The position numbers and the translations under genes were made by a program. Below, piece after piece: positions 1 through 64,000 of a DNA stretch of 64,000 bases. Source of the DNA: Chitinophagaceae bacterium 26-R-25 (lineage in GTDB: Bacteria > Bacteroidota > Bacteroidia > Chitinophagales > Chitinophagaceae); the NCBI GenBank assembly GCA_029906195.1, contig JARWSJ010000003.1, positions 620,001 through 684,000 of the forward strand. Reading direction: 5' to 3'. How positions within the stretch are numbered: the stretch's first letter is position 1; every line of letters starts with the position of its first letter. The notes beneath the pieces are model-generated. The model worked only from the letters and a program-made list of their open reading frames with translations, did not search any database and was not told the origin of the DNA.

Positions 1-2
1 CA

Positions 3-734
3 ACGAATGGTTATGACGTAATGGGCTTGTATCAAAAGCTTGCTGGCATTGGGCCGCTAACAAATGGTGGCGTTTACAACCAACAATATACAGACGAAGG
101 TATTGCATACAAATCAACATCCGATATCATGTATGGATACAAGTATGACGCTGCGAAAACGGCATCATTGAATCTTCCGTCAAGTGTAAATGGGGGCGCT
201 TTCAAAAATGGCTCAGGAAAATATTTGTTTGTATTGTGGGCGCGAACAACAGTTGATTTATCAGAAGTAGCGAACGCAACATACAGTTTTCCTTCAGGTG
301 TTGTGGGAGCCACGGTTAGCAGAAAAGAATGGAACTATACTGCCACCAATAATGAATCAGCCGTTGCTTCACTAAACGTTCCCCTTACAAGTGCACCTTC
401 TTTCTTTACAGATCTGACCGCATTGCCTCTCATTCCCGGCGATACCAATAACGCTGTGCAGCCTGAAAACTTTTTCGGATGGAGCGTTTATCCAAATCCA
501 GCACGGAACAATTTTACGATAAGTGTTAATCTCAAACAAAGACAAGAGGTTGCTGCAGATATGTATAGCGTTACCGGAGCATTGATACAAACTGTAATTC
601 AGCCGGCATATTATGCAACCGGCGACCACACTTTCAATATAACAGTACCATCACGTTTAGCCGCAGGTAGTTATTTTGTACGGTTAAGAGTAAATGGCAA
701 ACCATATCTTAAACAAATGGTGATAGTAAAATAA
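3..734 (+). CDS. Secreted protein with T9SS type A sorting domain (5' end outside window)
   Basis: The reading frame is open to the left edge, so only the last roughly 240 residues are visible. The last 80 residues form a typical type A C-terminal sorting domain of the type IX secretion system: a VYPNPARN start, a central Y-S-V-T-G-A strand, then an AAGSYFVRL strand, a K-Q-M-V-I-V-K end and the stop. Such domains route a protein across the outer membrane and are cleaved on the surface. The part before it has no motif I recognise; it is rich in Asn, Thr and aromatic residues, as in beta-sandwich surface proteins. A strong hairpin terminator follows. Cargo function is unknown. Confidence 0.85.
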   Translation, partial: TNGYDVMGLYQKLAGIGPLTNGGVYNQQYTDEGIAYKSTSDIMYGYKYDAAKTASLNLPSSVNGGAFKNGSGKYLFVLWARTTVDLSEVANATYSFPSGVVGATVSRKEWNYTATNNESAVASLNVPLTSAPSFFTDLTALPLIPGDTNNAVQPENFFGWSVYPNPARNNFTISVNLKQRQEVAADMYSVTGALIQTVIQPAYYATGDHTFNITVPSRLAAGSYFVRLRVNGKPYLKQMVIVK

Positions 735-760
735 TAACACACCTGTCAATAGAAACCTGG

Positions 761-795
761 TAGCTGGCAACACAAAATTGCCAGCTATTTTTTTT
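761..795. terminator. Rho-independent terminator between convergent genes
   Basis: A perfect 10-bp stem (TAGCTGGCAA with TTGCCAGCTA, 7-nt loop) is followed by eight T on the plus strand. It lies between the stop of the T9SS protein and the stop of the convergent yeiH-like gene. On the minus strand only a short T run follows the stem, so it is mainly a plus-strand terminator. Confidence 0.85.
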
Positions 796-797
796 GT

Positions 798-1742
798 TTA
801 CACAAATTCAACAATTACAAACAAAGACGTTACAGAAATAAACAACCACAATAGAACACCCATCAACAAAGGCTTTGCGCCTACGTACCTTAATGCGTCC
901 TTCGTCAGAGAAGTGCCGATTAAAAACAATGTAAGCACCAAACATCTCTTTGCAAATCCTGAAATATAAAGCGCGGGTTTTTCAAGCAAAGGAAATAGGC
1001 TACTGATGATCATTGCCAACACAAATAATAAAATGAACCAGGGAATATTGATCTTGGCTTGTTTGTTTTTAAAAAGCAATCCTGCGCAGATTGATACTGG
1101 AATGATCCAGAGAGCTCGTTCAAGTTTTACAGCTGTCGCAATTTGCAACGCTTCTTCTCCGTACGCATGCGCTGCTCCAACAACGGAGCTGGTATCATGA
1201 ATAGCAATTGCTGACCACAATCCAAACTGCTGCTGGCTCAAATTAAAATAGTGACCGATAACAGGAAAAATGAAAAGCGCAATCGCATTGAGAATGAAGA
1301 CCGTTCCCAATGAAACAGACATTTCATTTTCGTTTGCCCTGATCACAGGCGACACTGCTGCAATGGCACTTCCTCCGCAAATGGCTGTTCCCGCCGCAAT
1401 GAGCAAAGATGTTTTACGTTGGATAGAAAAATACCTACCCAGCAACAAACCAACAACAAGCGTTACTGAAATAGAGGCAACTGTAAAAAGAAACCCCTGC
1501 CTGCCGGCTTCGAGCGCTTCGTGAATGTTCATGCCAAAACCAAGACCCACCACGGATATTTGCAGAAATAGCTTGATTGCTTTGTGTGTATATTTTTCAA
1601 AAGGATTGCCGGTGAACTGTACCAATAAAAAGCCTGCAAGCAATGCCTCTAACCCGTTAACAAACGGCAAAAGACAAATAGCAGCCACCAGTATAAAAAC
1701 TGTTTTCTTTCCCACACCTTCAGTACTAAAAATGCTTTCCAT
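798..1742 (-). CDS. YeiH family putative sulfate exporter (inner membrane)
   Basis: This 314-residue protein is almost wholly hydrophobic, with about ten membrane segments. It has the hallmarks of the YeiH/UPF0324 family: an early GLGFGMNI segment, a glycine-rich AAGTAICGGSAIAA segment, and IHDTSSVVGAAHAYG in the second half. The family is annotated as putative sulfate exporters, but substrates are poorly established. The longest frame starts at TTG (1763); the ATG at 1742 is preferred because it follows an AAGG and matches usual family length. It lies 67 bp downstream of a LysR-type regulator on the same strand, an association also seen for yeiE-yeiH of enterobacteria, so regulation by that LysR protein is likely. 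Confidence 0.85.
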   Translation of the reverse strand: MESIFSTEGVGKKTVFILVAAICLLPFVNGLEALLAGFLLVQFTGNPFEKYTHKAIKLFLQISVVGLGFGMNIHEALEAGRQGFLFTVASISVTLVVGLLLGRYFSIQRKTSLLIAAGTAICGGSAIAAVSPVIRANENEMSVSLGTVFILNAIALFIFPVIGHYFNLSQQQFGLWSAIAIHDTSSVVGAAHAYGEEALQIATAVKLERALWIIPVSICAGLLFKNKQAKINIPWFILLFVLAMIISSLFPLLEKPALYISGFAKRCLVLTLFLIGTSLTKDALRYVGAKPLLMGVLLWLFISVTSLFVIVEFV

Positions 1743-1809
1743 AACCTTGATTTGTGAAAGCAAATTTGAACAGAATAGGCAAGTGGTGTAAATCGCAAAT
1801 AATTATGCA

Positions 1810-2709
1810 CTATAACTTCTGGTTATAATGCTGCGCCGCAAATCGCATAAAAGTGCTGGCGAGGCCGCTGGGCTTGCCTTGCAGATGCACGAAGTAGAAA
1901 GAACGTGTAATGTCGAAGTCCTCAATATCAATGATCTTAAATTCGCCATTAGCGGCATCATTCGCGATGGCACTGATAGATATGAAGCTGATGCAATTGG
2001 AATATTTCAGGAAAGATTTGATGCTTTCGGTACTGCCGAGATACATTGCAATATGTAGTTGCGACAGTTTGATCTTATGTTTTTGCAACGCGTGTTCCAC
2101 CACCTCCAGTGTGCCGGAACCTCTTTCGCGCAAAACCAAAGGAGTGGTTTGTAATTCGGTGAGCGTGATCACATCTTTTTTCGCCAATTTGCTTTTGGCA
2201 TGTACAACAGCAACCAACTCGTCTTTCAAAAACTGTGTGTACTTAAGCTGTTTGTTTTGTGTGCGTCCTTCAACAATGCCGAGTTCTATTTTTTTATCTA
2301 GCAATGCCGCTTCTATTTTCTCCGTGTTGTTGTTAACCAGGCTCAGCTTGATTTCAGGAAATGATTGATAGAATTTAGCAAGCACCTGCGGCAACACATA
2401 TTGACCAATCGTAGTGCTGGCACCCAGTTCCAGCCTTCCCGAGAATTTTTTCTTGATGACGCTTAAGTCAAAATCTATCTGCTTGTAAACATCAATGATT
2501 TGCTCAGAATAATTCAAAAGAATTTTTCCGGCAGCAGTCAGGCTTATTTTGTTCCCTTTTCTTTCGAACAAACGGATATCGAATTCCGATTCAAGTTCAT
2601 GAATGTTTTTGCTGACCGCCGGCTGCGTGATAAACAATTCCGCAGCGGCTTTTGTAAAACTTAAGTTGGACGCTACTGCATGAAAAACCCTTAATCTGAA
2701 ATCTTGCAT
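1810..2709 (-). CDS. LysR family transcriptional regulator
   Basis: This 299-residue protein has the N-terminal winged helix of the LysR family (FRLRVFHAVASNLSFTKAAAELFITQPAVSKNI at about 4-36), then a periplasmic-binding-protein-like effector domain with LELGASTTIGQYVLPQVLAKF and the hinge-region LVLRERGSGT. The ATG at 2709 (MQDFRLRVF) is chosen over an upstream in-frame start because LysR proteins begin just before this helix. It precedes the yeiH-like exporter and probably controls it, judging by co-orientation and by family precedent (YeiE-YeiH). The effector is unknown. A VOC protein gene ends 25 bp upstream on the same strand. Confidence 0.9.
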   Translation of the reverse strand: MQDFRLRVFHAVASNLSFTKAAAELFITQPAVSKNIHELESEFDIRLFERKGNKISLTAAGKILLNYSEQIIDVYKQIDFDLSVIKKKFSGRLELGASTTIGQYVLPQVLAKFYQSFPEIKLSLVNNNTEKIEAALLDKKIELGIVEGRTQNKQLKYTQFLKDELVAVVHAKSKLAKKDVITLTELQTTPLVLRERGSGTLEVVEHALQKHKIKLSQLHIAMYLGSTESIKSFLKYSNCISFISISAIANDAANGEFKIIDIEDFDITRSFYFVHLQGKPSGLASTFMRFAAQHYNQKL

Positions 2710-2734
2710 GTTTACGATTGTATGCTCAAAAATA

Positions 2735-3106
2735 CTAAACAGAAGTGATCCACCATGTATTCCCAAACGGGTCCTTTACGCCGCAACTTCGTCCGTATGG
2801 TTGATCTTCCGGAGCTCGAAGCGTGGCTGCATTAAAGCTGATTGCCTTTTCATACGTAGCATCTGCATCCTCGACGTACACAAACAGATTTGCGTTTTGT
2901 GTAGGGTATTCATCTGAGCATTCGCCAAACATAATGGTGCTTCCGCCGATATTTATTTCTGCATGCATAATGCTGGCGCCGTCTTCGCGAAGTCTTTCAA
3001 ATGTTTTTTCCGCTTCAAAAACATGTTTGGTGAACTCAATGAATCTGTGTGCATTCTTTAAAATGAGGTAAGGCATTACCGTTTGGTGTCCTTTAGGAAT
3101 ATTCAT
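2735..3106 (-). CDS. VOC family (glyoxalase/bleomycin-resistance fold) protein
   Basis: This 123-residue single-domain protein has two beta-alpha-beta-beta-beta modules of the vicinal oxygen chelate fold: PYLILKNAHRFIEFTKHVFEAEKTFE, then ANLFVYVEDADATYEKAISF and a terminal VKDPFGNTWWITSV. It belongs to the PhnB-like branch. The start at 3106 (MNIPKGHQ) is used; the longer frame adds 27 residues of no family resemblance. It lies between an araC-type gene and the lysR gene, all on the minus strand. The 69-bp gap from the AraC stop suggests one transcript. The substrate cannot be told from sequence. Confidence 0.85.
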   Translation of the reverse strand: MNIPKGHQTVMPYLILKNAHRFIEFTKHVFEAEKTFERLREDGASIMHAEINIGGSTIMFGECSDEYPTQNANLFVYVEDADATYEKAISFNAATLRAPEDQPYGRSCGVKDPFGNTWWITSV

Positions 3107-3174
3107 AGCTGTAATTTTTTGTGTAAACAAAAATAGTGATAGAGGGTCGCAGGAAATTGTACAAACACGACATC

Positions 3175-3981
3175 TTATTGTTTCCATTCTGTTCCTTCTG
3201 CTTCACCAAAAAAATAGCTTCTCGGGTGGTGGCCAGAAAATTCTTTGAAATCGCGAATAAAATGCGACTGGTCATAATAGCCAGCATCGTAAGCAATTTG
3301 TGTAAGCGATAGGCCTTGCTTGCCATAACAGTTTAGCACGTTTTCGAAGCGAGCGATGCGCGAAAAAAGTTTAGGACTAAAACCTGAAAACTGTTTGAAC
3401 TTTCTTTCAAATTGTCTTGCCGACAGGAAACAATCCTTTGCGAGTTGGTCCACGCTTGTCAAACCTTTTTGAGCAATGATATCATTGATGCAATAGAAAA
3501 TAGCCGGCGAAGAAATGCTGCTTTGCCTTACTCTGCCTTCAAGGAAATGCGATAAGATGTTTGCCCTTTGGAAATTATCTTTTGCGTTCATTATGTTTTC
3601 ACACAGGTCGGAGTCTTCGATAACAGCCACATCTTGCCAATCAACAAATGAATTGTTTATTTCCGTGGTGTCGAAACCAAAAAGTTTCGGGATGGCAAAT
3701 GGATAAAGGAATGCACCAAAAATGCCAAAATTCTCACCGATTGAAAAACGTCGGAAAATCTGCGACTGGCCCTGTATGCCAATGATGAAGGACTTTTCGG
3801 TATCTCCCTCTTTTGTTATTTCATCAAAGCGCCCTTTGTAATGAAAGATCAATTCCGGACAACCATTGGCCATTGTTCGATGGGTGTATGGAATATCCTG
3901 GCACGCTTCTCCCTCCAGTGCCCAGAAATATCTCACATATGGGGCAAGCAATGGCGAAGGAGGAAAAGTTTGATAATGCAT
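3175..3981 (-). CDS. AraC family transcriptional regulator
   Basis: This 268-residue protein has a variable N-terminal sensing domain that starts HYQTFPPSPLLAPYVRYFWALEG, of the type common in Bacteroidota AraC proteins. Its C-terminal double helix-turn-helix runs SVDQLAKDCFLSARQFERKFKQFSGFSPKLFSRIARFENVL and LTQIAYDAGYYDQSHFIRDFKEFSGHHPRSYF. The second helix-turn-helix and the GHHP end are canonical. It is divergent from the dinB-family gene, so it may also act there; its downstream neighbour is a VOC protein. The ligand is unknown. Confidence 0.9.
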   Translation of the reverse strand: MHYQTFPPSPLLAPYVRYFWALEGEACQDIPYTHRTMANGCPELIFHYKGRFDEITKEGDTEKSFIIGIQGQSQIFRRFSIGENFGIFGAFLYPFAIPKLFGFDTTEINNSFVDWQDVAVIEDSDLCENIMNAKDNFQRANILSHFLEGRVRQSSISSPAIFYCINDIIAQKGLTSVDQLAKDCFLSARQFERKFKQFSGFSPKLFSRIARFENVLNCYGKQGLSLTQIAYDAGYYDQSHFIRDFKEFSGHHPRSYFFGEAEGTEWKQ

Positions 3982-4115
3982 GCTTCAACTTTGGATAGAT
4001 AAGGTACACTTTTTTCAAGATGATTTCAAAAGCCAGCTTGCTTGTGAATCGATAGAATGTCGCAAACAACCCAGCATTTGTCACATTTACCCTCGGTATT
4101 GTTTTTTAAGCATTT

Positions 4116-4123
4116 TAGTTTTG
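4116..4123 (+). promoter_or_regulatory. Bacteroidota-type -7 element (TAGTTTTG) for dinB-family gene
   Basis: TAGTTTTG matches the TAnnTTTG -7 consensus of the Bacteroidota primary sigma factor. It lies 18 bp before the chosen ATG at 4142, which leaves a very short leader. No well-spaced -33 TTTG is seen. Confidence 0.45.
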
Positions 4124-4141
4124 AGAAACAAAATCAATTAT

Positions 4142-4666
4142 ATGCGACAAGAATTTTTAAAATGGTTAGATGAAACGACTGAAGGCATGTTGGAAGCCAT
4201 TCAGCAATTCTCTCAACAACAATTTAACCAGGTGCCATTTGAGGGCAGCTGGACAGGAGGACAAGTCGCTGAGCATATTTACAGGGCAGAGAAAGGCTGC
4301 GCAAGGATTTGGAGCGGCCGTGTAAGCACAACACAAAGGGCACCGGATGCAAATGTTGATATGATCAGGAATGTTTTTCTGGATTACTCGATAAAATTGA
4401 AGTCTCCCGAATTCATCATTCCTTCCAACGGGCCACATGATAAGGATACAGCATACAATGCATGGAAAACCAACCGTGAAGCAATGCGCAAGGTTGCGGA
4501 AACCATGGATCTAGAAGCTACATACACTGATTTTGCACTGCCAGGCCTTGGCGAGTTGACGGGGCAGGAATGGATAACATTTGTGTATTGCCATTCTACC
4601 AGGCATATAAGACAGTTGCGTCTTATCTACGAAAAACTTGCGGGAACGACTGTTTCTCAGGCATAA
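4142..4666 (+). CDS. DinB family protein
   Basis: This 174-residue protein has the DinB/YfiT four-helix-bundle pattern: QEFLKWLDETTEGMLEAIQQF, then GGQVAEHIYRAEKG with a conserved His in helix 2, and near the end W-I-T-F-V-Y-C-HSTRHIRQLRLI with the paired His of the metal site. Members bind a divalent metal and often act as thiol-dependent transferases or have unknown roles. The ATG at 4142 was chosen over 3980 because the extra 54 residues would overlap the divergent araC start and lack family resemblance. The TAGTTTTG promoter just upstream agrees with this start. Confidence 0.85.
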   Translation: MRQEFLKWLDETTEGMLEAIQQFSQQQFNQVPFEGSWTGGQVAEHIYRAEKGCARIWSGRVSTTQRAPDANVDMIRNVFLDYSIKLKSPEFIIPSNGPHDKDTAYNAWKTNREAMRKVAETMDLEATYTDFALPGLGELTGQEWITFVYCHSTRHIRQLRLIYEKLAGTTVSQA

Positions 4667-4709
4667 ACAATGGTCGTCGATTTTACAAGCCAGGGAAAAT
4701 TAAAAATAA

Positions 4710-4741
4710 TTTGCATATCATAAGCACGCCTATTATATTTG
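4710..4741 (+). promoter_or_regulatory. Full Bacteroidota promoter (TTTG, 20 bp, TATATTTG)
   Basis: TTTG at 4710-4713 and TATATTTG at 4734-4741 are separated by 20 bp. This fits the Bacteroidota consensus of TTTG, 19-21 bp, TAnnTTTG. The expected start of transcription is near 4748, about 22 nt before the SRPBCC gene. It is the best promoter match noted in the window. Confidence 0.7.
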
Positions 4742-4769
4742 TACATATAAAAATTTAAAACAAAATTTT

Positions 4770-5231
4770 ATGTGGACAAAATCACACACCATTGTAACAA
4801 CAAAAGCTACTAAGGAACAGATGTGGAAACTGTTTGAAAATGTAAATGAATGGCCAACCTGGGATAATGGCATAGAAGAAACAAGACTGGAAGGAAAGTT
4901 TGAAGCAGGAAACCAATTTATGTTAAAACCTAAAGGCGGCCCCAGGCTTACAGTGAAATTGACTGAAGCAGTTAAGAACCAGAAGTTCACAGATGTAACC
5001 AGTTTTCCTTTGGCAAAACTTTACGACGAACATATTTTCGAAGAAACACCAGAAGGTTTAAAGGTGACAAACAAACTAACGATGAAAGGGCTGTTGTCAT
5101 TCGTTTGGATCAAACTTGTGGCAGCGAATATGGCGAAATCGTTGCCGCAGGACATGCTGGCCCAAATAGATGCAGCATCTGCACTTCAGAGTGAAAAAGT
5201 AAGCAATGCTATTTCAAGTGATTTAAATTAG
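4770..5231 (+). CDS. SRPBCC (START-like) family protein
   Basis: This 153-residue protein begins KSHTIVTTKATKEQMWKLFENVNEWPTWDNGIEETRLEG, the typical helix-grip start of SRPBCC/polyketide-cyclase proteins. A hydrophobic helix near the C-terminus (KLVAANMAKSLPQDMLAQI) completes the fold. These proteins form a hydrophobic ligand pocket. The gene is followed after 4 bp by a marR-type gene, so the two are co-transcribed from the promoter at 4710-4741. The MarR protein may respond to the same ligand class, which is an inference from the arrangement. The ligand is unknown. Confidence 0.85.
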   Translation: MWTKSHTIVTTKATKEQMWKLFENVNEWPTWDNGIEETRLEGKFEAGNQFMLKPKGGPRLTVKLTEAVKNQKFTDVTSFPLAKLYDEHIFEETPEGLKVTNKLTMKGLLSFVWIKLVAANMAKSLPQDMLAQIDAASALQSEKVSNAISSDLN

Positions 5232-5235
5232 CAAA

Positions 5236-5700
5236 ATGAAATCGAAGGACAACACATTTAGCGTAGAGAAGGCGGAAGAAAGTTCAGGTTTTTTGTTGTG
5301 GCAGGTTACTAATTTGTGGCAGAGGGAAATACGTAAAGCGCTTGAACAATACGACCTGACTCATTCACAGTTTGTGCTATTGGCAAGTACACACTGGCTC
5401 TTACTACACAATAAAGAAGTAACACAGATAGAGCTTTCGGCGCACACAAAGATCGATCCGATGACGACTTCAACGGTGCTAAGAACACTTCAGCAAAAAG
5501 GTTTTGTAGCAAGGGCTGAGCACTCTACCGATACGAGGGCGAAAGTGATTACGCTAACAGCAGAAGGCAAAAAAATCATTAAAAAAGCAGTAGTAACAGT
5601 TGAGAAATTTGACCGGGAATTTTTCTCTCAATTGGGAAATAAGACGGCGGCGTTGAATGGTTTTCTGCAACAGCTGCTTCAACACGGTGAGGGTAAATAA
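5236..5700 (+). CDS. MarR family transcriptional regulator
   Basis: This 154-residue winged-helix protein has the MarR core: LTHSQFVLLASTHWLL, then the recognition region THTKIDPMTTSTVLRTLQQKGFVARAEH-like and the wing STDTRAKVITLTAEGKKII, with the conserved D-x-R-A-K. It starts 4 bp after the SRPBCC stop, so the pair forms an operon in which MarR probably autoregulates. It ends 1 bp before the stop of the convergent VOC gene, with no terminator between them. Confidence 0.9.
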   Translation: MKSKDNTFSVEKAEESSGFLLWQVTNLWQREIRKALEQYDLTHSQFVLLASTHWLLLHNKEVTQIELSAHTKIDPMTTSTVLRTLQQKGFVARAEHSTDTRAKVITLTAEGKKIIKKAVVTVEKFDREFFSQLGNKTAALNGFLQQLLQHGEGK

Positions 5701-5701
5701 C

Positions 5702-6094
5702 CTATGCTTTGATCTCGTAGCCAATTTCCCAATGTAGCCCAAAGGGGTCTGCAATGCGGCCGAGGTGCCAACCGTGCGAATCGCCGACAGGAAATATTTC
5801 AGTGGCGCCGGCTGAAAGCGCGTTCGCGAAAACGGTATCAGGATCACTCACCGTCAAGATCATTCTTACCGTCTTGCCTCCAAGAGGGTGTAGTGTTTTG
5901 ATATTGTGATGGTCATTTAAATCTCCGCTTATCCAAAACTCAGCACCATTGACAGACAGTTTTACCACAAGTCCGTCCGGAGTTTCCAGTCGGTAAGTTT
6001 CCACTGCGTTGAAAGCATTCTTATAAAAGGCAACGGCCTTAACAACGTTTGAAACCGACAACCACGGTGCGATAGATGTTTGTATATCTGCCAT
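5702..6094 (-). CDS. VOC family protein (PhnB-like)
   Basis: This 130-residue protein shows the vicinal oxygen chelate pattern: APWLSVSNVVKAVAFYKNAFNAVETYRLE, then RMILTVSDPDTVFANALSAGATEIFPVGDSHGW, and at the end GRIADPFGLHWEIGYEI. The closing D-P-F-G-x-x-W-E-I is the PhnB-type signature. The ATG at 6094 (MADIQTS) is preferred to a start 10 codons upstream. It lies 17 bp downstream of the marC gene stop on the same strand, so the two are probably co-transcribed. Function is unknown. Confidence 0.85.
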   Translation of the reverse strand: MADIQTSIAPWLSVSNVVKAVAFYKNAFNAVETYRLETPDGLVVKLSVNGAEFWISGDLNDHHNIKTLHPLGGKTVRMILTVSDPDTVFANALSAGATEIFPVGDSHGWHLGRIADPFGLHWEIGYEIKA

Positions 6095-6110
6095 GATGAA
6101 GAAATTTAAG

Positions 6111-6824
6111 TCACGGTTGAGCAATGGATTTCAAAATATATTTCACAAAATCCTCCACTCCGCCAAAAAGAATTTGACCACCAATACACAAAAGAATGAA
6201 CGAAAAGATTTTCATAATTACTTTTCGCATTTGCAGGGAAAGCCTGTTCATTACCATATCTGCAGAACCGTAACAAACGTAAATGGTAAAAGCGATAAGT
6301 ATCACCGCTGTTACAGCGCCTGCGAATTGCAAAAGACTGTTTGCGCTGTTGCCCCTGTGTACCAATGACTCGGCACTTATCGTGAGTGCAACGGAAATAG
6401 TTCCCGGCCCTACTGTAAATGGAAATGTAAAAGGGTAGAACTGTTTGTTCTTGTAAATGTCTGTGGATTGCACATTGGTCAACTGCATTTTTTTGTCGCT
6501 GTCATTAACATCATCATCCTGCTGAAGTGAGCGCCAACCCATTGCCAGAATTACCAGGCCCCCGCACATTTTAATAATTGGAACGGTTATGCCAAACAAT
6601 TTCAACAAATAAATACCAGCCATTAAAATAATGACAAGCATGATGCTTGTATTAAGTGCCACGTGTTTTGCCAATGACCTTCGTTCCTTGCTGGTAGCAC
6701 GCGAAGTAAGGTTGTAAAATAGCACGCCAGAACCAATAGGATTGATCACATGGAAAAGCGCCACGTATGTAAGTGGAATGATCTCAGCAAAAAACGTCAG
6801 TTGATCGATAAAGGTTTGCGACAT
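6111..6824 (-). CDS. MarC family integral membrane protein
   Basis: This 237-residue protein has six predicted membrane segments and the MarC/UPF0056 signatures: FHVINPIGSGVLFYNLT near the N-terminus, AGIYLLKLFGI, GGLVILAMGWRSL, and PFTFPFTVGPGTISVALTI in the middle. A polar loop of about 30 residues (QQDDDVNDSDKK and following) separates the two halves. The family role is unresolved despite its old link with multiple antibiotic resistance. A second, shorter paralogue lies at 11818-12396. The 195-bp gap to the divergent gene at 7020 carries both promoters. Confidence 0.9.
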   Translation of the reverse strand: MSQTFIDQLTFFAEIIPLTYVALFHVINPIGSGVLFYNLTSRATSKERRSLAKHVALNTSIMLVIILMAGIYLLKLFGITVPIIKMCGGLVILAMGWRSLQQDDDVNDSDKKMQLTNVQSTDIYKNKQFYPFTFPFTVGPGTISVALTISAESLVHRGNSANSLLQFAGAVTAVILIAFTIYVCYGSADMVMNRLSLQMRKVIMKIFSFILLCIGGQILFGGVEDFVKYILKSIAQP

Positions 6825-7019
6825 AATATTAAAATAGTAAAAAGAAATGAGGGGGAAAGGATTTGATACCGCTTATTTAAAAGCAATTTACTTTTTTTAG
6901 TATTGGCGACTAGGTGTTTCTACTCAAAGTGCACGAAAAAAGGCGATGAAATGGTGATAAATTTAATTCCGGAAGTATTTTTACTGTCTCACATTTTGTA
7001 AAGATTTCACAAACCCTCT

Positions 7020-10000
7020 ATGAAAAAAATCGTAGTTCTACATTTACCCTTACTGTTTGTTTTGTTCAATCAAACATTTTCCCAGGTATCAACAAATTAT
7101 TTTGCAGCCAATTTGCAAACGAAAGGAGCAGGTGCGGTAACATGTTCCCAACGAAATGGCAAGTTCATTTATGTAGGCGGCGCCTCTTTCAATACTGCGC
7201 AGACTGTCAATATACCGTCCATAATGAAACTCGATACTGCGGGCAACACTATATGGACAATTAGCGCTCCTTACCGGGATGGAGTTATTCAACAGATGGT
7301 CGTTGACGATAGTGGCGTCTATGCACGCACAACAGGAACAAACGAAATATGGAAAGTCGATCTGACTTACGGAAATATTGTATGGAAAAAAAGTGTAGCA
7401 GATGCTATGGTATTGGCATTAGTTGACGATAATAGAATTGCCTATACATACAATTCGGAGAACGGGTACACTTATGAACTTGTTGATAAAGCTACCGGCA
7501 AGACAGTTTTTTCGAAATTGCTTTCCGGGCCGATGCAATACAAGAATAACTATAATTTTTCCTTCGATAAAAGCGGCGCAACTTATGCTACAAAGGGCGA
7601 TAGTATAATTAAATATTCTTCACCTACACTTGAATCTGTGGTATGGTCCGCTAAAGTTAATGGAGGTGTGTGGGCATCGCAACCCCAGCCAGATGGATTG
7701 TATTTTTATGGCATAGGATCATATCCCTTTTGTGGCAAGATTGATGCAAGCAGTGGCAATACTAAATGGTTTACTTATGCAACTGCAGACCTGTACTATA
7801 ACTTTCTTTCAGATTTCGTAAGCGATTTTAAAGTGACCGGTGATTACGTATATATGAGCGGGCAGCATTTCTTTTACGGAAGTGTTTATTCGGCATATCG
7901 AATTTGCAAATTCAATAAGAATACGGGAGAAAAGAAATGGGAAAAATTTTACAACCCCAATTGGGGCGCTATGCCAACAACTAATGGTGGCTATTACGCC
8001 ATAAATTCATTTGATGTTGATAGTGTTGGAAACGTTTATTCATCAGGTTATGAGCAAGGTAATGATTGGCGTTTGGGCAATTGGGGCGTGTGTAAATTTG
8101 ACTCGAACGGAGTCGTGAAATATCATAATCTCATGAATGAAGGCGTTGAAGATAAATCAGGCTCGAGTGCAGGCGTTTACTCCTTCGTTTATGACAATAA
8201 AGTCTTTCATCTGGGCAATGTAAACAGAAACTTTAATTTGTGCGTGACAGATACGTCTGGAACGTTCAAATTGCTCAACCGCAAAAACTACCTGGCAACG
8301 TTCAGGTACCCGACCAGCGTTCTGGACATTGCAAAAATAACGAACGATAAGTATGCAGTATTTAAGCAACTTGGCGACTCCGTTGCGGTTGAACTAAGAA
8401 GCTCACGTACGAGTGGATCAATTTGGGAAAAAAAGTTTGGAAGAGCTTATTTTTTTGAGGCAGATAAAATGTGTATAACGTCGGATAACAAAATCGCATT
8501 TTCAGCCATTGCGCATCCAATGATTTTGACACATGCCTGGAGTGCGGTTCCTGATAGTGTGTTCTTTATTAAGTTGGACACCCTTGGCAATCTTGTGTAT
8601 GACAAAAAAAATGTAACACCGCCAGACAATATTAAAAATTTCAAGCCTATCGGATTGTATGCGTTGAATGATACCAATATTGTATACCAGTTCATGAAGT
8701 CAGTTGACTATTGGCCAAATTACTACGGATTTCATTTTCTTAGAATTCAATCAGCAATTGGATCTGTGACTGATAGGGGGGCGTATATTGGCCCGGGGAC
8801 GGATGCTATTCCTGGAAGACAGTCCCTGTTTTTGCCTTTTAAAGATTCGACATTACGGTTTCGTGCTGACCCCGCCCTTGATATTTATTATGTGTCGCCA
8901 GGTGGAATGTCAAGAACCGAAAGAAGTTATCTCACCAACCTTGGCATCACACCCACCAATCTTGCAAATTGCGACGATTCCACCGTCATAGTTTTGGGAA
9001 AGGGGAACGGGGCAAACTACAGAATCGGTCGTTTTAACGTGCCCGCACGCACTCCTTCATGGGTTAAAGATGAAATGCAGGATTACACGATTGACATGGC
9101 CACCTGTTCTAAAAACTACGTTTATACAACAGGACGAAATAACGCCAACCTGGTCATTAGCAGGATGAATATCAAGGACGGCACTGCGAGCTGGAAAAAA
9201 TTAATAGCGCCAGCTTTAGCGGGGCAATATTACATTCCGCTTGATCAAAAGTTTAATGCGTATAAAAATCAATATACAGTTGTTGGTTATATCGTAGACT
9301 CTTCAAATGCTTCGCTTCCGCAATCGGCATTTTACATAACAGTAGATACTTCCGGCCAGATAATAAACAAATGGGTAAGCGCGGGTGATTATGCGGAAAA
9401 AAATAGTTTAAACGCAGTTGAAATAACCCAGTTTGGGCAAACATTGGTTGTGGGCACCATCAGCAATAACGACTTTGGAAGCGTCAGGTGCGGTATTCTC
9501 ATTGCTACGGACTCTGTTGGATATCCTCCGTCAACATTAAGTATTTCAATGAACCCTGCAACGCCTGTTTGTAATGGAGATACTGTTACGTTAACTGCGA
9601 GCAGCCCGGGTTGTGTGGACTGTAGCTATTTGTGGGAGGCCAATCACGATTCCGCAGGAGCAACGCTTAAGGTTACAGCATCCGGTTCGTATAAAGTGAA
9701 AGCATTTAATAAGATGGGTACAATACAGAATACGCAAACGGTTGTAATAAAGGAAACACCCAATAAGCCAACAATAACAAAGCAGGGAAATATTCTTACG
9801 TCATCCGCTGCTTCCGGTAATCAATGGTTCGTAAACCAGACGATTATTAATGGTGCCACAGGTGTGCAATTCAAGGCAGATACATCGGGGTTGTATGCTG
9901 TTCAGGTAAACGGAGACGGCTGCCTCAGCAAAATGTCGGACACGGTGAGATATGTCGTACCTGTCATTATTGATACGATACCTTCTGTTGCGCCGGATAC

Positions 10001-10235
10001 GGCCTTTAGTGTGTACCCTAATCCTGTTGTCAACAATTACAATATAATCAATAGGGCCGCTAAGCAGTTGAATATAACTTTCTATAATAGTGCAGGCTCT
10101 GTTGTGTATAATGTTGAATCCAGGGAGAAAAAAATTGTCGTTAATCTGGAGTCATTTAGTCGGGGTATTTATTACGTAATGATTGTAGACGAAAAAACGG
10201 GCAACAAAACTATAAAGAGAATAATGAAACAATAA
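7020..10235 (+). CDS. Large secreted T9SS cargo protein, beta-propeller-like, with Ig-like and sorting domains
   Basis: This 1071-residue protein starts with a signal peptide (MKKIVVLHLPLLFVLFNQTFSQ). Residues of about 30-830 contain many spaced W-x-K and 'GNTKW', 'GEKKWEKFY', 'GTASWKK' motifs after 'KLDTAGN'-like strands, as in PQQ-type or other outer-membrane beta-propeller blades. An Ig-like stretch follows at about 840-900 (VCNGDTVTLTASSPGCVDCSYLWE). The last 75 residues are a type A T9SS sorting domain (FSVYPNPVVNNYNI to TIKRIMKQ). The protein should be exported by the type IX system whose core genes lie at 35.7-40.6 kb. It is a single-gene unit with its own terminator. No catalytic motif was found, so adhesion or substrate binding is only a guess. 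Confidence 0.85.
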   Translation: MKKIVVLHLPLLFVLFNQTFSQVSTNYFAANLQTKGAGAVTCSQRNGKFIYVGGASFNTAQTVNIPSIMKLDTAGNTIWTISAPYRDGVIQQMVVDDSGVYARTTGTNEIWKVDLTYGNIVWKKSVADAMVLALVDDNRIAYTYNSENGYTYELVDKATGKTVFSKLLSGPMQYKNNYNFSFDKSGATYATKGDSIIKYSSPTLESVVWSAKVNGGVWASQPQPDGLYFYGIGSYPFCGKIDASSGNTKWFTYATADLYYNFLSDFVSDFKVTGDYVYMSGQHFFYGSVYSAYRICKFNKNTGEKKWEKFYNPNWGAMPTTNGGYYAINSFDVDSVGNVYSSGYEQGNDWRLGNWGVCKFDSNGVVKYHNLMNEGVEDKSGSSAGVYSFVYDNKVFHLGNVNRNFNLCVTDTSGTFKLLNRKNYLATFRYPTSVLDIAKITNDKYAVFKQLGDSVAVELRSSRTSGSIWEKKFGRAYFFEADKMCITSDNKIAFSAIAHPMILTHAWSAVPDSVFFIKLDTLGNLVYDKKNVTPPDNIKNFKPIGLYALNDTNIVYQFMKSVDYWPNYYGFHFLRIQSAIGSVTDRGAYIGPGTDAIPGRQSLFLPFKDSTLRFRADPALDIYYVSPGGMSRTERSYLTNLGITPTNLANCDDSTVIVLGKGNGANYRIGRFNVPARTPSWVKDEMQDYTIDMATCSKNYVYTTGRNNANLVISRMNIKDGTASWKKLIAPALAGQYYIPLDQKFNAYKNQYTVVGYIVDSSNASLPQSAFYITVDTSGQIINKWVSAGDYAEKNSLNAVEITQFGQTLVVGTISNNDFGSVRCGILIATDSVGYPPSTLSISMNPATPVCNGDTVTLTASSPGCVDCSYLWEANHDSAGATLKVTASGSYKVKAFNKMGTIQNTQTVVIKETPNKPTITKQGNILTSSAASGNQWFVNQTIINGATGVQFKADTSGLYAVQVNGDGCLSKMSDTVRYVVPVIIDTIPSVAPDTAFSVYPNPVVNNYNIINRAAKQLNITFYNSAGSVVYNVESREKKIVVNLESFSRGIYYVMIVDEKTGNKTIKRIMKQ

Positions 10236-10253
10236 GCATGACAAAATAATGCA

Positions 10254-10284
10254 AACGGGCCTCTGATCAAGAGGCCCGTTTTTT
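10254..10284 (+). terminator. Rho-independent terminator
   Basis: A perfect 10-bp stem (AACGGGCCTC with GAGGCCCGTT, 7-nt loop) runs into a T tract 19 bp after the stop of the T9SS cargo gene. Confidence 0.9.
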
Positions 10285-10364
10285 ATGAATATTATACACA
10301 TTTAAGAACTATAGAAGCTGCTTCAACCATCGAACATTTTCACGAAACCAATGGTGGCGGATAG

Positions 10365-10802
10365 TTATTGAGCTGTGGCTATTTTCTTTTTTGCGTTGAT
10401 CGCTTTGGCTTTGGAAACACCGCCACGCAAGTTATACGGTCTATTGAAAGCTTCTTGTTTGAGTTTGAATTTTTGAGAAAGAATTCGAACGGTATCTTTT
10501 GATAGACCTTTTTTGTAGTTGAGCATATCAGAAACTAAGCCTTCGCTTACATTCAATAATTCGGCTAAACCAATCGCCTTCATTTTGTGACTTTTCATTA
10601 ACGACTTTAGAAGCTCTATAGGATCCAAATCTTTAAACGTATTATGGTCTTCATCATATTTTTCAATCAGCAATGTTAAAAGCTCAATTTCATCTTGAAC
10701 GCCTTTGGTTTTTTTCCCACTATCTATCAATGTTTCCAGTATGCCACAATATTTGTTGTATTGCGTATCTGTTTTAATGACTTTGTATAATAAAGTTTGC
10801 AT
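10365..10802 (-). CDS. HigA-like antitoxin/XRE repressor without a visible toxin partner
   Basis: This 145-residue protein has the layout of HigA-type antitoxins of the COG5499 class. The N-terminal helical part (YNKYCGILETLIDSG to EIELLTLLIEKYDEDHNTF) is followed by DPIELLKSLMKSHKMKAIGLAELLNVSEGLVSDMLNYKKGLSKDTVRILSQKFKLKQEAF, a helix-turn-helix ending in the usual LS-x-x-x-x-R-x-L. The C-terminus is lysine-rich. HigA genes normally follow a higB toxin gene, but the 180 bp upstream on this strand hold no such frame and the downstream gene is convergent. It may be a lone regulator. A perfect palindrome in its promoter is probably its own operator. Confidence 0.8.
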   Translation of the reverse strand: MQTLLYKVIKTDTQYNKYCGILETLIDSGKKTKGVQDEIELLTLLIEKYDEDHNTFKDLDPIELLKSLMKSHKMKAIGLAELLNVSEGLVSDMLNYKKGLSKDTVRILSQKFKLKQEAFNRPYNLRGGVSKAKAINAKKKIATAQ

Positions 10803-10872
10803 TGTATGTTGTTTAGGAGCAGCTTACTAGCGTGCTGCAAAATCTCAATTGATTTTTCTGTGTTCGTTCATG

Positions 10873-10907
10873 TAAATGTAGGAAAAGTTCACTAAAAGTG
10901 AACTTTT
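10873..10907 (-). promoter_or_regulatory. Palindromic operator and -7-like element of the HigA-like gene
   Basis: AAAAGTTCAC (10883-10892) and GTGAACTTTT (10898-10907) form a perfect 10-bp inverted repeat with a 5-bp spacer. On the minus strand it lies just upstream of TACATTTA (10873-10880), one base off the TAnnTTTG -7 element, so it covers the -33 region. A dyad in this position before an XRE/HigA gene is the usual arrangement for autorepression. Confidence 0.65.
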
Positions 10908-10982
10908 GTGTTTGCTAAATTTAGTGTGGGAAAGTAAAGTCGGAGTTAAAATGGGGCAAATGGCAGAGTATTTTATACTATA

Positions 10983-11486
10983 TTATTTGAGTTCTATATC
11001 ATAAAAAACATCATAACCCCAAAATCCTTTCCTGATTGTTAGCAAAACGGCTTGCGAGGTATCTACTTCTTCCTTTTGCTTTGTACTAAATACAAGTTGT
11101 TTCGTAATACCCTCATAGTCAATTTCAATTGCAGGATTTGGATTTTTGGTTCCAATAGTGTGCTTGGAAGATATTAAACAAGATTTTAAACGTATGTCAC
11201 TGTGGGCAAAATAAAAGTTCGATGCCACAAAAATATAGCATGCAATAAAACCAAACGAAAAGATACTCTGGATTAGTGGGAATAGAAGATTTTTGTAGTG
11301 GTATGTATTTCTATAATCATTTTTGATAAAGACATAAGTAATTACAGAAATCAAGCATATTACTACAATAATATTACTTATCGGGATTATTGTCTTTTGA
11401 TAAATATTTATTTCTAAAGCCAGTAAAAGAAATCCGATAACCAAGGTCGCTGTATAAAATATTTTATGTGTTTTCCTCTTATCCAT
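10983..11486 (-). CDS. Hypothetical membrane protein
   Basis: This 167-residue protein has three clear hydrophobic segments at about 8-28, 33-53 and 68-90. A soluble C-terminal half then ends IRKGFWGYDVFYDIELK and includes a possible beta sheet (AIEIDYEGITKQLVF). I recognise no family. The loop before the second half is basic. Its base composition is more AT-rich than that of its neighbours, and it is flanked by the HigA-like gene and a tRNA gene, a setting where acquired genes often occur. Start codon ATG; no Shine-Dalgarno sequence. Confidence 0.7.
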   Translation of the reverse strand: MDKRKTHKIFYTATLVIGFLLLALEINIYQKTIIPISNIIVVICLISVITYVFIKNDYRNTYHYKNLLFPLIQSIFSFGFIACYIFVASNFYFAHSDIRLKSCLISSKHTIGTKNPNPAIEIDYEGITKQLVFSTKQKEEVDTSQAVLLTIRKGFWGYDVFYDIELK

Positions 11487-11720
11487 AGTAAATTAATAAT
11501 GTTAAGGAAAGCTTTGTTGAGCCCACTTCGGTACAAGAAATTACATGTAAATCGTCGTGATGAAACGGGGCACTCCTGGTGTTTTTGCCAACCTGTGTTC
11601 GAAGGATTTTGAAAGTATTCTAATTATTTAATTTTTTCAAGCTCGTCCCCTATACTGGCCCATAAAAATAGCTTCCAATATTAAAATGCTTTTATACTAA
11701 GGGGTTGGCTGGTTTTACTG
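11487..11720. other. Gene-free stretch before tRNA-Arg
   Basis: This AT-rich stretch holds no convincing frame, hairpin terminator or repeat of the families seen elsewhere. With the tRNA and a short trailer it makes a 331-bp gap between protein genes. Confidence 0.5.
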
Positions 11721-11792
11721 TGGCCTCGACAGGAATCGAACCTGTATCTGGAGCTTCGGAAACTCTTATACTATCCATTGTACTACGAGGCC
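11721..11792 (-). tRNA. tRNA-Arg (anticodon CCG)
   Basis: On the minus strand the gene starts GGCCTCG and ends CGAGGCC plus discriminator A, a perfect 7-bp acceptor stem. The D-arm is GTAC/GTAT. The anticodon loop is TTCCGAA with anticodon CCG, and the anticodon stem has one mismatched outer pair. The T-arm is ACAGG, TTCGATT, CCTGT. The total is 72 nt with a 4-nt variable region. The 3' CCA is not encoded. Confidence 0.9.
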
Positions 11793-11817
11793 TTAGGGAA
11801 AGAGCAGGAATTTGCGA

Positions 11818-12396
11818 CTATTTAAACAACACACCCACCTTACTCGCAAATATTTTTACCGCAATGGCGAGCAATATTACACCAAAAAATTTTCTGATCG
11901 CTAACAAACCTGCAGGGCCAATCAATTTGCCAATAAAATCAAGCGATTTCATCACTATGTAAATAATCACAAGATTTATTAAAATGGCGATCAGTATGGT
12001 AGGAACAGAATAATTGGAACGTAGGGAAATAATGGTGGTAAGCGTACCCGACCCGGCGATCAGTGGAAACGCAATGGGCACCACGGCCCCCGAACGGAGA
12101 TCTCCCTCACTCTTAAAAAACTCAATGCCCAGGATCATTTCAAGGCCGAGAATGAAGATAACGATAGAACCCGCCACAGCAAAGGAGTTCACATCCAGGC
12201 CAAGAACATTCAGGAATTTTTCCCCCAGGAAAAGAAAAAGAATCATCAGCGCACCGGAAACCAGCGTGGCAAGCAGCTCTTTCAGGCCACCCATTTTTCG
12301 CTTAAGCGAGATCAGTAAAGGAATTGAGCCTACAATATCTATAATGGCAAAGAGTGTAAAGCTTACCGTGAGTAGTTCATTAAAAGATATCCCCAT
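11818..12396 (-). CDS. MarC family integral membrane protein (second copy)
   Basis: This 192-residue protein has about six membrane segments and MarC signatures: FTLFAIIDIVGSIPLLISLKRK, GLEMILGIEFFKSEG, and VPIAFPLIAGSGTLTTIISL in the middle. The start at 12396 (MGISFNELLTV) is chosen because the longest frame adds 60 residues of non-family sequence. It is shorter than the MarC protein at 6111 and has a shorter central loop. Role unknown. It is divergent from the riboswitch-controlled nrdB gene. Confidence 0.88.
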   Translation of the reverse strand: MGISFNELLTVSFTLFAIIDIVGSIPLLISLKRKMGGLKELLATLVSGALMILFLFLGEKFLNVLGLDVNSFAVAGSIVIFILGLEMILGIEFFKSEGDLRSGAVVPIAFPLIAGSGTLTTIISLRSNYSVPTILIAILINLVIIYIVMKSLDFIGKLIGPAGLLAIRKFFGVILLAIAVKIFASKVGVLFK

Positions 12397-12594
12397 AGGT
12401 GTGTTTATATATGGTAAAAATAGCGTTTGTTGCCCGCAAAATCCAAACGGTAATTTCATCGGATTAACCAAATAAAATAATAAAATAGCCCTGAATTTCG
12501 CTGGATTGGTCATTCTGCGGTAGGTTGGGCATTTGCGGATTTTGTTTTTAACACGGTGTGGAAAACGGTTTCCCAAATCATTGAATTCACTTTA
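12397..12594. other. Divergent promoter region between marC-like gene and nrdB riboswitch
   Basis: This is a non-coding stretch of about 200 bp. It must contain the minus-strand promoter for the marC-like gene and the upstream part of the nrdB promoter. No strong dyad or repeat was seen here. Confidence 0.4.
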
Positions 12595-12602
12595 TACTTT
12601 TG
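12595..12602 (+). promoter_or_regulatory. -7 element (TACTTTTG) for the nrdB riboswitch transcript
   Basis: TACTTTTG fits TAnnTTTG and lies 13 bp before the first conserved part of the cobalamin riboswitch. Transcription would start near 12609. No clear -33 element is seen. Confidence 0.5.
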
Positions 12603-12614
12603 ACCTGTTCTTTG

Positions 12615-12748
12615 CAACTGACCATTTGGTTACCGATGAAGAATCGGTATGAAAAAAGGAACCGTGTGAAAGTCACGGGCTGTCCCGCAACTGTGAGCAG
12701 ATTGGTTCACATGCTAATCTGTAAGTCAGGATACTTGTCAGGTGGTTG
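12615..12748 (+). ncRNA. Cobalamin (vitamin B12) riboswitch upstream of nrdB
   Basis: The conserved B12-box features are present in order: GGAACCGTGTGAAAGTCACG, then GGCTGTCCCGCAACTGTGAG (12678-12697), and the closing GTAAGTCAGGATACTTGTCAGG, which corresponds to the usual AGCCAGGAGACCTGCC segment. It is followed by about 120 nt and the nrdB start codon. Known cobalamin riboswitches turn the downstream gene off when adenosylcobalamin is bound. Control of class I ribonucleotide reductase by B12 is known where a B12-dependent class II enzyme can replace it. Confidence 0.92.
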
Positions 12749-12809
12749 TCAAAAACAATGCTTTCGGGGATTGAAGCAGCGTCAGCTCACGCCTTTTGCA
12801 AATCAAAGG

Positions 12810-12841
12810 GTTGCCTAGCCGTCTCCGCTCCGTAAGGCAAC
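12810..12841 (+). promoter_or_regulatory. Hairpin between riboswitch and nrdB, possible expression platform
   Basis: GTTGCCT (12810-12816) can pair with AGGCAAC (12835-12841). The hairpin ends 25 bp before the nrdB ATG and has no T tract after it. That argues for control of translation or of transcript access rather than simple termination. The mechanism is inferred. Confidence 0.4.
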
Positions 12842-12866
12842 ACTTCCACTTTTAAAAAATATTTAT

Positions 12867-13835
12867 ATGGCTGAAAATGAAATCCTTCTTCAGGAAAACA
12901 AGGACCGCTTTGTTATCCTGCCGATCAACTACCCCAAAGTGTGGGAAATGTACAAAACGCATGAGGCGAGTTTTTGGACTGCGGAAGAAATTGACCTTAG
13001 CGCCGATCTAAAGGACTGGGACAAGCTGAACGATGGTGAACGTCATTTCATTTCCCATGTATTGGCATTTTTCGCAGCGAGCGACGGTATTGTGAACGAG
13101 AACCTCGCTGTAAACTTCATGAGTGAAGTGCAATTGCCGGAAGCAAGATGTTTCTACGGTTTCCAGATCATGATGGAAAATATCCACAGCGAAACATACG
13201 CTTTGCTGATTGATACCTACATCAAAGATCCGATTGAGAAGAATAAAATGTTCCACGCCATCGACACAATCGATGCGGTGAAAAAGAAAGCTGAATGGGC
13301 TTTACGCTGGATCGAAAAAGGATCATTCGCAGAAAGACTGGTAGCATTCGCAGCTGTAGAAGGTATCTTCTTTAGCGGAAGCTTCTGCTCTATTTTCTGG
13401 TTAAAGAAAAGAGGTTTAATGCCAGGCTTAACATTCAGCAATGAATTGATCAGTCGTGATGAAGGTTTACACTGCGAGTTCGCATGTTTACTGTACAGCA
13501 TGTTGAACAACAAATTGTCGAAAGATGAAGTGTATTCAATCATCGGCGATGCGGTAACAATTGAAAAAGAATTCATCACAGAGGCGTTGCCGGTTGCATT
13601 GATCGGCATGAACGCAAAACTGATGACACAATACATCGAGTTTGTTGCCGACAGATGGTTATCTGAATTGGGGTATCCAAAAATGTTCAACGCTACCAAT
13701 CCTTTCGATTTCATGGAAATGATCGGTATGCAGGGTAAAACAAACTTCTTTGAAAAACGCGTTGGCGACTATCAGAAAGCGGGAGTGACTGCAGCGAAAG
13801 ATTCGCAGGTGTTTTCTACTGATGAAGATTTCTAG
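12867..13835 (+). CDS. nrdB: Class Ia ribonucleotide reductase, small subunit (beta)
   Basis: This 322-residue protein is the R2 subunit, which holds the diiron centre and tyrosyl radical needed to reduce ribonucleoside diphosphates. It resembles eukaryotic-type R2 closely. Visible ligands by alignment with mouse R2 are D73 (FAASDGIV), E104 and H107 (MENIHSE), radical Tyr111, and Trp37. Further landmarks are [20 protein letters not shown] and [12 protein letters not shown] with the last ligands. The C-terminus STDEDF is the tail that docks on the alpha subunit. Expression is predicted to be repressed by cobalamin through the riboswitch. nrdA follows after 193 bp that contain a family A palindrome. 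Confidence 0.97.
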
Positions 13836-13839
13836 AGAA

Positions 13840-14001
13840 AGAACGCTGATTTTCATGATTGTCATGATTTGTGATGATTTTGATTAACCAGGGACTCTTT
13901 GATTAAAGCCAATATCCAGTTAAACCAGGTAGGAAATAATTCCGCAGATATCATTTGAAAAGATCATAAGAAATCTTGACAATCATGAAAATCTGCGTTC
14001 C
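13840..14001. repeat. Family A palindromic repeat, copy 1 (between nrdB and nrdA)
   Basis: The left arm at 13840-13888 (AGAACGCTGATTTTCATGAT onward) and the right arm at 13962-14001 (ending CATGAAAATCTGCGTTCC) are inverted copies. They are built from a degenerate nine-base unit close to TCATGATTG. Further copies lie at 19166-19322 and 57894-58000. The element fills the nrdB-nrdA gap and would fold into a long hairpin in the shared transcript. Confidence 0.85.
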
Positions 14002-14028
14002 AATAAATAACACACAAATACTCAACCC

Positions 14029-16380
14029 ATGTTTGTAATTAAAAGAGACGGAAGAAAAGAGTCAGTAAAGTTTGATAAGATTACGGCACGCATAGAAAAA
14101 CTGGGCTATGGTTTGAATCCATTGGTTGACCCGATCAGCGTTGCAAAGAAAGTAGTGGAAGGCATTTACGATAACGTTACGACCACAGAGTTGGACAATC
14201 TTGCAGCAGAAACAGCGGCATCACTTACCACTATCCACCCTGATTATGCATTGCTGGCATCTCGTATTGCCATCAGCAATTTGCATAAGAACACTATAAA
14301 AAGCTTCAGCAAAACCATGCAGCAATTGCATGAGTATAAAGAAGGTGATCGCTACACACCATTAATCAGTGATGAGGTGTGGGCGGTGATCAAAGAAAAT
14401 GCGCATCTCCTCGACAGTACCATTATTTACGATCGCGATTTTGCGTTCGATTATTTTGGTTTTAAAACCATGGAAAAAAGCTACCTGCTTCGTATTCATG
14501 GTAAAGTTGTAGAAAGACCACAACACATGTTCATGCGTGTGTCTGTAGGTATTCACAAAACCGATATCGAGAATGTTATAAAAACATACAACCTGATGAG
14601 TGAGCGTTGGTTCATTCATGCAACGCCTACTTTGTTCAACGCAGGTACTGTGAAACCACAAATGAGCAGCTGCTTTTTGTTGACAATGAAAGACGACAGT
14701 ATCGACGGTATTTATGAAACTCTTCGTCAAACAGCGAAGATCTCTCAAAGCGCCGGCGGCATTGGTTTGAGCATTCACAACATTCGTGCTACAGGTGCAT
14801 ACATCAGCGGCACAAACGGAACCAGCAATGGTATCGTGCCAATGCTGCGCGTATTCAACGACACCGCACGTTACGTAGATCAGGGTGGTGGAAAACGCAA
14901 AGGTGCGTTTGCTATTTACCTTGAGCCATGGCATGCTGATGTGTTTGATTTTCTTGACCTGAGAAAAAATCACGGTAAAGAAGAAATGCGTGCAAGAGAT
15001 CTTTTCTACGCCTTGTGGATCTGCGATCTTTTCATGAAGCGTGTAGAAGATAATGCTGACTGGAGCTTGTTTAGCCCGGATGAAGCGCCAGGCTTACACG
15101 AGTGCTACGGCGAAGAGTTTGAAGCATTGTATGAGCGTTATGAGAAAGAAGGAAGAGCTAGAAAGACGATCAAAGCACAGGACCTTTGGTTTGCCATTAT
15201 AGATGCGCAAATTGAAACCGGTAATCCATACATGCTGTACAAAGATGCAGCCAACAAAAAAAGCAATCAGAAAAACGTTGGTACCATCAAGAGCAGCAAC
15301 CTTTGTACAGAAATCATGGAGTACACTGCTCCTGATGAAGTAGCAGTTTGTAATCTTGCTTCTGTAGCGTTGCCAAAATTTGTAATTGACGGTGTGTTTG
15401 ATCACAACAAACTTTATGAAGTTGTATATCAAATGACCATCAACCTTAACAAGATCATCGATGGCAACTACTATCCTGTAGAAGAAGCGAAGAACAGCAA
15501 CATGCGCCACCGCCCAATTGGTATTGGTGTGCAAGGTTTGGCAGATGCGTTTATCCTTATGCGTTATCCATTCGAAAGCGATGCCGCAAAACAATTGAAC
15601 AAAGAAATTTTCGAAACACTATATTTTGCTGGTTTAACTGCTAGTAATGATTTGGCGAGAGAGCATGGAGCTTACGAAACATATGAAGGTTCACCTGCGT
15701 CACAAGGCATTTTGCAATACGACATGTGGGACGTAACTCCGTCTGATCGCTGGAACTGGACAGCATTGAAAGCGAAGATCAAAGAAAATGGTATCAGAAA
15801 CTCATTGTTGCTGGCGCCAATGCCTACAGCTTCTACTTCACAAATTCTTGGTAACAACGAATGTTTCGAACCATACACATCTAACATTTATTTGAGAAGA
15901 GTATTGAGCGGTGAGTTCATCATTGTAAACAAACACTTGCTGAACGACCTTGTAAAACTTGGTTTGTGGAACGGTGAAATGAAAAACAAAATTTTGACTG
16001 CCAACGGTTCTATTCAAAACATCAAAGAGATTCCTGCGGACATTAAAGAATTGTACAAAACAGTTTGGGAAATCAAGCAGCGTAATTTGATCGACATGGC
16101 AGCAGACAGAGGCGCATACATTTGCCAGTCACAATCTTTGAACTTGTTTGTAGAGCAGGCGAATACTGCAAAACTTACGAGCATGCATTTCTACGCATGG
16201 AAGAAAGGCTTGAAAACAGGTATGTATTATTTGAGAACGCAAGCTGCTGCTGAAGCTGTGAAATTCACGGTAGAAAAGCAAGGCGGCACCAACATGGACC
16301 CTGTTGTAAATGGCACCGAAACATTCGCAGAAGGTGCAGTGTGTACAATGGAAGAGGGTTGTGTTAGTTGCAGCGCGTAG
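14029..16380 (+). CDS. nrdA: Class Ia ribonucleotide reductase, large subunit (alpha)
   Basis: This 783-residue protein is the catalytic R1 subunit. Residues 1-90 form an ATP-cone ([24 protein letters not shown]) for overall allosteric control. The barrel carries the conserved active-site and specificity-site stretches: [61 protein letters not shown] with the N-x-C-x-E active-site triad, and [19 protein letters not shown]. The C-terminus EGCVSCSA contains the redox-active cysteine pair that re-reduces the active site. It depends on nrdB upstream and is probably in the same riboswitch-controlled unit. The stop codon is followed at once by hairpin repeats and a terminator. Confidence 0.97.
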
Positions 16381-16482
16381 GGGCGAATCGCATTCGCCCG
16401 GAGACTCCGCCAGCGCAACATGCCAGCGATTCCGAGGAGTGCAACATCGAAATATGTAGAGACGCGTTCAACGCGTCTCTAC
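16381..16482. repeat. Hairpin cluster after nrdA, including family E palindrome
   Basis: A hairpin made of GGGCGAAT and ATTCGCCC (16381-16399) starts at the base after the nrdA stop. The 27-bp palindrome at 16456-16482 (GTAGAGACGCGTT, C, then its complement) is a family E element. Related GTAGAGAC palindromes occur at 24662, 40723 and 63398. Confidence 0.8.
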
Positions 16483-16484
16483 AT

Positions 16485-16526
16485 AAAAAAACCGCAGAAA
16501 ACCCTACGTTCCTCTGCGGTTTTTTT
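16485..16526. terminator. Rho-independent terminator after nrdA
   Basis: AAAAAACCGCAGA (16485-16497) pairs with TCTGCGGTTTTTT (16513 onward) around a 15-nt loop. It has A runs on one side and T runs on the other, so it can act in both directions. Confidence 0.85.
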
Positions 16527-16553
16527 ATGCGATAAAAAATATAAATCCACACA

Positions 16554-16784
16554 ATGAACACCTGTAAACACGAGCCCAAAAAATGCCCGCGATGTAACGG
16601 AGGTTTTGAATGTAAAGTAGGAGATGTGGCAAACTGCCAGTGCAACGGCATATCGCTTAACGAAGAGCAGAAGAAATTTATAGGAGAAAAATACCGCGAT
16701 TGCCTGTGTAGAAATTGTTTACTGGAGCTTAGCAAACAAATGGGATTTTTTAAGGAGAAGTTTGATGTAACGAGCAAGAGATAG
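16554..16784 (+). CDS. Cysteine-rich CWC family protein
   Basis: This 76-residue protein has seven cysteines in its first 50 residues. They lie in the pattern C-x8-C-x2-C-x5-C, then C-x-C, and C-x-C-x2-C-L. This matches the cysteine-rich CWC family, which starts CPRCGxxFEC. It is presumably a small metal-binding (zinc or iron) protein; no function is established. It lies between the B12-controlled nrdAB genes and the B12-controlled btuB gene, but it follows a terminator and so has its own promoter. Start ATG at 16554. Confidence 0.8.
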   Translation: MNTCKHEPKKCPRCNGGFECKVGDVANCQCNGISLNEEQKKFIGEKYRDCLCRNCLLELSKQMGFFKEKFDVTSKR

Positions 16785-16790
16785 GAGATA

Positions 16791-16884
16791 ATTGAAAATT
16801 GAAAGTTGAAAATTGAAAATGCTTTGGGTCAATCAGGCTGTTTCATCCGAATCATTTTCAATTTTCAACTTTCAATTTTCAACT
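16791..16884. repeat. Family B palindromic repeat, copy 1
   Basis: The left arm (16791-16820) and right arm (16854-16884) form a 29-bp perfect inverted repeat with a 33-nt spacer. Each arm is four tandem heptamers close to TTGAAAA. It separates the convergent CWC gene and btuB and ends 3 bp from the btuB stop. A second copy, interrupted by another element, is at 25840-26096. Confidence 0.9.
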
Positions 16885-16887
16885 GTT

Positions 16888-18843
16888 CTAAAGACTCACC
16901 ATCAAACCTGCCATGAAATTAAACTTACGTGTGTTGTAACCGTAAATATCAAAGTACGACTGATTGGTGATGTTTCTGAAATCGCCAAACACTTTCACAA
17001 AACGCTTGCCACCGCTGAATGGAATTTTGTACTCAGCATAAGCATCAAGGTTGTAATAGCTTGCCAGGTTAACAATTTCAGCAGCGTATGTATTCGGATT
17101 GTAATAGAGATCCTGCCTTTTATCCTGCCATCTTACACCCGCTCTAACAAATAACGCCTCAGTAAACTGATAGCCCACATTCCCGTTAATTGCATTTTTA
17201 GGACGACGTTGTAAGTTGAAATAGCTTGTGTCTTTGCCATTAGAAGTATGCGTAGTCAACTTGCCATCAACATAAGTGTAATTTGCCGTAATGCTCAATT
17301 TAGAAGTTGGATGAACAGTCAGTTCCAACTCTGCACCCTGATCTTTTTGTTCATCGCCATTCATATAACGTCCATAGGGAGGAGTAAACGTAGACTGGAA
17401 AATGATCACATCTTTAATTGTTCTGTTAAAGTACAAAGCGCGAGCGTTGATCATATTGTTTTTGCTTACGAATTGCAAACCGGTTTCCAAAGAAACAGAC
17501 TTCTCAGGATTGAGCGATTTGTTGCCATACTCAGAAACAAGATTGTAGATGCTTGGTGCACGAAAGCCAGAAGAAAGATTGGCAAATGCTTTCCACTCTT
17601 TTGTGATCCAATAAGAAGGATTGAATGAGTAAGAGAAATTGGACCCTGCAATAGAGTGATGCGTATATCTTCCACCTACTTCAGCATTAAAGCCGCCAAG
17701 GTTTTTGAACAACAGGGCAGCATAGCCGCTGTACATATCAATTTTAGAGCTGTCGCCACCGAGCTTGCTGTAAGTCGTTTCGCTGCTGGCATCTTGCCTG
17801 CGGCCATCAACACCGGCAAGGAGACCGATATGCTCATGTAAGTTCAAGTTAATAAAGGCTTCCGCAAAATAGTTGTTGCCTTTATAATTGCCGAAACTTG
17901 GATCGTAATCATTTGTGCCAACAGGATTGTTTGCTGGATCATCAAGTTTGCGCTCAATGTGATTTTCGTTCACATTTACTGTAATGCTTCCTTTATCAAA
18001 GGTATAAATAGTGGAAAGTCCAAATTGCAGATTCTTGTTGGTGATAGTGCTGTTTTTATCATCCATAAATGCACCGTCATCAATAGCTGCATGGTATTGA
18101 TCAAACGAACCCAGCCATCTTATTTTGAAACGTCCCGCGTCTGCACCCAAACTAAGGCTCACATTATTTTGATTAATACCATCGTTATCAAACTTTTGAT
18201 TACCTGTTTTGTCGTTAGCAGAAGAAAAACCATCTGATTGCAAATGATTGTATTGCGCGTTATAATTGAACCATTTGATTTTACCACTCACACCTGCATT
18301 TCCTTTAAATGTTCCGTAAGTACCGCCTGCAACGGTTCCATTGATGGCAAAAGGGTTGTTACCTGTTTGTCTTTTGGTGATGATGTTGATGACTCCTGCA
18401 ACGGCATCTGAGCCGTACAGTACGGACTGTGTGCCTTTCAAAATTTCAACTCTTTCAATTTGATCGATTGAAAAGTGGTTCAAATCAAATTCACCTGAAA
18501 TACCCGATGGATCGTTCACAGGCATGCCATCTACCAATATCAGTGTGTTAGCGGCATTGGCGCCCTGCATATAAACGGTTTGATTGCTGCCCGGTGAGTT
18601 TTGCGAGCCATTGATCAATAAACCGGCTTGTTCGTTTAATACTTGTGTAAGTGAGCGGCCAGTGTTTTTCTCTAACTCTTGTCGACCGATAACAGTTAAT
18701 ACTTTTCCTGTTGCACTTTGTTTCTGTGCAAATTTGTTGGCAGTAACTACTACCTCATCCAACGATTTTTGTTTAATGGAGTCTGTCTGTGCAAATGCAC
18801 CATAGCAGGATAATAATGTGAAGCCTGCAATTAGTTGTTTCAT
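16888..18843 (-). CDS. btuB: TonB-dependent vitamin B12 receptor (BtuB-like)
   Basis: This 651-residue outer-membrane receptor starts with a signal peptide (MKQLIAGFTLLSCYGAFAQ). A TonB box region follows (LDEVVVTANKFAQKQSATGK), then a plug domain with GRSLTQVLNEQAGLLINGSQ, DGMPVNDPSG and EILKGTQSVLYGSDAVAGVINIITKR. The rest is a 22-strand barrel ending in FNFMAGLMVSL. The start was set at 18843; the longer frame runs into the riboswitch. Assignment to cobalamin rests on the cobalamin riboswitch directly upstream and on BtuB-like plug motifs. Expression should fall when B12 is plentiful. Confidence 0.9.
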   Translation of the reverse strand: MKQLIAGFTLLSCYGAFAQTDSIKQKSLDEVVVTANKFAQKQSATGKVLTVIGRQELEKNTGRSLTQVLNEQAGLLINGSQNSPGSNQTVYMQGANAANTLILVDGMPVNDPSGISGEFDLNHFSIDQIERVEILKGTQSVLYGSDAVAGVINIITKRQTGNNPFAINGTVAGGTYGTFKGNAGVSGKIKWFNYNAQYNHLQSDGFSSANDKTGNQKFDNDGINQNNVSLSLGADAGRFKIRWLGSFDQYHAAIDDGAFMDDKNSTITNKNLQFGLSTIYTFDKGSITVNVNENHIERKLDDPANNPVGTNDYDPSFGNYKGNNYFAEAFINLNLHEHIGLLAGVDGRRQDASSETTYSKLGGDSSKIDMYSGYAALLFKNLGGFNAEVGGRYTHHSIAGSNFSYSFNPSYWITKEWKAFANLSSGFRAPSIYNLVSEYGNKSLNPEKSVSLETGLQFVSKNNMINARALYFNRTIKDVIIFQSTFTPPYGRYMNGDEQKDQGAELELTVHPTSKLSITANYTYVDGKLTTHTSNGKDTSYFNLQRRPKNAINGNVGYQFTEALFVRAGVRWQDKRQDLYYNPNTYAAEIVNLASYYNLDAYAEYKIPFSGGKRFVKVFGDFRNITNQSYFDIYGYNTRKFNFMAGLMVSL

Positions 18844-18978
18844 GCTCAATGTTGTTTTTAAAGAACGGTTAACAATGAGCCTTCGGTAAGTAAAATGACT
18901 AAGTAGAAATATAAATTGCCTTTGGGTTTGGCATTTACATTCCATGCTTTTCACCCGAAAGCTTTGAATGAACACGTA

Positions 18979-19138
18979 TGTGGCAGGTCTTCTGGCTCGC
19001 GTTTCACTGAAATCCTTCCCGTGTTAACAGTGGTTTTATTTTCAGTAATGTGAACTTTTCACTACGCTTACAGCTACGGGGATAGCGCCGGAATTACACC
19101 GGACTTCCCTTTTAATGACGGTTGTCGTCAACCATATA
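18979..19138 (-). ncRNA. Cobalamin (vitamin B12) riboswitch upstream of btuB
   Basis: Read on the minus strand it has the full conserved core: AAAAGGGAAGTCCGGTGTAA, TTCCGGCGCTATCCCCGTAG, CTGTAAGC, later CACTGTTAACACGGGAAGG, and the closing GAGCCAGAAGACCTGCC. This is closer to the family consensus than the nrdB copy. A short hairpin (GGTTGACGACAACC) opens the element. About 135 nt separate its end from the btuB ATG, and I saw no clear terminator there. Confidence 0.95.
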
Positions 19139-19143
19139 CGGAG

Positions 19144-19151
19144 CGAAGGTA
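19144..19151 (-). promoter_or_regulatory. Possible -7 element of the btuB riboswitch transcript
   Basis: On the minus strand TACCTTCG, one base off TAnnTTTG, lies just upstream of the riboswitch start. Confidence 0.35.
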
Positions 19152-19165
19152 GGAAGTTTTGAGTA

Positions 19166-19322
19166 AGAACGCAGGGAGAACGCAGATTTTCATGATTGTC
19201 ATGATTTATCAAGATTTTTTATTTGAGATTAGAAATTTGATACTAGCCCGGTGCAACATTTTTCGGGGAAGCTGGTGCTTCAAAATTTTAAATCATGACA
19301 ATCATGAAAATCAGCGTTTCTT
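19166..19322. repeat. Family A palindromic repeat, copy 2
   Basis: The left arm around 19176-19222 (GAACGCAGATTTTCATGATT onward) and right arm at 19290-19319 (AAATCATGACAATCATGAAA onward) are inverted copies of the nine-base family A unit. The spacer is about 65 bp. It lies between the btuB promoter and the stop of the next TonB receptor gene, and ends 3 bp before that stop. Confidence 0.85.
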
Positions 19323-19324
19323 TC

Positions 19325-21388
19325 TCATCTAATGCCGAAGGCAATCCCCGCATAGAAATTCGCTGTTGGCGCTGCATTGTAATATCGGCCACCTGTAGCA
19401 TTGATGTCGTTTCCGAGGCTGTATTTTTGGTTTAACAAATTGTCGCCTCCTGCAAATAAATCGATGGTAAGATGTTTGCCCAAATTGTTTTTATAGCCAA
19501 GCTTTGCTCCAAGCAAATGATATTCATTCGCTTTGTCTGTATTCGCATCGTTCAGGTAAATGGAACTGCTGTAGAAATAAGTAGCATGTAAATATAGATG
19601 GGGTTTGAATGTAAGATCAAATCCTGCAGCCATTGTATTTGGCGCTATGCCTGGCATTTGATTGCCTGAGTAATTTGCGTCCAGTTGTTTAAACTCATTG
19701 TATCGGAAGTGGAAATAAGTATAACTGGCCCAAACAGTAGCACCCGAAATGAAGTTGTTCTTATTATCAGTGATCACGTAAGAAACGTTTGCTTCAACGC
19801 CTTTCTGTTTTGTAGAACCAGCGTTGGTATAATAATCTGCACCACCCGCATCACGGCGTTGCACGATCGCATTTTTCAAATTGAAGTCGAATACGTTTAC
19901 ATCCCACACCAATCTGTTTTGCAACAAATTTCCCCTGGCGCCAAGCTCATAATTCCAACCGTGCTCGGCTTGTAAGTTAGTATTGATAATGGTTGTAGCG
20001 GGTAGTAGTTCCTGCGTTGCAGGTGGCGAGAATCCTTTTGACACCACGCCATACACAGATACTCTGCTGAACTTTTTCAATAAGGAAAAACGCGGCGCCC
20101 ATTCGTTATTGAACTTGCTATCGTAAGTAAAATTCGGTACAACAGAAGTACGTGTAAAATTGATCTGTGTTTTATTAATGCTCACACCGGCAGTTGCTAC
20201 CCAGCCGCCATTAAAGATTGCCTCTGTCTGGGCAAATGCGTTCCACTGGCTGTTGTTGATTTCATCGCTTGTTTGCAATGAATCGGGATTGGCGTTTTTA
20301 TTGTTGTAAACATTATCTGTAAAATAACCTTGTTGCCCCTCTGCTCCAGCAATGATGTTCAGTTTTGTTTGTTGCAATTGTGCATTGTAACCAAAGACCG
20401 TTCTTCCGCCAAAATGCGGTTCCAATCTTTTCTCATAGTTGCGAATGGCACTGTTTTTAAAATTGGTGACCGTACCATACACAGAAGTGCTGTTGTAAAA
20501 GTTATCTGTAAAATGATATTGCTGATTAAAACCTGCCCAAAACATTTTTTGGTAGATGGCCGCATTGATCGCTTCAGCACTTGGAAAGCCACCGCTGGCG
20601 GGCCTTGCAGCTTTCGGGTTTGCATTGTATTGTGCTTTTGTTAATCCACCCGGCGTTTCATAAAACAAATCACCATAGAGCACATGGGTTGACATTTCAT
20701 ATTTGGGAGAAATAATACTTCTTGTTTCCCACGAAAGTGTTGTCCTGTGCATGGCACTTTGATCGCGATAGCCATTACTATTTTGATAGTTGTAACTGAT
20801 GTTGTTTTTAAAACGTTCGTCGCCAAACGTGATACCCGCATGAACGTTGTTCGTTCCAAAACTTCCGCCGGAGTATTGCAGTTGAAGTTCGTTGGTTTGC
20901 AAAGGATCAAAACCATTTGCCAGCACAACACCACCGGTACCTGCGCCATAAAGGCTACTTCCCGGGCCCTTTAAAATTTCCAGCGAAGAAAAATTGTCAG
21001 GCGAAAATTGATTGAGATAAGTGTTACCGCCCGGATCAGTGAAAGGTATACCGTTCCAGTAGACTTTTACGTTTCTTACTCCAAATGGTGCTCTTAGTGA
21101 ACTGCCACGAATATTTAATCGATAACTTCCCGGGGAGCGCTCTTCCATTCGTATGCCCGGCTCACTGTTTACCGCCGATAAAATGGAAACGTTGCCAAAA
21201 CGATCAAGCTGCGCTTCACGAACGGTGGAAACCGCCGCGCCAATGTCTTTAATATTACGGTTATGCTCGTATGCTTTTATAACAACTTCCTGGAGTTTTG
21301 CCGTGTCGGTAACTGACTGGGAAAATGAATAGTTGCAGGCAGCAACTATTAATATTGAAAGAAACAATTTCTTAATAAACGGTGCCAT
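19325..21388 (-). CDS. TonB-dependent outer-membrane receptor, ligand unknown
   Basis: This 687-residue protein has a signal peptide (PFIKKLFLSILIVAACNYSFSQ) and a TonB box region (LQEVVIKAYEHNRNIKDIGAAVSTV). The plug has NIRGSSLRAPFGVRNVKVYWNG and LEILKGPGSSLYGAGTGGVV, and the barrel ends NFYAGIAFGIR. It resembles siderophore or metal receptors more than SusC proteins, having no carboxypeptidase-like N-terminal domain and no SusD neighbour. It lies upstream of the btuB riboswitch on the same strand; whether it also transports a corrinoid or metal is open. A 343-bp divergent region separates it from the tolC-like gene. Confidence 0.88.
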   Translation of the reverse strand: MAPFIKKLFLSILIVAACNYSFSQSVTDTAKLQEVVIKAYEHNRNIKDIGAAVSTVREAQLDRFGNVSILSAVNSEPGIRMEERSPGSYRLNIRGSSLRAPFGVRNVKVYWNGIPFTDPGGNTYLNQFSPDNFSSLEILKGPGSSLYGAGTGGVVLANGFDPLQTNELQLQYSGGSFGTNNVHAGITFGDERFKNNISYNYQNSNGYRDQSAMHRTTLSWETRSIISPKYEMSTHVLYGDLFYETPGGLTKAQYNANPKAARPASGGFPSAEAINAAIYQKMFWAGFNQQYHFTDNFYNSTSVYGTVTNFKNSAIRNYEKRLEPHFGGRTVFGYNAQLQQTKLNIIAGAEGQQGYFTDNVYNNKNANPDSLQTSDEINNSQWNAFAQTEAIFNGGWVATAGVSINKTQINFTRTSVVPNFTYDSKFNNEWAPRFSLLKKFSRVSVYGVVSKGFSPPATQELLPATTIINTNLQAEHGWNYELGARGNLLQNRLVWDVNVFDFNLKNAIVQRRDAGGADYYTNAGSTKQKGVEANVSYVITDNKNNFISGATVWASYTYFHFRYNEFKQLDANYSGNQMPGIAPNTMAAGFDLTFKPHLYLHATYFYSSSIYLNDANTDKANEYHLLGAKLGYKNNLGKHLTIDLFAGGDNLLNQKYSLGNDINATGGRYYNAAPTANFYAGIAFGIR

Positions 21389-21731
21389 TCTTTGGGCTTT
21401 GGTAAGTTTTAAGTACGATCTGTTTCCACTAAAACATAAAATTGGCCGAAAAAGTATATAAAAAACTATTCCTCAACGAAAAATCTTTATTTTGAAAACT
21501 AATTTACAAGCAATTGAAATTTATTACACTCCAAAAATGAATTTCAATTCCTTATAATGCCGATGGATCAAACAAATAGAACAATGAGACGTAGTCGAAT
21601 TGGGCTGTATTGTTTGACCAATCGGTATTAGGTTAGAACTCTCTGATTGCTTGCTTTATAGATTGTGGAACAATGATTAATTGAGGGGATATTTAATAAA
21701 AGATTGATTATAAACTTAAAAGATTTCAACA
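21389..21731. other. Divergent intergenic region with two inverted repeats
   Basis: There are no genes here. An AT-rich hairpin (AATTGAAATTTATT with AATGAATTTCAATT, about 21512-21550) is followed by 21-bp imperfect arms at 21555-21575 and 21610-21630. The latter (TAATGCCGATGGATCAAACAA and its complement) match at 18 of 21 positions. Promoters for both flanking genes must lie here. Confidence 0.55.
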
Positions 21732-23210
21732 GTGAAATTGAACCAATCCTGTTTTCTATTACTACTGTTAACGGGTCTGTTTTTGAACAACACATCATTT
21801 GCCCAAAAGAAATGGAACCTGATGGAGTGCGTGGAATATGCATGGGCGCATAACCTCACAGTTAAAACGGCAGATGTGCAGGAATTGTATTCTGAAGCTA
21901 CATTAAAGCAGGCAAAACTATCGAGGGTTCCGAATGCGAATTTTTCCACGAGCACGGGTTACAACCTCGGTAGAACCATCAACGCTGCAACCAACACATA
22001 TGTTGACATCAATAGCCTTTCCCAGGATTTTAGTTTGAATCTCGATGCCACCATCTTCAATTGGAACCGCATAAAAAATAATATTCTGTCGCAGGAGCTG
22101 GAAAATAAAGCTTCGCTCGCTGATGTAGATAAAGCAAAAAATGATGTGGCTCTAAATGTGGCAACGGCTTATTTGCAGGCATTATTGGCAATCGAACAAG
22201 TTAGAATTGTGCGGGTACAGGTGCAGCAGGACAGCGCTCAACTATATACTGTAAGAAAAAGAGTAGACGCAGGTGCGGTTCCCGAGCTGGACGCATTGCA
22301 ACTGGAATCTCAACTGGCGTTGGATAGTTCAAATTTGATCACCGCAAAATCAACAGCAGAGCTGAATTTGATCCAACTCAAGTCGTTGATGAATCTTGAT
22401 TTTGCAACACCTTTTGAAATTGACGTTCCTCCTGTTGAAGTTATACCTGTTGAGCCAATAGCATCGCTGCAACCAGAAGATGTTTATAATCTCGCCCTTA
22501 CAAATCAGCCGGCACAAAAAGCAAATCAATTGAGACTGGATTCCAAACAGGCTGCTACTAAATCCAGCAGGGCTAATTTATATCCAACCCTTTCGGCATT
22601 TGGCAGACTTAACACCAGGTTTTCAAATCCAGCCTCGATGATAACCGGAGCGAAACTCATTAATTATAACCAAAATGGCGATTATGTTTTAATAGACCCT
22701 CTTAATCCAGCCAGCGCCCAGCCCGTATATTCACCGAAGTACGAAGCTTTGCAGGAAAACAGAACATTTGCACAATATTGGGATGGCTGGGGAACGCAGT
22801 TTACCGGCAACTTTGGTCAAAACCTTGGGATTAATATTTCAGTTCCCATTTTCAGCGGATATAATGCACGCACCAATTACGAAAGATCTAAGCTTGATAT
22901 AAAAAACCAACAGGTTGTTATTGAACAGGCGGATCAAAAATTGAAACAGGATATTTACACTGCCTACACCAATGCAGTTGCTGCCTTGCAAAAATTCAAC
23001 TCCAGTAAAGTAAGCGTGGACGTTTCACAAAAAACATATGACGTTGCGAAAAAGAGACACGATATCGGATTGCTCAATACCTATGATTTAATTACCAGCC
23101 AAAACAATCTTGCCCGCGCAAAACTCGACCTGGCCAATGCCCAATACGATTATGTTTTTAAAATGAAAGTATTGGAATTTTACAAAGGCATGGGCCTTCG
23201 ATTGCAATAA
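21732..23210 (+). CDS. TolC family outer-membrane efflux protein
   Basis: This 492-residue protein has a GTG start, a signal peptide (KLNQSCFLLLLLTGLFLNNTSFAQ) and two OEP repeats: WNLMECVEYAWAHNLTVKTADVQ to AYLQALLAIEQVRI, and LRLDSKQAATKSSRANLYPTLSAFGRL to GLLNTYDLITSQNNLARAKLDLANAQYDYVFKMKVLEFY. This is the usual duplicated coil and barrel pattern of a trimeric outer-membrane channel. The HlyD-type adaptor starts 42 bp downstream, so the two form an operon. No inner-membrane pump follows. Confidence 0.92.
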   Translation: MKLNQSCFLLLLLTGLFLNNTSFAQKKWNLMECVEYAWAHNLTVKTADVQELYSEATLKQAKLSRVPNANFSTSTGYNLGRTINAATNTYVDINSLSQDFSLNLDATIFNWNRIKNNILSQELENKASLADVDKAKNDVALNVATAYLQALLAIEQVRIVRVQVQQDSAQLYTVRKRVDAGAVPELDALQLESQLALDSSNLITAKSTAELNLIQLKSLMNLDFATPFEIDVPPVEVIPVEPIASLQPEDVYNLALTNQPAQKANQLRLDSKQAATKSSRANLYPTLSAFGRLNTRFSNPASMITGAKLINYNQNGDYVLIDPLNPASAQPVYSPKYEALQENRTFAQYWDGWGTQFTGNFGQNLGINISVPIFSGYNARTNYERSKLDIKNQQVVIEQADQKLKQDIYTAYTNAVAALQKFNSSKVSVDVSQKTYDVAKKRHDIGLLNTYDLITSQNNLARAKLDLANAQYDYVFKMKVLEFYKGMGLRLQ

Positions 23211-23252
23211 CCCTAAACGAACCATTCTATCTCTAATTGAAAAGAACACTTT

Positions 23253-24662
23253 ATGAACAAGAAATTGCTTTGGATAATTATATCGGTAGTATTACTTGTT
23301 GTCTTGTTGGTAGTATTACAAAAGGCAGGCGCATTCGGAAAAGATGAAGGAGTAAAAGTAACCGCAGAAAAAGCTGTAAAAAGAACCATTATTGAAACCG
23401 TAAATGCACCTGGAAAAGTATATCCGGAAATTGAAGTAAAGATCAGCCCCGATATTTCCGGCGAGATCATCGAACTTACTGTTGCTGAAGGTGACAGTGT
23501 AAGCAAGGGTGAAGTGCTTGCAAAAATATATCCGGACATTTATGTTACACAACGTGACCAGGCGGCGGCTGTTGTAAATCAGCAACGTGCCACTGTAAGC
23601 AATAGCCAGGAGCAATTGAACGGCCTGAAAGCCTCAATGGATCAAACACAAAAAGCCTATGATCGCCAAAAGCAATTGTTGGGTGAAAAAGTAATTTCCC
23701 AGTCAGAATTTGAGCAGGCTGAAAGCGCTTACCTCTCTGCCAAAGCAAGTTATAACGCTGCTGTACAAGGCATTAAAAGTAACCAGGCTGCCACGATCAG
23801 TGCACAGGCAAATCTAGACAAAGCCGCAAAAGACCTTAGTCGTACAACTATCCTGTCTCCCATGAGCGGCATCGTGTCTTTAATGAGTGTGAAAAAAGGC
23901 GAACGTGTAGTAGGTAGCTCAATGATGGCCGGTACAGAAATGATGCGCATAGCAGACATGAGCAAAATTGAAGTGCGTGTAGATGTAAGTGAAAACGATA
24001 TTCCGAAAGTAAAACTCGGCGACTCGGCTTTGGTAGAAGTAGATGCATATAACAATCGCAAATTCAAAGGCATCGTTACGCAGATTGCCAGCAGCAATAC
24101 TACAGCGGCTACGGCTTCCTCCACCACGACTACTTCAAACGATGTAACCAACTATAAAGTGTACATTAGATTGCTGCCTGATTCTTACAAAGACCTTGTT
24201 GGAAAAGGCGGATCGTCGCCTTTTCGTCCCGGTATGAGCGCAAGCGCAGATATCCAGACAAAGAGAAATGAAAACGTATTATCTGTTCCAATCAATGCGG
24301 TTACCACGAGAGAGAAGGGATCTGATAATGCGATCGATAAATCGAAGAACTCTGTAGACGCCAACAATAACAATAATAATAACAATACCAGGAACGCTGT
24401 CGGCTCGCCGGAAGAAGACAAAAAAACAAACGCCGAAGAGCTTGAAGAAGTCGTGTACATCTTGCAGGCAGATAAAACGGTGAAGAAAGCCGTTGTGAAA
24501 ACAGACATCCAGGATGTAAGCTATATTCAAATCGTAAGCGGTATTAAAGAAGGAGATGAAGTTATTTCTGGTCCATATTCCTTAATAAGCAAAACGCTGA
24601 AACAAGGCACTAAAGTGCAAGTGGTGGATAAGGATAAGTTGTTTGATCAAAAGAAAAAATAG
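23253..24662 (+). CDS. Periplasmic adaptor (HlyD/MacA-like) of an efflux pump
   Basis: This 469-residue protein has one N-terminal membrane anchor (LLWIIISVVLLVVLLVVLQ). The first half-lipoyl motif is VKISPDISGEIIELTVAEGDSVSKGEVLAKI; a long coiled coil follows (about 95-190), then the second half-lipoyl motif LDKAAKDLSRTTILSPMSGIVSLMSVKKGERV and a beta-barrel domain. A low-complexity linker of eight Asn (from AAC/AAT repeats near 24363-24388), then Glu/Lys, interrupts the membrane-proximal domain at about 370-405. MacA-type adaptors are usually followed by a MacB-type ABC permease; here gpsA follows instead, so the pump is encoded elsewhere. Confidence 0.9.
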   Translation: MNKKLLWIIISVVLLVVLLVVLQKAGAFGKDEGVKVTAEKAVKRTIIETVNAPGKVYPEIEVKISPDISGEIIELTVAEGDSVSKGEVLAKIYPDIYVTQRDQAAAVVNQQRATVSNSQEQLNGLKASMDQTQKAYDRQKQLLGEKVISQSEFEQAESAYLSAKASYNAAVQGIKSNQAATISAQANLDKAAKDLSRTTILSPMSGIVSLMSVKKGERVVGSSMMAGTEMMRIADMSKIEVRVDVSENDIPKVKLGDSALVEVDAYNNRKFKGIVTQIASSNTTAATASSTTTTSNDVTNYKVYIRLLPDSYKDLVGKGGSSPFRPGMSASADIQTKRNENVLSVPINAVTTREKGSDNAIDKSKNSVDANNNNNNNNTRNAVGSPEEDKKTNAEELEEVVYILQADKTVKKAVVKTDIQDVSYIQIVSGIKEGDEVISGPYSLISKTLKQGTKVQVVDKDKLFDQKKK

Positions 24663-24686
24663 TAGAGACGCATAACAATGCGTCTT
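24662..24686. repeat. Family E-like palindrome abutting the adaptor stop codon
   Basis: GTAGAGACGCAT and AATGCGTCTT form a hairpin. Its first base is the last base of the TAG stop codon. Family E copies also touch or overlap a stop at uvrC, while at nrdA another hairpin does so. Confidence 0.6.
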
Positions 24687-24705
24687 CTTTGCGTGTTATC
24701 AAATG

Positions 24706-24753
24706 TTTGCGAAACAAGTTGGAAGATGCTAAATCATCAATTTGTTTCGCAAA
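24706..24753. repeat. 12-bp perfect inverted repeat upstream of gpsA
   Basis: TTTGCGAAACAA (24706-24717) and TTGTTTCGCAAA (24742-24753) are perfect complements around a 24-nt spacer. It ends 47 bp before the gpsA ATG and could be a regulatory site or a leader hairpin. Confidence 0.6.
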
Positions 24754-24800
24754 TAATTTTTACGAATCTTTGAAGCTTAGTGTTTTAAAATTGTTCTGCC

Positions 24801-25838
24801 ATGAAATTTGGAATAATAGGAGCCGGAAGTTGGGCAACTGCTTTGGTTAAAATTCTTACTGACAATAAAATTCCCGTGAATTGGTGGGTGCGCAAGGAAG
24901 ACATTGCCGAGCATCTTGCAAAGCGTCATCATAATCCAACCCATTTATCATCCGTTTACTTTGATACCTCGCTGCTTACTCTTAGTGTTGATATCAACGC
25001 AACCATTGCCGCGAGTGATTGTGTTGTAATTGGCGTTCCGTCTGCATATCTGCTGGACGTGCTGGGAACAGTTCATCCGACTGCATTTGAGGGAAAGAAG
25101 ATCATCTCAGCCGTAAAAGGAATATTACCGGGCATCAACATATTGCTGAACGAATATTTGAAGCAACAATTCAACGTGCCTTCCTCCAACTACTTCACCG
25201 TTATGGGGCCTTGCCACGCAGAAGAAGTAGCTTCCGAAAAACTTTCTTATCTCACCTTCTCCGGCAATAAAGAGGAAGAAGTTGCAGTGATCGCAAAATA
25301 TTTTCGCACTTACTACATCAACACCGCTACCAATAACGATTTGACCGGCGTGCAATATGCCGCAGTTTTAAAGAACATTTATGCATTGGGCTCAGGTATT
25401 GCACACGGCCTTGAATACGGAGATAATTTTTTAAGCGTGCTCATTTCCAATGCTGCAGATGAAATGGCCGGCTTTCTACAAAAGGTAGGCATTCGAAATA
25501 TTGAAGTGGGCATGCATGATGGCGAAAATCCGATTTCACACAAAAAAGTCGCCAACTATGCAACCTCCGTGTATTTGGGCGATTTGCTGGTAACCTGCTA
25601 TTCATTGCATAGCCGTAACAGAACCTTTGGTAACATGATCGGCAAAGGCTATTCTGTTATTTCCGCACAGCTGGAAATGAACATGGTTGCCGAAGGCTAC
25701 AATGCCAGCAAATGTATTTACTACATCAACAAAGAAGTGGGCGCAGAAATGCCCATCGCAGAAACAGTCTACAAAATTCTTTGGGAGCAATTACCCGCGA
25801 GGAAAGGGTTTCGCTTTATTGAGGAGAAACTTTTATAG
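24801..25838 (+). CDS. gpsA: NAD(P)-dependent glycerol-3-phosphate dehydrogenase
   Basis: This 345-residue protein makes sn-glycerol 3-phosphate from dihydroxyacetone phosphate for phospholipid synthesis. The Rossmann start is FGIIGAGSWATALVKIL (GxGxWxxA). The conserved GPCHAEEVASEK and the catalytic VQYAAVLKNIYALGSGI, with the lysine in A-L-K-N, are present. The C-terminal half has NRTFGNMIGKGYSV and EGYNASKCIYYIN. The usual G-P-S/N-H/F-A-E-E becomes G-P-C-H-A-E-E, as in other Bacteroidota. It is probably transcribed alone. Confidence 0.95.
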   Translation: MKFGIIGAGSWATALVKILTDNKIPVNWWVRKEDIAEHLAKRHHNPTHLSSVYFDTSLLTLSVDINATIAASDCVVIGVPSAYLLDVLGTVHPTAFEGKKIISAVKGILPGINILLNEYLKQQFNVPSSNYFTVMGPCHAEEVASEKLSYLTFSGNKEEEVAVIAKYFRTYYINTATNNDLTGVQYAAVLKNIYALGSGIAHGLEYGDNFLSVLISNAADEMAGFLQKVGIRNIEVGMHDGENPISHKKVANYATSVYLGDLLVTCYSLHSRNRTFGNMIGKGYSVISAQLEMNMVAEGYNASKCIYYINKEVGAEMPIAETVYKILWEQLPARKGFRFIEEKLL

Positions 25839-25839
25839 A

Positions 25840-26096
25840 ATTGAAAATTGAAAGTTGAAAATTGAAAATGCTTTGAGTCAATCAGACTGTTTCATTCGCT
25901 CTGCGAAGCTTCTAGCTTCGCAGGTGTATTCTATCGCCTCCGGCGATGCTTGGAATGATTGCCAAAGGCAATGAAATGTAGCTGCAAGGCTACAAACCTT
26001 GCAAAGCAGAAAAAGTTGAAAATTGAAAATGCTTTGAGTCAATCAGACTGTTTCATCTGAAGCATTTTCAATTTTCAACCTTCAATTTTCAATTAA
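25840..26096. repeat. Family B palindrome, copy 2, interrupted by a family C element
   Basis: The family B left arm begins at 25840 and the right arm ends at 26096 (TTCAATTTTCAATTA). A 110-bp family C element sits at 25898-26007. On either side of C is an exact 45-bp direct repeat (25851-25895 and 26012-26056) of part of the B arm and B loop. Without C and one repeat copy, the sequence would be a normal B element like that at 16791-16884. Confidence 0.9.
25898..26007. repeat. Family C four-hairpin element, copy 1
   Basis: Four hairpins lie in a row: GCGAAGC/GCTTCGC, ATCGCC/GGCGAT, ATTGCC/GGCAAT and GCAAGG/CCTTGC. The second copy (53681-53786) has the same order. Three base pairs differ between the copies by changes on both sides of a stem: two in hairpin 1 and one in hairpin 2. 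No coding frame is present. Confidence 0.9.
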
Positions 26097-27497
26097 CTAC
26101 TTCGCTCCCGCCGCCTGCATCACAGCCGGCTTAATATTCTGATTTACTCTAAACAAATTATTCGGATCGTACTTTGCTTTTATCATGGCGAGCCTGTCGT
26201 AATTGTCTTTGTAAGTAGCCCTGATTCTGTCCTGGCCTTCATCCATCATAAAATTGATGTAAGCGCCACCTGCAGAATATGGGTGAAGCGCTTCCCAATA
26301 GTCTTTGGTCCATTTTGTTACCAGGTCCCTGTTTGCCGGATCAGGGTCAACACCCACAATCACCTGCGCCCAGGTGGCATCACGATAGCTCCATGGAGTT
26401 TCATCATTTTTTATTCTGCCAGCAGCACCGTTTACCGGATACATATGCATGGTGGACCACATTGTTGGCATTTCGCTACCATATTTGATGTGCTCATCAA
26501 TAGCTTTGTCATTTAACTCATTCATATAGTCAGCACGCCAGTACCACTGGTAGCCCGGCACATACAAAGCGTCAAACATGCCCTGCAAAGCAGGATGAGG
26601 AATAGGGCCTACAAAATCCAATGCAATATTTCCAAGATTGCGAATAGGTTCAAATACTTTCTCTGCTTTATCCAGCGGACCAGCATAAGCCCACACGATG
26701 CCGCACATTTTTTTATTATGTAAATTTTCAGGGAACGGAGGGCCTGGAGGAACAGTAAGAAAAGCAAAGAAACCGTTGAGTTCATCAGGAGCAGTTGTAA
26801 TAAAATCACGGTACCATTTCATTATCCGTTTGCTCTCGCTGAGTTCCCAAAGCATTGGTCCAGCATATAAAGTATCCACATTGTGAAGCCTGAACAGGAA
26901 TGAAGTAACTACGCCAAAATTGCCACCGCCGCCACGAAGCGCCCAAAACAAATCTTCATTATTTTTTTCGTTCGCTGTAACGCAAGAGCCATCTGCCAGC
27001 ACAACATCTGCCTCTAATAAGTTGTCAATTGTCAATCCGCATTTCCGGGTGAGGTGGCCCAGACCGCCACCGAGCGTAAGTCCACCAACTCCGGTAGTTG
27101 AAATGATACCACTTGGTGTAGCAAGTCCAAACGCATGTGTAGCGTGGTCAACGTCCGCCCATGTACTACCGCCGCCCACACGTACCGTTTTCGCAACCGG
27201 GTCAACATGGGCATAGCGGATGCCTGAAAGGGCAATGACCAATCCATCATCACAAACACCTAATCCACCACCATTGTGGCCTCCGCCACGAACGGCGAGT
27301 AAAATTTTGTTTTCTCTTGCATAGTTTACGCAGGCAATTACATCCGCCACATCATTGCATTTTGCAATGGCGGCAGGCTTTTTGTCGATCATGCCATTGT
27401 AAACCTTACGGGCAAGATTATAGTTTGCATCGGTGGGTTCAATAAGCTCACCGCGCAGCATTCCTCTTAGCTGCTGAAAATTATTTTCCTGAGCCAT
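26097..27497 (-). CDS. FAD-binding oxidoreductase with berberine-bridge-type C-terminus
   Basis: This 466-residue flavoprotein of the PCMH/VAO class has the FAD domain stretch ARENKILLAVRGGGHNGGG; His74 there is the usual covalent 8-alpha-histidyl flavin site. Then come TTGVGGLTLGGGLGHLTRKCGL and LLEADVVLADG. The C-terminal BBE motif is YINFMMDEGQDRIRATYKDNYDRLAMIKAKYDPNNLFRVNQNI. The second covalent Cys of bicovalent enzymes (in a C-P-T-V-G-V-G-G context) is absent: the matching stretch is I-S-T-T-G-V-G-G. There is no signal peptide. The substrate, perhaps a sugar or aromatic alcohol, cannot be told. It has an unusually strong Shine-Dalgarno sequence. Confidence 0.88.
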   Translation of the reverse strand: MAQENNFQQLRGMLRGELIEPTDANYNLARKVYNGMIDKKPAAIAKCNDVADVIACVNYARENKILLAVRGGGHNGGGLGVCDDGLVIALSGIRYAHVDPVAKTVRVGGGSTWADVDHATHAFGLATPSGIISTTGVGGLTLGGGLGHLTRKCGLTIDNLLEADVVLADGSCVTANEKNNEDLFWALRGGGGNFGVVTSFLFRLHNVDTLYAGPMLWELSESKRIMKWYRDFITTAPDELNGFFAFLTVPPGPPFPENLHNKKMCGIVWAYAGPLDKAEKVFEPIRNLGNIALDFVGPIPHPALQGMFDALYVPGYQWYWRADYMNELNDKAIDEHIKYGSEMPTMWSTMHMYPVNGAAGRIKNDETPWSYRDATWAQVIVGVDPDPANRDLVTKWTKDYWEALHPYSAGGAYINFMMDEGQDRIRATYKDNYDRLAMIKAKYDPNNLFRVNQNIKPAVMQAAGAK

Positions 27498-27502
27498 AGG
27501 TT

Positions 27503-27509
27503 CCTCCTT
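27503..27509 (-). promoter_or_regulatory. Strong Shine-Dalgarno sequence (AAGGAGG)
   Basis: On the minus strand AAGGAGG lies 5 bp before the ATG of the FAD oxidoreductase. Few or no other genes in this window have such a site, in keeping with the general weakness of Shine-Dalgarno use in Bacteroidota. Confidence 0.75.
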
Positions 27510-27758
27510 TTATTGATGTTTAAAAAAATGAATGAGGATAAAAGGATTCAGTAAATCAATTGTTTTTTGAGGGGGATTGGAGTCGATGAGATGACGGGGT
27601 TATTTCCGAAGATTTTACATTATTTCCAGAAGAATAAAATTACAACAATTCCGGACAAATCAAACCCGAATTGGATTGCCCGGATATTAGGAATTAGAAG
27701 TTAGGAATTGGGAATTTAATGTCGTTTAGTTAAGCTGTTTGAAAAATTAAGGGCATGT

Positions 27759-27856
27759 CGCTTGTCATCCGGACGAAGGAGGGATCTGAGCCTAACACTA
27801 GCGCACACTATGCGTTAACAATCACGCAGATCACTCCTTCGTCGGGATGACAAGCG
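27759..27856. repeat. Family F palindromic repeat, copy 1
   Basis: The left arm (CGCTTGTCATCCGGACGAAG and on to 27788) and the right arm (27827-27856) are inverted copies around a 38-nt spacer. A related element is at 50301-50392. ATCCC-GACGAAGGAGGGATCT type palindromes are known from many bacterial genomes. Confidence 0.85.
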
Positions 27857-27988
27857 TTCTTTTCTAACGGATCACAACCACCATTCCGTTCAAAAATCCT
27901 TAACTATGCGACATTGAGTAAGGAATTAGGAATTGGGGGAACCCCTACCGTGCATCCGTTTCTATTCATTTGCGACTGGGTCAAAAAA

Positions 27989-28025
27989 TCCGTGTAAATC
28001 TGCTAAATCTGTGTCATCTGTGTGC
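27989..28025. repeat. Family O repeat, copy 1
   Basis: The stretch runs from TCCGTGTAAATCTGCTAAAT to CTGTGTCATCTGTGTGC. A related copy is at 59141-59179 (ending CTGTGTCATCTGTGAGCC). It lies just after the hemW gene; the second copy lies just before the GH43 gene. Confidence 0.65.
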
Positions 28026-28036
28026 TTTTTCACTTC

Positions 28037-29164
28037 TCAAACCGCGAACAAATCCGCGGCGATACCATCTGCAAACAGCTTCCCCTCATGTGTTAAGCGG
28101 ATGAAATTATCATGAAAAACAGCCTTGCCCGCAACCACGAATTTTTGAATTCCTGCGACGATGTCAGTAGCAGATTTTTCACCAAAATGATTTTTCACCA
28201 TTGTAACATCAATCCCTTCACTGGTGCGTAAAGCAGTCATGATATATTCATTCAATTGCTGGGTGGGCGTAAGCGTTTCGCCTTCGAAGAAGTTATCGCC
28301 TTCTGCAATTTTTTTAATGTACAAAGGATTGTTGGCAATGTTCCACTGGCGCGAAACGCCATCAAAAGAATGTGCAGACGGCCCAACGCCAAGATATTTT
28401 TCACCGCGCCAGTAAGAAGAATTGTGCTGGCTCCTGAACCCTTTTTTTGCAAAATTGGAAATTTCGTAGTGCTCGAAACCCGCATCCGAGAGCCATTTCA
28501 TCAAATCGAGAAACTGTTGCGATTGCAAATCCTGGTTAACGTCCTGCAGTTTCTTTTGCTCGATCATTTTTTCCAGCGCTGTTTTAGGTTCCACCGTCAG
28601 TGCATAGCAGGAGAGATGTGGAATGTTCAAATCAATGGCAGTTTGCACATTTTGTTGCCATTTTTCATTCGTAAGCGTTGGTGTTCCGTAAATAAGGTCA
28701 ATTGTAATATTGTGTATGCCCGCTTCCTGTGCCAGCAAAATGGATTGCCTTGCCTGTGTTGCATTGTGGGCCCTGTTCATCCATTGAAGGTCCTCTTCAA
28801 AAAAAGATTGTATGCCAATGCTCAGTCTGTTTATTCCTGCATTTTTCCAAACTTGTAAACTTTCGGCATTGATGTCATCCGGATTTGTTTCCAGCGTTAT
28901 TTCAATGTTGTCGTTGATAGAAAAATTTTCATACAGCGCAGTAAAAATCCTGTTCAACTCCTCTGCAGACAACAGGCTTGGCGTGCCACCACCAAAATAG
29001 ATCGTGTTTATTTTTTCGTCAGCAAGATATGCTTTGCGCAATGCTATTTCCTTTACAATCGCATCGACAAACGCCGGCTTCAGTTGCAGCGATGTAGAGA
29101 AATGAAAATTACAATAATGACAGGCTTTCTTACAAAAAGGAATGTGAATATAAATGCCTGCCAT
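28037..29164 (-). CDS. hemW: Radical SAM heme chaperone HemW
   Basis: This 375-residue protein starts AGIYIHIPFCKKACHYCNFHFS with the radical SAM C-x3-C-x2-C cluster motif. It then has TIYFGGGTPSLLSAEELNRI, ITLETNPDDI and NRLSIGIQSFFEEDLQWMNRAH, the usual HemN/HemW core. The length, the lack of the N-terminal extension of HemN, and the motif HNSSYWRGEKYLGVGPSAHSF favour HemW, which binds and delivers heme, over coproporphyrinogen dehydrogenase. Start ATG at 29164. It is a single gene flanked by repeats. Another heme gene, hemD, is 3.2 kb away in a different unit. Confidence 0.92.
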   Translation of the reverse strand: MAGIYIHIPFCKKACHYCNFHFSTSLQLKPAFVDAIVKEIALRKAYLADEKINTIYFGGGTPSLLSAEELNRIFTALYENFSINDNIEITLETNPDDINAESLQVWKNAGINRLSIGIQSFFEEDLQWMNRAHNATQARQSILLAQEAGIHNITIDLIYGTPTLTNEKWQQNVQTAIDLNIPHLSCYALTVEPKTALEKMIEQKKLQDVNQDLQSQQFLDLMKWLSDAGFEHYEISNFAKKGFRSQHNSSYWRGEKYLGVGPSAHSFDGVSRQWNIANNPLYIKKIAEGDNFFEGETLTPTQQLNEYIMTALRTSEGIDVTMVKNHFGEKSATDIVAGIQKFVVAGKAVFHDNFIRLTHEGKLFADGIAADLFAV

Positions 29165-29199
29165 GCGAATTTTTTTTTGAATATTACAGTTTAATTTAG

Positions 29200-29358
29200 A
29201 AAGTTGTTAGTTATTCGCAGTCGCCAGCAGCCGGTAACCGGTAGCCAGTGTTTCTGTGAAACAAACCTGATTAATTTTGACAGCTAGTTAACAATAGAAG
29301 TGATGCCGCTGGCTACTGGCCACCGGCTACAGGGATCGTTTCTAACAACTAACAACTC
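29200..29358. repeat. Family G palindromic repeat, copy 1
   Basis: The left arm (29200-29250) and right arm (29308-29358) are imperfect inverted repeats of about 50 bp made of heptamers. The outer ones are near TTGTTAG and the inner ones near CGGTAAC/CGGTAGC. The right arm ends 11 bp before the BamA-like start codon. A second copy is at 42726-42863. Confidence 0.85.
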
Positions 29359-29368
29359 CTCAAAAAGC

Positions 29369-31153
29369 ATGGCAAAGGTACAAGGTTATATTAACATCAT
29401 TCTGCTGGCGGTTTCCGTAATGGCATGTTGCTCCGCACAGGCGCAGTATGTGTTGCGCATTGTGCCCGTAGACAGGGATGAAAATATAATCAAATCGCTG
29501 CGTTTGCAGGAAAGCTTTGCCAGTCGCCAGCTTTGCGTGGATTATGTCAATCAGCTTCCACAAAAGCTACAGGAGAAAGGCTATCCCGCCGCTTCTGTCG
29601 ATAGTTTGCATCTGGATTCAACGTTTGCCACCATCCATCTATTTCTCGGCGAGCGCTATCAACTCGCATATGTTGACATTACTTCCGTCGATGCAAAAAT
29701 GATGGATCAGATCGGATGGAACTCAAAACTGTATTTCAACAAACCTTTAAACATTACACAACTTCAGCAACTAGAGCAAAGAATACTTGACTATTTCGAG
29801 AACAACGGACACCCTTTTGCCAAAGTGCAACTCGACAGTGTGGGTTATGAAGAAAGTAAGTTTTACGCTAGCCTTAAAGTAGACAAGGGCCCATTGTACA
29901 AGATCGACAGCATTCGGGTATATGGCAACGTGAAGATATCCAGCAATTTCCTGCAGCGTTACCTGGGTATTTTAAATGGTAGTCCATACTCGAAATCAAC
30001 ACTTCAAAAGATCAGTACAAGATTGCGCGAGTTGCCATTCTTACAGGAAGAAAAAGGCTGGGATATGACAATGGTAAGCGCAGGCGCCGTAGTTAACCTT
30101 TACCTGAAGCCCAAAAAGGCAAGCCAGATCAATGCATTGATTGGACTGCAGCCGTCAAGCGATCAGAATGATAATAAACTGCTGGTGACCGGCGAAGCCA
30201 ACATCAACTTACGCAACGCTTTGGGATCGGGTGAAACAATAGGCTTGAACTGGCAACAATTGCAGGTAAAGTCGCCAAGGCTCAATCTCGCCTATCAGCA
30301 GCCGTTCATTTTTAAAAGTCCGTTTGGACTAAACCTTGGGTTTGATCTGCTGAAAAAAGACTCTTCCTATGTCAATATTAATTTTGTGCTGGGCGTTCAA
30401 TATGCATTCTCCGCATCGCAAACAGGGAGGGTGTTTTTCCAAAGCTTCAGGACAAATCTGCTGGACCTGGACACCAATGCCATCAAAGAAAGTAAAACAC
30501 TACCCAACGAAATAGACGAAACCATCAACAATCTTGGGATTGACTACGAACTGTTCAGGACTAACTATCGCTTCAATCCGCGAAAAGGAAATGAATTGCA
30601 TCTTTTGCTAACTGCCGGCACAAGGACCATCCGCAAGAACAACAGTATTGTAAAACTCAGCAGTCCCGATTTCTCCTATGAGTCATTATACGACACCGTT
30701 AAGCTAAACAGCTATCAGTTTAAGATCAAGATAGATGCCGCGCATTTCTTTCCTATTCAAAGCAGCTCTACGCTAAAATTAGGCGCAAATATCGGCTGGC
30801 TGCAAAGCCCGTCCATTTACAGGAATGAATTGTTCCAGATTGGTGGTTACAAATTGCTGCGCGGTTTTGATGAAGAAAGCATTTACGCCTCCCAATACAC
30901 TGTAGGTACCGTAGAGTACAGGTTCCTGATCGGCCTGAATTCTTACCTGTTCTCATTTGTAGATGGTGCCTGGGTAGCCAACAAAAGTATTTACACAAAT
31001 ACCACCAATACTTTCATCGGTGCCGGCCTCGGCCTCGCCTTTGAAACCACCGCCGGCCTTTTCAACATTTCCTTTGCCGCCGGCAAACGCAACGACGTGA
31101 AGTTTAATGCGAGGCAGTCGAAGATACATTTGGGGTATGTAACCTATTTCTAG
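29369..31153 (+). CDS. BamA/TamA family outer-membrane protein
   Basis: This 594-residue protein has a signal peptide (KVQGYINIILLAVSVMACCSAQAQ), then POTRA-like segments at about 25-240 (YQLAYVDITSVDAKMM, LYKIDSIRVYGNVKISSNFLQRYLG). A C-terminal 16-strand barrel of the Omp85 type carries ELFQIGGYKLLRGFDEESIYASQ, the conserved R-G-F/Y motif of the L6 loop. Such proteins insert or move proteins across the outer membrane. It is shorter than BamA (usually about 800 or more residues), so a TamA-like or lineage-specific role is more likely. The start at 29369 was chosen for the signal peptide; the upstream frame lies in a family G repeat. Confidence 0.88.
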   Translation: MAKVQGYINIILLAVSVMACCSAQAQYVLRIVPVDRDENIIKSLRLQESFASRQLCVDYVNQLPQKLQEKGYPAASVDSLHLDSTFATIHLFLGERYQLAYVDITSVDAKMMDQIGWNSKLYFNKPLNITQLQQLEQRILDYFENNGHPFAKVQLDSVGYEESKFYASLKVDKGPLYKIDSIRVYGNVKISSNFLQRYLGILNGSPYSKSTLQKISTRLRELPFLQEEKGWDMTMVSAGAVVNLYLKPKKASQINALIGLQPSSDQNDNKLLVTGEANINLRNALGSGETIGLNWQQLQVKSPRLNLAYQQPFIFKSPFGLNLGFDLLKKDSSYVNINFVLGVQYAFSASQTGRVFFQSFRTNLLDLDTNAIKESKTLPNEIDETINNLGIDYELFRTNYRFNPRKGNELHLLLTAGTRTIRKNNSIVKLSSPDFSYESLYDTVKLNSYQFKIKIDAAHFFPIQSSSTLKLGANIGWLQSPSIYRNELFQIGGYKLLRGFDEESIYASQYTVGTVEYRFLIGLNSYLFSFVDGAWVANKSIYTNTTNTFIGAGLGLAFETTAGLFNISFAAGKRNDVKFNARQSKIHLGYVTYF

Positions 31154-31156
31154 AAT

Positions 31157-31295
31157 AATTAATAATTAATAATTAAAAATTAATAAGACTGCGTTTTTGA
31201 TTGAATGTAACATCGCTGGCTTTTTTAAAATAAAGAGTTGTTTTCTTCGTTTAGAAGGCTGCGCCCATTAATTCTTAATTATTAATTATTAATTA
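31157..31295. repeat. Family H palindromic repeat
   Basis: The left arm at 31157-31188 (tandem TAATTAA heptamers) and right arm at 31267-31295 are inverted copies around a 78-nt spacer. It sits between the BamA-like gene and the DUF4271 gene. Confidence 0.85.
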
Positions 31296-31307
31296 CACCC
31301 CGCACCT

Positions 31308-31315
31308 TATTTTTG
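31308..31315 (+). promoter_or_regulatory. -7 element (TATTTTTG) for the DUF4271-hemD operon
   Basis: TATTTTTG fits TAnnTTTG and lies 20 bp before the GTG start of the DUF4271 gene. It begins 12 bp after the family H right arm, so the -33 region is inside the repeat. Confidence 0.5.
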
Positions 31316-31335
31316 TAAACAACCAATCAGTTTTT

Positions 31336-32364
31336 GTGAAATATTTTTTACTACTGTTTTTTGTCCTGTGTTCGTTTATCCAAAAAACTGCTGCCCAAAG
31401 TGGAAATGATTCTGCGGTATCTCCGGCGCCCCCGCCGCAGGAGCAAGTTGTTGATACGCCTAAGCCCGTTGTAAAAAAAGCACCAAAGCCGGCAGTAAAG
31501 AAGCCGGTATTAGATTCAGCGAAAAGGGCAGAACTGCTGCTAAAAAAAGATTCCACCCGACCAGTAAAAGATTCAATTGCACCAATAGTAAACACTGTTG
31601 AGGCAGAGAAAGACACTGTTTATTTCAATTATGGTGGTGTGCTCACGCAAAACCGGTATTATAATTTTACCGGGAATCCCGTTTTGCCGAGGATCCAGGT
31701 AAAACATCACGATCATAAGGAAGATGAATTTTACCTGCTGTTACTAATCATACTTTTCTTCGCGCTCGTAAGAGTCGTTTTTGCGAAATACATGCAGAAT
31801 TTATTTACGGTCATGTTCAGGGCTTCCTTAAAACAGAAACAAATTAGGGAACAGTTATCGCAAACGCCATTACCGTCATTGCTGTTAAATATCTTTTTTG
31901 TGCTCGTTGCGGGTAGTTTTGCGGCTTTTCTGTTGAGATATTACAATGAATTCACGGAAGTTAATTTCTGGCTGCTTGTTTTTTACTCTTCGGTAGTAAT
32001 AAGTCTCGTCTATTTACTGAAATTCCTTGTGTTGAAGTTTACAGGTTGGGTATTTAATCTGAAAGCCGCGGCAAATACCTATATTTTTATTGTCTTCCTC
32101 ATCAACAAATTGCTGGCACTTTTCCTGCTGCCCCTCGTAATATTAATCGCTTTTCAAAGCGCAGAAGCAGATATTTGGGTCACAATTTCATATATCCTCA
32201 TCGTTAGTGCGCTGGTTTATAGATACCTAGCGTCTTTCGGGCCAATTAGAAGCGAAATAAAAGTGAAACAGATTCACTTTTTTCTTTACCTTTGCGCATT
32301 CGAGATAGCACCTCTTTTGCTGATTTACAAGGTGTTGTTGAATTTTTTTGATAAAACAGTATAA
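31336..32364 (+). CDS. DUF4271 domain-containing membrane protein
   Basis: This 342-residue protein has a GTG start, a signal peptide (KYFLLLFFVLCSFIQKTAAQ) and a proline/lysine-rich stretch (about 30-75, with PKPVVKKAPKPAVKKP). The C-terminal two thirds have about seven membrane segments, beginning EFYLLLLIILFFALVRVVFAKY, typical of DUF4271. In Bacteroidota this family is commonly encoded just before a uroporphyrinogen-III synthase gene, as here (18-bp gap). Function is unknown. The link to hemD suggests a role in, or shared regulation with, heme synthesis. Confidence 0.85.
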   Translation: MKYFLLLFFVLCSFIQKTAAQSGNDSAVSPAPPPQEQVVDTPKPVVKKAPKPAVKKPVLDSAKRAELLLKKDSTRPVKDSIAPIVNTVEAEKDTVYFNYGGVLTQNRYYNFTGNPVLPRIQVKHHDHKEDEFYLLLLIILFFALVRVVFAKYMQNLFTVMFRASLKQKQIREQLSQTPLPSLLLNIFFVLVAGSFAAFLLRYYNEFTEVNFWLLVFYSSVVISLVYLLKFLVLKFTGWVFNLKAAANTYIFIVFLINKLLALFLLPLVILIAFQSAEADIWVTISYILIVSALVYRYLASFGPIRSEIKVKQIHFFLYLCAFEIAPLLLIYKVLLNFFDKTV

Positions 32365-32382
32365 TTTTAGCTAAACCATAGC

Positions 32383-33189
32383 ATGCGTCATATGGTAAAA
32401 AACGGTGGCAAGGCAGCTACATCTGCGAAAACTGTTCAGAAGATTTTAATCACCCAACCCAGGCCGGAAACTGAGAAGTCTCCTTATTTCGAATTGGAAA
32501 GGAAATTTAATGTGGAGTTAGACTTCGTGCCATTTATTGTGTTAGAAGGCATTCCGGCAAAAGATTTCCGTAAGCAGAAAATTGACATTGCAGCGTATAC
32601 GGGGGTGATCTTTACGAGCCGTAACGCAATTGATCACTTTTTCAGGATCTGCGAGGAAATGAAGGTGAACGTATCACAGGACACAAAATACTTCTGTATA
32701 ACTGAGGCTGTGGCTTTGTATTTGCAAAAATTTATATTGTACCGTAAAAGAAAGGTCTTTTATGGTGCAGATGGTACAAATAAAAGCCTGTTTGATGTTA
32801 TAAACAAGCACAAGGAAAACGAGAAGTTTTTGTACCCATGTTCCGAGAACCAACAGGATAATGAAATTGTGGGTTGGCTGAAAGCTAATAAGTGCGAGTT
32901 TGCTACGCCATTTATGTACCGGACTATTAGCAGCGATGTTAAGGAAGTCCTGACGAAAACAGAGTATGATATCATTTGCTTTTTCACACCAAGCGGCGTA
33001 AAAAGTCTATTTGATAACTTACCAAAATACAAACAGAACGGTACCAAGATAGGTGCGTTTGGTAGCAATACGTACAAAGCAATTGAAGAAGCCGGTCTGG
33101 AGCTTCACATTAAAGCACCACAACCACAGGCCCCTTCAATGGTCGCAGCACTGGATATGTATTTGAGATCCATCAAAGCAGAAAAATAA
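32383..33189 (+). CDS. hemD: Uroporphyrinogen-III synthase
   Basis: This 268-residue protein should cyclise hydroxymethylbilane to uroporphyrinogen III. It has the two-lobe HemD pattern: KILITQPRPETEKSPYFELERKF, then GVIFTSRNAIDHFFRICEEMKV, and the second lobe FLYPCSENQQDNEIVGWLKANKCEF, YDIICFFTPSGVKSLF, KIGAFGSNTYKAIEEAGLELHIKAP. The motif FTPSGVKSLF and the final A-F-G-S-x-T are characteristic. Sequence identity is usually low in this family, but motif order and the DUF4271 neighbour support it. A terminator follows. Confidence 0.88.
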   Translation: MRHMVKNGGKAATSAKTVQKILITQPRPETEKSPYFELERKFNVELDFVPFIVLEGIPAKDFRKQKIDIAAYTGVIFTSRNAIDHFFRICEEMKVNVSQDTKYFCITEAVALYLQKFILYRKRKVFYGADGTNKSLFDVINKHKENEKFLYPCSENQQDNEIVGWLKANKCEFATPFMYRTISSDVKEVLTKTEYDIICFFTPSGVKSLFDNLPKYKQNGTKIGAFGSNTYKAIEEAGLELHIKAPQPQAPSMVAALDMYLRSIKAEK

Positions 33190-33210
33190 AGTCTTCTGAT
33201 AAAAGAAACT

Positions 33211-33239
33211 AAAGGCAATCGTAATACGGTTGCCTTTTT
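33211..33239 (+). terminator. Rho-independent terminator after hemD
   Basis: AAAGGCAATCG and CGGTTGCCTTT pair around a short loop, followed by T residues. Confidence 0.8.
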
Positions 33240-33269
33240 CGTTTTTGTGCGGCATAGAATGTGAAGCAG

Positions 33270-33497
33270 TGTACGGTGTTAGATGTGCGATGTACGAAAG
33301 TCTTTGGCGAGAATCACTATGTATTTAATTGCAAAATATAACCACTAATGCGCTAAGGAACACTAAGGTTCACTTAGGGATGTTCAAAGTTTCAGCTTTC
33401 CTTAGTGAGACTTTGTGTTCCTTAGCGCCTTAGTGGTAAAAATTCAGGGATAGCACCTCAACGACTTTCGTACACTGTATATCGTACATCGTACATC
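33270..33497. repeat. Family J palindrome with a family I palindrome nested inside
   Basis: Outer arms at 33270-33302 and 33463-33497 are inverted copies of heptamers close to CGTACAT (GTGTACG, ATGTGCG, ATGTACG). Inner arms at 33341-33379 and 33400-33437 are inverted copies built on CACTAAGG/CGCTAAGG units. The inner palindrome fills the spacer of the outer one. A single family I arm also occurs at 45928-45964. Confidence 0.88.
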
Positions 33498-33502
33498 ATT
33501 CT

Positions 33503-33510
33503 TACATTTG
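33503..33510 (+). promoter_or_regulatory. -7 element (TACATTTG) touching the YyaL-type gene
   Basis: TACATTTG is a perfect TAnnTTTG match that ends 5 bp before the ATG at 33516. Initiation about 7 bp downstream would give a leaderless or nearly leaderless mRNA. The -33 region would lie in the right arm of the family J repeat. Confidence 0.45.
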
Positions 33511-33515
33511 CCACC

Positions 33516-35540
33516 ATGAGCAAGCCAAACCATTTAGCTACCGAAACAAGTCCTTATTTGCTGCAACATGCCTACAATCCTGTGGAATGGTTTCCATGGA
33601 GCGATGAGGCTTTGCAAAAGGCAAAAGAGGAGAACAAACCTATCCTTGTGAGCATCGGTTACTCTGCATGCCACTGGTGCCACGTAATGGAAAAAGAGAG
33701 TTTCGAAAATGAAGAGACGGCTGCCATCATGAACGAATATTTTGTCAACATTAAAATTGACCGCGAAGAAAGACCGGACATAGACCAGGTGTACATGGAT
33801 GCGGTACAGGCAATGACCGGCAGCGGCGGCTGGCCACTCAATGTGTTTCTTACCCCTGATGGAAAGCCATTTTATGGAGGCACTTATTATCCGCCACAAC
33901 AACATTACAACAGACCTTCATGGACAGACGTATTGCACGGCGTGGCTAATGCATGGCACAACAAGCGACAGGAAGTACTGCAGCAGGCAGAAAATCTTAC
34001 CGGCTACATCGAACAATCCAACACATTTGGTCACGATCAGGCAGAACAAAATTTCACACACGAAAGAGCTGCAACCATCTTCACCAACATTATGAAGCAA
34101 GCCGATACACTGGAAGGTGGCTTTGGCAAAGCTCCCAAGTTTCCCCAAACATTCAGCATTCAGTACCTGCTGAAATACTACCATTTTTACAAAGATGAAG
34201 CGGCTTTAAAACAGGCGTTGCTGAGCCTCGACAAAATGATCTATGGAGGCATTTATGACCAGCTGGGTGGCGGCTTTGCACGATATTCCACAGATGCAGA
34301 ATGGCTTGCACCACACTTTGAAAAAATGCTTTATGATAATGCCTTGCTTTTGATCACAATGGCAGAGGCATATCAGCTTACCAAAAATGAACTGTATATA
34401 GAGACCATAGACCACACAATGGCGTTCATCACACGCGAACTTTTATCACCGGAGAATGGCTTCTATGCTGCGCTTGATGCTGACAGTGAGGGCGAGGAAG
34501 GGAAGTTCTATGTGTGGTCAAAAAAAGAAGTGGAAGAAGTTTTAGGCGCAGATGCCGACCTGTTTTGCAAGTTTTATGATATAACGGAAACGGGTAACTG
34601 GGAACATACAAATATTCTACGAATCAAAACATCTGTAGATGATTTTTCCCAAAAGCATAAAATTGACCTTCCCGTTTTAAAAGAAAAACTGAAAGAGGGG
34701 AGAGCGCAACTTTTAAATGCCAGGGAAAAAAGAGTAAGGCCAGGGCTCGATGATAAAATATTATTGAACTGGAACGCGTTAATGAATACAGCATGCTGTA
34801 AAATATATGCAGCTACCGGAAAAGAGGAGTATAAGGAACTCGCTTTAAAGAATGTTAACTTTTTGTTACAGGCTTTTTTGCAGGATGAAAATTTATTTCA
34901 CACTTACAAGAATGGCCACGCTAAGATCCCGGCGTTTTTAGATGATTATGCTTACCTGATACAGGCTTTAATCAATCTGCAGGAGATCACTGGTGATACA
35001 TCATATTTGATAAAGGCAAAAGAATTGACAGCGCACGTACTGGATAATTTCAGTGAGGCAGAAACAGGGTTGTTTTATTTTACTGGTAGCCAGCAAAAAG
35101 ACATTATAGTTAGAAAAAAAGAAATATATGATGCGGCGCTGCCTTCAGGTAATGCTGTGATGATTTCAAACCTTTATTACCTCGCGGTTGTTTTTGATGT
35201 TCAATTGTGGCATGAAAGATGCAATAAGGCGTTGGGTACCTTAGTCAAAATGTGTGAAAACTACCCAACCTCCTTTGGTGTTTGGTGTGATTTAATATTG
35301 GAAGTAATCCGGGGCACAAGAGAAATAGTGGTGACAGGAGAGGTTGTAGATGAAGTTCGGAAGGAAATTTTGGCTACTTTTATCCCATACAAAGTCTTTC
35401 AATCTGCCTCCCAGGAAAATAACTTATTCCCACTATTATCTGGAAAATCGGTTACGAGCCAACCTTTGATATTTCATTGTAAAAATTATTCCTGCAGTGA
35501 ACCAGTGAACAACGTAGATTTACTGTTAAAGCAATTGTAA
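33516..35540 (+). CDS. Thioredoxin-domain protein of the YyaL/SPATA20 family
   Basis: This 674-residue protein starts [28 protein letters not shown]255 thioredoxin-like domain (to about 170) follows, with [20 protein letters not shown] containing the C-H-W-C pair. The rest is an (alpha/alpha)6-type domain like that of N-acylglucosamine epimerases ([52 protein letters not shown]). Length and motif order match the conserved YyaL family, found from bacteria to humans. Its activity is not established. It stands alone between repeats and the gld operon. Confidence 0.92.
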
Positions 35541-35662
35541 AAAATCATTGGCTTTTTTTGGGCCTTGAAACAATAAAATAATAGTAGTTGTCGTTTCTTA
35601 CTTTCTGCATGAAAGTTTTTTGAAAAAAAATTAAACTTTTAAAAGAGATGTTGACAAAATAT

Positions 35663-35670
35663 TATTTTTG
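35663..35670 (+). promoter_or_regulatory. -7 element (TATTTTTG) upstream of gldK
   Basis: TATTTTTG fits TAnnTTTG and lies 19 bp before the chosen gldK ATG (35690). It probably drives the gldKLMN operon. Confidence 0.5.
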
Positions 35671-35689
35671 CCCAATACCCTTTAATGTT

Positions 35690-36979
35690 ATGAAAATGAA
35701 GAACCTTACCACTGTAATGGCACTTGCGGCAGTGTCTATGCTGGCGAGTTGCGGGAAAGCTGGAAAGTCAAAAGGCGGGTTGCCTAATGATGGTCAGTTA
35801 CATGGCGTAGCCCCAGGCAGTAAGTATATAATGCCAAAACCACCGGGAATGGTTTACATTCCACCGGGAACCTTTCACATGGGACCTAGTGATGAGGATG
35901 TTAACTATGCCTACACTGCGCGTAACAAACAAATTTCAATCAATGGCTTCTGGATGGACGCCACTGAGATTACCAATAATGAGTACCGCCAGTTTACCAA
36001 CTGGGTAAGGGATTCTACTGCTGCAAAGCTCATGGGTTTTGTGAAGCAGGACAAGAATGACGGTACTGAGCACATTGATTGGGTAAAAGCAAAAACGATC
36101 AAATGGAACGACAAGGCAACGATTGAAAAAATCGACCAGATGATCGTTTCTCCGGAAAACCGCATTTTCGGTAAGAAAGAAATTGATGCTGCGAAGTTGA
36201 TCTTCCACTCAGAAACTTTCGATACCAAAGAAGCCGCACGTCGCGAAAATGCCGGTGTACCTCGCTCCAAATTCATCGTTAAAAAAGATATCAGAATCTA
36301 TCCTGATACATTGGTTTGGATAAGAGACTTCTCTTATTCTTACAACGAACCAATGACAAAACGATACTACTCTCACCCTGCATTTGGTAACTATCCTGTT
36401 GTAGGTGTTAGCTGGGTTCAGGCAACTGCATTCTGCGAATGGCGCACAATGTACTTGAACGGATTCCTTACATCTAAAGGCAGAACAGGCGAATCTGACT
36501 TCAGGCTTCCAACAGAAGCTGAGTGGGAATACGCTGCAAGAGGTGGCCGCTCACAATCAATGTATCCTTGGGGTAACTATTACCTGAGAAACAAAAAAGG
36601 TTGTTTGCTGGCAAACTTTAAACCTGGTCGTGGTAACTATCCTGAAGATGGTGGTTTCTACACAGTACGTGCAGACGCATACTGGCCTAACGACTTCGGT
36701 TTGTACAACATGGCAGGTAACGTAGCAGAGTGGACTTCCTCTTTATATTATGAAGGTGGTTACAACTTCCAGCACGATATGAACCCGGATATCCGTTACA
36801 ACGCTAAGGATTCAGATCCTCCACGTATGAAACGTAAAGTAATCCGCGGTGGTAGCTGGAAAGATGTTGGCTTCTTCCTGCAAACCGGTACACGTACATA
36901 TGAGTACCAGGATACAACTAAATCTTACATTGGTTTCCGTTGCTTGATTGACCTTCCACCATTACAAGGTCGTAAATAA
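35690..36979 (+). CDS. gldK: T9SS ring lipoprotein GldK
   Basis: This 429-residue protein has a lipoprotein signal (KMKNLTTVMALAAVSMLASC, lipobox L-A-S-C with Cys21). It contains an FGE-sulfatase-like domain with PPGMVYIPPGTFHMGPSDED, FWMDATEITNNEYRQF, FRLPTEAEWEYAARGG, YNMAGNVAEWTSSLYY and VIRGGSWKD. It matches GldK, which forms the outer-membrane-anchored ring of the type IX secretion system with GldN. The start at 35690 was chosen because it places the lipobox correctly. gldL, gldM and gldN follow on the same strand. Confidence 0.96.
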   Translation: MKMKNLTTVMALAAVSMLASCGKAGKSKGGLPNDGQLHGVAPGSKYIMPKPPGMVYIPPGTFHMGPSDEDVNYAYTARNKQISINGFWMDATEITNNEYRQFTNWVRDSTAAKLMGFVKQDKNDGTEHIDWVKAKTIKWNDKATIEKIDQMIVSPENRIFGKKEIDAAKLIFHSETFDTKEAARRENAGVPRSKFIVKKDIRIYPDTLVWIRDFSYSYNEPMTKRYYSHPAFGNYPVVGVSWVQATAFCEWRTMYLNGFLTSKGRTGESDFRLPTEAEWEYAARGGRSQSMYPWGNYYLRNKKGCLLANFKPGRGNYPEDGGFYTVRADAYWPNDFGLYNMAGNVAEWTSSLYYEGGYNFQHDMNPDIRYNAKDSDPPRMKRKVIRGGSWKDVGFFLQTGTRTYEYQDTTKSYIGFRCLIDLPPLQGRK

Positions 36980-37083
36980 ATAAAAAGTAGTACTTACAAA
37001 ATTTTCGTAACAAAGTCACGTTATTTTAAAAACAATATTCCTTAAACCCATTTTTAGAATTAAACCTTAAAAATTAAAATATT

Positions 37084-37851
37084 ATGGCGGGAGCATCAAA
37101 ATCAACAGAAAGAATCGTTAACGTAATTGTGTGCGTGGGTGCAGCAGTTGTTATCTTCGGAGCTTGGGCAAAAATCCTGCACAAGCCAATCGCTGACTTC
37201 ATGTTGACAGTAGGTCTATTAACAGAAGCTTTGATCTTTATCGTATACGCTTTCTTACCGCCTCCAGGTGGTGAAATGGCTGCCATCGCAGAAGCTTTGC
37301 CTAAAATGGCTGGCGGCGCTGGTTCTGGCAACCCTGCTTTGCAAGGTTTGGACAAAATGATGCAAGAGGCTGATATCACTCCTGCTAACCTGAAAAAATT
37401 GGGCGAAAGCTTCAACAAATTAGGTACTACAGTTAATCAAATTAAAGATGCTAGTGATGTAGTTACTGCTACTAGCGACTACGCTGTAAAAACTAAAGAA
37501 GCTTCTGCTGCTTTGGGTAGCATGAAAGATGCTTACTTGAAATCTGCTGCTACAATGCAGTCTTTCAACGAAGCTTCTGAATCTACAAAACAGTTCCACG
37601 GTCAAGTACAGGTTTTGACTAAAAACTTGTCTTCTCTGAACACTATTTACGAATTAGAATTACAAGATACCAACAACCACCTGAAAGCAATGAACGCTTT
37701 CTACAACAACTTGTCTCAGGCTTCTCAAGCTATGTCAGGTAGCGTAGCTGATGCTAAGAAAACGCAAGAGCAAATTTCATTGCTGGCGAAAAACCTTGGC
37801 AACCTGAACCAGGTTTATGGTAACATGTTAAGCGCAATGCAAGGCAGATAA
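37084..37851 (+). CDS. gldL: T9SS motor protein GldL
   Basis: This 255-residue inner-membrane protein has two membrane helices (about 11-31 and 39-58: IVNVIVCVGAAVVIFGAWAKIL and FMLTVGLLTEALIFIVYAFL). A long cytoplasmic coiled coil follows (about 95-255). Glu48 in helix 2 corresponds to the glutamate needed for motor function in GldL. With GldM it forms the proton-driven motor of the type IX system and gliding. It lies 104 bp after gldK. Confidence 0.96.
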   Translation: MAGASKSTERIVNVIVCVGAAVVIFGAWAKILHKPIADFMLTVGLLTEALIFIVYAFLPPPGGEMAAIAEALPKMAGGAGSGNPALQGLDKMMQEADITPANLKKLGESFNKLGTTVNQIKDASDVVTATSDYAVKTKEASAALGSMKDAYLKSAATMQSFNEASESTKQFHGQVQVLTKNLSSLNTIYELELQDTNNHLKAMNAFYNNLSQASQAMSGSVADAKKTQEQISLLAKNLGNLNQVYGNMLSAMQGR

Positions 37852-37926
37852 TTAAAACAATCTCCCTTATATCATTAACACAGTTTGTATTTTAAACAGG
37901 ATTACTAATTTCTAAAATCATTATCC

Positions 37927-39495
37927 ATGGCTTTACCTAAAGAGCCCAGGCAGAAGATGATCAACATGATGTATTTGGTGCTTACAGCATTGCTGGCACT
38001 AAACGTATCAGCGGAGATCCTGAATGCCTTCAGAACCGTAAACAACAGTATCAGTACCGCTAACGGCGTTATTGACGAAAAAAATAAGTCAGTATACAAT
38101 TCATTCGACGCTTTGGCAAAAGATCCGCAAACTGCTGAAAAAGCAAAATTGTGGCAACCTCTTGCACAGGAAGCGCAAAAGTTGGCTGCTGACATGAGCT
38201 CTTATCTTGATGGTCTTAAAACAACTTTGAAAACCGAGTCTGGCTTGGTTGTACACGAAGGTGTTGAAGATTTCAAAGAAGATAACATCGATGCTCCTTC
38301 AAGATTGTTTGATACAAAAGGCGAAGGTCCTAAACTTCAGCAGAAATTGACTGAGTTTAAAACTAACCTTTTGAACGTTCTTGATCCTGCAAAATTTCCA
38401 AACGATCCTGTATTGCAAAAAGAAGTAACCGAAGAAAAGGAAAGACTTACGAAAACATTGCCTTTAGATTTGTCTATCCCAGCTTCTAAATCAGGTAACT
38501 CTAGCAATAACTGGACGCAGGCTTATTTCCACATGACGCCAACAATCGCGGCATTGACAATCCTTAGCAAATTCCAGAATGACGTTAAGAATTCTGAGTC
38601 ACAAGTTGCTGATTATTGCTTAAGCAAAGTTGGTTCTGTAAAGGTTGTGTTTGACGAATTCCAACCATTGGTAGGAACAAGTTCAACTTACCTGATGCCT
38701 GGCCAGGAGCTTGAAGTATCTGCAGGTATCGGTGCTTACAGCAAATCTGCTAAACCTTCAGTTACCATTAACGGAGCTTCTGTTCCTTTAAATGCTGATG
38801 GCCTTGCAGTGTTCAAAAAGCAAGTGAGCGGTGTTGGCGAACAAAGCGTTAGCGTTAACATCAATTATGTAAAACCAGACGGTTCTACAGGTACAGTAAC
38901 AAAAACAATTAAGTATACAGTTGGTCAACCTTCAGGTGCATCAGTGTTCCTTGAAAAAATGAACGTAATGTACATTGGTGTTGATAACCCATTGAGAGTA
39001 TCTGCAGGTTCTGCAGGTAAAGAAAAAATGCAGGTTTCATTCACTGGTGGTTCAATAACTTCTTCAGGTGGCGACGGCTATATTGCTAAACCAACACAAG
39101 CTGGTCCTGCTGAAGTAAGAGTAACTGTAGAAGGTAAGACTTCATCTTTCCCAATGCGTTGTAAAATCCTTCCTGACCCAACTGCAATGGTTGGTACAAG
39201 CAAAGGTGGTGCTATTTCAACAGCGTTGTTTAAAGCTCAGGGCGGTGTGTTCGCTCGTTTACTTGAATCAGAATTCGATGCTCCTTTCCAGGTTGTTAGC
39301 TACAAGTTGGGTGCAAATGGCGGATCTAGTCCTTACCAGGAAGCTCCTAATGAAGGCCCACGTTGGAATGGTAAAGCAGCTGATATCGTAAAGAACGCAG
39401 CTCCTGGCATGTCAATATTTTTTGATCAGATTCGTGTGAAAGGTCCCGATGGTAAAGTAAGGGAACTTCCTGGAATCTTCTTTAACTTGAAATAA
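37927..39495 (+). CDS. gldM: T9SS motor/spanning protein GldM
   Basis: This 522-residue protein starts with LPKEPRQKMINMMYLVLTALLALNVSAEIL, the single membrane helix preceded by the conserved Arg (R8) that pairs with the GldL glutamate. The periplasmic part has a helical domain, then beta domains (LMPGQELEVSAGIGAYS, VFLEKMNVMYIGVDNPLRVSAG), ending GPDGKVRELPGIFFNLK. GldM dimers carry force to the GldK/GldN ring. It is 75 bp after gldL and 14 bp before gldN. Confidence 0.97.
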   Translation: MALPKEPRQKMINMMYLVLTALLALNVSAEILNAFRTVNNSISTANGVIDEKNKSVYNSFDALAKDPQTAEKAKLWQPLAQEAQKLAADMSSYLDGLKTTLKTESGLVVHEGVEDFKEDNIDAPSRLFDTKGEGPKLQQKLTEFKTNLLNVLDPAKFPNDPVLQKEVTEEKERLTKTLPLDLSIPASKSGNSSNNWTQAYFHMTPTIAALTILSKFQNDVKNSESQVADYCLSKVGSVKVVFDEFQPLVGTSSTYLMPGQELEVSAGIGAYSKSAKPSVTINGASVPLNADGLAVFKKQVSGVGEQSVSVNINYVKPDGSTGTVTKTIKYTVGQPSGASVFLEKMNVMYIGVDNPLRVSAGSAGKEKMQVSFTGGSITSSGGDGYIAKPTQAGPAEVRVTVEGKTSSFPMRCKILPDPTAMVGTSKGGAISTALFKAQGGVFARLLESEFDAPFQVVSYKLGANGGSSPYQEAPNEGPRWNGKAADIVKNAAPGMSIFFDQIRVKGPDGKVRELPGIFFNLK

Positions 39496-39509
39496 TAGAA
39501 AAGACGATT

Positions 39510-40553
39510 ATGAAGAAATCCATCATCCGGTTGAGTTTGCTGGCAGTAGTGCTCGCTATGGCAACAAACGTTGTTGATGCGCAGCAAGCTAAGAAGCGTA
39601 CAGCAACAAAAGCAAAACGTACGACTACTTCAACTGCTAAGAAGAAAACTACAACCAGTAAGAATAATTCTCAAACGGCTATTAATACAGCTCCGCCTAA
39701 AGATACAACTGCACCTCTTCCCGAGGCGCAGTTGGATCTGCCTGTGGTTCGCAAATCACTGCGTAACGATAACGCAGTAGAACGCAACCTCGTAAAAGAC
39801 AGAACGCCTTTGGCATATGAGCATATCCGTGAGGATGATGCGGTTTATCGCCAGAGAGTTTGGAGAGAACTGGACGTTCATGAAAAAATGAACCTTCCGT
39901 TTGTTTACAAAGCTGACGACGACAACGGTAACCAACGTTTCATCAATATTTTGCTGGCTAGCATTAAAAGTGGTGATATCACTGCATTCAGCGCTATTGA
40001 TGATCGCTTTACCACTCCGGTAACCATTAAAGAGATCACTGAGCAGCTGGTGGGTAAACCAAAAGTTGTACAGATCCCTGACTGGAGCAAAGATCCGGAT
40101 GGTTCAAAAGGTATCACTAAAGATTCTGTGATCGTAGAACAATTCGATCCTGAAGCAGTTGAAAAATACTGGGTAAAAGAAGAAGTGGTATTTGATAAAG
40201 AATCATCTCGTCTTTACACAAGAATTTTGGGTATCGCTCCTTTGAAAACCATCAAGAACACTGACGGTTCTTTCAGGGACGTAACACCGATCTTCTGGGT
40301 TTACTATCCTGACTTACGTCCGATGTTGGCTAAATACGAAGCTTACAACGGGAAAAACTTTGGCGCAAGAATGAGCTGGGAAGAGCTTTTCGAAAGCCGC
40401 ATGTTTGCAAGCAGAATTATTAAATCTACTATCGATAACCCGATGGATCAGTACATCAGCGGTTATGTAAAAGATGACATCCTGCGTTTGCTGGAAGGCG
40501 AAAACGTTAAAGAGAAAATCTTTAACTACGAGCAGGATTTGTGGTCTTACTAA
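39510..40553 (+). CDS. gldN: T9SS ring protein GldN
   Basis: This 347-residue periplasmic protein has a signal peptide (MKKSIIRLSLLAVVLAMATNVVDAQ) and a Lys/Thr-rich stretch (about 27-55). The conserved GldN domain has YRQRVWRELDVHEKMNLPF, RILGIAPLKTIKNTDGSF, FWVYYPDLRPMLAKYEAYN and ESRMFASRIIKSTIDNP. It completes the T9SS ring with GldK. The operon ends here at a strong terminator. Confidence 0.96.
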   Translation: MKKSIIRLSLLAVVLAMATNVVDAQQAKKRTATKAKRTTTSTAKKKTTTSKNNSQTAINTAPPKDTTAPLPEAQLDLPVVRKSLRNDNAVERNLVKDRTPLAYEHIREDDAVYRQRVWRELDVHEKMNLPFVYKADDDNGNQRFINILLASIKSGDITAFSAIDDRFTTPVTIKEITEQLVGKPKVVQIPDWSKDPDGSKGITKDSVIVEQFDPEAVEKYWVKEEVVFDKESSRLYTRILGIAPLKTIKNTDGSFRDVTPIFWVYYPDLRPMLAKYEAYNGKNFGARMSWEELFESRMFASRIIKSTIDNPMDQYISGYVKDDILRLLEGENVKEKIFNYEQDLWSY

Positions 40554-40580
40554 GAAAGTTTAGATAAATAACTAAATATA

Positions 40581-40611
40581 AAAAAATACCCACTTGTGGG
40601 TATTTTTTTTT
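40581..40611. terminator. Rho-independent terminator after gldN
   Basis: A run of A, then TACCCAC, TTGT, GTGGGTA and a long T run form a bidirectional-looking terminator 28 bp after the gldN stop. Confidence 0.9.
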
Positions 40612-40667
40612 GCATTCCATTTGGTATTTTTACAACGGTTTTTCATAGGATATTGGATTTTAAAAAC

Positions 40668-40699
40668 GGGGCTGGATTTTTATCCTGGCCCCTTTTTTT
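40668..40699 (+). terminator. Second terminator-like hairpin
   Basis: GGGGC and GCCCC, with an inner GGAT/ATCC, form a hairpin followed by seven T. It lies 115 bp after gldN with no gene between. Confidence 0.6.
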
Positions 40700-40722
40700 A
40701 TTTTAATGGCGGCAAGAGAGCC

Positions 40723-40751
40723 GTACAGACAAGGCAATGCCTTGTCTCTAC
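40723..40751. repeat. Family E palindrome (GTACAGACAAGGC form)
   Basis: The sequence is nearly self-complementary over 29 bp around AATG: AGACAAGGC pairs with GCCTTGTCT. It matches the pair at 63398-63475. The rest of the gap to the sigma factor gene shows nothing else. Confidence 0.8.
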
Positions 40752-40838
40752 AAAATGGCTTTTAATTTGCCAACGTTTTAAACTAAATACAATTTCAACG
40801 GTCAATTAAATCAAATTGCTTAACGAGCAACTTAATCT

Positions 40839-41390
40839 ATGGCAATTATTCTGCACGACAATGAATTGCTGTTACAATTCCATAATCCTGAAACCCGGGA
40901 AAAGGCATTTGCGGCAATAATTAAAAAATATCAGGAAAAACTCTATTGGCACATCAGACGGATGGTTGTGGAACATGAGGATGCCAACGATGTTTTGCAA
41001 AACGTTTTTATCAGAATCTGGAAAGGTCTCGACAATTTCCGTGAGGATTCGCAGCTCTATACATGGCTATACAGGATCGCAACCAATGAATGTCTTTCGT
41101 TCATCGAATTGCAAAAGAAAAAGGCAACCGTGTCATTTGAGGATGTGGAGTCTAGCCTGAGTAACCGTATTAAAGCGGATAAGAACTTTGACGCAAATAA
41201 GCTGGAATGGAAATTACAGCTGGCTATTCAGCAACTTCCTGAAAAACAAAGGGTTGTATTTAACTTGCGGTACTATGATGAAATGCCGTATGAGGAAATG
41301 AGCAGAGTTCTGGAGACATCTGAAGGCGCTTTAAAGGCTTCTTATCACCATGCGGTGAAAAAAATTGAAGATTATATCCTGAACCATTAA
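40839..41390 (+). CDS. ECF-type RNA polymerase sigma factor
   Basis: This 183-residue protein has sigma region 2 (DANDVLQNVFIRIWKGLDNFREDSQLYTWLYRIATNECLSFI) and region 4 (LPEKQRVVFNLRYYDEMPYEEMSRVLETSEGALKASYHHAVKKIE). It lacks regions 1 and 3, so it is an extracytoplasmic-function sigma factor. The next gene encodes a single-pass membrane protein and the third a small secreted protein, as expected of a sigma/anti-sigma/sensor unit. The signal and regulon are unknown. Confidence 0.93.
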   Translation: MAIILHDNELLLQFHNPETREKAFAAIIKKYQEKLYWHIRRMVVEHEDANDVLQNVFIRIWKGLDNFREDSQLYTWLYRIATNECLSFIELQKKKATVSFEDVESSLSNRIKADKNFDANKLEWKLQLAIQQLPEKQRVVFNLRYYDEMPYEEMSRVLETSEGALKASYHHAVKKIEDYILNH

Positions 41391-41424
41391 ACCTATGTAG
41401 AAAAAATATATCTTATAAACAGTT

Positions 41425-42201
41425 ATGACACGTGACAGGTACATATTGAACGAATTATTTGAAATTAGCCCCGTTGTTACAAACATTTCCCACCAAATGC
41501 CCTACGAGGTTCCGGCCGGATATTTTGACAAACTGCCGGAGATGATCATGGAAATGATTGCCAATGAGCAATATGAATCCGTGTCGGGCGAATTGCAGGC
41601 TTTGTCTCCTTTGCTTAGCGGCATTTCCAGGACCACGCCTTACGAAGTAAATGAGGGCTACTTCAACGATCTTTCTAGCAATGTTTTAGCAGGTGCAAAT
41701 GCAATAGATTTTGTGAACAATGAGCTGGAAAACCTTCCCTCATTTTTAGAAGATATTAAGCATAAGCAAACCTATAGTGCACCGGAAGGATATTTTGAGG
41801 CATTGCCCGGGAAGATTTTAAAAGAACTGGAAATCGAACAGGCAGCAGCTCCTTCGCAAGCAATGGTTGTAAAAGGTAATTTCTCCAATAATATTTTCAA
41901 ATATGCGGCCGCTGCAGCGATCATTGGCTTTGTATTTATTGCCGGATGGTTGTTTTGGGGAAATAAACCAACGACGAATGGTGGAGGTATTGCAGCGATT
42001 GAAACAGAAGTGAAAGCCATTAGTGATAGTGATTTGAACAACTTTGTGGAAAAAAACACACTCGGTGGAAGCCTGGCACTTTATACTGACAGCACACAGC
42101 TGGCTGATGATGATGTGAAGTATATGCTGGCCGACGTTTCTGATGCAGATTTACAACAATATTTATACGAACAGACAGGTACTAAGGCTATTACAAACTA
42201 A
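41425..42201 (+). CDS. Membrane protein with three GYF repeats, putative anti-sigma factor
   Basis: This 258-residue protein has no signal peptide. Three repeats of about 45 residues fill the N-terminal half, each shaped L-x2-L/I-x-P-x2-x-x-I, then PYEVPxGYFDxLP-like. The G-Y-F triplets are at 32-34, 78-80 and 122-124. One membrane helix (about 160-178, ending AGWLFWG) follows, then a roughly 75-residue part predicted to be periplasmic. Position 34 bp after an ECF sigma gene and this topology suggest an anti-sigma factor. It does not show the ZAS or FecR domain motifs. Three repeats could bind three partners or one extended surface. The role is inferred. Confidence 0.75.
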   Translation: MTRDRYILNELFEISPVVTNISHQMPYEVPAGYFDKLPEMIMEMIANEQYESVSGELQALSPLLSGISRTTPYEVNEGYFNDLSSNVLAGANAIDFVNNELENLPSFLEDIKHKQTYSAPEGYFEALPGKILKELEIEQAAAPSQAMVVKGNFSNNIFKYAAAAAIIGFVFIAGWLFWGNKPTTNGGGIAAIETEVKAISDSDLNNFVEKNTLGGSLALYTDSTQLADDDVKYMLADVSDADLQQYLYEQTGTKAITN

Positions 42202-42250
42202 GCATAACAAATCTTTCAAAAGAAAAATTATCTTAGCACAATTAACGACG

Positions 42251-42655
42251 ATGAAAAAAATTTTACTATTACTAACGTTTTCCTTTTTGATAACAATCCT
42301 CCATGCCCAGGATAAGCAACCCCGTCCCGGCAGTAAGATTGAAGCGATGAAAATTGCTTACATAACCAACAAAATAAATCTGAGTACTGAAGAGGCGCAA
42401 AAGTTCTGGCCGATTTATAACAAATACGCCGCAGAGATCAGGGAAGTGTATATTCAAAACAGAGGCGGAGATGAAGTGGCACTGGAAGAAAAAATTGTAG
42501 AAGTAAGAAAAAAATACAGATCACAGTTTCAAACCGTTTTGTCTGACGAAAGAGTGAACCAGTTTTTTAAGGCAGATAAGGAATTCAATGCAATGGCGCA
42601 GCGTGAGATCATGGAGCGCAGGCAACAGAAAAAGCAGCAAAATCAAAATCGATAA
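42251..42655 (+). CDS. Small secreted helical protein, possible ECF sigma-system sensor
   Basis: This 134-residue protein has a signal peptide (MKKILLLLTFSFLITILHAQ) and a helical mature part (EAMKIAYITNKINLSTEEAQKFWPIYNKYAAEIREVY and on to REIMERRQQKKQQNQNR). It resembles Spy/CpxP-like proteins and the Bacteroidota group labelled sensors of ECF-type sigma factors. It lies 49 bp after the repeat-containing membrane protein, in an apparent three-gene unit. The C-terminus is rich in Gln, Arg and Lys. The start at 42251 gives the signal peptide. A terminator follows. Confidence 0.8.
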   Translation: MKKILLLLTFSFLITILHAQDKQPRPGSKIEAMKIAYITNKINLSTEEAQKFWPIYNKYAAEIREVYIQNRGGDEVALEEKIVEVRKKYRSQFQTVLSDERVNQFFKADKEFNAMAQREIMERRQQKKQQNQNR

Positions 42656-42689
42656 ATTTTTTGGTGTTTCATAGATTAATGAAAAGCAG

Positions 42690-42718
42690 AAGTCGGCGTG
42701 TTTAGTGCCGACTTTTTT
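42690..42718 (+). terminator. Rho-independent terminator
   Basis: AAGTCGGC (42690-42697) and GCCGACTT (42707-42714) form an 8-bp stem with T residues after it. It ends the sigma factor operon. Confidence 0.88.
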
Positions 42719-42725
42719 GTTTTTG

Positions 42726-42863
42726 CTAGCCGGTAGCCAGTTGCCGGGACTTTGGGTTCAGCTTTCGTTACCCAAATTTGAATGTCTTAAACGCGCAGGT
42801 TAATCACTTTTAAAATTGAATGCTGCACATAAACACCGGCCACCGGAATCCGGCTACTGGCCA
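42726..42863. repeat. Family G palindromic repeat, copy 2
   Basis: The left arm (42726-42748, TAGCCGGTAGCCAGTTGCCG) and the right arm (42834-42863, with GGCCACCGGAATCCGGCTAC) are inverted relative to each other. Further on, 42871-42895 holds short pieces of the family G outer heptamer and the family B heptamer. Confidence 0.75.
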
Positions 42864-42899
42864 CTTATCCCTAACAACTCTCAATTTTCAACTCCCCAC

Positions 42900-45836
42900 T
42901 CAATTCATAATCCTGATATTATCCATGCTCTTTTTGAAAGATTTCGGCATGAACATGTTGTTGATTGGGTTGGCGCCAAACTTATTGAAATTGTAAATAA
43001 AGCTTAGCATGAAATAACGCTGCAATACATTCGTGCGGGTATCCTGAATATAGTTTTGCGTAGTGGTCCTGGTAATGCTTTGATTTTGCTTAAGAATATC
43101 CATTACAGAGAGTTTGATCACCCCGTTTTTCTTTTTAAAAAGCTGTTTGCCGATGTTCGCGTTCCACATAGGCACATTCTGGTTGAATCCATCGGAACGA
43201 CCAGTATTCACGAAATAGTCGAAATCGCTGCCCAGCATAATGCCGTGCGGGAATGTGTACGTAACATCAGCCGAGTAGGTTTGCGACCAATAGTTTGAGT
43301 TCAGGTCCTTCTGAACAGAGTAAGACACGTTGTTGTAAGTAACGTTCAGGTTTACCCCAACATCCAGTTTGTCTTTGTAGTTGTAATTGAATCCGGCACC
43401 CTGTGTAACGATCCAGGTATTTAAAATGTTCCTCTCGCTATATAGGAGGCTTATATCGCGGTTGTAAACGAGAATTGATGTGAGGTTGACCATCGCGCCT
43501 TTAAGCTTCTTTACGGGCAAGCCAAACGTAACAAAGCCCATGGTGTTGTACGCACCATCAACGTTCACCGGTTTAATGAGCTGAACGGAATTTGCAATGG
43601 TGTCGATGCTGCTGCTTATTTTGTTGGAAGTATTGCTCACATTCACGCTTACGGCCATGTACTTTGCCGTGGCAAGATTGAACGTGTTGTAAGTGACGTT
43701 CAGATTATTGTTGAACTCCTGCTTCAAATCAGGATTACCGGTGCGTATCTGCAAAGGATTGCTCAGGTCCGGAACATTTTGCAATTGAGAAATAGTTGGC
43801 GCATTTGTCCTGCCACGATAATTTATGCGAAGATTTCTGCCCTTGCCGTAATTGTAGTTAAAACTTGCCGTAGGGAAGAAGTTTACAAAATGCTGCGCGG
43901 TGATAGAATCTTTTTGCGTGTTATACGAATGGCTCTTACTCTGTTGTGTCGCAAATTGTACTCCGCCGCCAACTTGTAAATTGTATTTCTTTTTTTGCAA
44001 ACGGAAATTCGCCCCTGCACGGTTTGCGATATAGCTATTTTCAAAATAGTTTGTCAGCAACGAATTCAGCAAATCATATTCATGCGTCGACGAATCGTAG
44101 TTGTAAGTCTTTTTATCAGAAGTGCTTTGATTGTTGGTATAAGCGTAATTGAGTTCAATGATCTTGTTATTGCCGATAGGTTCGGTGTAAGAACCGCTTA
44201 ACACGTTGTTGTGACCATCCGTTTTTTGAGTGGTTTGCTGGTTCACGTCACGCTTGCCTTTAAAGGTAGAGTCAGGATTGAAGAAAAGATAAGGCGACTG
44301 GTTAAGGCCGTTGCCATCACTGTTATTGATCGAGTTGTTCCAACCGAGGGTCAATGTTCTGCCTGGCTTATTCAGTTTGCGGCGATACAGCAGGTTGTTA
44401 TTTATGTTGTACCCTTCGCGGTCCGTCGAGTTATAGTTTCTGCCGATCAAAGCGAGATAGCCTTCATTGAATTTTGGACTTTGGGAAATAGTGTACAAAC
44501 TATCATCACTATGGCCGCTTGAGTTTTGAATAGTAAAACTTGGCGTGTATAAAATTGAATTCAGTGAGTCGATCTGGTACTCAATTCTAAAGTTGAACCG
44601 GTGATTTTGATTACGGTTTACCGAATTCAAATTGTCGGTTTGATTCGCAACAGAATCATTAGGGAAAAATGATTGTGTATAGGAATGCTGGTCCACCACA
44701 TTGTCTGTGTGAGCGAAGAAATAACTTCCATTCGCTTCTACTTTTTTGCTCCATGTATCGCGATAATTGACGCCGCCGGACCAAGATGTAATGTTTCCAC
44801 CAGTCGCATTTCCAAGCCCGAAAGCACCACCTCCGTTCACTGCAGTTCCTGTTCTTGTAGTCGCTACCATTTGGGAACCGGCTCCGCCAAAACCACCGCC
44901 ACCGCCAAAGCCACCGCCGCCACTGTTGCCTCCCGCAGAAGCAGCCATTCCGCCAAAACCTCCCATTGAGGAGATGACGTCGTTAAGCGAAAAGCCCTGC
45001 TTGTTTACGTTGTTTCCCGCGCCGATAATGGAGATTTGCCTTGGGCCATAGAAACTGTTTGCACTTAGGGACTCATCATATCTGCCATCTGTTCCAATAC
45101 CTGCATTTATTTTTCCAAATAATCCTTTCTTACGGTCCTTCTTTAGTTTGATGTTGATTGTTTTTTGGCGGCTGCCGTCATCAATCTTTGTAAACTTCGC
45201 CTGGTCGCTCATGTCGTCGTACACCTGCACACTTTCCACCATGTCAGCGGTGAGGTTTTTCGTTGCAATTTTTGGATCGCTCCCGAAAAATTCTTTGCCG
45301 TCTACGTACACTTTTTGTATTTGCTCGCCCTGGGCTTTTATGTTGCCATCTTTGTCTACCTGCATGCCCGGCAGTTTTTTAATGAGATCCTCTACAGTAG
45401 CATAAGGTTTTGTTTTGAAGGAAGAGGCATTGAATTCAACAGTATCGTTTTTAATAATGATAGGCGGGCGTTCTACCACTACTTCTTTTAGCAGATCAAC
45501 GCGTTTGGTCATGTACACAAAGCCGAGATCAATCACTTGTTGGGTCGTGGTGATGGAAAACGCTTTCTGGTAAGTGTTGTAACCCTGGAATGAAATGAGC
45601 AGACGATATTTGCCTGCGTGGAGATCGGTTATTTCAAAATTGCCTTTCGCATCAGCAACGGCATAATCTACAGAGGTTGAGTCAAGCGCTGTCAGTACAG
45701 ATACGGTTGCATCTGCCATTGACTGTTTGTAAACGGTGTCAACAATTTTTCCCTTAATGGTTCCTGTTATTCTTTTCTGTGAAAAAGCAGTTGCAGTAAT
45801 AGAGATAAGGAACAACAGGATTAAATATCTTTTCAT
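42900..45836 (-). CDS. TonB-receptor-like outer-membrane beta-barrel protein with glycine-rich insert
   Basis: This 978-residue protein has a signal peptide (KRYLILLFLISITATAFSQ) and a carboxypeptidase-regulatory-like domain (ITGTIKGKIVDTVYKQSMADATVSVL to AGKYRLLISFQGY, about 20-105). A plug-like part (VEDLIKKLPGMQVDKDGNIKAQGEQIQKVYVDGKEFFGSDP) precedes a large outer-membrane barrel. This matches the outer membrane beta-barrel group related to TonB receptors. At about 290-350 a Gly/Ser/Ala-rich stretch (GGFGGMAASAGG, then GGGGFGGGGGFGGAGS) interrupts the barrel start. No SusD partner is present. It converges on the sigma factor operon. The substrate is unknown. Confidence 0.85.
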   Translation of the reverse strand: MKRYLILLFLISITATAFSQKRITGTIKGKIVDTVYKQSMADATVSVLTALDSTSVDYAVADAKGNFEITDLHAGKYRLLISFQGYNTYQKAFSITTTQQVIDLGFVYMTKRVDLLKEVVVERPPIIIKNDTVEFNASSFKTKPYATVEDLIKKLPGMQVDKDGNIKAQGEQIQKVYVDGKEFFGSDPKIATKNLTADMVESVQVYDDMSDQAKFTKIDDGSRQKTINIKLKKDRKKGLFGKINAGIGTDGRYDESLSANSFYGPRQISIIGAGNNVNKQGFSLNDVISSMGGFGGMAASAGGNSGGGGFGGGGGFGGAGSQMVATTRTGTAVNGGGAFGLGNATGGNITSWSGGVNYRDTWSKKVEANGSYFFAHTDNVVDQHSYTQSFFPNDSVANQTDNLNSVNRNQNHRFNFRIEYQIDSLNSILYTPSFTIQNSSGHSDDSLYTISQSPKFNEGYLALIGRNYNSTDREGYNINNNLLYRRKLNKPGRTLTLGWNNSINNSDGNGLNQSPYLFFNPDSTFKGKRDVNQQTTQKTDGHNNVLSGSYTEPIGNNKIIELNYAYTNNQSTSDKKTYNYDSSTHEYDLLNSLLTNYFENSYIANRAGANFRLQKKKYNLQVGGGVQFATQQSKSHSYNTQKDSITAQHFVNFFPTASFNYNYGKGRNLRINYRGRTNAPTISQLQNVPDLSNPLQIRTGNPDLKQEFNNNLNVTYNTFNLATAKYMAVSVNVSNTSNKISSSIDTIANSVQLIKPVNVDGAYNTMGFVTFGLPVKKLKGAMVNLTSILVYNRDISLLYSERNILNTWIVTQGAGFNYNYKDKLDVGVNLNVTYNNVSYSVQKDLNSNYWSQTYSADVTYTFPHGIMLGSDFDYFVNTGRSDGFNQNVPMWNANIGKQLFKKKNGVIKLSVMDILKQNQSITRTTTQNYIQDTRTNVLQRYFMLSFIYNFNKFGANPINNMFMPKSFKKSMDNIRIMN

Positions 45837-46189
45837 AGATGGCTTAAAACTAATGTTTTAAAATTCTATGCAAAGATAATTGGTAAAAGTGGTGGTAAGT
45901 GAGGGTGAGTGGGAGATCAAGATTTTTACCACTTAGTCACTAAGGCCACTAAGTTTCACTAAGAGATTTTTTTAACCACGGAGGATAGGAGTTTTTTTTC
46001 ACAGAGGAAAGGAGGAGTGTAGCACGAATAGTTGGTCTAGTTGGTCACAAAAAAGAGGCAAGGAGAATTTAAAGCTTTCCTTGCCTCTGTCTATTTGCGA
46101 GATATTATTGTTTTCGAGTAAATCTCCATTTCCTCTGTGAAAAAAACTCCGTTTCCTCCGTGGTTAAAAACAACCGCTTTAGCGGTAAA
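45837..46189. other. Gene-free stretch filled by families I and K
   Basis: This 353-bp gap between the outer-membrane barrel gene start and the pgl stop contains one family I arm (45928-45964) and a family K palindrome with a nested hairpin (45967-46170). The first 80 bp should hold the promoter of the barrel protein gene. Confidence 0.6.
45967..46170. repeat. Family K palindrome with a nested hairpin
   Basis: The left arm (45967-46015, AACCACGGAGGATAGGAG and CACAGAGGAAAGGAGG) and the right arm (46129-46170) are inverted copies. Inside, AGAGGCAAGG (46054 on) pairs with CCTTGCCTCT (to 46088). AACCACGGAGG-type repeats are known as dispersed elements in various bacterial genomes. Confidence 0.85.
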
Positions 46190-46909
46190 CTATAGCTGCG
46201 CAGCAGCCGCTTCATCTACAAACCAATGCAATTCTCCATTCGCCGGTTTTATTTCCTGCGATGGGTACATATCTGGATTGTAAGCGCCTTGTAAAACTTC
46301 TTTCAAAGCATGTGCTTTGTTTGCTCCCGTAGTCAGGAACGCAACCTTTGCTGCTTTATTTGTAATCGATTTTGTAATGGTAATGCGGAACATATCCTGT
46401 GCTTTCAGGAAAAATGCTACGCACCACTTTTCTATTTCGTGGACAACAGGTGTTCCCGGAAACAGAGACAGTGTATGTCCGTCATCGCCCATTCCCAGCA
46501 ACACAAGATCGAAGCTGGTTTGTGTGTTGTCGAAATAGCGATGCAAGATTGTTTCATATTCTGCAGCAGATTCTTCCGGTGAAATATCTGTGCGCATCAC
46601 ATGAATTTGATCTGCAGGAACAGATACATGATCAAGCAAAGTGTCATATGCCATCTTTGCATTGTTGCGGCTGTCTTCAAATGGGACTGCTCTTTCATCT
46701 CCCCAGAAAATATGCAACTTGCTCCAGTCGATTTTTTCTTTGTATGGCGATGCCGCAAGAATAGTGTGCAGTTTATAAGGGGTAGAACCTCCTGATAAAG
46801 CAATGGTAAATCTGTCTTGCTTCTTTAACGTATCAACTATATAATCTGTGATCCATGCCGCTGCTGCATTGCTGAGCGCGTCGGCGTTTTGGAACTTGTG
46901 TAAGTGCAT
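46190..46909 (-). CDS. pgl: 6-phosphogluconolactonase
   Basis: This 239-residue protein hydrolyses 6-phosphogluconolactone in the oxidative pentose phosphate pathway. It has the NagB-like fold motifs of the DevB/SOL family: RFTIALSGGSTPYKLHTIL, IDWSKLHIFWGDERAVPFEDSRNNAKMA, FDLVLLGMGDDGHTLSLFPGT, and late AKVAFLTTGANKAHALKEVLQG. It is the third gene of gnd-zwf-pgl, all on the minus strand, which supports the assignment. A family L palindrome separates it from zwf. Confidence 0.95.
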   Translation of the reverse strand: MHLHKFQNADALSNAAAAWITDYIVDTLKKQDRFTIALSGGSTPYKLHTILAASPYKEKIDWSKLHIFWGDERAVPFEDSRNNAKMAYDTLLDHVSVPADQIHVMRTDISPEESAAEYETILHRYFDNTQTSFDLVLLGMGDDGHTLSLFPGTPVVHEIEKWCVAFFLKAQDMFRITITKSITNKAAKVAFLTTGANKAHALKEVLQGAYNPDMYPSQEIKPANGELHWFVDEAAAAQL

Positions 46910-46912
46910 AAC

Positions 46913-47019
46913 AGGAATTAGGAATTTGAAATTAGGAATTAGAAAAGTGCAAGAGTTAGGAATTACAGATTAGCTGAGGTTGCCCAAACTAATTTCTAAT
47001 TCCTAACTCCTAATTCCTA
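46913..47019. repeat. Family L palindromic repeat between zwf and pgl
   Basis: The left arm at 46913-46942 (heptamers AGGAATT, TGAAATT) and right arm at 46989-47019 are inverted copies. The right arm overlaps the zwf stop codon at 47017-47019. It can form a long AT-rich hairpin in the operon mRNA. Confidence 0.88.
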
Positions 47020-48537
47020 CTCCTTGTGTGGAGCTGGCAATGTCACCCAATTTCTTCCGTCGCGGGCGATCAGTGCTTCTGCATCTTCAGGTCCCCATGA
47101 ACCCGGAGCGTAGTTAGGGAAGTCAACGGGTTGTCTTGCAGCCCATGTATCCTGAATAGGTTTGATAATTTCCCATGAAGCCTGCACCTGGTCTGAACGC
47201 ATGAATAAAGTGGCATTGCCTTCCATTACATCCAGCAACAATGTTTCATAAGCTTCGGGTTCGTGCTCTTCGTATGCATCGTTGTAGTTGAAGATCATGT
47301 CAACAGGTTTCAACGTCATATCCTGGCCGGGACGTTTTGCCTGGAAACGCAGACGGATATCCATGTCCGGAGCGATGCTAATCGTAAGACGGTTTGGTCT
47401 CCACGTGTCAGCCGCTTCTGCCGGGAACGCATAGTTAGGAGCAGGACGGAACTGAACAGTAACCATCGTTGTTTTTTCGTGCATGCGTTTACCCGTACGC
47501 ACATAGAACGGAACACCCTGCCAACGCCAGTTATCAATATAAAATTTAACCGCCGCAAAAGTGTCAGTTTGAGAATTCGGGTCCACGCTTTTTTCCTGCG
47601 GATAGCCAGGAACTTTATCGCCCTGCATCCAGCCGTCGGCGTATTGTCCGCGAACAGCATAGCGGTGAACGTCTTCTGTGTTTATTTTTCTGATGGCATT
47701 CAAAACGTCCACTTTTTTATTGCGGATCTCATCTGCTTCAAAGCTTACAGGAGCTTCCATTGCCACCATGCAAAGTATTTGCAGGATGTGGTTTTGCACC
47801 ATGTCTCTCAATGCACCAGCTCTTTCATAGTAATCTCCACGACCCTCAACGCCTACTGTTTCAGAAGCGGTGATCTGTACGTGATCGATATAGTTTCTGT
47901 TCCAGATTGGCTCGAACAATGCATTCGCAAAACGCATCGCCAGGATGTTCTGAACAGTTTCTTTGCCTAGATAGTGGTCAATGCGGTAGATCTGTTTTTC
48001 GTCGAACATGCTTGCGAGCAACTTGTTCAATTCAAGCGCACTTTCAAGGTCGTGACCAAATGGTTTTTCTACCACCACTCTTGTGCATTTTGTATCAGCA
48101 CAGATATTTAGTGGTCCCAGTTTGCTCACGATGCCCGGCACCAATTGCGGCGCCACGGCGAGATAGAAAATTACATTCGGGTGCTCACCGAATTCTTTTT
48201 CTTTTTGTTTTACGATCTCCGCGATTTTCTGATACTCCGCATCTTGCTCAGCATCCATTTGCAGATAGCTAACATATTGAGAGAAATCCTGCCATTTACC
48301 GGCACCGGTTTCCCCTTCTTTTCTTCTACTGAATTGCTGAACACCGTTCAATAAATGTTTGCGGTAATCCTCGTTGTTATAAGGACGACGACCAATACCT
48401 ACGATCGAAAATTTTGCAGGCATCCATTCGTCAATAAAAAGATTGTATAAAGCAGGTGATAATTTTCTGAAATTTAAGTCGCCACTTCCTCCGAATATGA
48501 ATATGAGTGAAGATGCCGGACGTTTATGATTTTGCAT
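47017..48537 (-). CDS. zwf: Glucose-6-phosphate 1-dehydrogenase
   Basis: This 506-residue protein oxidises glucose 6-phosphate with NADP, the first step of the oxidative pentose phosphate pathway. The nucleotide-binding start is LIFIFGGSGDLNFRKLSPALYNL (G-G-S/T-G-D-L). The catalytic motif RIDHYLGKETVQNILAMRFAN (D-H-Y-L-G-K-E) and the substrate region VEGRGDYYERAGALRDMVQNH are intact. Length is typical. It is the middle gene of gnd-zwf-pgl. Confidence 0.97.
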   Translation of the reverse strand: MQNHKRPASSLIFIFGGSGDLNFRKLSPALYNLFIDEWMPAKFSIVGIGRRPYNNEDYRKHLLNGVQQFSRRKEGETGAGKWQDFSQYVSYLQMDAEQDAEYQKIAEIVKQKEKEFGEHPNVIFYLAVAPQLVPGIVSKLGPLNICADTKCTRVVVEKPFGHDLESALELNKLLASMFDEKQIYRIDHYLGKETVQNILAMRFANALFEPIWNRNYIDHVQITASETVGVEGRGDYYERAGALRDMVQNHILQILCMVAMEAPVSFEADEIRNKKVDVLNAIRKINTEDVHRYAVRGQYADGWMQGDKVPGYPQEKSVDPNSQTDTFAAVKFYIDNWRWQGVPFYVRTGKRMHEKTTMVTVQFRPAPNYAFPAEAADTWRPNRLTISIAPDMDIRLRFQAKRPGQDMTLKPVDMIFNYNDAYEEHEPEAYETLLLDVMEGNATLFMRSDQVQASWEIIKPIQDTWAARQPVDFPNYAPGSWGPEDAEALIARDGRNWVTLPAPHKE

Positions 48538-48565
48538 AATGGTTTTTGTTCTTGGTTAATAACTG

Positions 48566-48649
48566 AAGTCAAAAGTTAAAATTCAAAAGTCAAAATCTGA
48601 AAGCCGCAACAGAGGCTCTTTTTACTTTTTATTTTTGCCTTTTTACTTA
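48566..48649. repeat. Family M palindromic repeat between gnd and zwf
   Basis: The left arm (48566-48603, heptamers AAGTCAA, AAGTTAA, AATTCAA) and right arm (48618-48649) are inverted, imperfect copies with a 14-nt spacer. The right arm includes the gnd stop codon (TAA at 48647-48649). Confidence 0.85.
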
Positions 48650-50059
48650 CTTGCCCCATTCAGTATGGAATTTACCCGGCTCATCTACACGCTCGTATGT
48701 ATGTGCGCCAAAGTAGTCGCGTTGTGCCTGCAACAGGTTTGTTGGTAATCTGTCTGAAGTGTAAGCATCAATGTAGCTCAATACTGTCATCAAACCACTT
48801 GCTGCGTAACCATTCAAGGCTGCTTTAGAAACAACATTGCGAAGGTTCGCGAGTTTGCCTGTAAGCAAATCTGCGATTTCTTTATCCAGTAAAATGTTTG
48901 AAATTTTTTCGTTGCGGCTGTAAACGCTTGCAAACACTTCCAACAAAGATGAACGGATGATACAGCCACCGCGCCATACACGCACCACTTCTTTCATTGG
49001 AATTTCCATTTTCCATTCAGTAGAAGCTTTGGTCAGCAATTCCAGACCCTGTGCATAACTGATCAACATGCCGATGAACATTGCATCATGCAGTTGTTTA
49101 ATGAATTCTTCTTTTTCAGGGAAAGCTTTTTCAGAAGGTTTGTACAAAGCAGATGCTTGTACACGTTCTTCTTTCAAAGCGGAAATGTTGCGCATGGTTA
49201 CCGCCATATCGATAGATGGGATCGGAACACCAATTTCCATTGCATCTTGCGATGTCCATTTACCGGTACCTTTTGCACCTGCTTTATCGAGGATCATGTC
49301 AACCAATCGATTGTTGGTCTTATCATCTTTTTGCAGGAAAATATCGGCAGTAATTTCTATGAGGAATGACTGCAAATCACCGGCGTTCCAGTCAGCGAAC
49401 ACTTTGTGCATTTCGTCATTTGTAAGGCCAAGGCCTTTGTGCAGCATTTCATAAATTTCAGTGGTCAGCTGCATGATGGAGTACTCGATGCCGTTGTGCA
49501 CCATCTTCACATAGTGGCCGGCAGCGTCTCTACCGAGGTGGGCCACGCAAGGAACACCATTTACCTTAGCCGCAACAGCTTCCAGCATAGGTTTTACAAC
49601 TGGATAAGCTACAGGATCGCCACCCGGCATGATGCTTGGGCCGGTTCTTGCACCTTGCTCACCACCCGAAACGCCCATTCCGATGAAATGGATCTTTTTA
49701 TCTTCCAGGTATTTTACGCGACGAAGCGTGTCAGTATAATGAGAATTACCCCCGTCAATAATAATGTCACCCGGCTGAACAAGCGGTAAAAGATCTTCAA
49801 TAACGTCATCTACAGGTTTGCCGGCGGGAACCAGCATCATGATCTTTCGCGGAATTTCCAGTAAATCGATCATTTCCTTTAGCGTACCAACGCCCTTCAC
49901 AGTTGTGCCCGGGGTGGCCGAAGATTCCAATGCAGATGTTTTTTGACTGTCTTTATCAAAGCCTATCACTTTGAACTTGTTGTCTGCCATATTGAGCAGG
50001 AAATTTCTGCCCATTACACCCAGACCAATCATGCCGAAGTTAAATTGAGGAGTACTCAT
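48647..50059 (-). CDS. gnd: 6-phosphogluconate dehydrogenase, decarboxylating
   Basis: This 470-residue protein converts 6-phosphogluconate to ribulose 5-phosphate and CO2 with NADP. The N-terminal FGMIGLGVMGRNFLLNMADNKFKVIGFDKD is the Rossmann motif. Substrate and catalytic stretches are IIIDGGNSHYTDTLRR, GMGVSGGEQGARTGPSIMPGG and HYVKMVHNGIEYSIMQL, with the K-M-V-H-N-G-I-E-Y signature. Length fits the long homodimeric form. It is the promoter-proximal gene of gnd-zwf-pgl. Confidence 0.97.
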   Translation of the reverse strand: MSTPQFNFGMIGLGVMGRNFLLNMADNKFKVIGFDKDSQKTSALESSATPGTTVKGVGTLKEMIDLLEIPRKIMMLVPAGKPVDDVIEDLLPLVQPGDIIIDGGNSHYTDTLRRVKYLEDKKIHFIGMGVSGGEQGARTGPSIMPGGDPVAYPVVKPMLEAVAAKVNGVPCVAHLGRDAAGHYVKMVHNGIEYSIMQLTTEIYEMLHKGLGLTNDEMHKVFADWNAGDLQSFLIEITADIFLQKDDKTNNRLVDMILDKAGAKGTGKWTSQDAMEIGVPIPSIDMAVTMRNISALKEERVQASALYKPSEKAFPEKEEFIKQLHDAMFIGMLISYAQGLELLTKASTEWKMEIPMKEVVRVWRGGCIIRSSLLEVFASVYSRNEKISNILLDKEIADLLTGKLANLRNVVSKAALNGYAASGLMTVLSYIDAYTSDRLPTNLLQAQRDYFGAHTYERVDEPGKFHTEWGK

Positions 50060-50300
50060 GGTTTGTTTTATAAGTGTGTAAGAGTTTGCAATTTAAGCAA
50101 TTTGAGAAAGTGGAAAGTAGAAAATGTTGCGCTGATCATGGTTTTTGAAACGAGAGATCAACAATGAAGAAACGTATAAGGTCCATGGAAAGCCTTTGCT
50201 GGCGGGAATTTCCTGACAGTATAAGAGGTTTCGCAATCGTTTACGTGAATGATGGTGTGTGGCTATTTGCTTAAAGTGTACGTAAAAACAAACGACTGTT

Positions 50301-50392
50301 GCTTGTCATCCCGAGAAACGAGGGGATCTGGGTGATACACAAACAACATGATTAAGCAAGACTAAGATCCCTCGTTCCTCGGGATGACAAGC
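50301..50392. repeat. Family F palindromic repeat, copy 2
   Basis: The left arm (50301-50329, GCTTGTCATCCCGAGAAACG onward) and right arm (50365-50392, ending TCGGGATGACAAGC) are inverted copies with a 35-nt spacer. The outer bases match copy 1 at 27759-27856; the inner stem bases differ between the copies. Confidence 0.88.
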
Positions 50393-50537
50393 GGTCTTCC
50401 TGCCGATTGTAAGCGGCAACTATTGACTTACGTTTAGCAAATACCCTTATCGGAAAGGGCTCAAAATCAACCCATTCGCGTTTCGCCAATCGCCCTTCAC
50501 GAACCTTTTGCCGTTCCGAAGCGTTGTAAATGAGAAT

Positions 50538-50601
50538 GGTAACATTTTTTTAATATTTGACGTCATATTCAATGTCAATTCTATATTAAGAAATTGTTAC
50601 C
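50538..50601. promoter_or_regulatory. Inverted repeat upstream of the PhoU-like/phosphate transporter operon
   Basis: GGTAACATTTTTTTAATAT (50538-50556) and ATATTAAGAAATTGTTACC (50583-50601) pair with 16 of 19 matches. Between them TTGAC and GTCAA flank two GTCA motifs spaced 12 bp apart. It ends 36 bp before the -7 element at 50637, a position suited to a regulator site. Any tie to phosphate control is a guess. Confidence 0.5.
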
Positions 50602-50636
50602 AACTGAATTTGTGAGTATAGCCTGATCAATAACTT

Positions 50637-50644
50637 TATTTTTG
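50637..50644 (+). promoter_or_regulatory. -7 element (TATTTTTG) for the DUF47-pit operon
   Basis: TATTTTTG fits TAnnTTTG and lies 14 bp before the ATG. A TTTG at 50609-50612 is 24 bp upstream, slightly longer spacing than the usual 19-21. Confidence 0.5.
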
Positions 50645-50658
50645 CGCAAATTTTATAT

Positions 50659-51306
50659 ATGGGCCTCAACTCAGTAATGAAAATTTTTATGCCGAAGGAC
50701 AAAGTATTTTACTCTTTGTTCGAAGAAGTGGCAGTGACCGTAGCCCAAATGGGAAAGTTGTTAAAGACGATCGTAGCCGAGCCGGATTTTGACAAAAGGG
50801 CCGCTTATATTTCCCGTATGGAAGACATGGAGCACATCAATGATGACTTCACGCACAAAATTTTCACCGAACTCGGAAGAAACTTTATCACTCCGTTTGA
50901 CAGGGAAGATATCCACTATCTTGCCAGCTCACTGGATGATATTGCTGACTATATTTTCTCCGCAGCTAAAAAGATCAATTTTTACAAAGTAAATCCTAAC
51001 GATCCCGGCATTCAAAAAATGGCCGACCTGATCGACCAGGGTGCAGAGCACATTAAAAATGCTGTACACGAACTGCGTGACATGAAAAACATGCGCCAGA
51101 TCACTGATGCACTTGTAAAAGTAAATAGCATCGAAAACCAGGCTGATGACATCTACGACTTAAGCATCGATCGCCTTTTCGAAACAGAACCAGACGCGAA
51201 AGAGGTTATTAAGAAAAGAGAAATTTACCAGGTATTGGAAACAGTAACTGATAAATGCGAAGACGCTGCAAACGTTATCGAATCAATCATTATTAAATAC
51301 GCTTAA
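50659..51306 (+). CDS. DUF47 family PhoU-like protein
   Basis: This 215-residue all-helical protein is of the DUF47/PhoU-like family: KDKVFYSLFEEVAVTVAQMGKLL, INDDFTHKIFTELGRNFITPFDREDIHYLASSLDDIADYIFSAAKKI, and VNSIENQADDIYDLSIDRLFE. The D-R-E-D-I and E-N-x-A-D-D motifs are the metal-binding signatures of PhoU-type bundles. These proteins commonly precede low-affinity phosphate transporters and probably regulate them. The transporter gene follows after 42 bp. Confidence 0.93.
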   Translation: MGLNSVMKIFMPKDKVFYSLFEEVAVTVAQMGKLLKTIVAEPDFDKRAAYISRMEDMEHINDDFTHKIFTELGRNFITPFDREDIHYLASSLDDIADYIFSAAKKINFYKVNPNDPGIQKMADLIDQGAEHIKNAVHELRDMKNMRQITDALVKVNSIENQADDIYDLSIDRLFETEPDAKEVIKKREIYQVLETVTDKCEDAANVIESIIIKYA

Positions 51307-51348
51307 TCCCGATTGAAGTTTTCGAACTTCTAATTTTAAGTTTGACCC

Positions 51349-52386
51349 ATGACATTTTTAGTCGTCATTATAATCCTGGCACTGGTATTTGATTACATAA
51401 ACGGTTTTCATGATGCTGCCAACTCTATTGCCACGATCGTTTCTACTAAAGTTTTAACCCCTTTCCAGGCTGTATTGTGGGCCGCGTTCTTTAACTTCCT
51501 GGCCTTTTTTGTATCAAAATACATTATTGGAGAGTTTAAAATAGGTAATACTATAGCAAACTCGGTGCATGCAGACTTCATTAACCTCAAAGTAATATTT
51601 GCCGGTCTTGTAGCTGCTATTCTATGGAACCTGCTTACATGGTGGTTTGGTATTCCATCAAGCTCTTCACATACTTTGCTGGGCGGTTTTATGGGGGCGG
51701 CTGTGGCACATGCGAAAGCATTGCACGTGAACGGAGTAGATGTGATCAACTACGTAAAAGTGCTCCCTATTTTCCTGTTCATATTACTTGCCCCATTAAT
51801 TGGTATGATCATAGCGTTTATCATAACGGTGATCATTGTAAATATTTGCCGAAAAGTTGCACCGCACAAAGCCGAAAAATGGTTCAAACGCCTTCAGCTT
51901 GTTTCATCCGCATTGCTAAGCCTTGCGCACGGTGGCAACGATGCTCAGAAAGTAATGGGTATCATTGGCGCTGCGATCATTTTCTACGACAAAACACAAG
52001 GTATAAACCTGACTTTCAATGAATTTGTAAACCATTATATGTGGGTTCCGCTGGCAAGCTTTACGGCAATCGCCCTGGGAACAATGAGCGGTGGTTGGAA
52101 GATCATTAAAACAATGGGAACACGTATCACCAAAGTGAACTCATTGGAAGGTGTAAGTGCCGAAACTGCCGGTGCCATTACGTTGTACGTAACCGAGCAT
52201 TTGGGTATTCCTGTAAGTACCACGCATACCATCACCGGTGCGATCATTGGGGTGGGTGCCACAAAGCGTTTATCTGCCGTACGATGGGGGGTAACGATCA
52301 ACCTCCTCTGGGCCTGGATATTAACCATCCCCGTGAGTGCGATCATAGCAGCCGTCGTCTACTACATAACATCGATATTTATTTAA
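51349..52386 (+). CDS. pit: Inorganic phosphate transporter, PitA family
   Basis: This 345-residue inner-membrane protein has two halves, each with the PHO4/PiT signature: DYINGFHDAANSIATIVSTKVLTPFQA near the N-terminus and LLSLAHGGNDAQKVMGIIGAAI in the second half. It also has WWFGIPSSSSHTLLGGFMGAA and HLGIPVSTTHTITGAIIGVGATKR. It imports phosphate with a cation. The DUF47 partner upstream supports the assignment. A good terminator follows. Confidence 0.95.
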   Translation: MTFLVVIIILALVFDYINGFHDAANSIATIVSTKVLTPFQAVLWAAFFNFLAFFVSKYIIGEFKIGNTIANSVHADFINLKVIFAGLVAAILWNLLTWWFGIPSSSSHTLLGGFMGAAVAHAKALHVNGVDVINYVKVLPIFLFILLAPLIGMIIAFIITVIIVNICRKVAPHKAEKWFKRLQLVSSALLSLAHGGNDAQKVMGIIGAAIIFYDKTQGINLTFNEFVNHYMWVPLASFTAIALGTMSGGWKIIKTMGTRITKVNSLEGVSAETAGAITLYVTEHLGIPVSTTHTITGAIIGVGATKRLSAVRWGVTINLLWAWILTIPVSAIIAAVVYYITSIFI

Positions 52387-52393
52387 ATAAAAG

Positions 52394-52419
52394 AACCCTG
52401 GCAATCGCCGGGGTTTTTT
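52394..52419 (+). terminator. Rho-independent terminator after pit
   Basis: AACCCTGGC and GCCGGGGTT pair (one T-G pair) around AATC, followed by a T run. Confidence 0.88.
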
Positions 52420-52422
52420 ATT

Positions 52423-52520
52423 AGCTGAATAACTGAATAACCGAATAACTGAATGGTTGAAAGTCGACGAGACTGATTGAATATAAACATTCAGTTATTC
52501 AGTTATTCAGTTATTCGGCT
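52423..52520. repeat. Family D palindromic repeat, copy 1
   Basis: The left arm (52423-52454) and right arm (52489-52520) are inverted copies (30 of 32 matches) made of the eight-base unit AACTGAAT. It starts directly after the pit terminator and ends 34 bp before the J-domain gene. Confidence 0.9.
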
Positions 52521-52554
52521 TGTTGCTTTACTTTGTGTTCAGAAGAAATGTACA

Positions 52555-53661
52555 ATGCAAAAGAGTTTAGTCATTAAAGGGAGCCACGCCCAGATAAGCA
52601 AAGCACAACAAGCTTTCAATGGTCTGATTAAGAAAATTGAAAGGCTCCAACATACTATTCAGCAGAATACGCAGCTTTTAGATGAAAAGATGAGGTTTTA
52701 TTATAGTGAAATGTTGAGCCAGGAAAGAGAATTGCTCGAGGCGAAAAAGGAAATTGTAAGAGAGCTGTATAAGGCATTTACGGACAAAACATACAAAGGA
52801 AGAGAAAGGACTTTATTGAAAAGCATTATTACCAGTCACCTGGAAGATATAATGGAAGAAGAAGAGCTGGATGAAGAAATACAAAAGATATTCCGCGGAG
52901 TGAAAAAAATGGATTACCAGGAAATGAAGACGAGAGATTTTGAAATGGAAAAGGAGAAGCTGGAACAGGTTTTTAGTATGTATGGTTTCGATGTGAACAC
53001 TGAAGCCTTCAGGTCTGCTAAATCAAAAGATGATCTGCTGAAAGAATCCTTCAAAATGATGGAGGAGCTTGAAAGGAAAGCAGAGGAACGGAAAAACGAA
53101 AAGCAAGCGGGCAAAAAAACTAAAAAGCAGCTTGCAAAGGAAGTGAACGAACAGCAGAGAGATGAGCTGCGCGGTAAAAATATTGGCAGGGTATACAAAC
53201 AGCTGGCAAAAATATTTCATCCGGATCTGGAACCAGATGCTGCTAAAAAGGTAGTAAAGGAAGAACTGATGAAGCAGTTGACCATCGCTTATGAAAGCAA
53301 GGACCTTCATACATTGTTAAGACTGGAATTAGAATATATCTATAAAGAAGAAAACGATACTGCAAACCTTTCCGAAGAGAAGCTGAAAATTTATAATGAA
53401 GTATTGAAGGAGCAGGTTGCTGAGCTGGAAAGTGAATTACACATGCTGCCTATGCATCCGCAATATTCAGCGCTGCAGGCATTTGTAAAGAAACCGCAAG
53501 ACGTAGTAGAGTTGGATTTACCTAGCAAAAAAATTCTGCGCGACAGCATGCTTCGCAAAATGAAAAAAGCCATTGAAAAGCTAAGAGGTACTGCCAGCGA
53601 GGCTGCGGAGGAGATACAAATAATTTTGAAACAGTTTGAGGGGCGTGAGGAAACTGAATAA
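52555..53661 (+). CDS. Coiled-coil protein with internal J-like domain
   Basis: This 368-residue, highly charged protein (Lys/Glu-rich) is mostly predicted coiled coil. At about 207-260 it has a J-domain-like stretch, IGRVYKQLAKIFHPDLEPD, with the H-P-D triplet at 222-224. A helix with Q-L-T-I-A-Y-E-S-K-D-L-H-T-L-L follows, in place of the usual A-Y-x-x-L. J-domains recruit Hsp70 through H-P-D. There is no signal peptide. The start at 52555 was chosen because the upstream frame is family D repeat. The last codons and the TAA stop lie in the left arm of another family D repeat. The client is unknown. Confidence 0.8.
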   Translation: MQKSLVIKGSHAQISKAQQAFNGLIKKIERLQHTIQQNTQLLDEKMRFYYSEMLSQERELLEAKKEIVRELYKAFTDKTYKGRERTLLKSIITSHLEDIMEEEELDEEIQKIFRGVKKMDYQEMKTRDFEMEKEKLEQVFSMYGFDVNTEAFRSAKSKDDLLKESFKMMEELERKAEERKNEKQAGKKTKKQLAKEVNEQQRDELRGKNIGRVYKQLAKIFHPDLEPDAAKKVVKEELMKQLTIAYESKDLHTLLRLELEYIYKEENDTANLSEEKLKIYNEVLKEQVAELESELHMLPMHPQYSALQAFVKKPQDVVELDLPSKKILRDSMLRKMKKAIEKLRGTASEAAEEIQIILKQFEGREETE

Positions 53662-53886
53662 CTGAGTAACTGAATGTTCCGCTCTGCAAGGCTTGTAGCC
53701 TTGCTGCACTATTCCATCGTCTTTGACGATAACAGTATTGCCAGAGGCAATAAAATAAAACTGCAAGGCTACAAGCCTTGCAGAGCGATAAACTGAATAA
53801 CTGAGTAACTGAATAACTGAATGTTTAAACTCGAAGATGATCTTCGACATTCGAACACTCAGTTATTCAGTTATTCAGTTATTCAG
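53651..53886. repeat. Family D palindrome, copy 2, interrupted by a family C element
   Basis: The eight-base units (AACTGAAT, AACTGAGT) start at 53651 inside the end of the J-domain gene. A family C element occupies 53681-53786. The D arm restarts at 53790, giving an exact 25-bp direct repeat (53651-53675 and 53790-53814). The right arm ends at about 53886. An inner hairpin (TCGAAGATGATCTTCGA) occupies the D loop. Confidence 0.9.
53681..53786. repeat. Family C four-hairpin element, copy 2
   Basis: This 106-bp element has hairpins GCAAGGC/GCCTTGC, ATCGTC/GACGAT, ATTGCC/GGCAAT and GCAAGGC/GCCTTGC. Its first and last 24 bp are perfect inverted repeats of each other, so each end can fold alone or pair with the other end. 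In copy 1 the ends no longer match each other, but the local hairpins are kept. Confidence 0.92.
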
Positions 53887-53912
53887 CTTGTGTATATAGG
53901 GCAACTGTAATT

Positions 53913-55175
53913 TTACTTTTTCCTGTTAGAGAAGAGATAACCCACACGAAGCTGCTGGCAGCTATATTTATCTGAAAAGCCCGCATAGTTTTCAGTTAAT
54001 CTTCCAACGTTCCAGTTGTTCACAAATGAAAATTCTAACCGGCTATTCAATACGCAGCCAACACGGCCACCTATTGACATTGTAGTGCCTCTAAATTCAT
54101 GAGAGTCCATCCCTGTTGGAGAGCCCGTTTCTCCATATTTGACATAGTAGTTGATTTCGGGGTAATAGGAAAAATTAAGTCCACCGCCAACACCAATGAA
54201 GAACTTAAATGATTCGGTGTTGTACAAATTGCTCAACATAGACAGGCTTAAGCCAATCGTATTCCTTTTCAATTCATAAAATTGTTCCCACGTATCGCTT
54301 CTTTTATTAGTGCCGTGGAGCCTGTCCTGGTAAAAAGAAAGCTCAGGCCTTAGCATCACTTTGCCAATGGCCGGTTTTATGAATTGATCAAGACCAACGG
54401 TGAAAGCGGGTGTTAAGGAGCTTGAAAATTTTATCGACGACAAATCATCAAATCCCGTGAATCTGAAGGATGATCTGCTTGCACCCACGGAAAAAAAGAA
54501 ACGGCTTTTTTTATAATTGTCTGCTTTTTCAAATGCGATCTCATTTCCGCCATTGATCGTTTCCACTATTTTAGCCAGGTCTCTTTGGGTATATTTGCTT
54601 CTTCCGTTAAGAGTGTACAGCTTATCGTTAACCACATTGTTTTGAATTGCATATTGAATCAACTGACCCTGGAAAATATTGTCTTCTTTAACCCGGGAGC
54701 CATCCTCAGTATCAATACTAACATGGTAAATTAATTCCGTTGGCGCGGGGTCGTCCTTGCCTTTAATGTAAAAACGGAGCTTTAGTTTGTCTTTATAACT
54801 GTACAGCTGAATATATTTACCAGCCGTCACCATGCGAAGAAACACAGTGTCTGTTCTTTTGCTCGGGTCCACTCCCACATGCAGCCTGGAGAATTCAGTC
54901 TCATCCATACTGATGCTGCACACCCACCTTGAAAAGTACTCATAGCCTTCAATTTCAAAGTACTTGAGGTCGTGCACGCTATATGTCTGGAAGTCGTTGT
55001 CCTCTAAACTCTTTTTAAATCTTATATCAACAGGGTTTTTTTCCTGCTCAACATAATCAATGTATCCCCTGATGGTGTCGGAGGAGTTTGTAACGATAAA
55101 TGCTTTTTCAAACCTTTTCTGGGCAATGCCGGAAAGAGAAAGCAGGAGGATGCCTGCAAATAGAATAGGCTTCAT
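53913..55175 (-). CDS. Hypothetical secreted protein with outer-membrane barrel-like C-terminus
   Basis: This 420-residue protein has a signal peptide (KPILFAGILLLSLSGIAQ). The N-terminal half (about 20-215) has FIVTNSSDTIRGYIDYVEQEKNPVDIRFK, a pattern seen in many Bacteroidota proteins whose role I do not know. The C-terminal half (about 225-420) alternates hydrophobic and polar residues (FFFSVGASRSSFRFTGF, FFIGVGGGLNFSYYP, LRVGYLF), as in small outer-membrane barrels. The ATG at 55175 is preferred to a TTG three codons upstream. It is a single gene with no informative neighbours. Confidence 0.75.
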   Translation of the reverse strand: MKPILFAGILLLSLSGIAQKRFEKAFIVTNSSDTIRGYIDYVEQEKNPVDIRFKKSLEDNDFQTYSVHDLKYFEIEGYEYFSRWVCSISMDETEFSRLHVGVDPSKRTDTVFLRMVTAGKYIQLYSYKDKLKLRFYIKGKDDPAPTELIYHVSIDTEDGSRVKEDNIFQGQLIQYAIQNNVVNDKLYTLNGRSKYTQRDLAKIVETINGGNEIAFEKADNYKKSRFFFSVGASRSSFRFTGFDDLSSIKFSSSLTPAFTVGLDQFIKPAIGKVMLRPELSFYQDRLHGTNKRSDTWEQFYELKRNTIGLSLSMLSNLYNTESFKFFIGVGGGLNFSYYPEINYYVKYGETGSPTGMDSHEFRGTTMSIGGRVGCVLNSRLEFSFVNNWNVGRLTENYAGFSDKYSCQQLRVGYLFSNRKK

Positions 55176-55899
55176 ATAGGTCAAGTCGGTTTAGAGTTTC
55201 GAACTAATAGGGTGAAAATTTTGCGGCCAAAAGTAGGGAATTTTATTAGGATGTTAATGATTATAAAAGACAAACCCGATTAGGGCAGAGTTGGGGTGGG
55301 CAATGTTCTGGTAGTTATCCGCCGTGTGTTTGCGGCAGATTCGGAGAAATGTTTGTTGTATTAAGGCTGCAGGTTTATGCTTTAGGGCCGAACTTATATA
55401 ATTCTTTTCCATATTGATAAGCGCAGTTGAACAATTAGTTAGTATTGCGCCCAATACTTTATCAACATTAGAATGAGTACCACTGATCATGGTTACGGAG
55501 CGTAACGTTACGTTGAGAATCACGTTCCGTAATTGAAAATACTCCTCCCTTCCTACAGCGGATATATTTTATGGGCGCGACTGCTGATGCCGTACGTTAA
55601 TTCCGGTGGGCAATCTTAAATATGCTAAATGCCTAACGCTTAACGCTCAACGCGGGGAGCCGCTGCGTTAGGCCTTAAGCGTTAGGCGTTTAACACTACT
55701 CTTTTCCGATATTTCACGGTTATTAATAAATTTTTCTCATTTTTGTTATACTCAACTATCCATTAAACATTATTAACCGGGCATTTTATGCCTTTTTCTT
55801 AAAATTATCAAATGAAATGAGCCATAAGCATCATATACATTCAAACCAATGATTGTTTTGGCGAATTCCATCTGGCAAAAAATAAAAAAAGATTATCAG
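55176..55899. other. Longest gene-free stretch (724 bp)
   Basis: This region lies between two divergent genes. I see no supported gene; an 89-codon minus-strand frame at 55254-55523 looks accidental. A family N palindrome is at 55630-55694. The sequence just before rfbA is AT-rich and should hold its promoter. Confidence 0.5.
55630..55694. repeat. Family N palindromic repeat
   Basis: The left arm (55630-55653, heptamers CCTAACG, CTTAACG, CTCAACG) and right arm (55665-55694, heptamers GCGTTAG, GCCTTAA, GCGTTAG, GCGTTTA) are inverted copies around an 11-nt loop. Confidence 0.88.
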
Positions 55900-56763
55900 A
55901 TGAAAGGAATTATCCTGGCCGGAGGTTCTGGCACAAGATTGCACCCGATCACTTACGCGATTAGCAAGCAAATAATGCCGGTGTATGACAAACCGATGAT
56001 CTACTATCCGCTTTCTACTTTAATGTTGGCTGGTATAAACGAAATACTGATCATTTCTACTCCCCATGATTTACCAATGTTTAAAAGGCTTTTTGGCGAT
56101 GGAAGCAGCTGGGGATTAAAGCTTTCCTATGCAGAGCAGGCGGTTCCCAACGGGCTGGCACAGGCTTTTGTAATAGGAGAGGAATTTATTGGCAAAGATC
56201 CTGTAGCGCTCGTTTTGGGCGACAATATATTTTACGGAAGCGGTCTTGGCAAAATGCTGGCCAATAACACAACTCCCGATGGCGGCATCGTGTACGCTTA
56301 CCAGGTGAGCGATCCTGAAAGATACGGTGTGGTTGAGTTTGACGCAGCCATGAATGCGATTTCAATCGAAGAAAAACCCAAAGCTCCCAAGAGCAGTTAT
56401 GCTGTTCCGGGCTTATATTTTTATGACAACAGCGTGGTTGAAATTGCAAAGAGCCTTGAACCAAGCCCACGCGGAGAGTACGAGATCACAGATGTAAACA
56501 AAGAGTACCTGCGCAGAAAAAAACTAAAAGTTTCCATTCTTGACCGCGGTACTGCCTGGCTGGATACCGGTACATTCGATTCGCTGATGCAGGCATCGCA
56601 GTTTGTGCAGGTAATAGAGCAGAGACAAGGCATTAAAATAGCCTGTATTGAAGAGATCGCTTACCGCAAAGGATTTATTTCAAAAGAAAAATTGATAGAA
56701 TTGGCTACACCATTATTAAAAAGCGGTTATGGCCAATATTTGATGCAATTGGTTGCCTCTTAA
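55900..56763 (+). CDS. rfbA: Glucose-1-phosphate thymidylyltransferase
   Basis: This 287-residue protein makes dTDP-glucose from dTTP and glucose 1-phosphate, the first step toward dTDP-rhamnose and other deoxysugars. It starts [37 protein letters not shown], the nucleotidyltransferase signature. It continues with [18 protein letters not shown] and [24 protein letters not shown], and ends with [18 protein letters not shown]. The ATG at 55900 was chosen for family length. rfbB, rfbC and rfbD are not in the window. galE follows after 71 bp. Confidence 0.95.
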
Positions 56764-56768
56764 AAACC

Positions 56769-56776
56769 TATCTTTG
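56769..56776 (+). promoter_or_regulatory. Possible -7 element (TATCTTTG) before galE
   Basis: TATCTTTG fits TAnnTTTG and lies 58 bp before the galE ATG, in the rfbA-galE gap. No -33 element with normal spacing is seen. Confidence 0.35.
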
Positions 56777-56834
56777 ATAGACAACATTACTAATCGAAAA
56801 CACAAAGTTTAGCCCAAAAATAATTATCTGCAAC

Positions 56835-57890
56835 ATGAAAAAAATCTTAGTCACCGGAGGCGTGGGGTATATTGGTTCGCATACATTGGTTGATTTGATA
56901 GAAAACGGATACGATGTAATATCAGTTGACAATAATTCACGCTCCAACCCCCGGATTTTGGAGGGTGTGGAAAAGATAACCGGTAAAAAAGTAAAGAACT
57001 ACAAAGTTGATCTTTGTAACTACGACGACACTTATGCGATTTTCCAGGAGAACGATGACATTGTCGGAATCATACATTTTGCAGCATACAAAGCAGTAGG
57101 TGAATCGGTGGAGCAGCCGCTCATGTATTTTGAAAACAACATGGTCTCCCTGATCAATCTCCTGAAATGTGTAAAAGAATTTGAAATACCATATTTCGTT
57201 TTCTCTTCTTCCTGCACTGTTTACGGAAACCCGGATGTAATACCGGTTACAGAGAGCACGCCATTAAAACATGCTGAATCTCCTTACGGACTTACAAAGC
57301 AAATGGGCGAGCAGATCATTACAGAATTTTCAAAAGCCAATCCTACTCAATGTATTTTGTTAAGATACTTTAATCCGGTAGGTGCGCATCCTTCCATATT
57401 AATCGGCGAATTGCCTATCGGCAGACCTGCCAATCTTGTGCCTGCCATTACGCAAACAGCCATTGGCAAATTGCCGCAAATGAAAGTTTTCGGTGATGAT
57501 TATCCAACAAGAGACGGCTCTTGCCTGCGTGACTATATTCACGTAAGTGATATTTCACATGCACACACGCTGGCAGTACAATTTTTGATCGATTCTAAAA
57601 CAACCAAACGCTGTGAAATTTTTAATCTTGGCAGTGGTAATGGGGTTACTGTACTGGAGGCCATTAAATCGTTCGAGAAAGTAAGTGGCGTAAAATTAAA
57701 CTACGCAATCGGTCCACGCAGAGCGGGCGATGTAGTGGCAATTTACGCGAACAACTCATATGCTGTAAAACAACTGGGTTGGGACTTAAAATACACACTT
57801 GACGACATGATGGACACGGCATGGAAATGGGAAGTGAAGCTGAAAGAAGACGAGAAGTTGTATAAAGTGCAGAACTCAGAGTTGAACTAA
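56835..57890 (+). CDS. galE: UDP-glucose 4-epimerase
   Basis: This 351-residue short-chain dehydrogenase-type epimerase starts KILVTGGVGYIGSHTLVDLIENGYDVISVDN (G-x2-G-x2-G). It has GIIHFAAYKAVGESVEQPLMYFENN and FVFSSSCTVYGNP. The catalytic Y-x3-K occurs in SPYGLTKQMGEQI. Later stretches are RYFNPVGAHPS and GDDYPTRDGSCLRDYIHVSDISHAH, typical of GalE. It interconverts UDP-glucose and UDP-galactose for surface polysaccharides, consistent with the rfbA neighbour. Confidence 0.95.
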   Translation: MKKILVTGGVGYIGSHTLVDLIENGYDVISVDNNSRSNPRILEGVEKITGKKVKNYKVDLCNYDDTYAIFQENDDIVGIIHFAAYKAVGESVEQPLMYFENNMVSLINLLKCVKEFEIPYFVFSSSCTVYGNPDVIPVTESTPLKHAESPYGLTKQMGEQIITEFSKANPTQCILLRYFNPVGAHPSILIGELPIGRPANLVPAITQTAIGKLPQMKVFGDDYPTRDGSCLRDYIHVSDISHAHTLAVQFLIDSKTTKRCEIFNLGSGNGVTVLEAIKSFEKVSGVKLNYAIGPRRAGDVVAIYANNSYAVKQLGWDLKYTLDDMMDTAWKWEVKLKEDEKLYKVQNSELN

Positions 57891-57893
57891 CAA

Positions 57894-58000
57894 GGAACGC
57901 AGATTGTTATGATCTTCATGATTTATTATGATTTTATAAACAGGTTTGACCTTTATATAAAATCATGATAAATCGTGACAATCTTGAAAATCTGCGTTCT
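57894..58000. repeat. Family A palindromic repeat, copy 3
   Basis: Arms at 57894-57938 and 57955-58000 are about 45 bp each and inverted, with a short 16-nt spacer. The left arm starts GGAACGCAGATTGTTATGAT and the right arm ends CTTGAAAATCTGCGTTCT. It begins 4 bp after the galE stop and ends 24 bp before the transketolase start. Confidence 0.88.
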
Positions 58001-58024
58001 ACTTCATACTTAAAATCATCGTTT

Positions 58025-58978
58025 ATGCTTAAAGACATCCAGGTAACCGGAAAAAAAGACACACGAAGCGGCTTTGGTGATGGCATCGTAGAAGTTGCCC
58101 GCAAAAACAGTAATGTAGTGGCTTTAACAGCCGATCTTGCCGGATCGCTCAAGCTAAACCAATTTATTAAGGAATTTCCGGAAAGATTCTTCCAATGCGG
58201 AATTGCAGAGGCCAACATGATTGGTATCGGCGCGGGTTTAACCATTGGAGGCAAAATTCCTTATACCACCACATTCGCAAATTTCTCCACCGGACGTGTG
58301 TATGATCAGATACGCCAGTCCGTAGCTTATTCCAATAAGAACGTAAAAATTTGTGCATCACATGCCGGCCTTACGCTTGGAGAAGATGGTGCTACACACC
58401 AGATACTCGAAGATATAGGCATGATGAAAATGATGCCGGGCATGACAGTGATTGTTCCTTGTGACTACAGCCAGACAAAGGCAGCAACCATTGCCATTGC
58501 TGACTATGTGGGTCCGGTTTATCTGCGGTTTGGAAGACCTGTTTGGCCAATTTTCACCAACGAATCAGATTTCGTTTTAGGGAAGGCGCAAATATTTTCT
58601 GAAGGAACAGACGTGAGCATCTTCGCTTGCGGACACCTTGTTTGGAAGGCCATTGAAGCTGGAAAAATTTTACAGGAAAAAGGTGTGAGCGTGGAAGTGA
58701 TCAACATTCACACGATCAAGCCGATCGATGAAGAAGCAATCGTAAAATCCATTAAGAAAACAAAATGCGCAGTAACTGCGGAAGAGCATAATATTTTTGG
58801 TGGCCTTGGCGACAGTGTTGCGCATGTTGCGTCGAAAAATTTCCCTATTCCGATTGAATATGTTGGCACAAAAGATACTTTCGGCGAAAGCGGTACACCG
58901 GAACAACTTCTTGCAAAATACGGCCTCGATACTCCCGACATCGTAGCCGCAGCAGAACGCGTAATGAAAAGAAAATAG
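58025..58978 (+). CDS. Transketolase, C-terminal subunit (split form)
   Basis: This 317-residue protein corresponds to the pyrimidine-binding and C-terminal domains of a two-part transketolase. It has SGFGDGIVEVARKNSNVVALTADLAGS, then FQCGIAEANMIGIGAGLTIGGKIPYTTTFANFSTGRVYDQIR with the catalytic Glu in G-I-A-E-A-N. It goes on to CASHAGLTLGEDGATHQILEDIGMMKMMPGMTVIVPCDY and EEHNIFGGLGDSV. The thiamine-diphosphate (N-terminal) half, normally the adjacent upstream gene, is not within the window; a family A repeat and galE lie upstream. The start at 58025 (MLKDIQVTG) is used because the upstream frame is repeat DNA. Confidence 0.92.
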   Translation: MLKDIQVTGKKDTRSGFGDGIVEVARKNSNVVALTADLAGSLKLNQFIKEFPERFFQCGIAEANMIGIGAGLTIGGKIPYTTTFANFSTGRVYDQIRQSVAYSNKNVKICASHAGLTLGEDGATHQILEDIGMMKMMPGMTVIVPCDYSQTKAATIAIADYVGPVYLRFGRPVWPIFTNESDFVLGKAQIFSEGTDVSIFACGHLVWKAIEAGKILQEKGVSVEVINIHTIKPIDEEAIVKSIKKTKCAVTAEEHNIFGGLGDSVAHVASKNFPIPIEYVGTKDTFGESGTPEQLLAKYGLDTPDIVAAAERVMKRK

Positions 58979-59001
58979 CACTCGTTTACTTTATAGCAAT
59001 G

Positions 59002-59025
59002 ACCCGTCGTATCGACGGGTTTTTT
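59002..59025 (+). terminator. Rho-independent terminator
   Basis: ACCCGTCG and CGACGGGT form a perfect 8-bp stem around a 3-nt loop, followed by five T. It ends the transketolase gene. Confidence 0.9.
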
Positions 59026-59140
59026 GTGCTATGGCGTTATTATTTGATTACTGTGACCGGAGAAACTATATGATTGGAAGTTTGTTGTTGTTTTCATACG
59101 AAAGAAAGTATAAACTTTGCCAGATATTTGAATCGGACCC

Positions 59141-59179
59141 ATCCCTGTAAATTAGTCTAACCTGTGTCATCTGTGAGCC
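59141..59179. repeat. Family O repeat, copy 2
   Basis: This is a diverged copy of the element at 27989-28025, with CCTGTAAATTAGTCTAACCT and CTGTGTCATCTGTGAGCC. It lies 17 bp before the GH43 start codon. Confidence 0.55.
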
Positions 59180-59195
59180 ATAAAAAACATAAGTT

Positions 59196-60947
59196 ATGCT
59201 TAAAACATTTTCATTGATCATTGCCTGCATCGTCAGCGCCACGCTATTTGCACAAGACAGAAAAACATATTGCAATCCGATTAACATCGACTATGGCTAC
59301 TGTCCCATTCCAAACTTCACCACCTGGGGCAAGCATCGCGCAACTGCCGATCCTGTCATAGTTAACTACAAAGGCGATTATTTTCTTTTTTCTACCAACC
59401 AATGGGGCTATTGGTGGAGCAGCGACATGTTGAACTGGAACTTTGTATCGCGTCATTTTCTCACAAAAGAACTAACGGATAAATATCCCAATCTTTATGA
59501 CGATTTGTGTGCACCGGCAGTTGGAATAAAGGGCGATACCATGTTTGTGTTTGGCTCTACCTACACAAGCGAATTTCCCATCTGGGAAAGCACAGATCCC
59601 AAAAACAATAAATGGGAAAAAGCAGTGGAGCATTTCGAAATCGGCGGCTGGGACCCCGCATTTTTCACTGATGATGATGGCAGACTCTACATGTACAACG
59701 GAAGCAGCAATGTGTACCCGATGTATGGAATTGAGCTGGACAGAAAAACATTTAATCCCATCGGCACACGTAAAGAAACATTGCTAACCAACGGCGAACG
59801 GTACGGTTGGCACCGCTTTGGTGAATATTTGGATAACACATTTTTGAAAGGATTTATGGAAGGTTCGTGGATGACAAAGCATAACAACAAATACTACCTG
59901 CAATGGGGTGGGCCGGGAACAGAGTTCAGTCATTATGCAGATGGTGTGGCAGTAAGTGATCATCCGCTGGGGCCATTTACGCATGCATCATTGCCGATGA
60001 GTTATAAGCCTGGTGGCTTTGCACGCGGTGCAGGTCATGGTGCAACCTTTCAGGATAAATGGGATAACTACTGGCACGTATCAACAATGGTAGTGGGCGT
60101 GAAAAATAATTTTGAGAGACGCATTGGCATATGGCCGGCGGGTTTTGATAACGACGACGTAATGTACTGCAATACCGCATGGGGGGATTATCCGCACTAC
60201 ATACCTTCCGGCAAAGCGGATCATTTGCAAAGCCAGTTCACTGGCTGGATGTTGTTGAACTATAATAAACCGGTGCAGGTCTCATCAACACTTGGAGGCT
60301 TTCATGCAAACAATGCGGTTGATGAAAATATTAAAACTTACTGGAGCGCACAAACTGCAAACAAAGGTGAATGGATACAGACAGATCTTGGTGAAATCAG
60401 TACAGTTAACGCGGTGCAAATAAACTATGCTGACCAGGACGCTGAATTTTTAGGAAAGCAACAAGGCACTTATCATCAATACAAGTTGTATTATTCAGCA
60501 GATGGGAAAACATGGAAAGTATTGGTGGATAAAAGCAATAACAAAACCGATGTTCCGCATGACTATGTTCAACTTGATAATCCTGTAAAGGCTAGATATA
60601 TAAAGCTGGAGAATATACACATGCCAACGGGCAAGTTTGCCATATCTGGATTGCGTGTGTTTGGTTTGGGCAATGGCGCTAAACCCGATGCAGTAAAACA
60701 ATTCATTGTGTTGCGCACAGAAGATGACAAACGCAGCGCATGGATAAGATGGCAGCCGGTTGACAATGCTTATGCCTATAACATTTATGTTGGAACGGCA
60801 CCCGATAAATTATACAACTGCATAATGGTGCATAATGCGAATGATTATTTCTACAAAGCAATGGACAAAGAAATGCCTTATTATTTCGCGATAGAAGCCA
60901 TTAACGAAAATGGCGTTTCTACACTAACAAAAGCAAAAGCCGAATAA
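59196..60947 (+). CDS. Secreted glycoside hydrolase family 43 protein with F5/8-type C domain
   Basis: This 583-residue protein has a signal peptide (LKTFSLIIACIVSATLFAQ). Then comes a five-bladed propeller of the GH43 type with catalytic Asp52 (ATADPVIV), Asp153 (GGWDPAFF) and Glu222 (GFMEGSWM). A discoidin/F5-8C carbohydrate-binding domain follows (about 355-490, PVQVSSTLGGFHANNAVDENIKTYWSAQT to ISGLRVFGLG). A C-terminal fibronectin-III-like stretch is at about 500-580. GH43 enzymes act on arabinans, xylans or galactans; the substrate is unknown. There is no T9SS domain, so it is probably periplasmic. A GH3 gene follows. Confidence 0.9.
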   Translation: MLKTFSLIIACIVSATLFAQDRKTYCNPINIDYGYCPIPNFTTWGKHRATADPVIVNYKGDYFLFSTNQWGYWWSSDMLNWNFVSRHFLTKELTDKYPNLYDDLCAPAVGIKGDTMFVFGSTYTSEFPIWESTDPKNNKWEKAVEHFEIGGWDPAFFTDDDGRLYMYNGSSNVYPMYGIELDRKTFNPIGTRKETLLTNGERYGWHRFGEYLDNTFLKGFMEGSWMTKHNNKYYLQWGGPGTEFSHYADGVAVSDHPLGPFTHASLPMSYKPGGFARGAGHGATFQDKWDNYWHVSTMVVGVKNNFERRIGIWPAGFDNDDVMYCNTAWGDYPHYIPSGKADHLQSQFTGWMLLNYNKPVQVSSTLGGFHANNAVDENIKTYWSAQTANKGEWIQTDLGEISTVNAVQINYADQDAEFLGKQQGTYHQYKLYYSADGKTWKVLVDKSNNKTDVPHDYVQLDNPVKARYIKLENIHMPTGKFAISGLRVFGLGNGAKPDAVKQFIVLRTEDDKRSAWIRWQPVDNAYAYNIYVGTAPDKLYNCIMVHNANDYFYKAMDKEMPYYFAIEAINENGVSTLTKAKAE

Positions 60948-61015
60948 AGAAAAGTCGCAGAACCGAATGGATAACTTTTGTGCTTAGGGCTTCATACCAC
61001 AAACGATAAATTACC

Positions 61016-61132
61016 ATGAGCGAGAACGCAGTGGCATTGCTTATTGCAGTTGCTTTCGGGACTCCTTCATTTGCACAAACAAAAGAAAGAGTTGCGAAGA
61101 CAGTTGAAGTAAACAGTCAATGTGCGCATTGA
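61016..61132 (+). pseudogene. Possible remnant: 38-codon frame with signal-peptide-like start
   Basis: A short frame encodes MSENAVALLIAVAFGTPSFAQ followed by 17 residues and a stop. The hydrophobic core and S-F-A-Q cleavage site look like a Bacteroidota signal peptide. The frame overlaps the GTG of the longest GH3 reading frame. It may be the 5' remnant of a deleted secreted-protein gene, or a small secreted peptide. Confidence 0.35.
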
Positions 61133-61145
61133 AAAGAAATATAAA

Positions 61146-63389
61146 ATGAGACAACTACTATCAATACTTATTGCCTGCGCTATAACGTTTTCCTCAGTCG
61201 CGCAAACATCCAATGCTAAAATGGATGTGTTCATTAAACAGCTATTAAGCAAGATGACATTGGAGGAAAAGATAGGACAGCTTAATCTGCAAGGCGGTTG
61301 GGATGATGCCAATGAGGGCAGTAAAGCAGCTTATATGCAGAAAGTAAAGAGCGGCCAAATAGGCGGTTCATTTAACATCCCCAATCCCGAAAAGAATGCC
61401 AGGGTGCTACAGGAAATTGCGATGCAGACCCGTTTGAAAATTCCAGTGCTGATTGGCGGAGATGTAGTACAAGGCTATAAAACTATTTTCCCCACTCCGC
61501 TGGCAGAAACGATGAGTTGGGATGTAGAAGGAATGCAGCGTTCAACGGCTATCACAGCCAATGAAGCAAGTTCACAAGGCATAGCATGGACTTTTGCGCC
61601 AATGATAGATATCAGCCGTGATCCGCGATGGGGACGGGTTTCAGAAGGTGTAGGAGAGGACCCTTATTTGGGGAGTTTGATCGCCGCGGCAAGAGTTAAA
61701 GGTTTCCAGGGAATGGATTATTTGAAAAATCAAAACATGATGGCATGCATGAAACACTTTGCCATGTACGGTGCACCGGAAGCAGGAAAAGACTACACAG
61801 GCATGGACATGAGCAAACGTATAATGTATGATGTGTACCTCAAAACCTATAAGGCTGCTGTAGATGCGGGTGTAGGCTCTGTCATGTCGTCTTTTAACGA
61901 TGTGCAAGGCGTCCCATCTTCCGGCAATAGATGGCTGCTCACCGATGTATTACGCAAGCAGTGGGGCTTTAAAGGATTGGTCATTTCCGATTATACATCC
62001 ATCGAAGAAATGAAAAATCATGGCGTTGCTGCTACTGACGCTGATGCTGCTGCATTAAGCATGAACGCAGGAATGGACATGGATATGATCAGTGAATTTT
62101 TCCTGAAGAATTTAAAGCAACTGGTACAATCGGGAAAAGTGAGTCAAAAGGAAATTGACCGTGCATCATACAATGTACTTGCAGCGAAGTATAAGCTTGG
62201 GCTTTTTGAAAACCCTTATCGGTACTGCGATACAGAACGTGCTGCGAAAGATATTCTGTCAGAAGAACATTTGCAGCATGCATTGAGAATGGCGCAAGAA
62301 TCGATCGTTTTACTGAAGAACAATAACCATCTTTTGCCATTGCAGGAAACGGGAACCATCGCATTGATCGGGCCGTTTGCGAAAACAGAAGATGTCCAAA
62401 ACATCGGAGCAACAAATGCTTCCCGCTCACCGAATATTTACGAAGAACTTACAAGCCAATTAAAAGGCAAAGCAACAGTGCTGTATGCAAAGGGGGCTAA
62501 TATTTCTGAGAATGACATGTTGATGGAAAGAACTTTTCAGAAGAAAGATGTGCGCAGCGCTGAAGCATTAAAAACAGAAGCTATTAACATTGCGAAGCAG
62601 GCAACTGTAATCATTGCAGTAATGGGAGAACATGGAGGCATGACGGGCGAAGCGGCAAGCATGGCGGATATTCAATTGCAGGAGAACCAACGTGACTTAT
62701 TGAAAGAACTGAAGAAGTTAAACAAGCCAATTGTGTTGGTAGTTAAAAACGGACGCCCCCTAATTATTGATTGGGAGAATGAAAACATGGATGCAATTAT
62801 CGATTGCTGGTATTTAGGCACTAAAGAAGCTGAGGCAGTTGTGAACACATTGCTCGGAAAATTCAATCCGTCGGGAAAACTTACAATGACCTTTCCTAGA
62901 AGTGTTGGACAAATTCCTGTTTACTATGCGCACAATAATTCGAGTCGCCCTGAGCAGGAAGGAAATAAATACACTTCCAAGTACCTTGATATTTCCAGTG
63001 AGCCGCTGTATCCATTCGGTTATGGTTTAAGTTATACTTCATTCGAATACTCTCCCGTAACATTATCTTCCGCAACTTTAGATGGCAAAGGAAAAATAAC
63101 AGCCAGTGTTACTGTTAAAAACAACGGTACATACGATGGCGATGAAATCGTTCAGTTGTACATTCAGGATGTTGTTGGAAGTATTAAAAGGCCTGTGAGA
63201 GAATTAAAAGGATTTAAGAAGATATCGCTTAAGGCCGGTGCGTCACAAACTATTACGTTTGCGATTACCGAAGAAATGCTTCGCTTTTATAATAACGAAT
63301 TACAGTTTAAATCGGAACCGGGAAAATTCAATGTATTCATCGGCGCCGATTCAAAAACTAAAAATGTCGCGGAATTCGAATTGAAATAA
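61146..63389 (+). CDS. bglX: Beta-glucosidase-like glycoside hydrolase family 3 (BglX type)
   Basis: This 747-residue protein has a signal peptide (RQLLSILIACAITFSSVAQ). Its GH3 N-terminal barrel has GQLNLQGGWDD, AWTFAPMIDISRDPRWGRVSEGVGEDPYLGS, CMKHFAMYGAPEAGKDY, and the nucleophile Asp282 in GLVISDYTSIEEM. The C-terminal sandwich and FnIII-like domain carry GEHGGMTGEAASMADIQL and YTSFEYSPVTLSSATLDGKGKITASVTVKNNG. It matches the periplasmic BglX family in length and order. The ATG at 61146 is preferred over a GTG at 61122 because it starts the signal peptide. It probably works with the upstream GH43 enzyme on plant or microbial glycans. Confidence 0.93.
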   Translation: MRQLLSILIACAITFSSVAQTSNAKMDVFIKQLLSKMTLEEKIGQLNLQGGWDDANEGSKAAYMQKVKSGQIGGSFNIPNPEKNARVLQEIAMQTRLKIPVLIGGDVVQGYKTIFPTPLAETMSWDVEGMQRSTAITANEASSQGIAWTFAPMIDISRDPRWGRVSEGVGEDPYLGSLIAAARVKGFQGMDYLKNQNMMACMKHFAMYGAPEAGKDYTGMDMSKRIMYDVYLKTYKAAVDAGVGSVMSSFNDVQGVPSSGNRWLLTDVLRKQWGFKGLVISDYTSIEEMKNHGVAATDADAAALSMNAGMDMDMISEFFLKNLKQLVQSGKVSQKEIDRASYNVLAAKYKLGLFENPYRYCDTERAAKDILSEEHLQHALRMAQESIVLLKNNNHLLPLQETGTIALIGPFAKTEDVQNIGATNASRSPNIYEELTSQLKGKATVLYAKGANISENDMLMERTFQKKDVRSAEALKTEAINIAKQATVIIAVMGEHGGMTGEAASMADIQLQENQRDLLKELKKLNKPIVLVVKNGRPLIIDWENENMDAIIDCWYLGTKEAEAVVNTLLGKFNPSGKLTMTFPRSVGQIPVYYAHNNSSRPEQEGNKYTSKYLDISSEPLYPFGYGLSYTSFEYSPVTLSSATLDGKGKITASVTVKNNGTYDGDEIVQLYIQDVVGSIKRPVRELKGFKKISLKAGASQTITFAITEEMLRFYNNELQFKSEPGKFNVFIGADSKTKNVAEFELK

Positions 63390-63397
63390 ATTTCCCC

Positions 63398-63475
63398 GTA
63401 GAGACAAGGCATTGCCTTGTCTCTGTTCCACCAAAATTCAAATACGCAAAAGACAAGGCAATGCCTTGTCTCTAC
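63398..63475. repeat. Pair of family E palindromes overlapping the uvrC stop codon
   Basis: GTAGAGACAAGGC, then its complement (63398-63424), and a second palindrome at 63451-63475 share the AGACAAGGC/GCCTTGTCT core. The last one covers the uvrC TAG stop codon (63472-63474). Confidence 0.88.
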
Positions 63476-64000
63476 TTGTTAAAATGCTGCCACACAATCT
63501 CTGCCTTTGATTTTCCAACTTCAGCAATTAATTCTTCTTTCGTCAGCGTTTTGATTTTGTTGACAGAACGGAATGTCTTCAATAGCCTGTCAGCAGTAGA
63601 TTTGCCGATGCCTTCAATCGTTTCCAATTCATTTTTAAAAGTGCCTTTGCTTCGTTTGTTTCTGTGAAACGTAATACCAAAGCGGTGCACCTCATCACGA
63701 ATGCGACGGATCAGTTTCAGGCTCTCGCTGTTATAAGGTAGTTTAAGTGACTCGCTATCTCCCGGAAAAAATAGTTCTTCTTCATTTTTCGCAAGTCCCA
63801 CAAGCGTCATCCTTCCAATCAAGCCGAGCTCGTCAATGGCTTGCATAGCATAGCCCAGCTGCCCCTTACCACCATCAATGATCACGAGTTGAGGCAAATC
63901 TTGATTTTCATCCAGCAAGCGCTTATATCGCCTGTAAACAACTTCTTTCATCGTAGCGAAGTCGTTAATGCCCTCAACTGTTTTCACATTGAAGTGTCGA
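63472..64000 (-). CDS. uvrC: UvrABC excinuclease subunit C, C-terminal part (runs off window)
   Basis: The visible 176 codons are open to the right edge. They hold RHFNVKTVEGINDFATMKEVVYRRYKRLL and LPQLVIIDGGKGQLGYAMQAIDELGL of the C-terminal RNase H-like nuclease domain, and IRDEVHRFGITFHRNKRSKG. Tandem helix-hairpin-helix motifs follow (LETIEGIGKSTADRLLKTFRSVNKIKTLTKEELIAEVGKSKAEIVWQHF). UvrC makes the two incisions in nucleotide excision repair. The stop codon comes from an overlapping family E repeat. Confidence 0.95.
   Translation of the reverse strand, partial: RHFNVKTVEGINDFATMKEVVYRRYKRLLDENQDLPQLVIIDGGKGQLGYAMQAIDELGLIGRMTLVGLAKNEEELFFPGDSESLKLPYNSESLKLIRRIRDEVHRFGITFHRNKRSKGTFKNELETIEGIGKSTADRLLKTFRSVNKIKTLTKEELIAEVGKSKAEIVWQHFNK

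What the first reader, a model, noticed from the sequence alone, without database searches (positions are those of the whole stretch)
25898..53786. Family C: a four-hairpin element with compensatory base changes
Copies at 25898-26007 and 53681-53786 share four hairpins in the same order. Hairpin 1 is GCGAAGC/GCTTCGC in one and GCAAGGC/GCCTTGC in the other (two double changes). Hairpin 2 is ATCGCC/GGCGAT against ATCGTC/GACGAT (one double change). In copy 1 the two ends no longer pair with each other, but each local hairpin is intact. So local stems seem to be what is kept, as RNA structure or as single-stranded DNA recognised by a mobilising enzyme (for example REP-associated Y1 transposases).
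Basis: seen in the sequence. Interest (0 to 1): 0.8.

Follow-up and report, generated by a model that had tools for sequence, protein, structure and literature searches.

The report
Double-hairpin mobile DNA element in Bacteroidota
The two repeats are copies of a small, probably mobile DNA element made of four hairpins, which looks like the joined two ends of a transposase gene found elsewhere in the same genome; it belongs to a known kind of bacterial repeat but in a form whose anatomy has been described only sketchily.

Summary
The two copies belong to a family with 33 full-length places listed in this genome (list cut) and one four-hairpin fold. Local stems covary: 14 of 34 pairs have double changes, 75 cells against 20.6 in shuffles; the end-to-end palindrome does not exceed shuffles. 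The one intact RAYT gene found (REP-associated tyrosine transposase, NF047646) lies outside the window, between hairpins 1+2 and hairpins 3+4. So each window copy looks like the RAYT unit without its gene. Many, not all, related RAYTs in Bacteroidota have two-hairpin ends with other stem sequences (21 of 30 and 33 of 80 loci). The model matches 19 of 20 genomes of the family with a close RAYT and 1 of 20 without one. Copy 1 is shared by three species; copy 2 is in one only. Best reading: a REPIN/BIME-like non-autonomous element moved as single-stranded DNA by a Bacteroidota RAYT that fits subclass 2.6, whose repeats were called 'atypical secondary structures' in print (PMC6006769, passages). 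Movement by the enzyme is inferred, not shown.

The parts
25897..26008 (-). Copy 1 of the four-hairpin element
   Evidence: conserved at the orthologous place in two sister species
25901..25923 (.). Copy 1 outer hairpin, 10-bp stem CTGCGAAGCT/AGCTTCGCAG, 3-nt loop (hairpin 4 in the register of copy 2)
   Evidence: (I9)
25933..25947 (.). Copy 1 inner hairpin ATCGCC/GGCGAT
25958..25972 (.). Copy 1 inner hairpin ATTGCC/GGCAAT
25982..26004 (.). Copy 1 outer hairpin CTGCAAGGCT/AACCTTGCAA, 8 of 10 pairs
   Evidence: read from the sequence
25851..25895 (.). Left member of a 45-bp identical direct repeat that hugs copy 1
   Evidence: (D1); flanks differ in the two sister species at this place
26012..26056 (.). 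Right member of the 45-bp direct repeat; also the 5' half of the outer palindrome 26012-26094
53680..53787 (+). Copy 2 of the four-hairpin element
   Evidence: absent from the orthologous place in both sister species
53684..53706 (.). Copy 2 hairpin 1 (outer), CTGCAAGGCT/AGCCTTGCTG, 9 of 10 pairs
   Evidence: read from the sequence
53716..53730 (.). Copy 2 hairpin 2 (inner), ATCGTC/GACGAT
53737..53751 (.). Copy 2 hairpin 3 (inner), ATTGCC/GGCAAT
53761..53783 (.). Copy 2 hairpin 4 (outer), CTGCAAGGCT/AGCCTTGCAG
   Evidence: I10
53651..53675 (.). Left member of a 25-bp direct repeat hugging copy 2
   Evidence: the empty site of sister species G109 has one palindrome here
53790..53814 (.). Right member of the 25-bp direct repeat, 5' arm of the outer palindrome 53790-53889
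52423..52527 (.). Neighbouring outer palindrome without an element here; sister species G109 has an element 95% identical to copy 2 in it

Best explanation
The element is a non-autonomous mobile DNA unit: an inverted pair of double-hairpin ends, each resembling a terminus of a RAYT transposase unit, joined without the gene. The one intact RAYT found in the genome, a Y1 HuH enzyme, probably recognises each end as single-stranded DNA by its two neighbouring hairpins (outer stem about 10 bp, linker about 8-9 nt, inner stem about 6-8 bp), cuts near the foot and moves or copies the unit in trans, much as TnpAREP is thought to do for REPINs/BIMEs. Because shape matters more than stem sequence, stems drift by paired changes. 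Shown here: the anatomy, the covariation, the flanked RAYT, the co-occurrence, and copies present in one species but absent from its sisters. Inferred: recognition of the double hairpin, cleavage, and movement in trans.
For: RAYT identity: NF047646 at 106.8 bits, cut-off 80; PF01797 at 30.2, cut-off 23; N63, H64, H66, Y149, N153, P154 invariant in 30 aligned homologues; dN/dS 0.04 against both sister species. The gene's flanks are the two halves of the element. Local covariation, and none of the end-to-end palindrome. Two-hairpin ends by a strict rule: left type upstream of 17 of 30 and right type downstream of 17 of 30 RAYT loci of the family, both in 13, either in 21; control 6 of 319 windows. 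In a wider Bacteroidota set 33 of 80 loci have either type, control 15 of 1661. Model matches in 19 of 20 genomes with a close RAYT against 1 of 20 without a RAYT match at E 1e-10 (Fisher 6e-9); for 14 of those 20 I find listed matches or fetched loci away from the query RAYT (nearness to other RAYT genes of these genomes not excluded). Elements resemble the ends of their own genome's RAYT best in 8 of 14 cases, against about 1.2 expected among 12 genomes. Absent from both sister species: copy 2 and the copy of L007 (filled in G000), and the copy of L085 (filled in G109).
Against: No transposition, excision or circle was seen. The RAYT itself sits at the same place in sister species G009 and does not look mobile. 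Own-RAYT matching fails for 6 of 14 elements; two of the 14 (G242) score identically and one (G213) lies about 600 bases from its RAYT. Nine of the 30 family loci show no two-hairpin end on either side by the strict rule, and the downstream end of this genome's own RAYT fails it too, its outer stem being imperfect; 47 of 80 in the wider set show none. Between orthologues stems break about as often as they are doubly compensated. The RAYT-bearing genomes were chosen for closeness of their RAYT, so kinship is not fully controlled; in several of them the matches that I could place lie beside the RAYT, and some loci read (L148 to L150) look like a single end rather than the four-hairpin doublet.
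Confidence: 0.83

Rival explanations
1. The hairpins are kept at each place because they work in RNA, as transcript-end structures, terminators or stability elements at gene 3' ends; mobility is history only.
For: Of 22 copies (of 28) with predicted genes on both sides, 12 lie between convergent genes, 10 between co-directional genes and none between divergent ones; background of the window and five fetched stretches of the own genome 18, 61 and 18 of 97 (Fisher 0.002 and 0.02). Within orthologous copies stems differ less than the rest of the element: 6.5% against 16.7% (G109) and 9.5% against 21% (G009).
Against: No Rfam family matches. Presence goes with RAYT. Copies come and go between sister species. 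16 of 42 changed stem cells between orthologues are breaks. Known REPs share the avoidance of upstream regions without being conserved RNAs (recalled). No expression data were at hand.
Confidence: 0.1
2. The paired changes are not selected. Short-loop palindromes are mended to perfection by template switching during replication, so stems stay paired by mutation alone. The element may still be mobile.
For: Stems are near-perfect with loops of mostly 3 nt; 11 of 15 orthologous double compensations fall in two loci, as bursts or replacements would.
Against: Stem lengths, linker and order are similar in many Bacteroidota RAYT loci although sequences differ, and the ends bound RAYT genes. The tests used do not separate selection from templated mutation.
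Confidence: 0.25
3. A MITE of some other transposase, by chance near a RAYT in this genome.
For: Terminal inverted repeats, and direct repeats hugging some copies.
Against: The halves bound the RAYT gene in a sister species too and comparable ends bound RAYTs elsewhere; the flanking repeats have no fixed length. Other transposases of the genome were not searched.
Confidence: 0.04

Closest known systems
TnpAREP/RAYT subclass 2.6 of Quentin et al. 2018 (PMC6006769; its table gives Bertels's group 5) and its 'atypical secondary structures'
   Same: Mostly Bacteroidota; median length 179 aa (here 187); NH[LIV]H and YIH[QN]NP motifs; serines in the tail; repeats without GT[AG]G at the gene's flanks and copies elsewhere in the genome (paper passages; protein)
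   Different: The W motif reads WS here instead of WQ. The paper calls the structures atypical and weaker; here they are a defined double hairpin with strong covariation. Its Figure 7 and Table S1 were not available to me.
REPIN / BIME (inverted REP doublet; PMC3116915 passages)
   Same: Inverted pair, intergenic, many copies, a RAYT with related flanking repeats, clusters that include flanks
   Different: Each arm has two hairpins; no GTAG at the foot; in REPINs the two ends are proposed to pair into one long hairpin, here end-to-end pairing shows no covariation
TIRtrons with double palindromic TIRs (PMC3733652, section 16 read whole)
   Same: RAYT-like gene between long inverted repeats, some of which hold two palindromes and have repeat families in the genome
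   Different: The hosts of such genes named in that section are not Bacteroidota as far as I recall their taxonomy (G. forsetii, which is, appears only as encoding tyrosine transposases not flanked by CGTC repeats); Figure 9, which lists them, was not available
IS200/IS605 (IS608, ISDra2)
   Same: Y1 HuH enzyme, subterminal hairpins, single-strand logic
   Different: Gene in one intact copy and syntenic; ends are inverted repeats of each other; the NCBIfam IS200 model stays below its cut-off (24.5 of 55)
MITECca01 of Cardinium (PMC9769881, passages)
   Same: A miniature non-autonomous element in a Bacteroidota genome (that Cardinium belongs there is recalled)
   Different: Derived from an IS982-family element; the main text holds neither the word tyrosine nor hairpin

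Membership tests
RAYT (REP-associated tyrosine transposase) gene in the same genome | Protein passes a curated RAYT model with HuH and catalytic Y | tested here: met
   NF047646 106.8 bits, cut-off 80; NHVH and YIHNNP, with H64, H66, Y149 invariant in 30 aligned homologues
REPIN/BIME | Inverted doublet of a repeat that flanks a RAYT gene, present in many copies | tested here: met
   Halves flank the RAYT; 80 model matches counted on both strands, 33 distinct full-length places in the cut list
REPIN/BIME | Excision or transposition intermediates | not testable with these tools
   No reads available; only presence/absence between species
Canonical REP | GT[AG]G tetranucleotide at the foot of the hairpin | tested here: not met
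   The outer foot reads GCT in 26 of 27 rows with letters and the inner foot ATTCT-like; GTAG occurs in the apex of many hairpin 1 copies but varies (TTTTAG, TTCCAG, TTATAG)
TnpAREP subclass 2.6 | HuH NH[LIV]H, Y motif YIH[QN]NP, Bacteroidota | tested here: met
   Protein against Table 1 as printed; relatives named are Bacteroidota (taxonomy recalled)
TnpAREP subclass 2.6 | WQ motif | tested here: not met
   LWS in this protein; W invariant, next residue varies (S, T, I, E, Q, R) in the 30 homologues
TnpAREP subclass 2.6 | Position in the TnpAY1 tree | not tested
   No reference sequences of the subclass were used
IS200/IS605 | Mobile gene in near-identical copies | tested here: not met
   One intact gene in G000 and a broken one elsewhere; the intact one is syntenic in G009
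Described RNA family | Match above Rfam gathering score | tested here: not met
   Only two cobalamin riboswitches and a tRNA in the window

The most novel reading that the evidence does not exclude
Bacteroidota RAYTs read a two-hairpin address by shape, so each genome's elements drift to a private stem sequence while keeping the architecture; and insertion into loops or arms of tandem-repeat palindromes copies 25-84 bp of the target with it, unlike IS200/IS605 enzymes, which make no target duplication (recalled). Supporting: in 10 of 28 copies the 100-bp flanks share a direct repeat scoring 40 or more, the 95th percentile of 150 mismatched flank pairs, and in 9 of these it lies within 27 bp of both ends; at copy 2 and at L007 sister species G109 has one palindrome where this genome has a second, partial or full one. 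Against: one mismatched pair scored 145, so repeats shared between places inflate the score; at copy 1 the repeat is not seen around the same element in the sister species and so is probably younger than the insertion; and such repeats may come from later array dynamics.
Probability: 0.2. Interest if true: 0.75.

Novelty: new variant of a known kind. Interest (0 to 1): 0.52.

Why it matters
RAYTs are transposases that bacteria keep for long times (recalled; here dN/dS 0.04), and how they recognise their repeats has been worked out for enzymes that need a GTAG tag (PMC8266576 passages). This Bacteroidota group lacks the tag. A defined double-hairpin unit with dozens of natural variants and several empty sites makes its recognition rules directly testable. 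The covariation also bears on an open point about REPINs: here the stems kept are local, not the long end-to-end hairpin.

Tried and rejected
RNA family: no Rfam match for the element. One long hairpin as the kept structure: favoured by energy for copy 2 but without covariation. The second Y1 gene of the genome (C1:1715468, L034): broken frames, and I saw none of these ends in the 1.2 kb that I read around it. Fixed-length target duplication: rejected, lengths vary from 25 to 84 bp and copy 1 contradicts it.

Literature: terms Chitinophaga with 'repetitive extragenic palindromic' gave no paper. Searches listed two papers that I used on Bacteroidota RAYTs or palindromic TIRs (PMC6006769, PMC3733652); PMC9769881 concerns an IS982-derived MITE (passages); PMC10878065 and PMC5704556 were seen in listings only. 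Only open-licence PMC papers were searched, so a description elsewhere is possible. Papers seen: PMC6006769, PMC3116915, PMC8266576 and PMC9769881 in passages, PMC3733652 in passages and section 16.

Structure prediction was not done: its stated rule does not list whole-genome loci; a homologue could have been folded and was not.

Rows dropped: alignment A1 used 28 of 40 places; the other 12 are halves, RAYT ends or weak hits. One search lists five more full-length places (C5:286037, C3:723726, C2:726358, C2:585448, C1:812450) that are not in A1. L048/L050 and L051/L047 lie at contig ends and may be one place each, counted twice. The positive control windows were not inspected.
Full report
What is there. 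The window is G000:C3:620001-684000 of a 6.5 Mb genome in 6 contigs. The two copies lie between convergent genes: copy 1 between an NAD-dependent glycerol-3-phosphate dehydrogenase (24801-25838) and an FAD-binding/BBE protein (26097-27497), copy 2 between two ORFs without a Pfam match. The family consensus is GCTC, an outer hairpin with a 10-bp stem, a linker ending in ATTCT, an inner hairpin, a variable spacer, and the mirror image of this. A DNA search of the own genome with copy 2 gave 79 matches on both strands at E up to 10, the weakest surely chance; a covariance model gave 80 at E up to 0.001, and 33 distinct full-length places can be read from its cut list.

Structure. Twenty-eight full-length copies were aligned. 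For the four local hairpins plus the GCT/AGC ends, 97.5% of 942 cells are standard pairs, 14 of 34 pairs have double changes, and 75 cells show them against 20.6 in shuffles (0 of 500 reach it). Sliding the partners by 1-3 columns drops paired cells to 29-43%. For the end-to-end palindrome, 88.6% of 915 cells pair and 10 cells have double changes against 14.1 in shuffles. RNAalifold found the same four hairpins without being told. Outer stems occur as CTGCAAGGCT, CTCCGAAGCT, CTGCGAGGCT, CTCCGGAGCT and others, and the left and right end of one copy can be of different types. Cells count sequences, not events. In 12 orthologous pairs between species (11 places, one of them compared with both sisters) there are 339 unchanged cells, 15 double compensations, 11 one-sided changes that keep the pair, 14 one-sided breaks, 2 two-sided breaks and 3 gaps; 11 of the 15 compensations sit in two loci. 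Stem sites differ at 6.5% (G109) and 9.5% (G009), other sites of the element at 16.7% and 21% (Fisher 1e-5 and 3e-4).

The enzyme. A Y1_Tnp search of the own genome gave three matches in two places; one place is broken, the other is an intact 187-aa ORF at C1:2605214-2605777. It passes the NCBIfam RAYT model and weakly matches the solved E. coli TnpAREP 4er8 (E 6e-4). On one side of it stand hairpins 1 and 2, on the other hairpins 3 and 4; the outer stem downstream of the gene is imperfect and fails my strict rule. The locus is syntenic in G009, where the hairpin ends are kept while the adjoining flanks have diverged. dN/dS is 0.04 against both sister species. So the window copies look like this unit with the gene deleted.

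Wider spread. The RAYT protein has relatives in 185 of 294 genomes of the family (E at most 1e-10). In the 30 loci fetched for it, a strict two-hairpin rule found the left end in 17, the right end in 17, both in 13, either in 21; 6 of 319 control windows fit. Stem sequences differ between genomes. In 80 loci from named genomes, 33 have either end, among them Flavobacterium, Paludibacter, Lacihabitans, Foetidibacter and Bacteroidales MAGs; control 15 of 1661. The family model matches 19 of 20 genomes with a close RAYT and 1 of 20 genomes without a RAYT match at E 1e-10; that one match (L154) reads like a single left end with a poor inner hairpin. Fourteen of the 20 have listed matches or fetched loci away from the query RAYT; for five of the rest those that I could place lie beside it, and one genome (G278) has none. 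Elements fit their own genome's RAYT ends best in 8 of 14 cases. Some genomes carry a shorter form with three hairpins, the inner pair apparently fused into one (for example L140, L143).

History. Copy 1 lies at the same place in G109 and G009. Copy 2 is missing from both; G109 has an intact outer palindrome there, and instead has its own copy, 95% identical, in the palindrome on the other side of the same gene, where this genome and G009 have none. The copy of L007 is missing from both sisters. L044 is shared with G109 and absent from G009, and a G009 copy (L096) is absent here. Of 28 copies, 22 have predicted genes on both sides; 12 are convergent, 10 co-directional, none divergent. Five lie at contig ends and one overlaps an opposite-strand ORF of about 315 bases that I take as spurious.

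Flanks. In ten of 28 copies the 100-bp flanks share a direct repeat scoring 40 or more, the 95th percentile of 150 mismatched flank pairs (whose maximum was 145); in nine of the ten it lies within 27 bp of both ends, and lengths run from 25 to 84 bp. At copy 1 the sister species have other flanks around the same element, so there the repeat probably arose after insertion.

Known or new. PMC6006769 (passages) puts a mostly Bacteroidota group of RAYTs in subclass 2.6, with repeats lacking GT[AG]G that were found by manual inspection and called atypical and weaker; copies elsewhere in the genome are mentioned. PMC3733652 (section 16) mentions double palindromic TIRs around RAYT-like genes. I did not see the figures. 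What is added here is the defined double-hairpin unit, its strong local covariation, the four-hairpin doublet as the dispersed form, and filled and empty sites. I file it as a new variant of a known kind. Recognition, cutting and spread are inferred by analogy with TnpAREP (PMC8266576 passages) and REPINs (PMC3116915 passages).

Noticed in passing
window 16783-16884, 26012-26094, 52423-52527, 53790-53889: Long palindromes whose arms are tandem 7-8-mers (TTGAAAA-type and CTGAATAA-type), dispersed in the genome and its sisters. Around copy 1 the sister species have arms of another unit (GAGAGTT-type) on both sides, as if both arms changed together.
   Followed up: partly
L043 2111-4411 (G000:C3:46111-48411): Two ORFs (they look like XpaC- and TelA-type proteins, recalled, not searched) lie between two direct copies of the element here; both sister species have one copy and lack the stretch between, so recombination between copies may have removed or added about 2.2 kb.
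   Followed up: partly
G000 contig ends C5:291814, C3:131, C3:800350, C6:83: Copies of the element lie at contig ends, as if the assembly broke there; a G009 locus (L090) joins the C5 end and the C3 start.
   Followed up: partly
L034 about 2300-2790 (G000:C1:1715410-1715755): A second Y1 transposase gene with stop codons and a shifted frame.
   Followed up: no
L140, L143, L159 (other genera of the family): A roughly 87-nt form with three hairpins, as if hairpins 2 and 3 had fused by central deletion.
   Followed up: no
window 12610-12756 (+) and 18965-19151 (-): Two cobalamin riboswitches.
   Followed up: no
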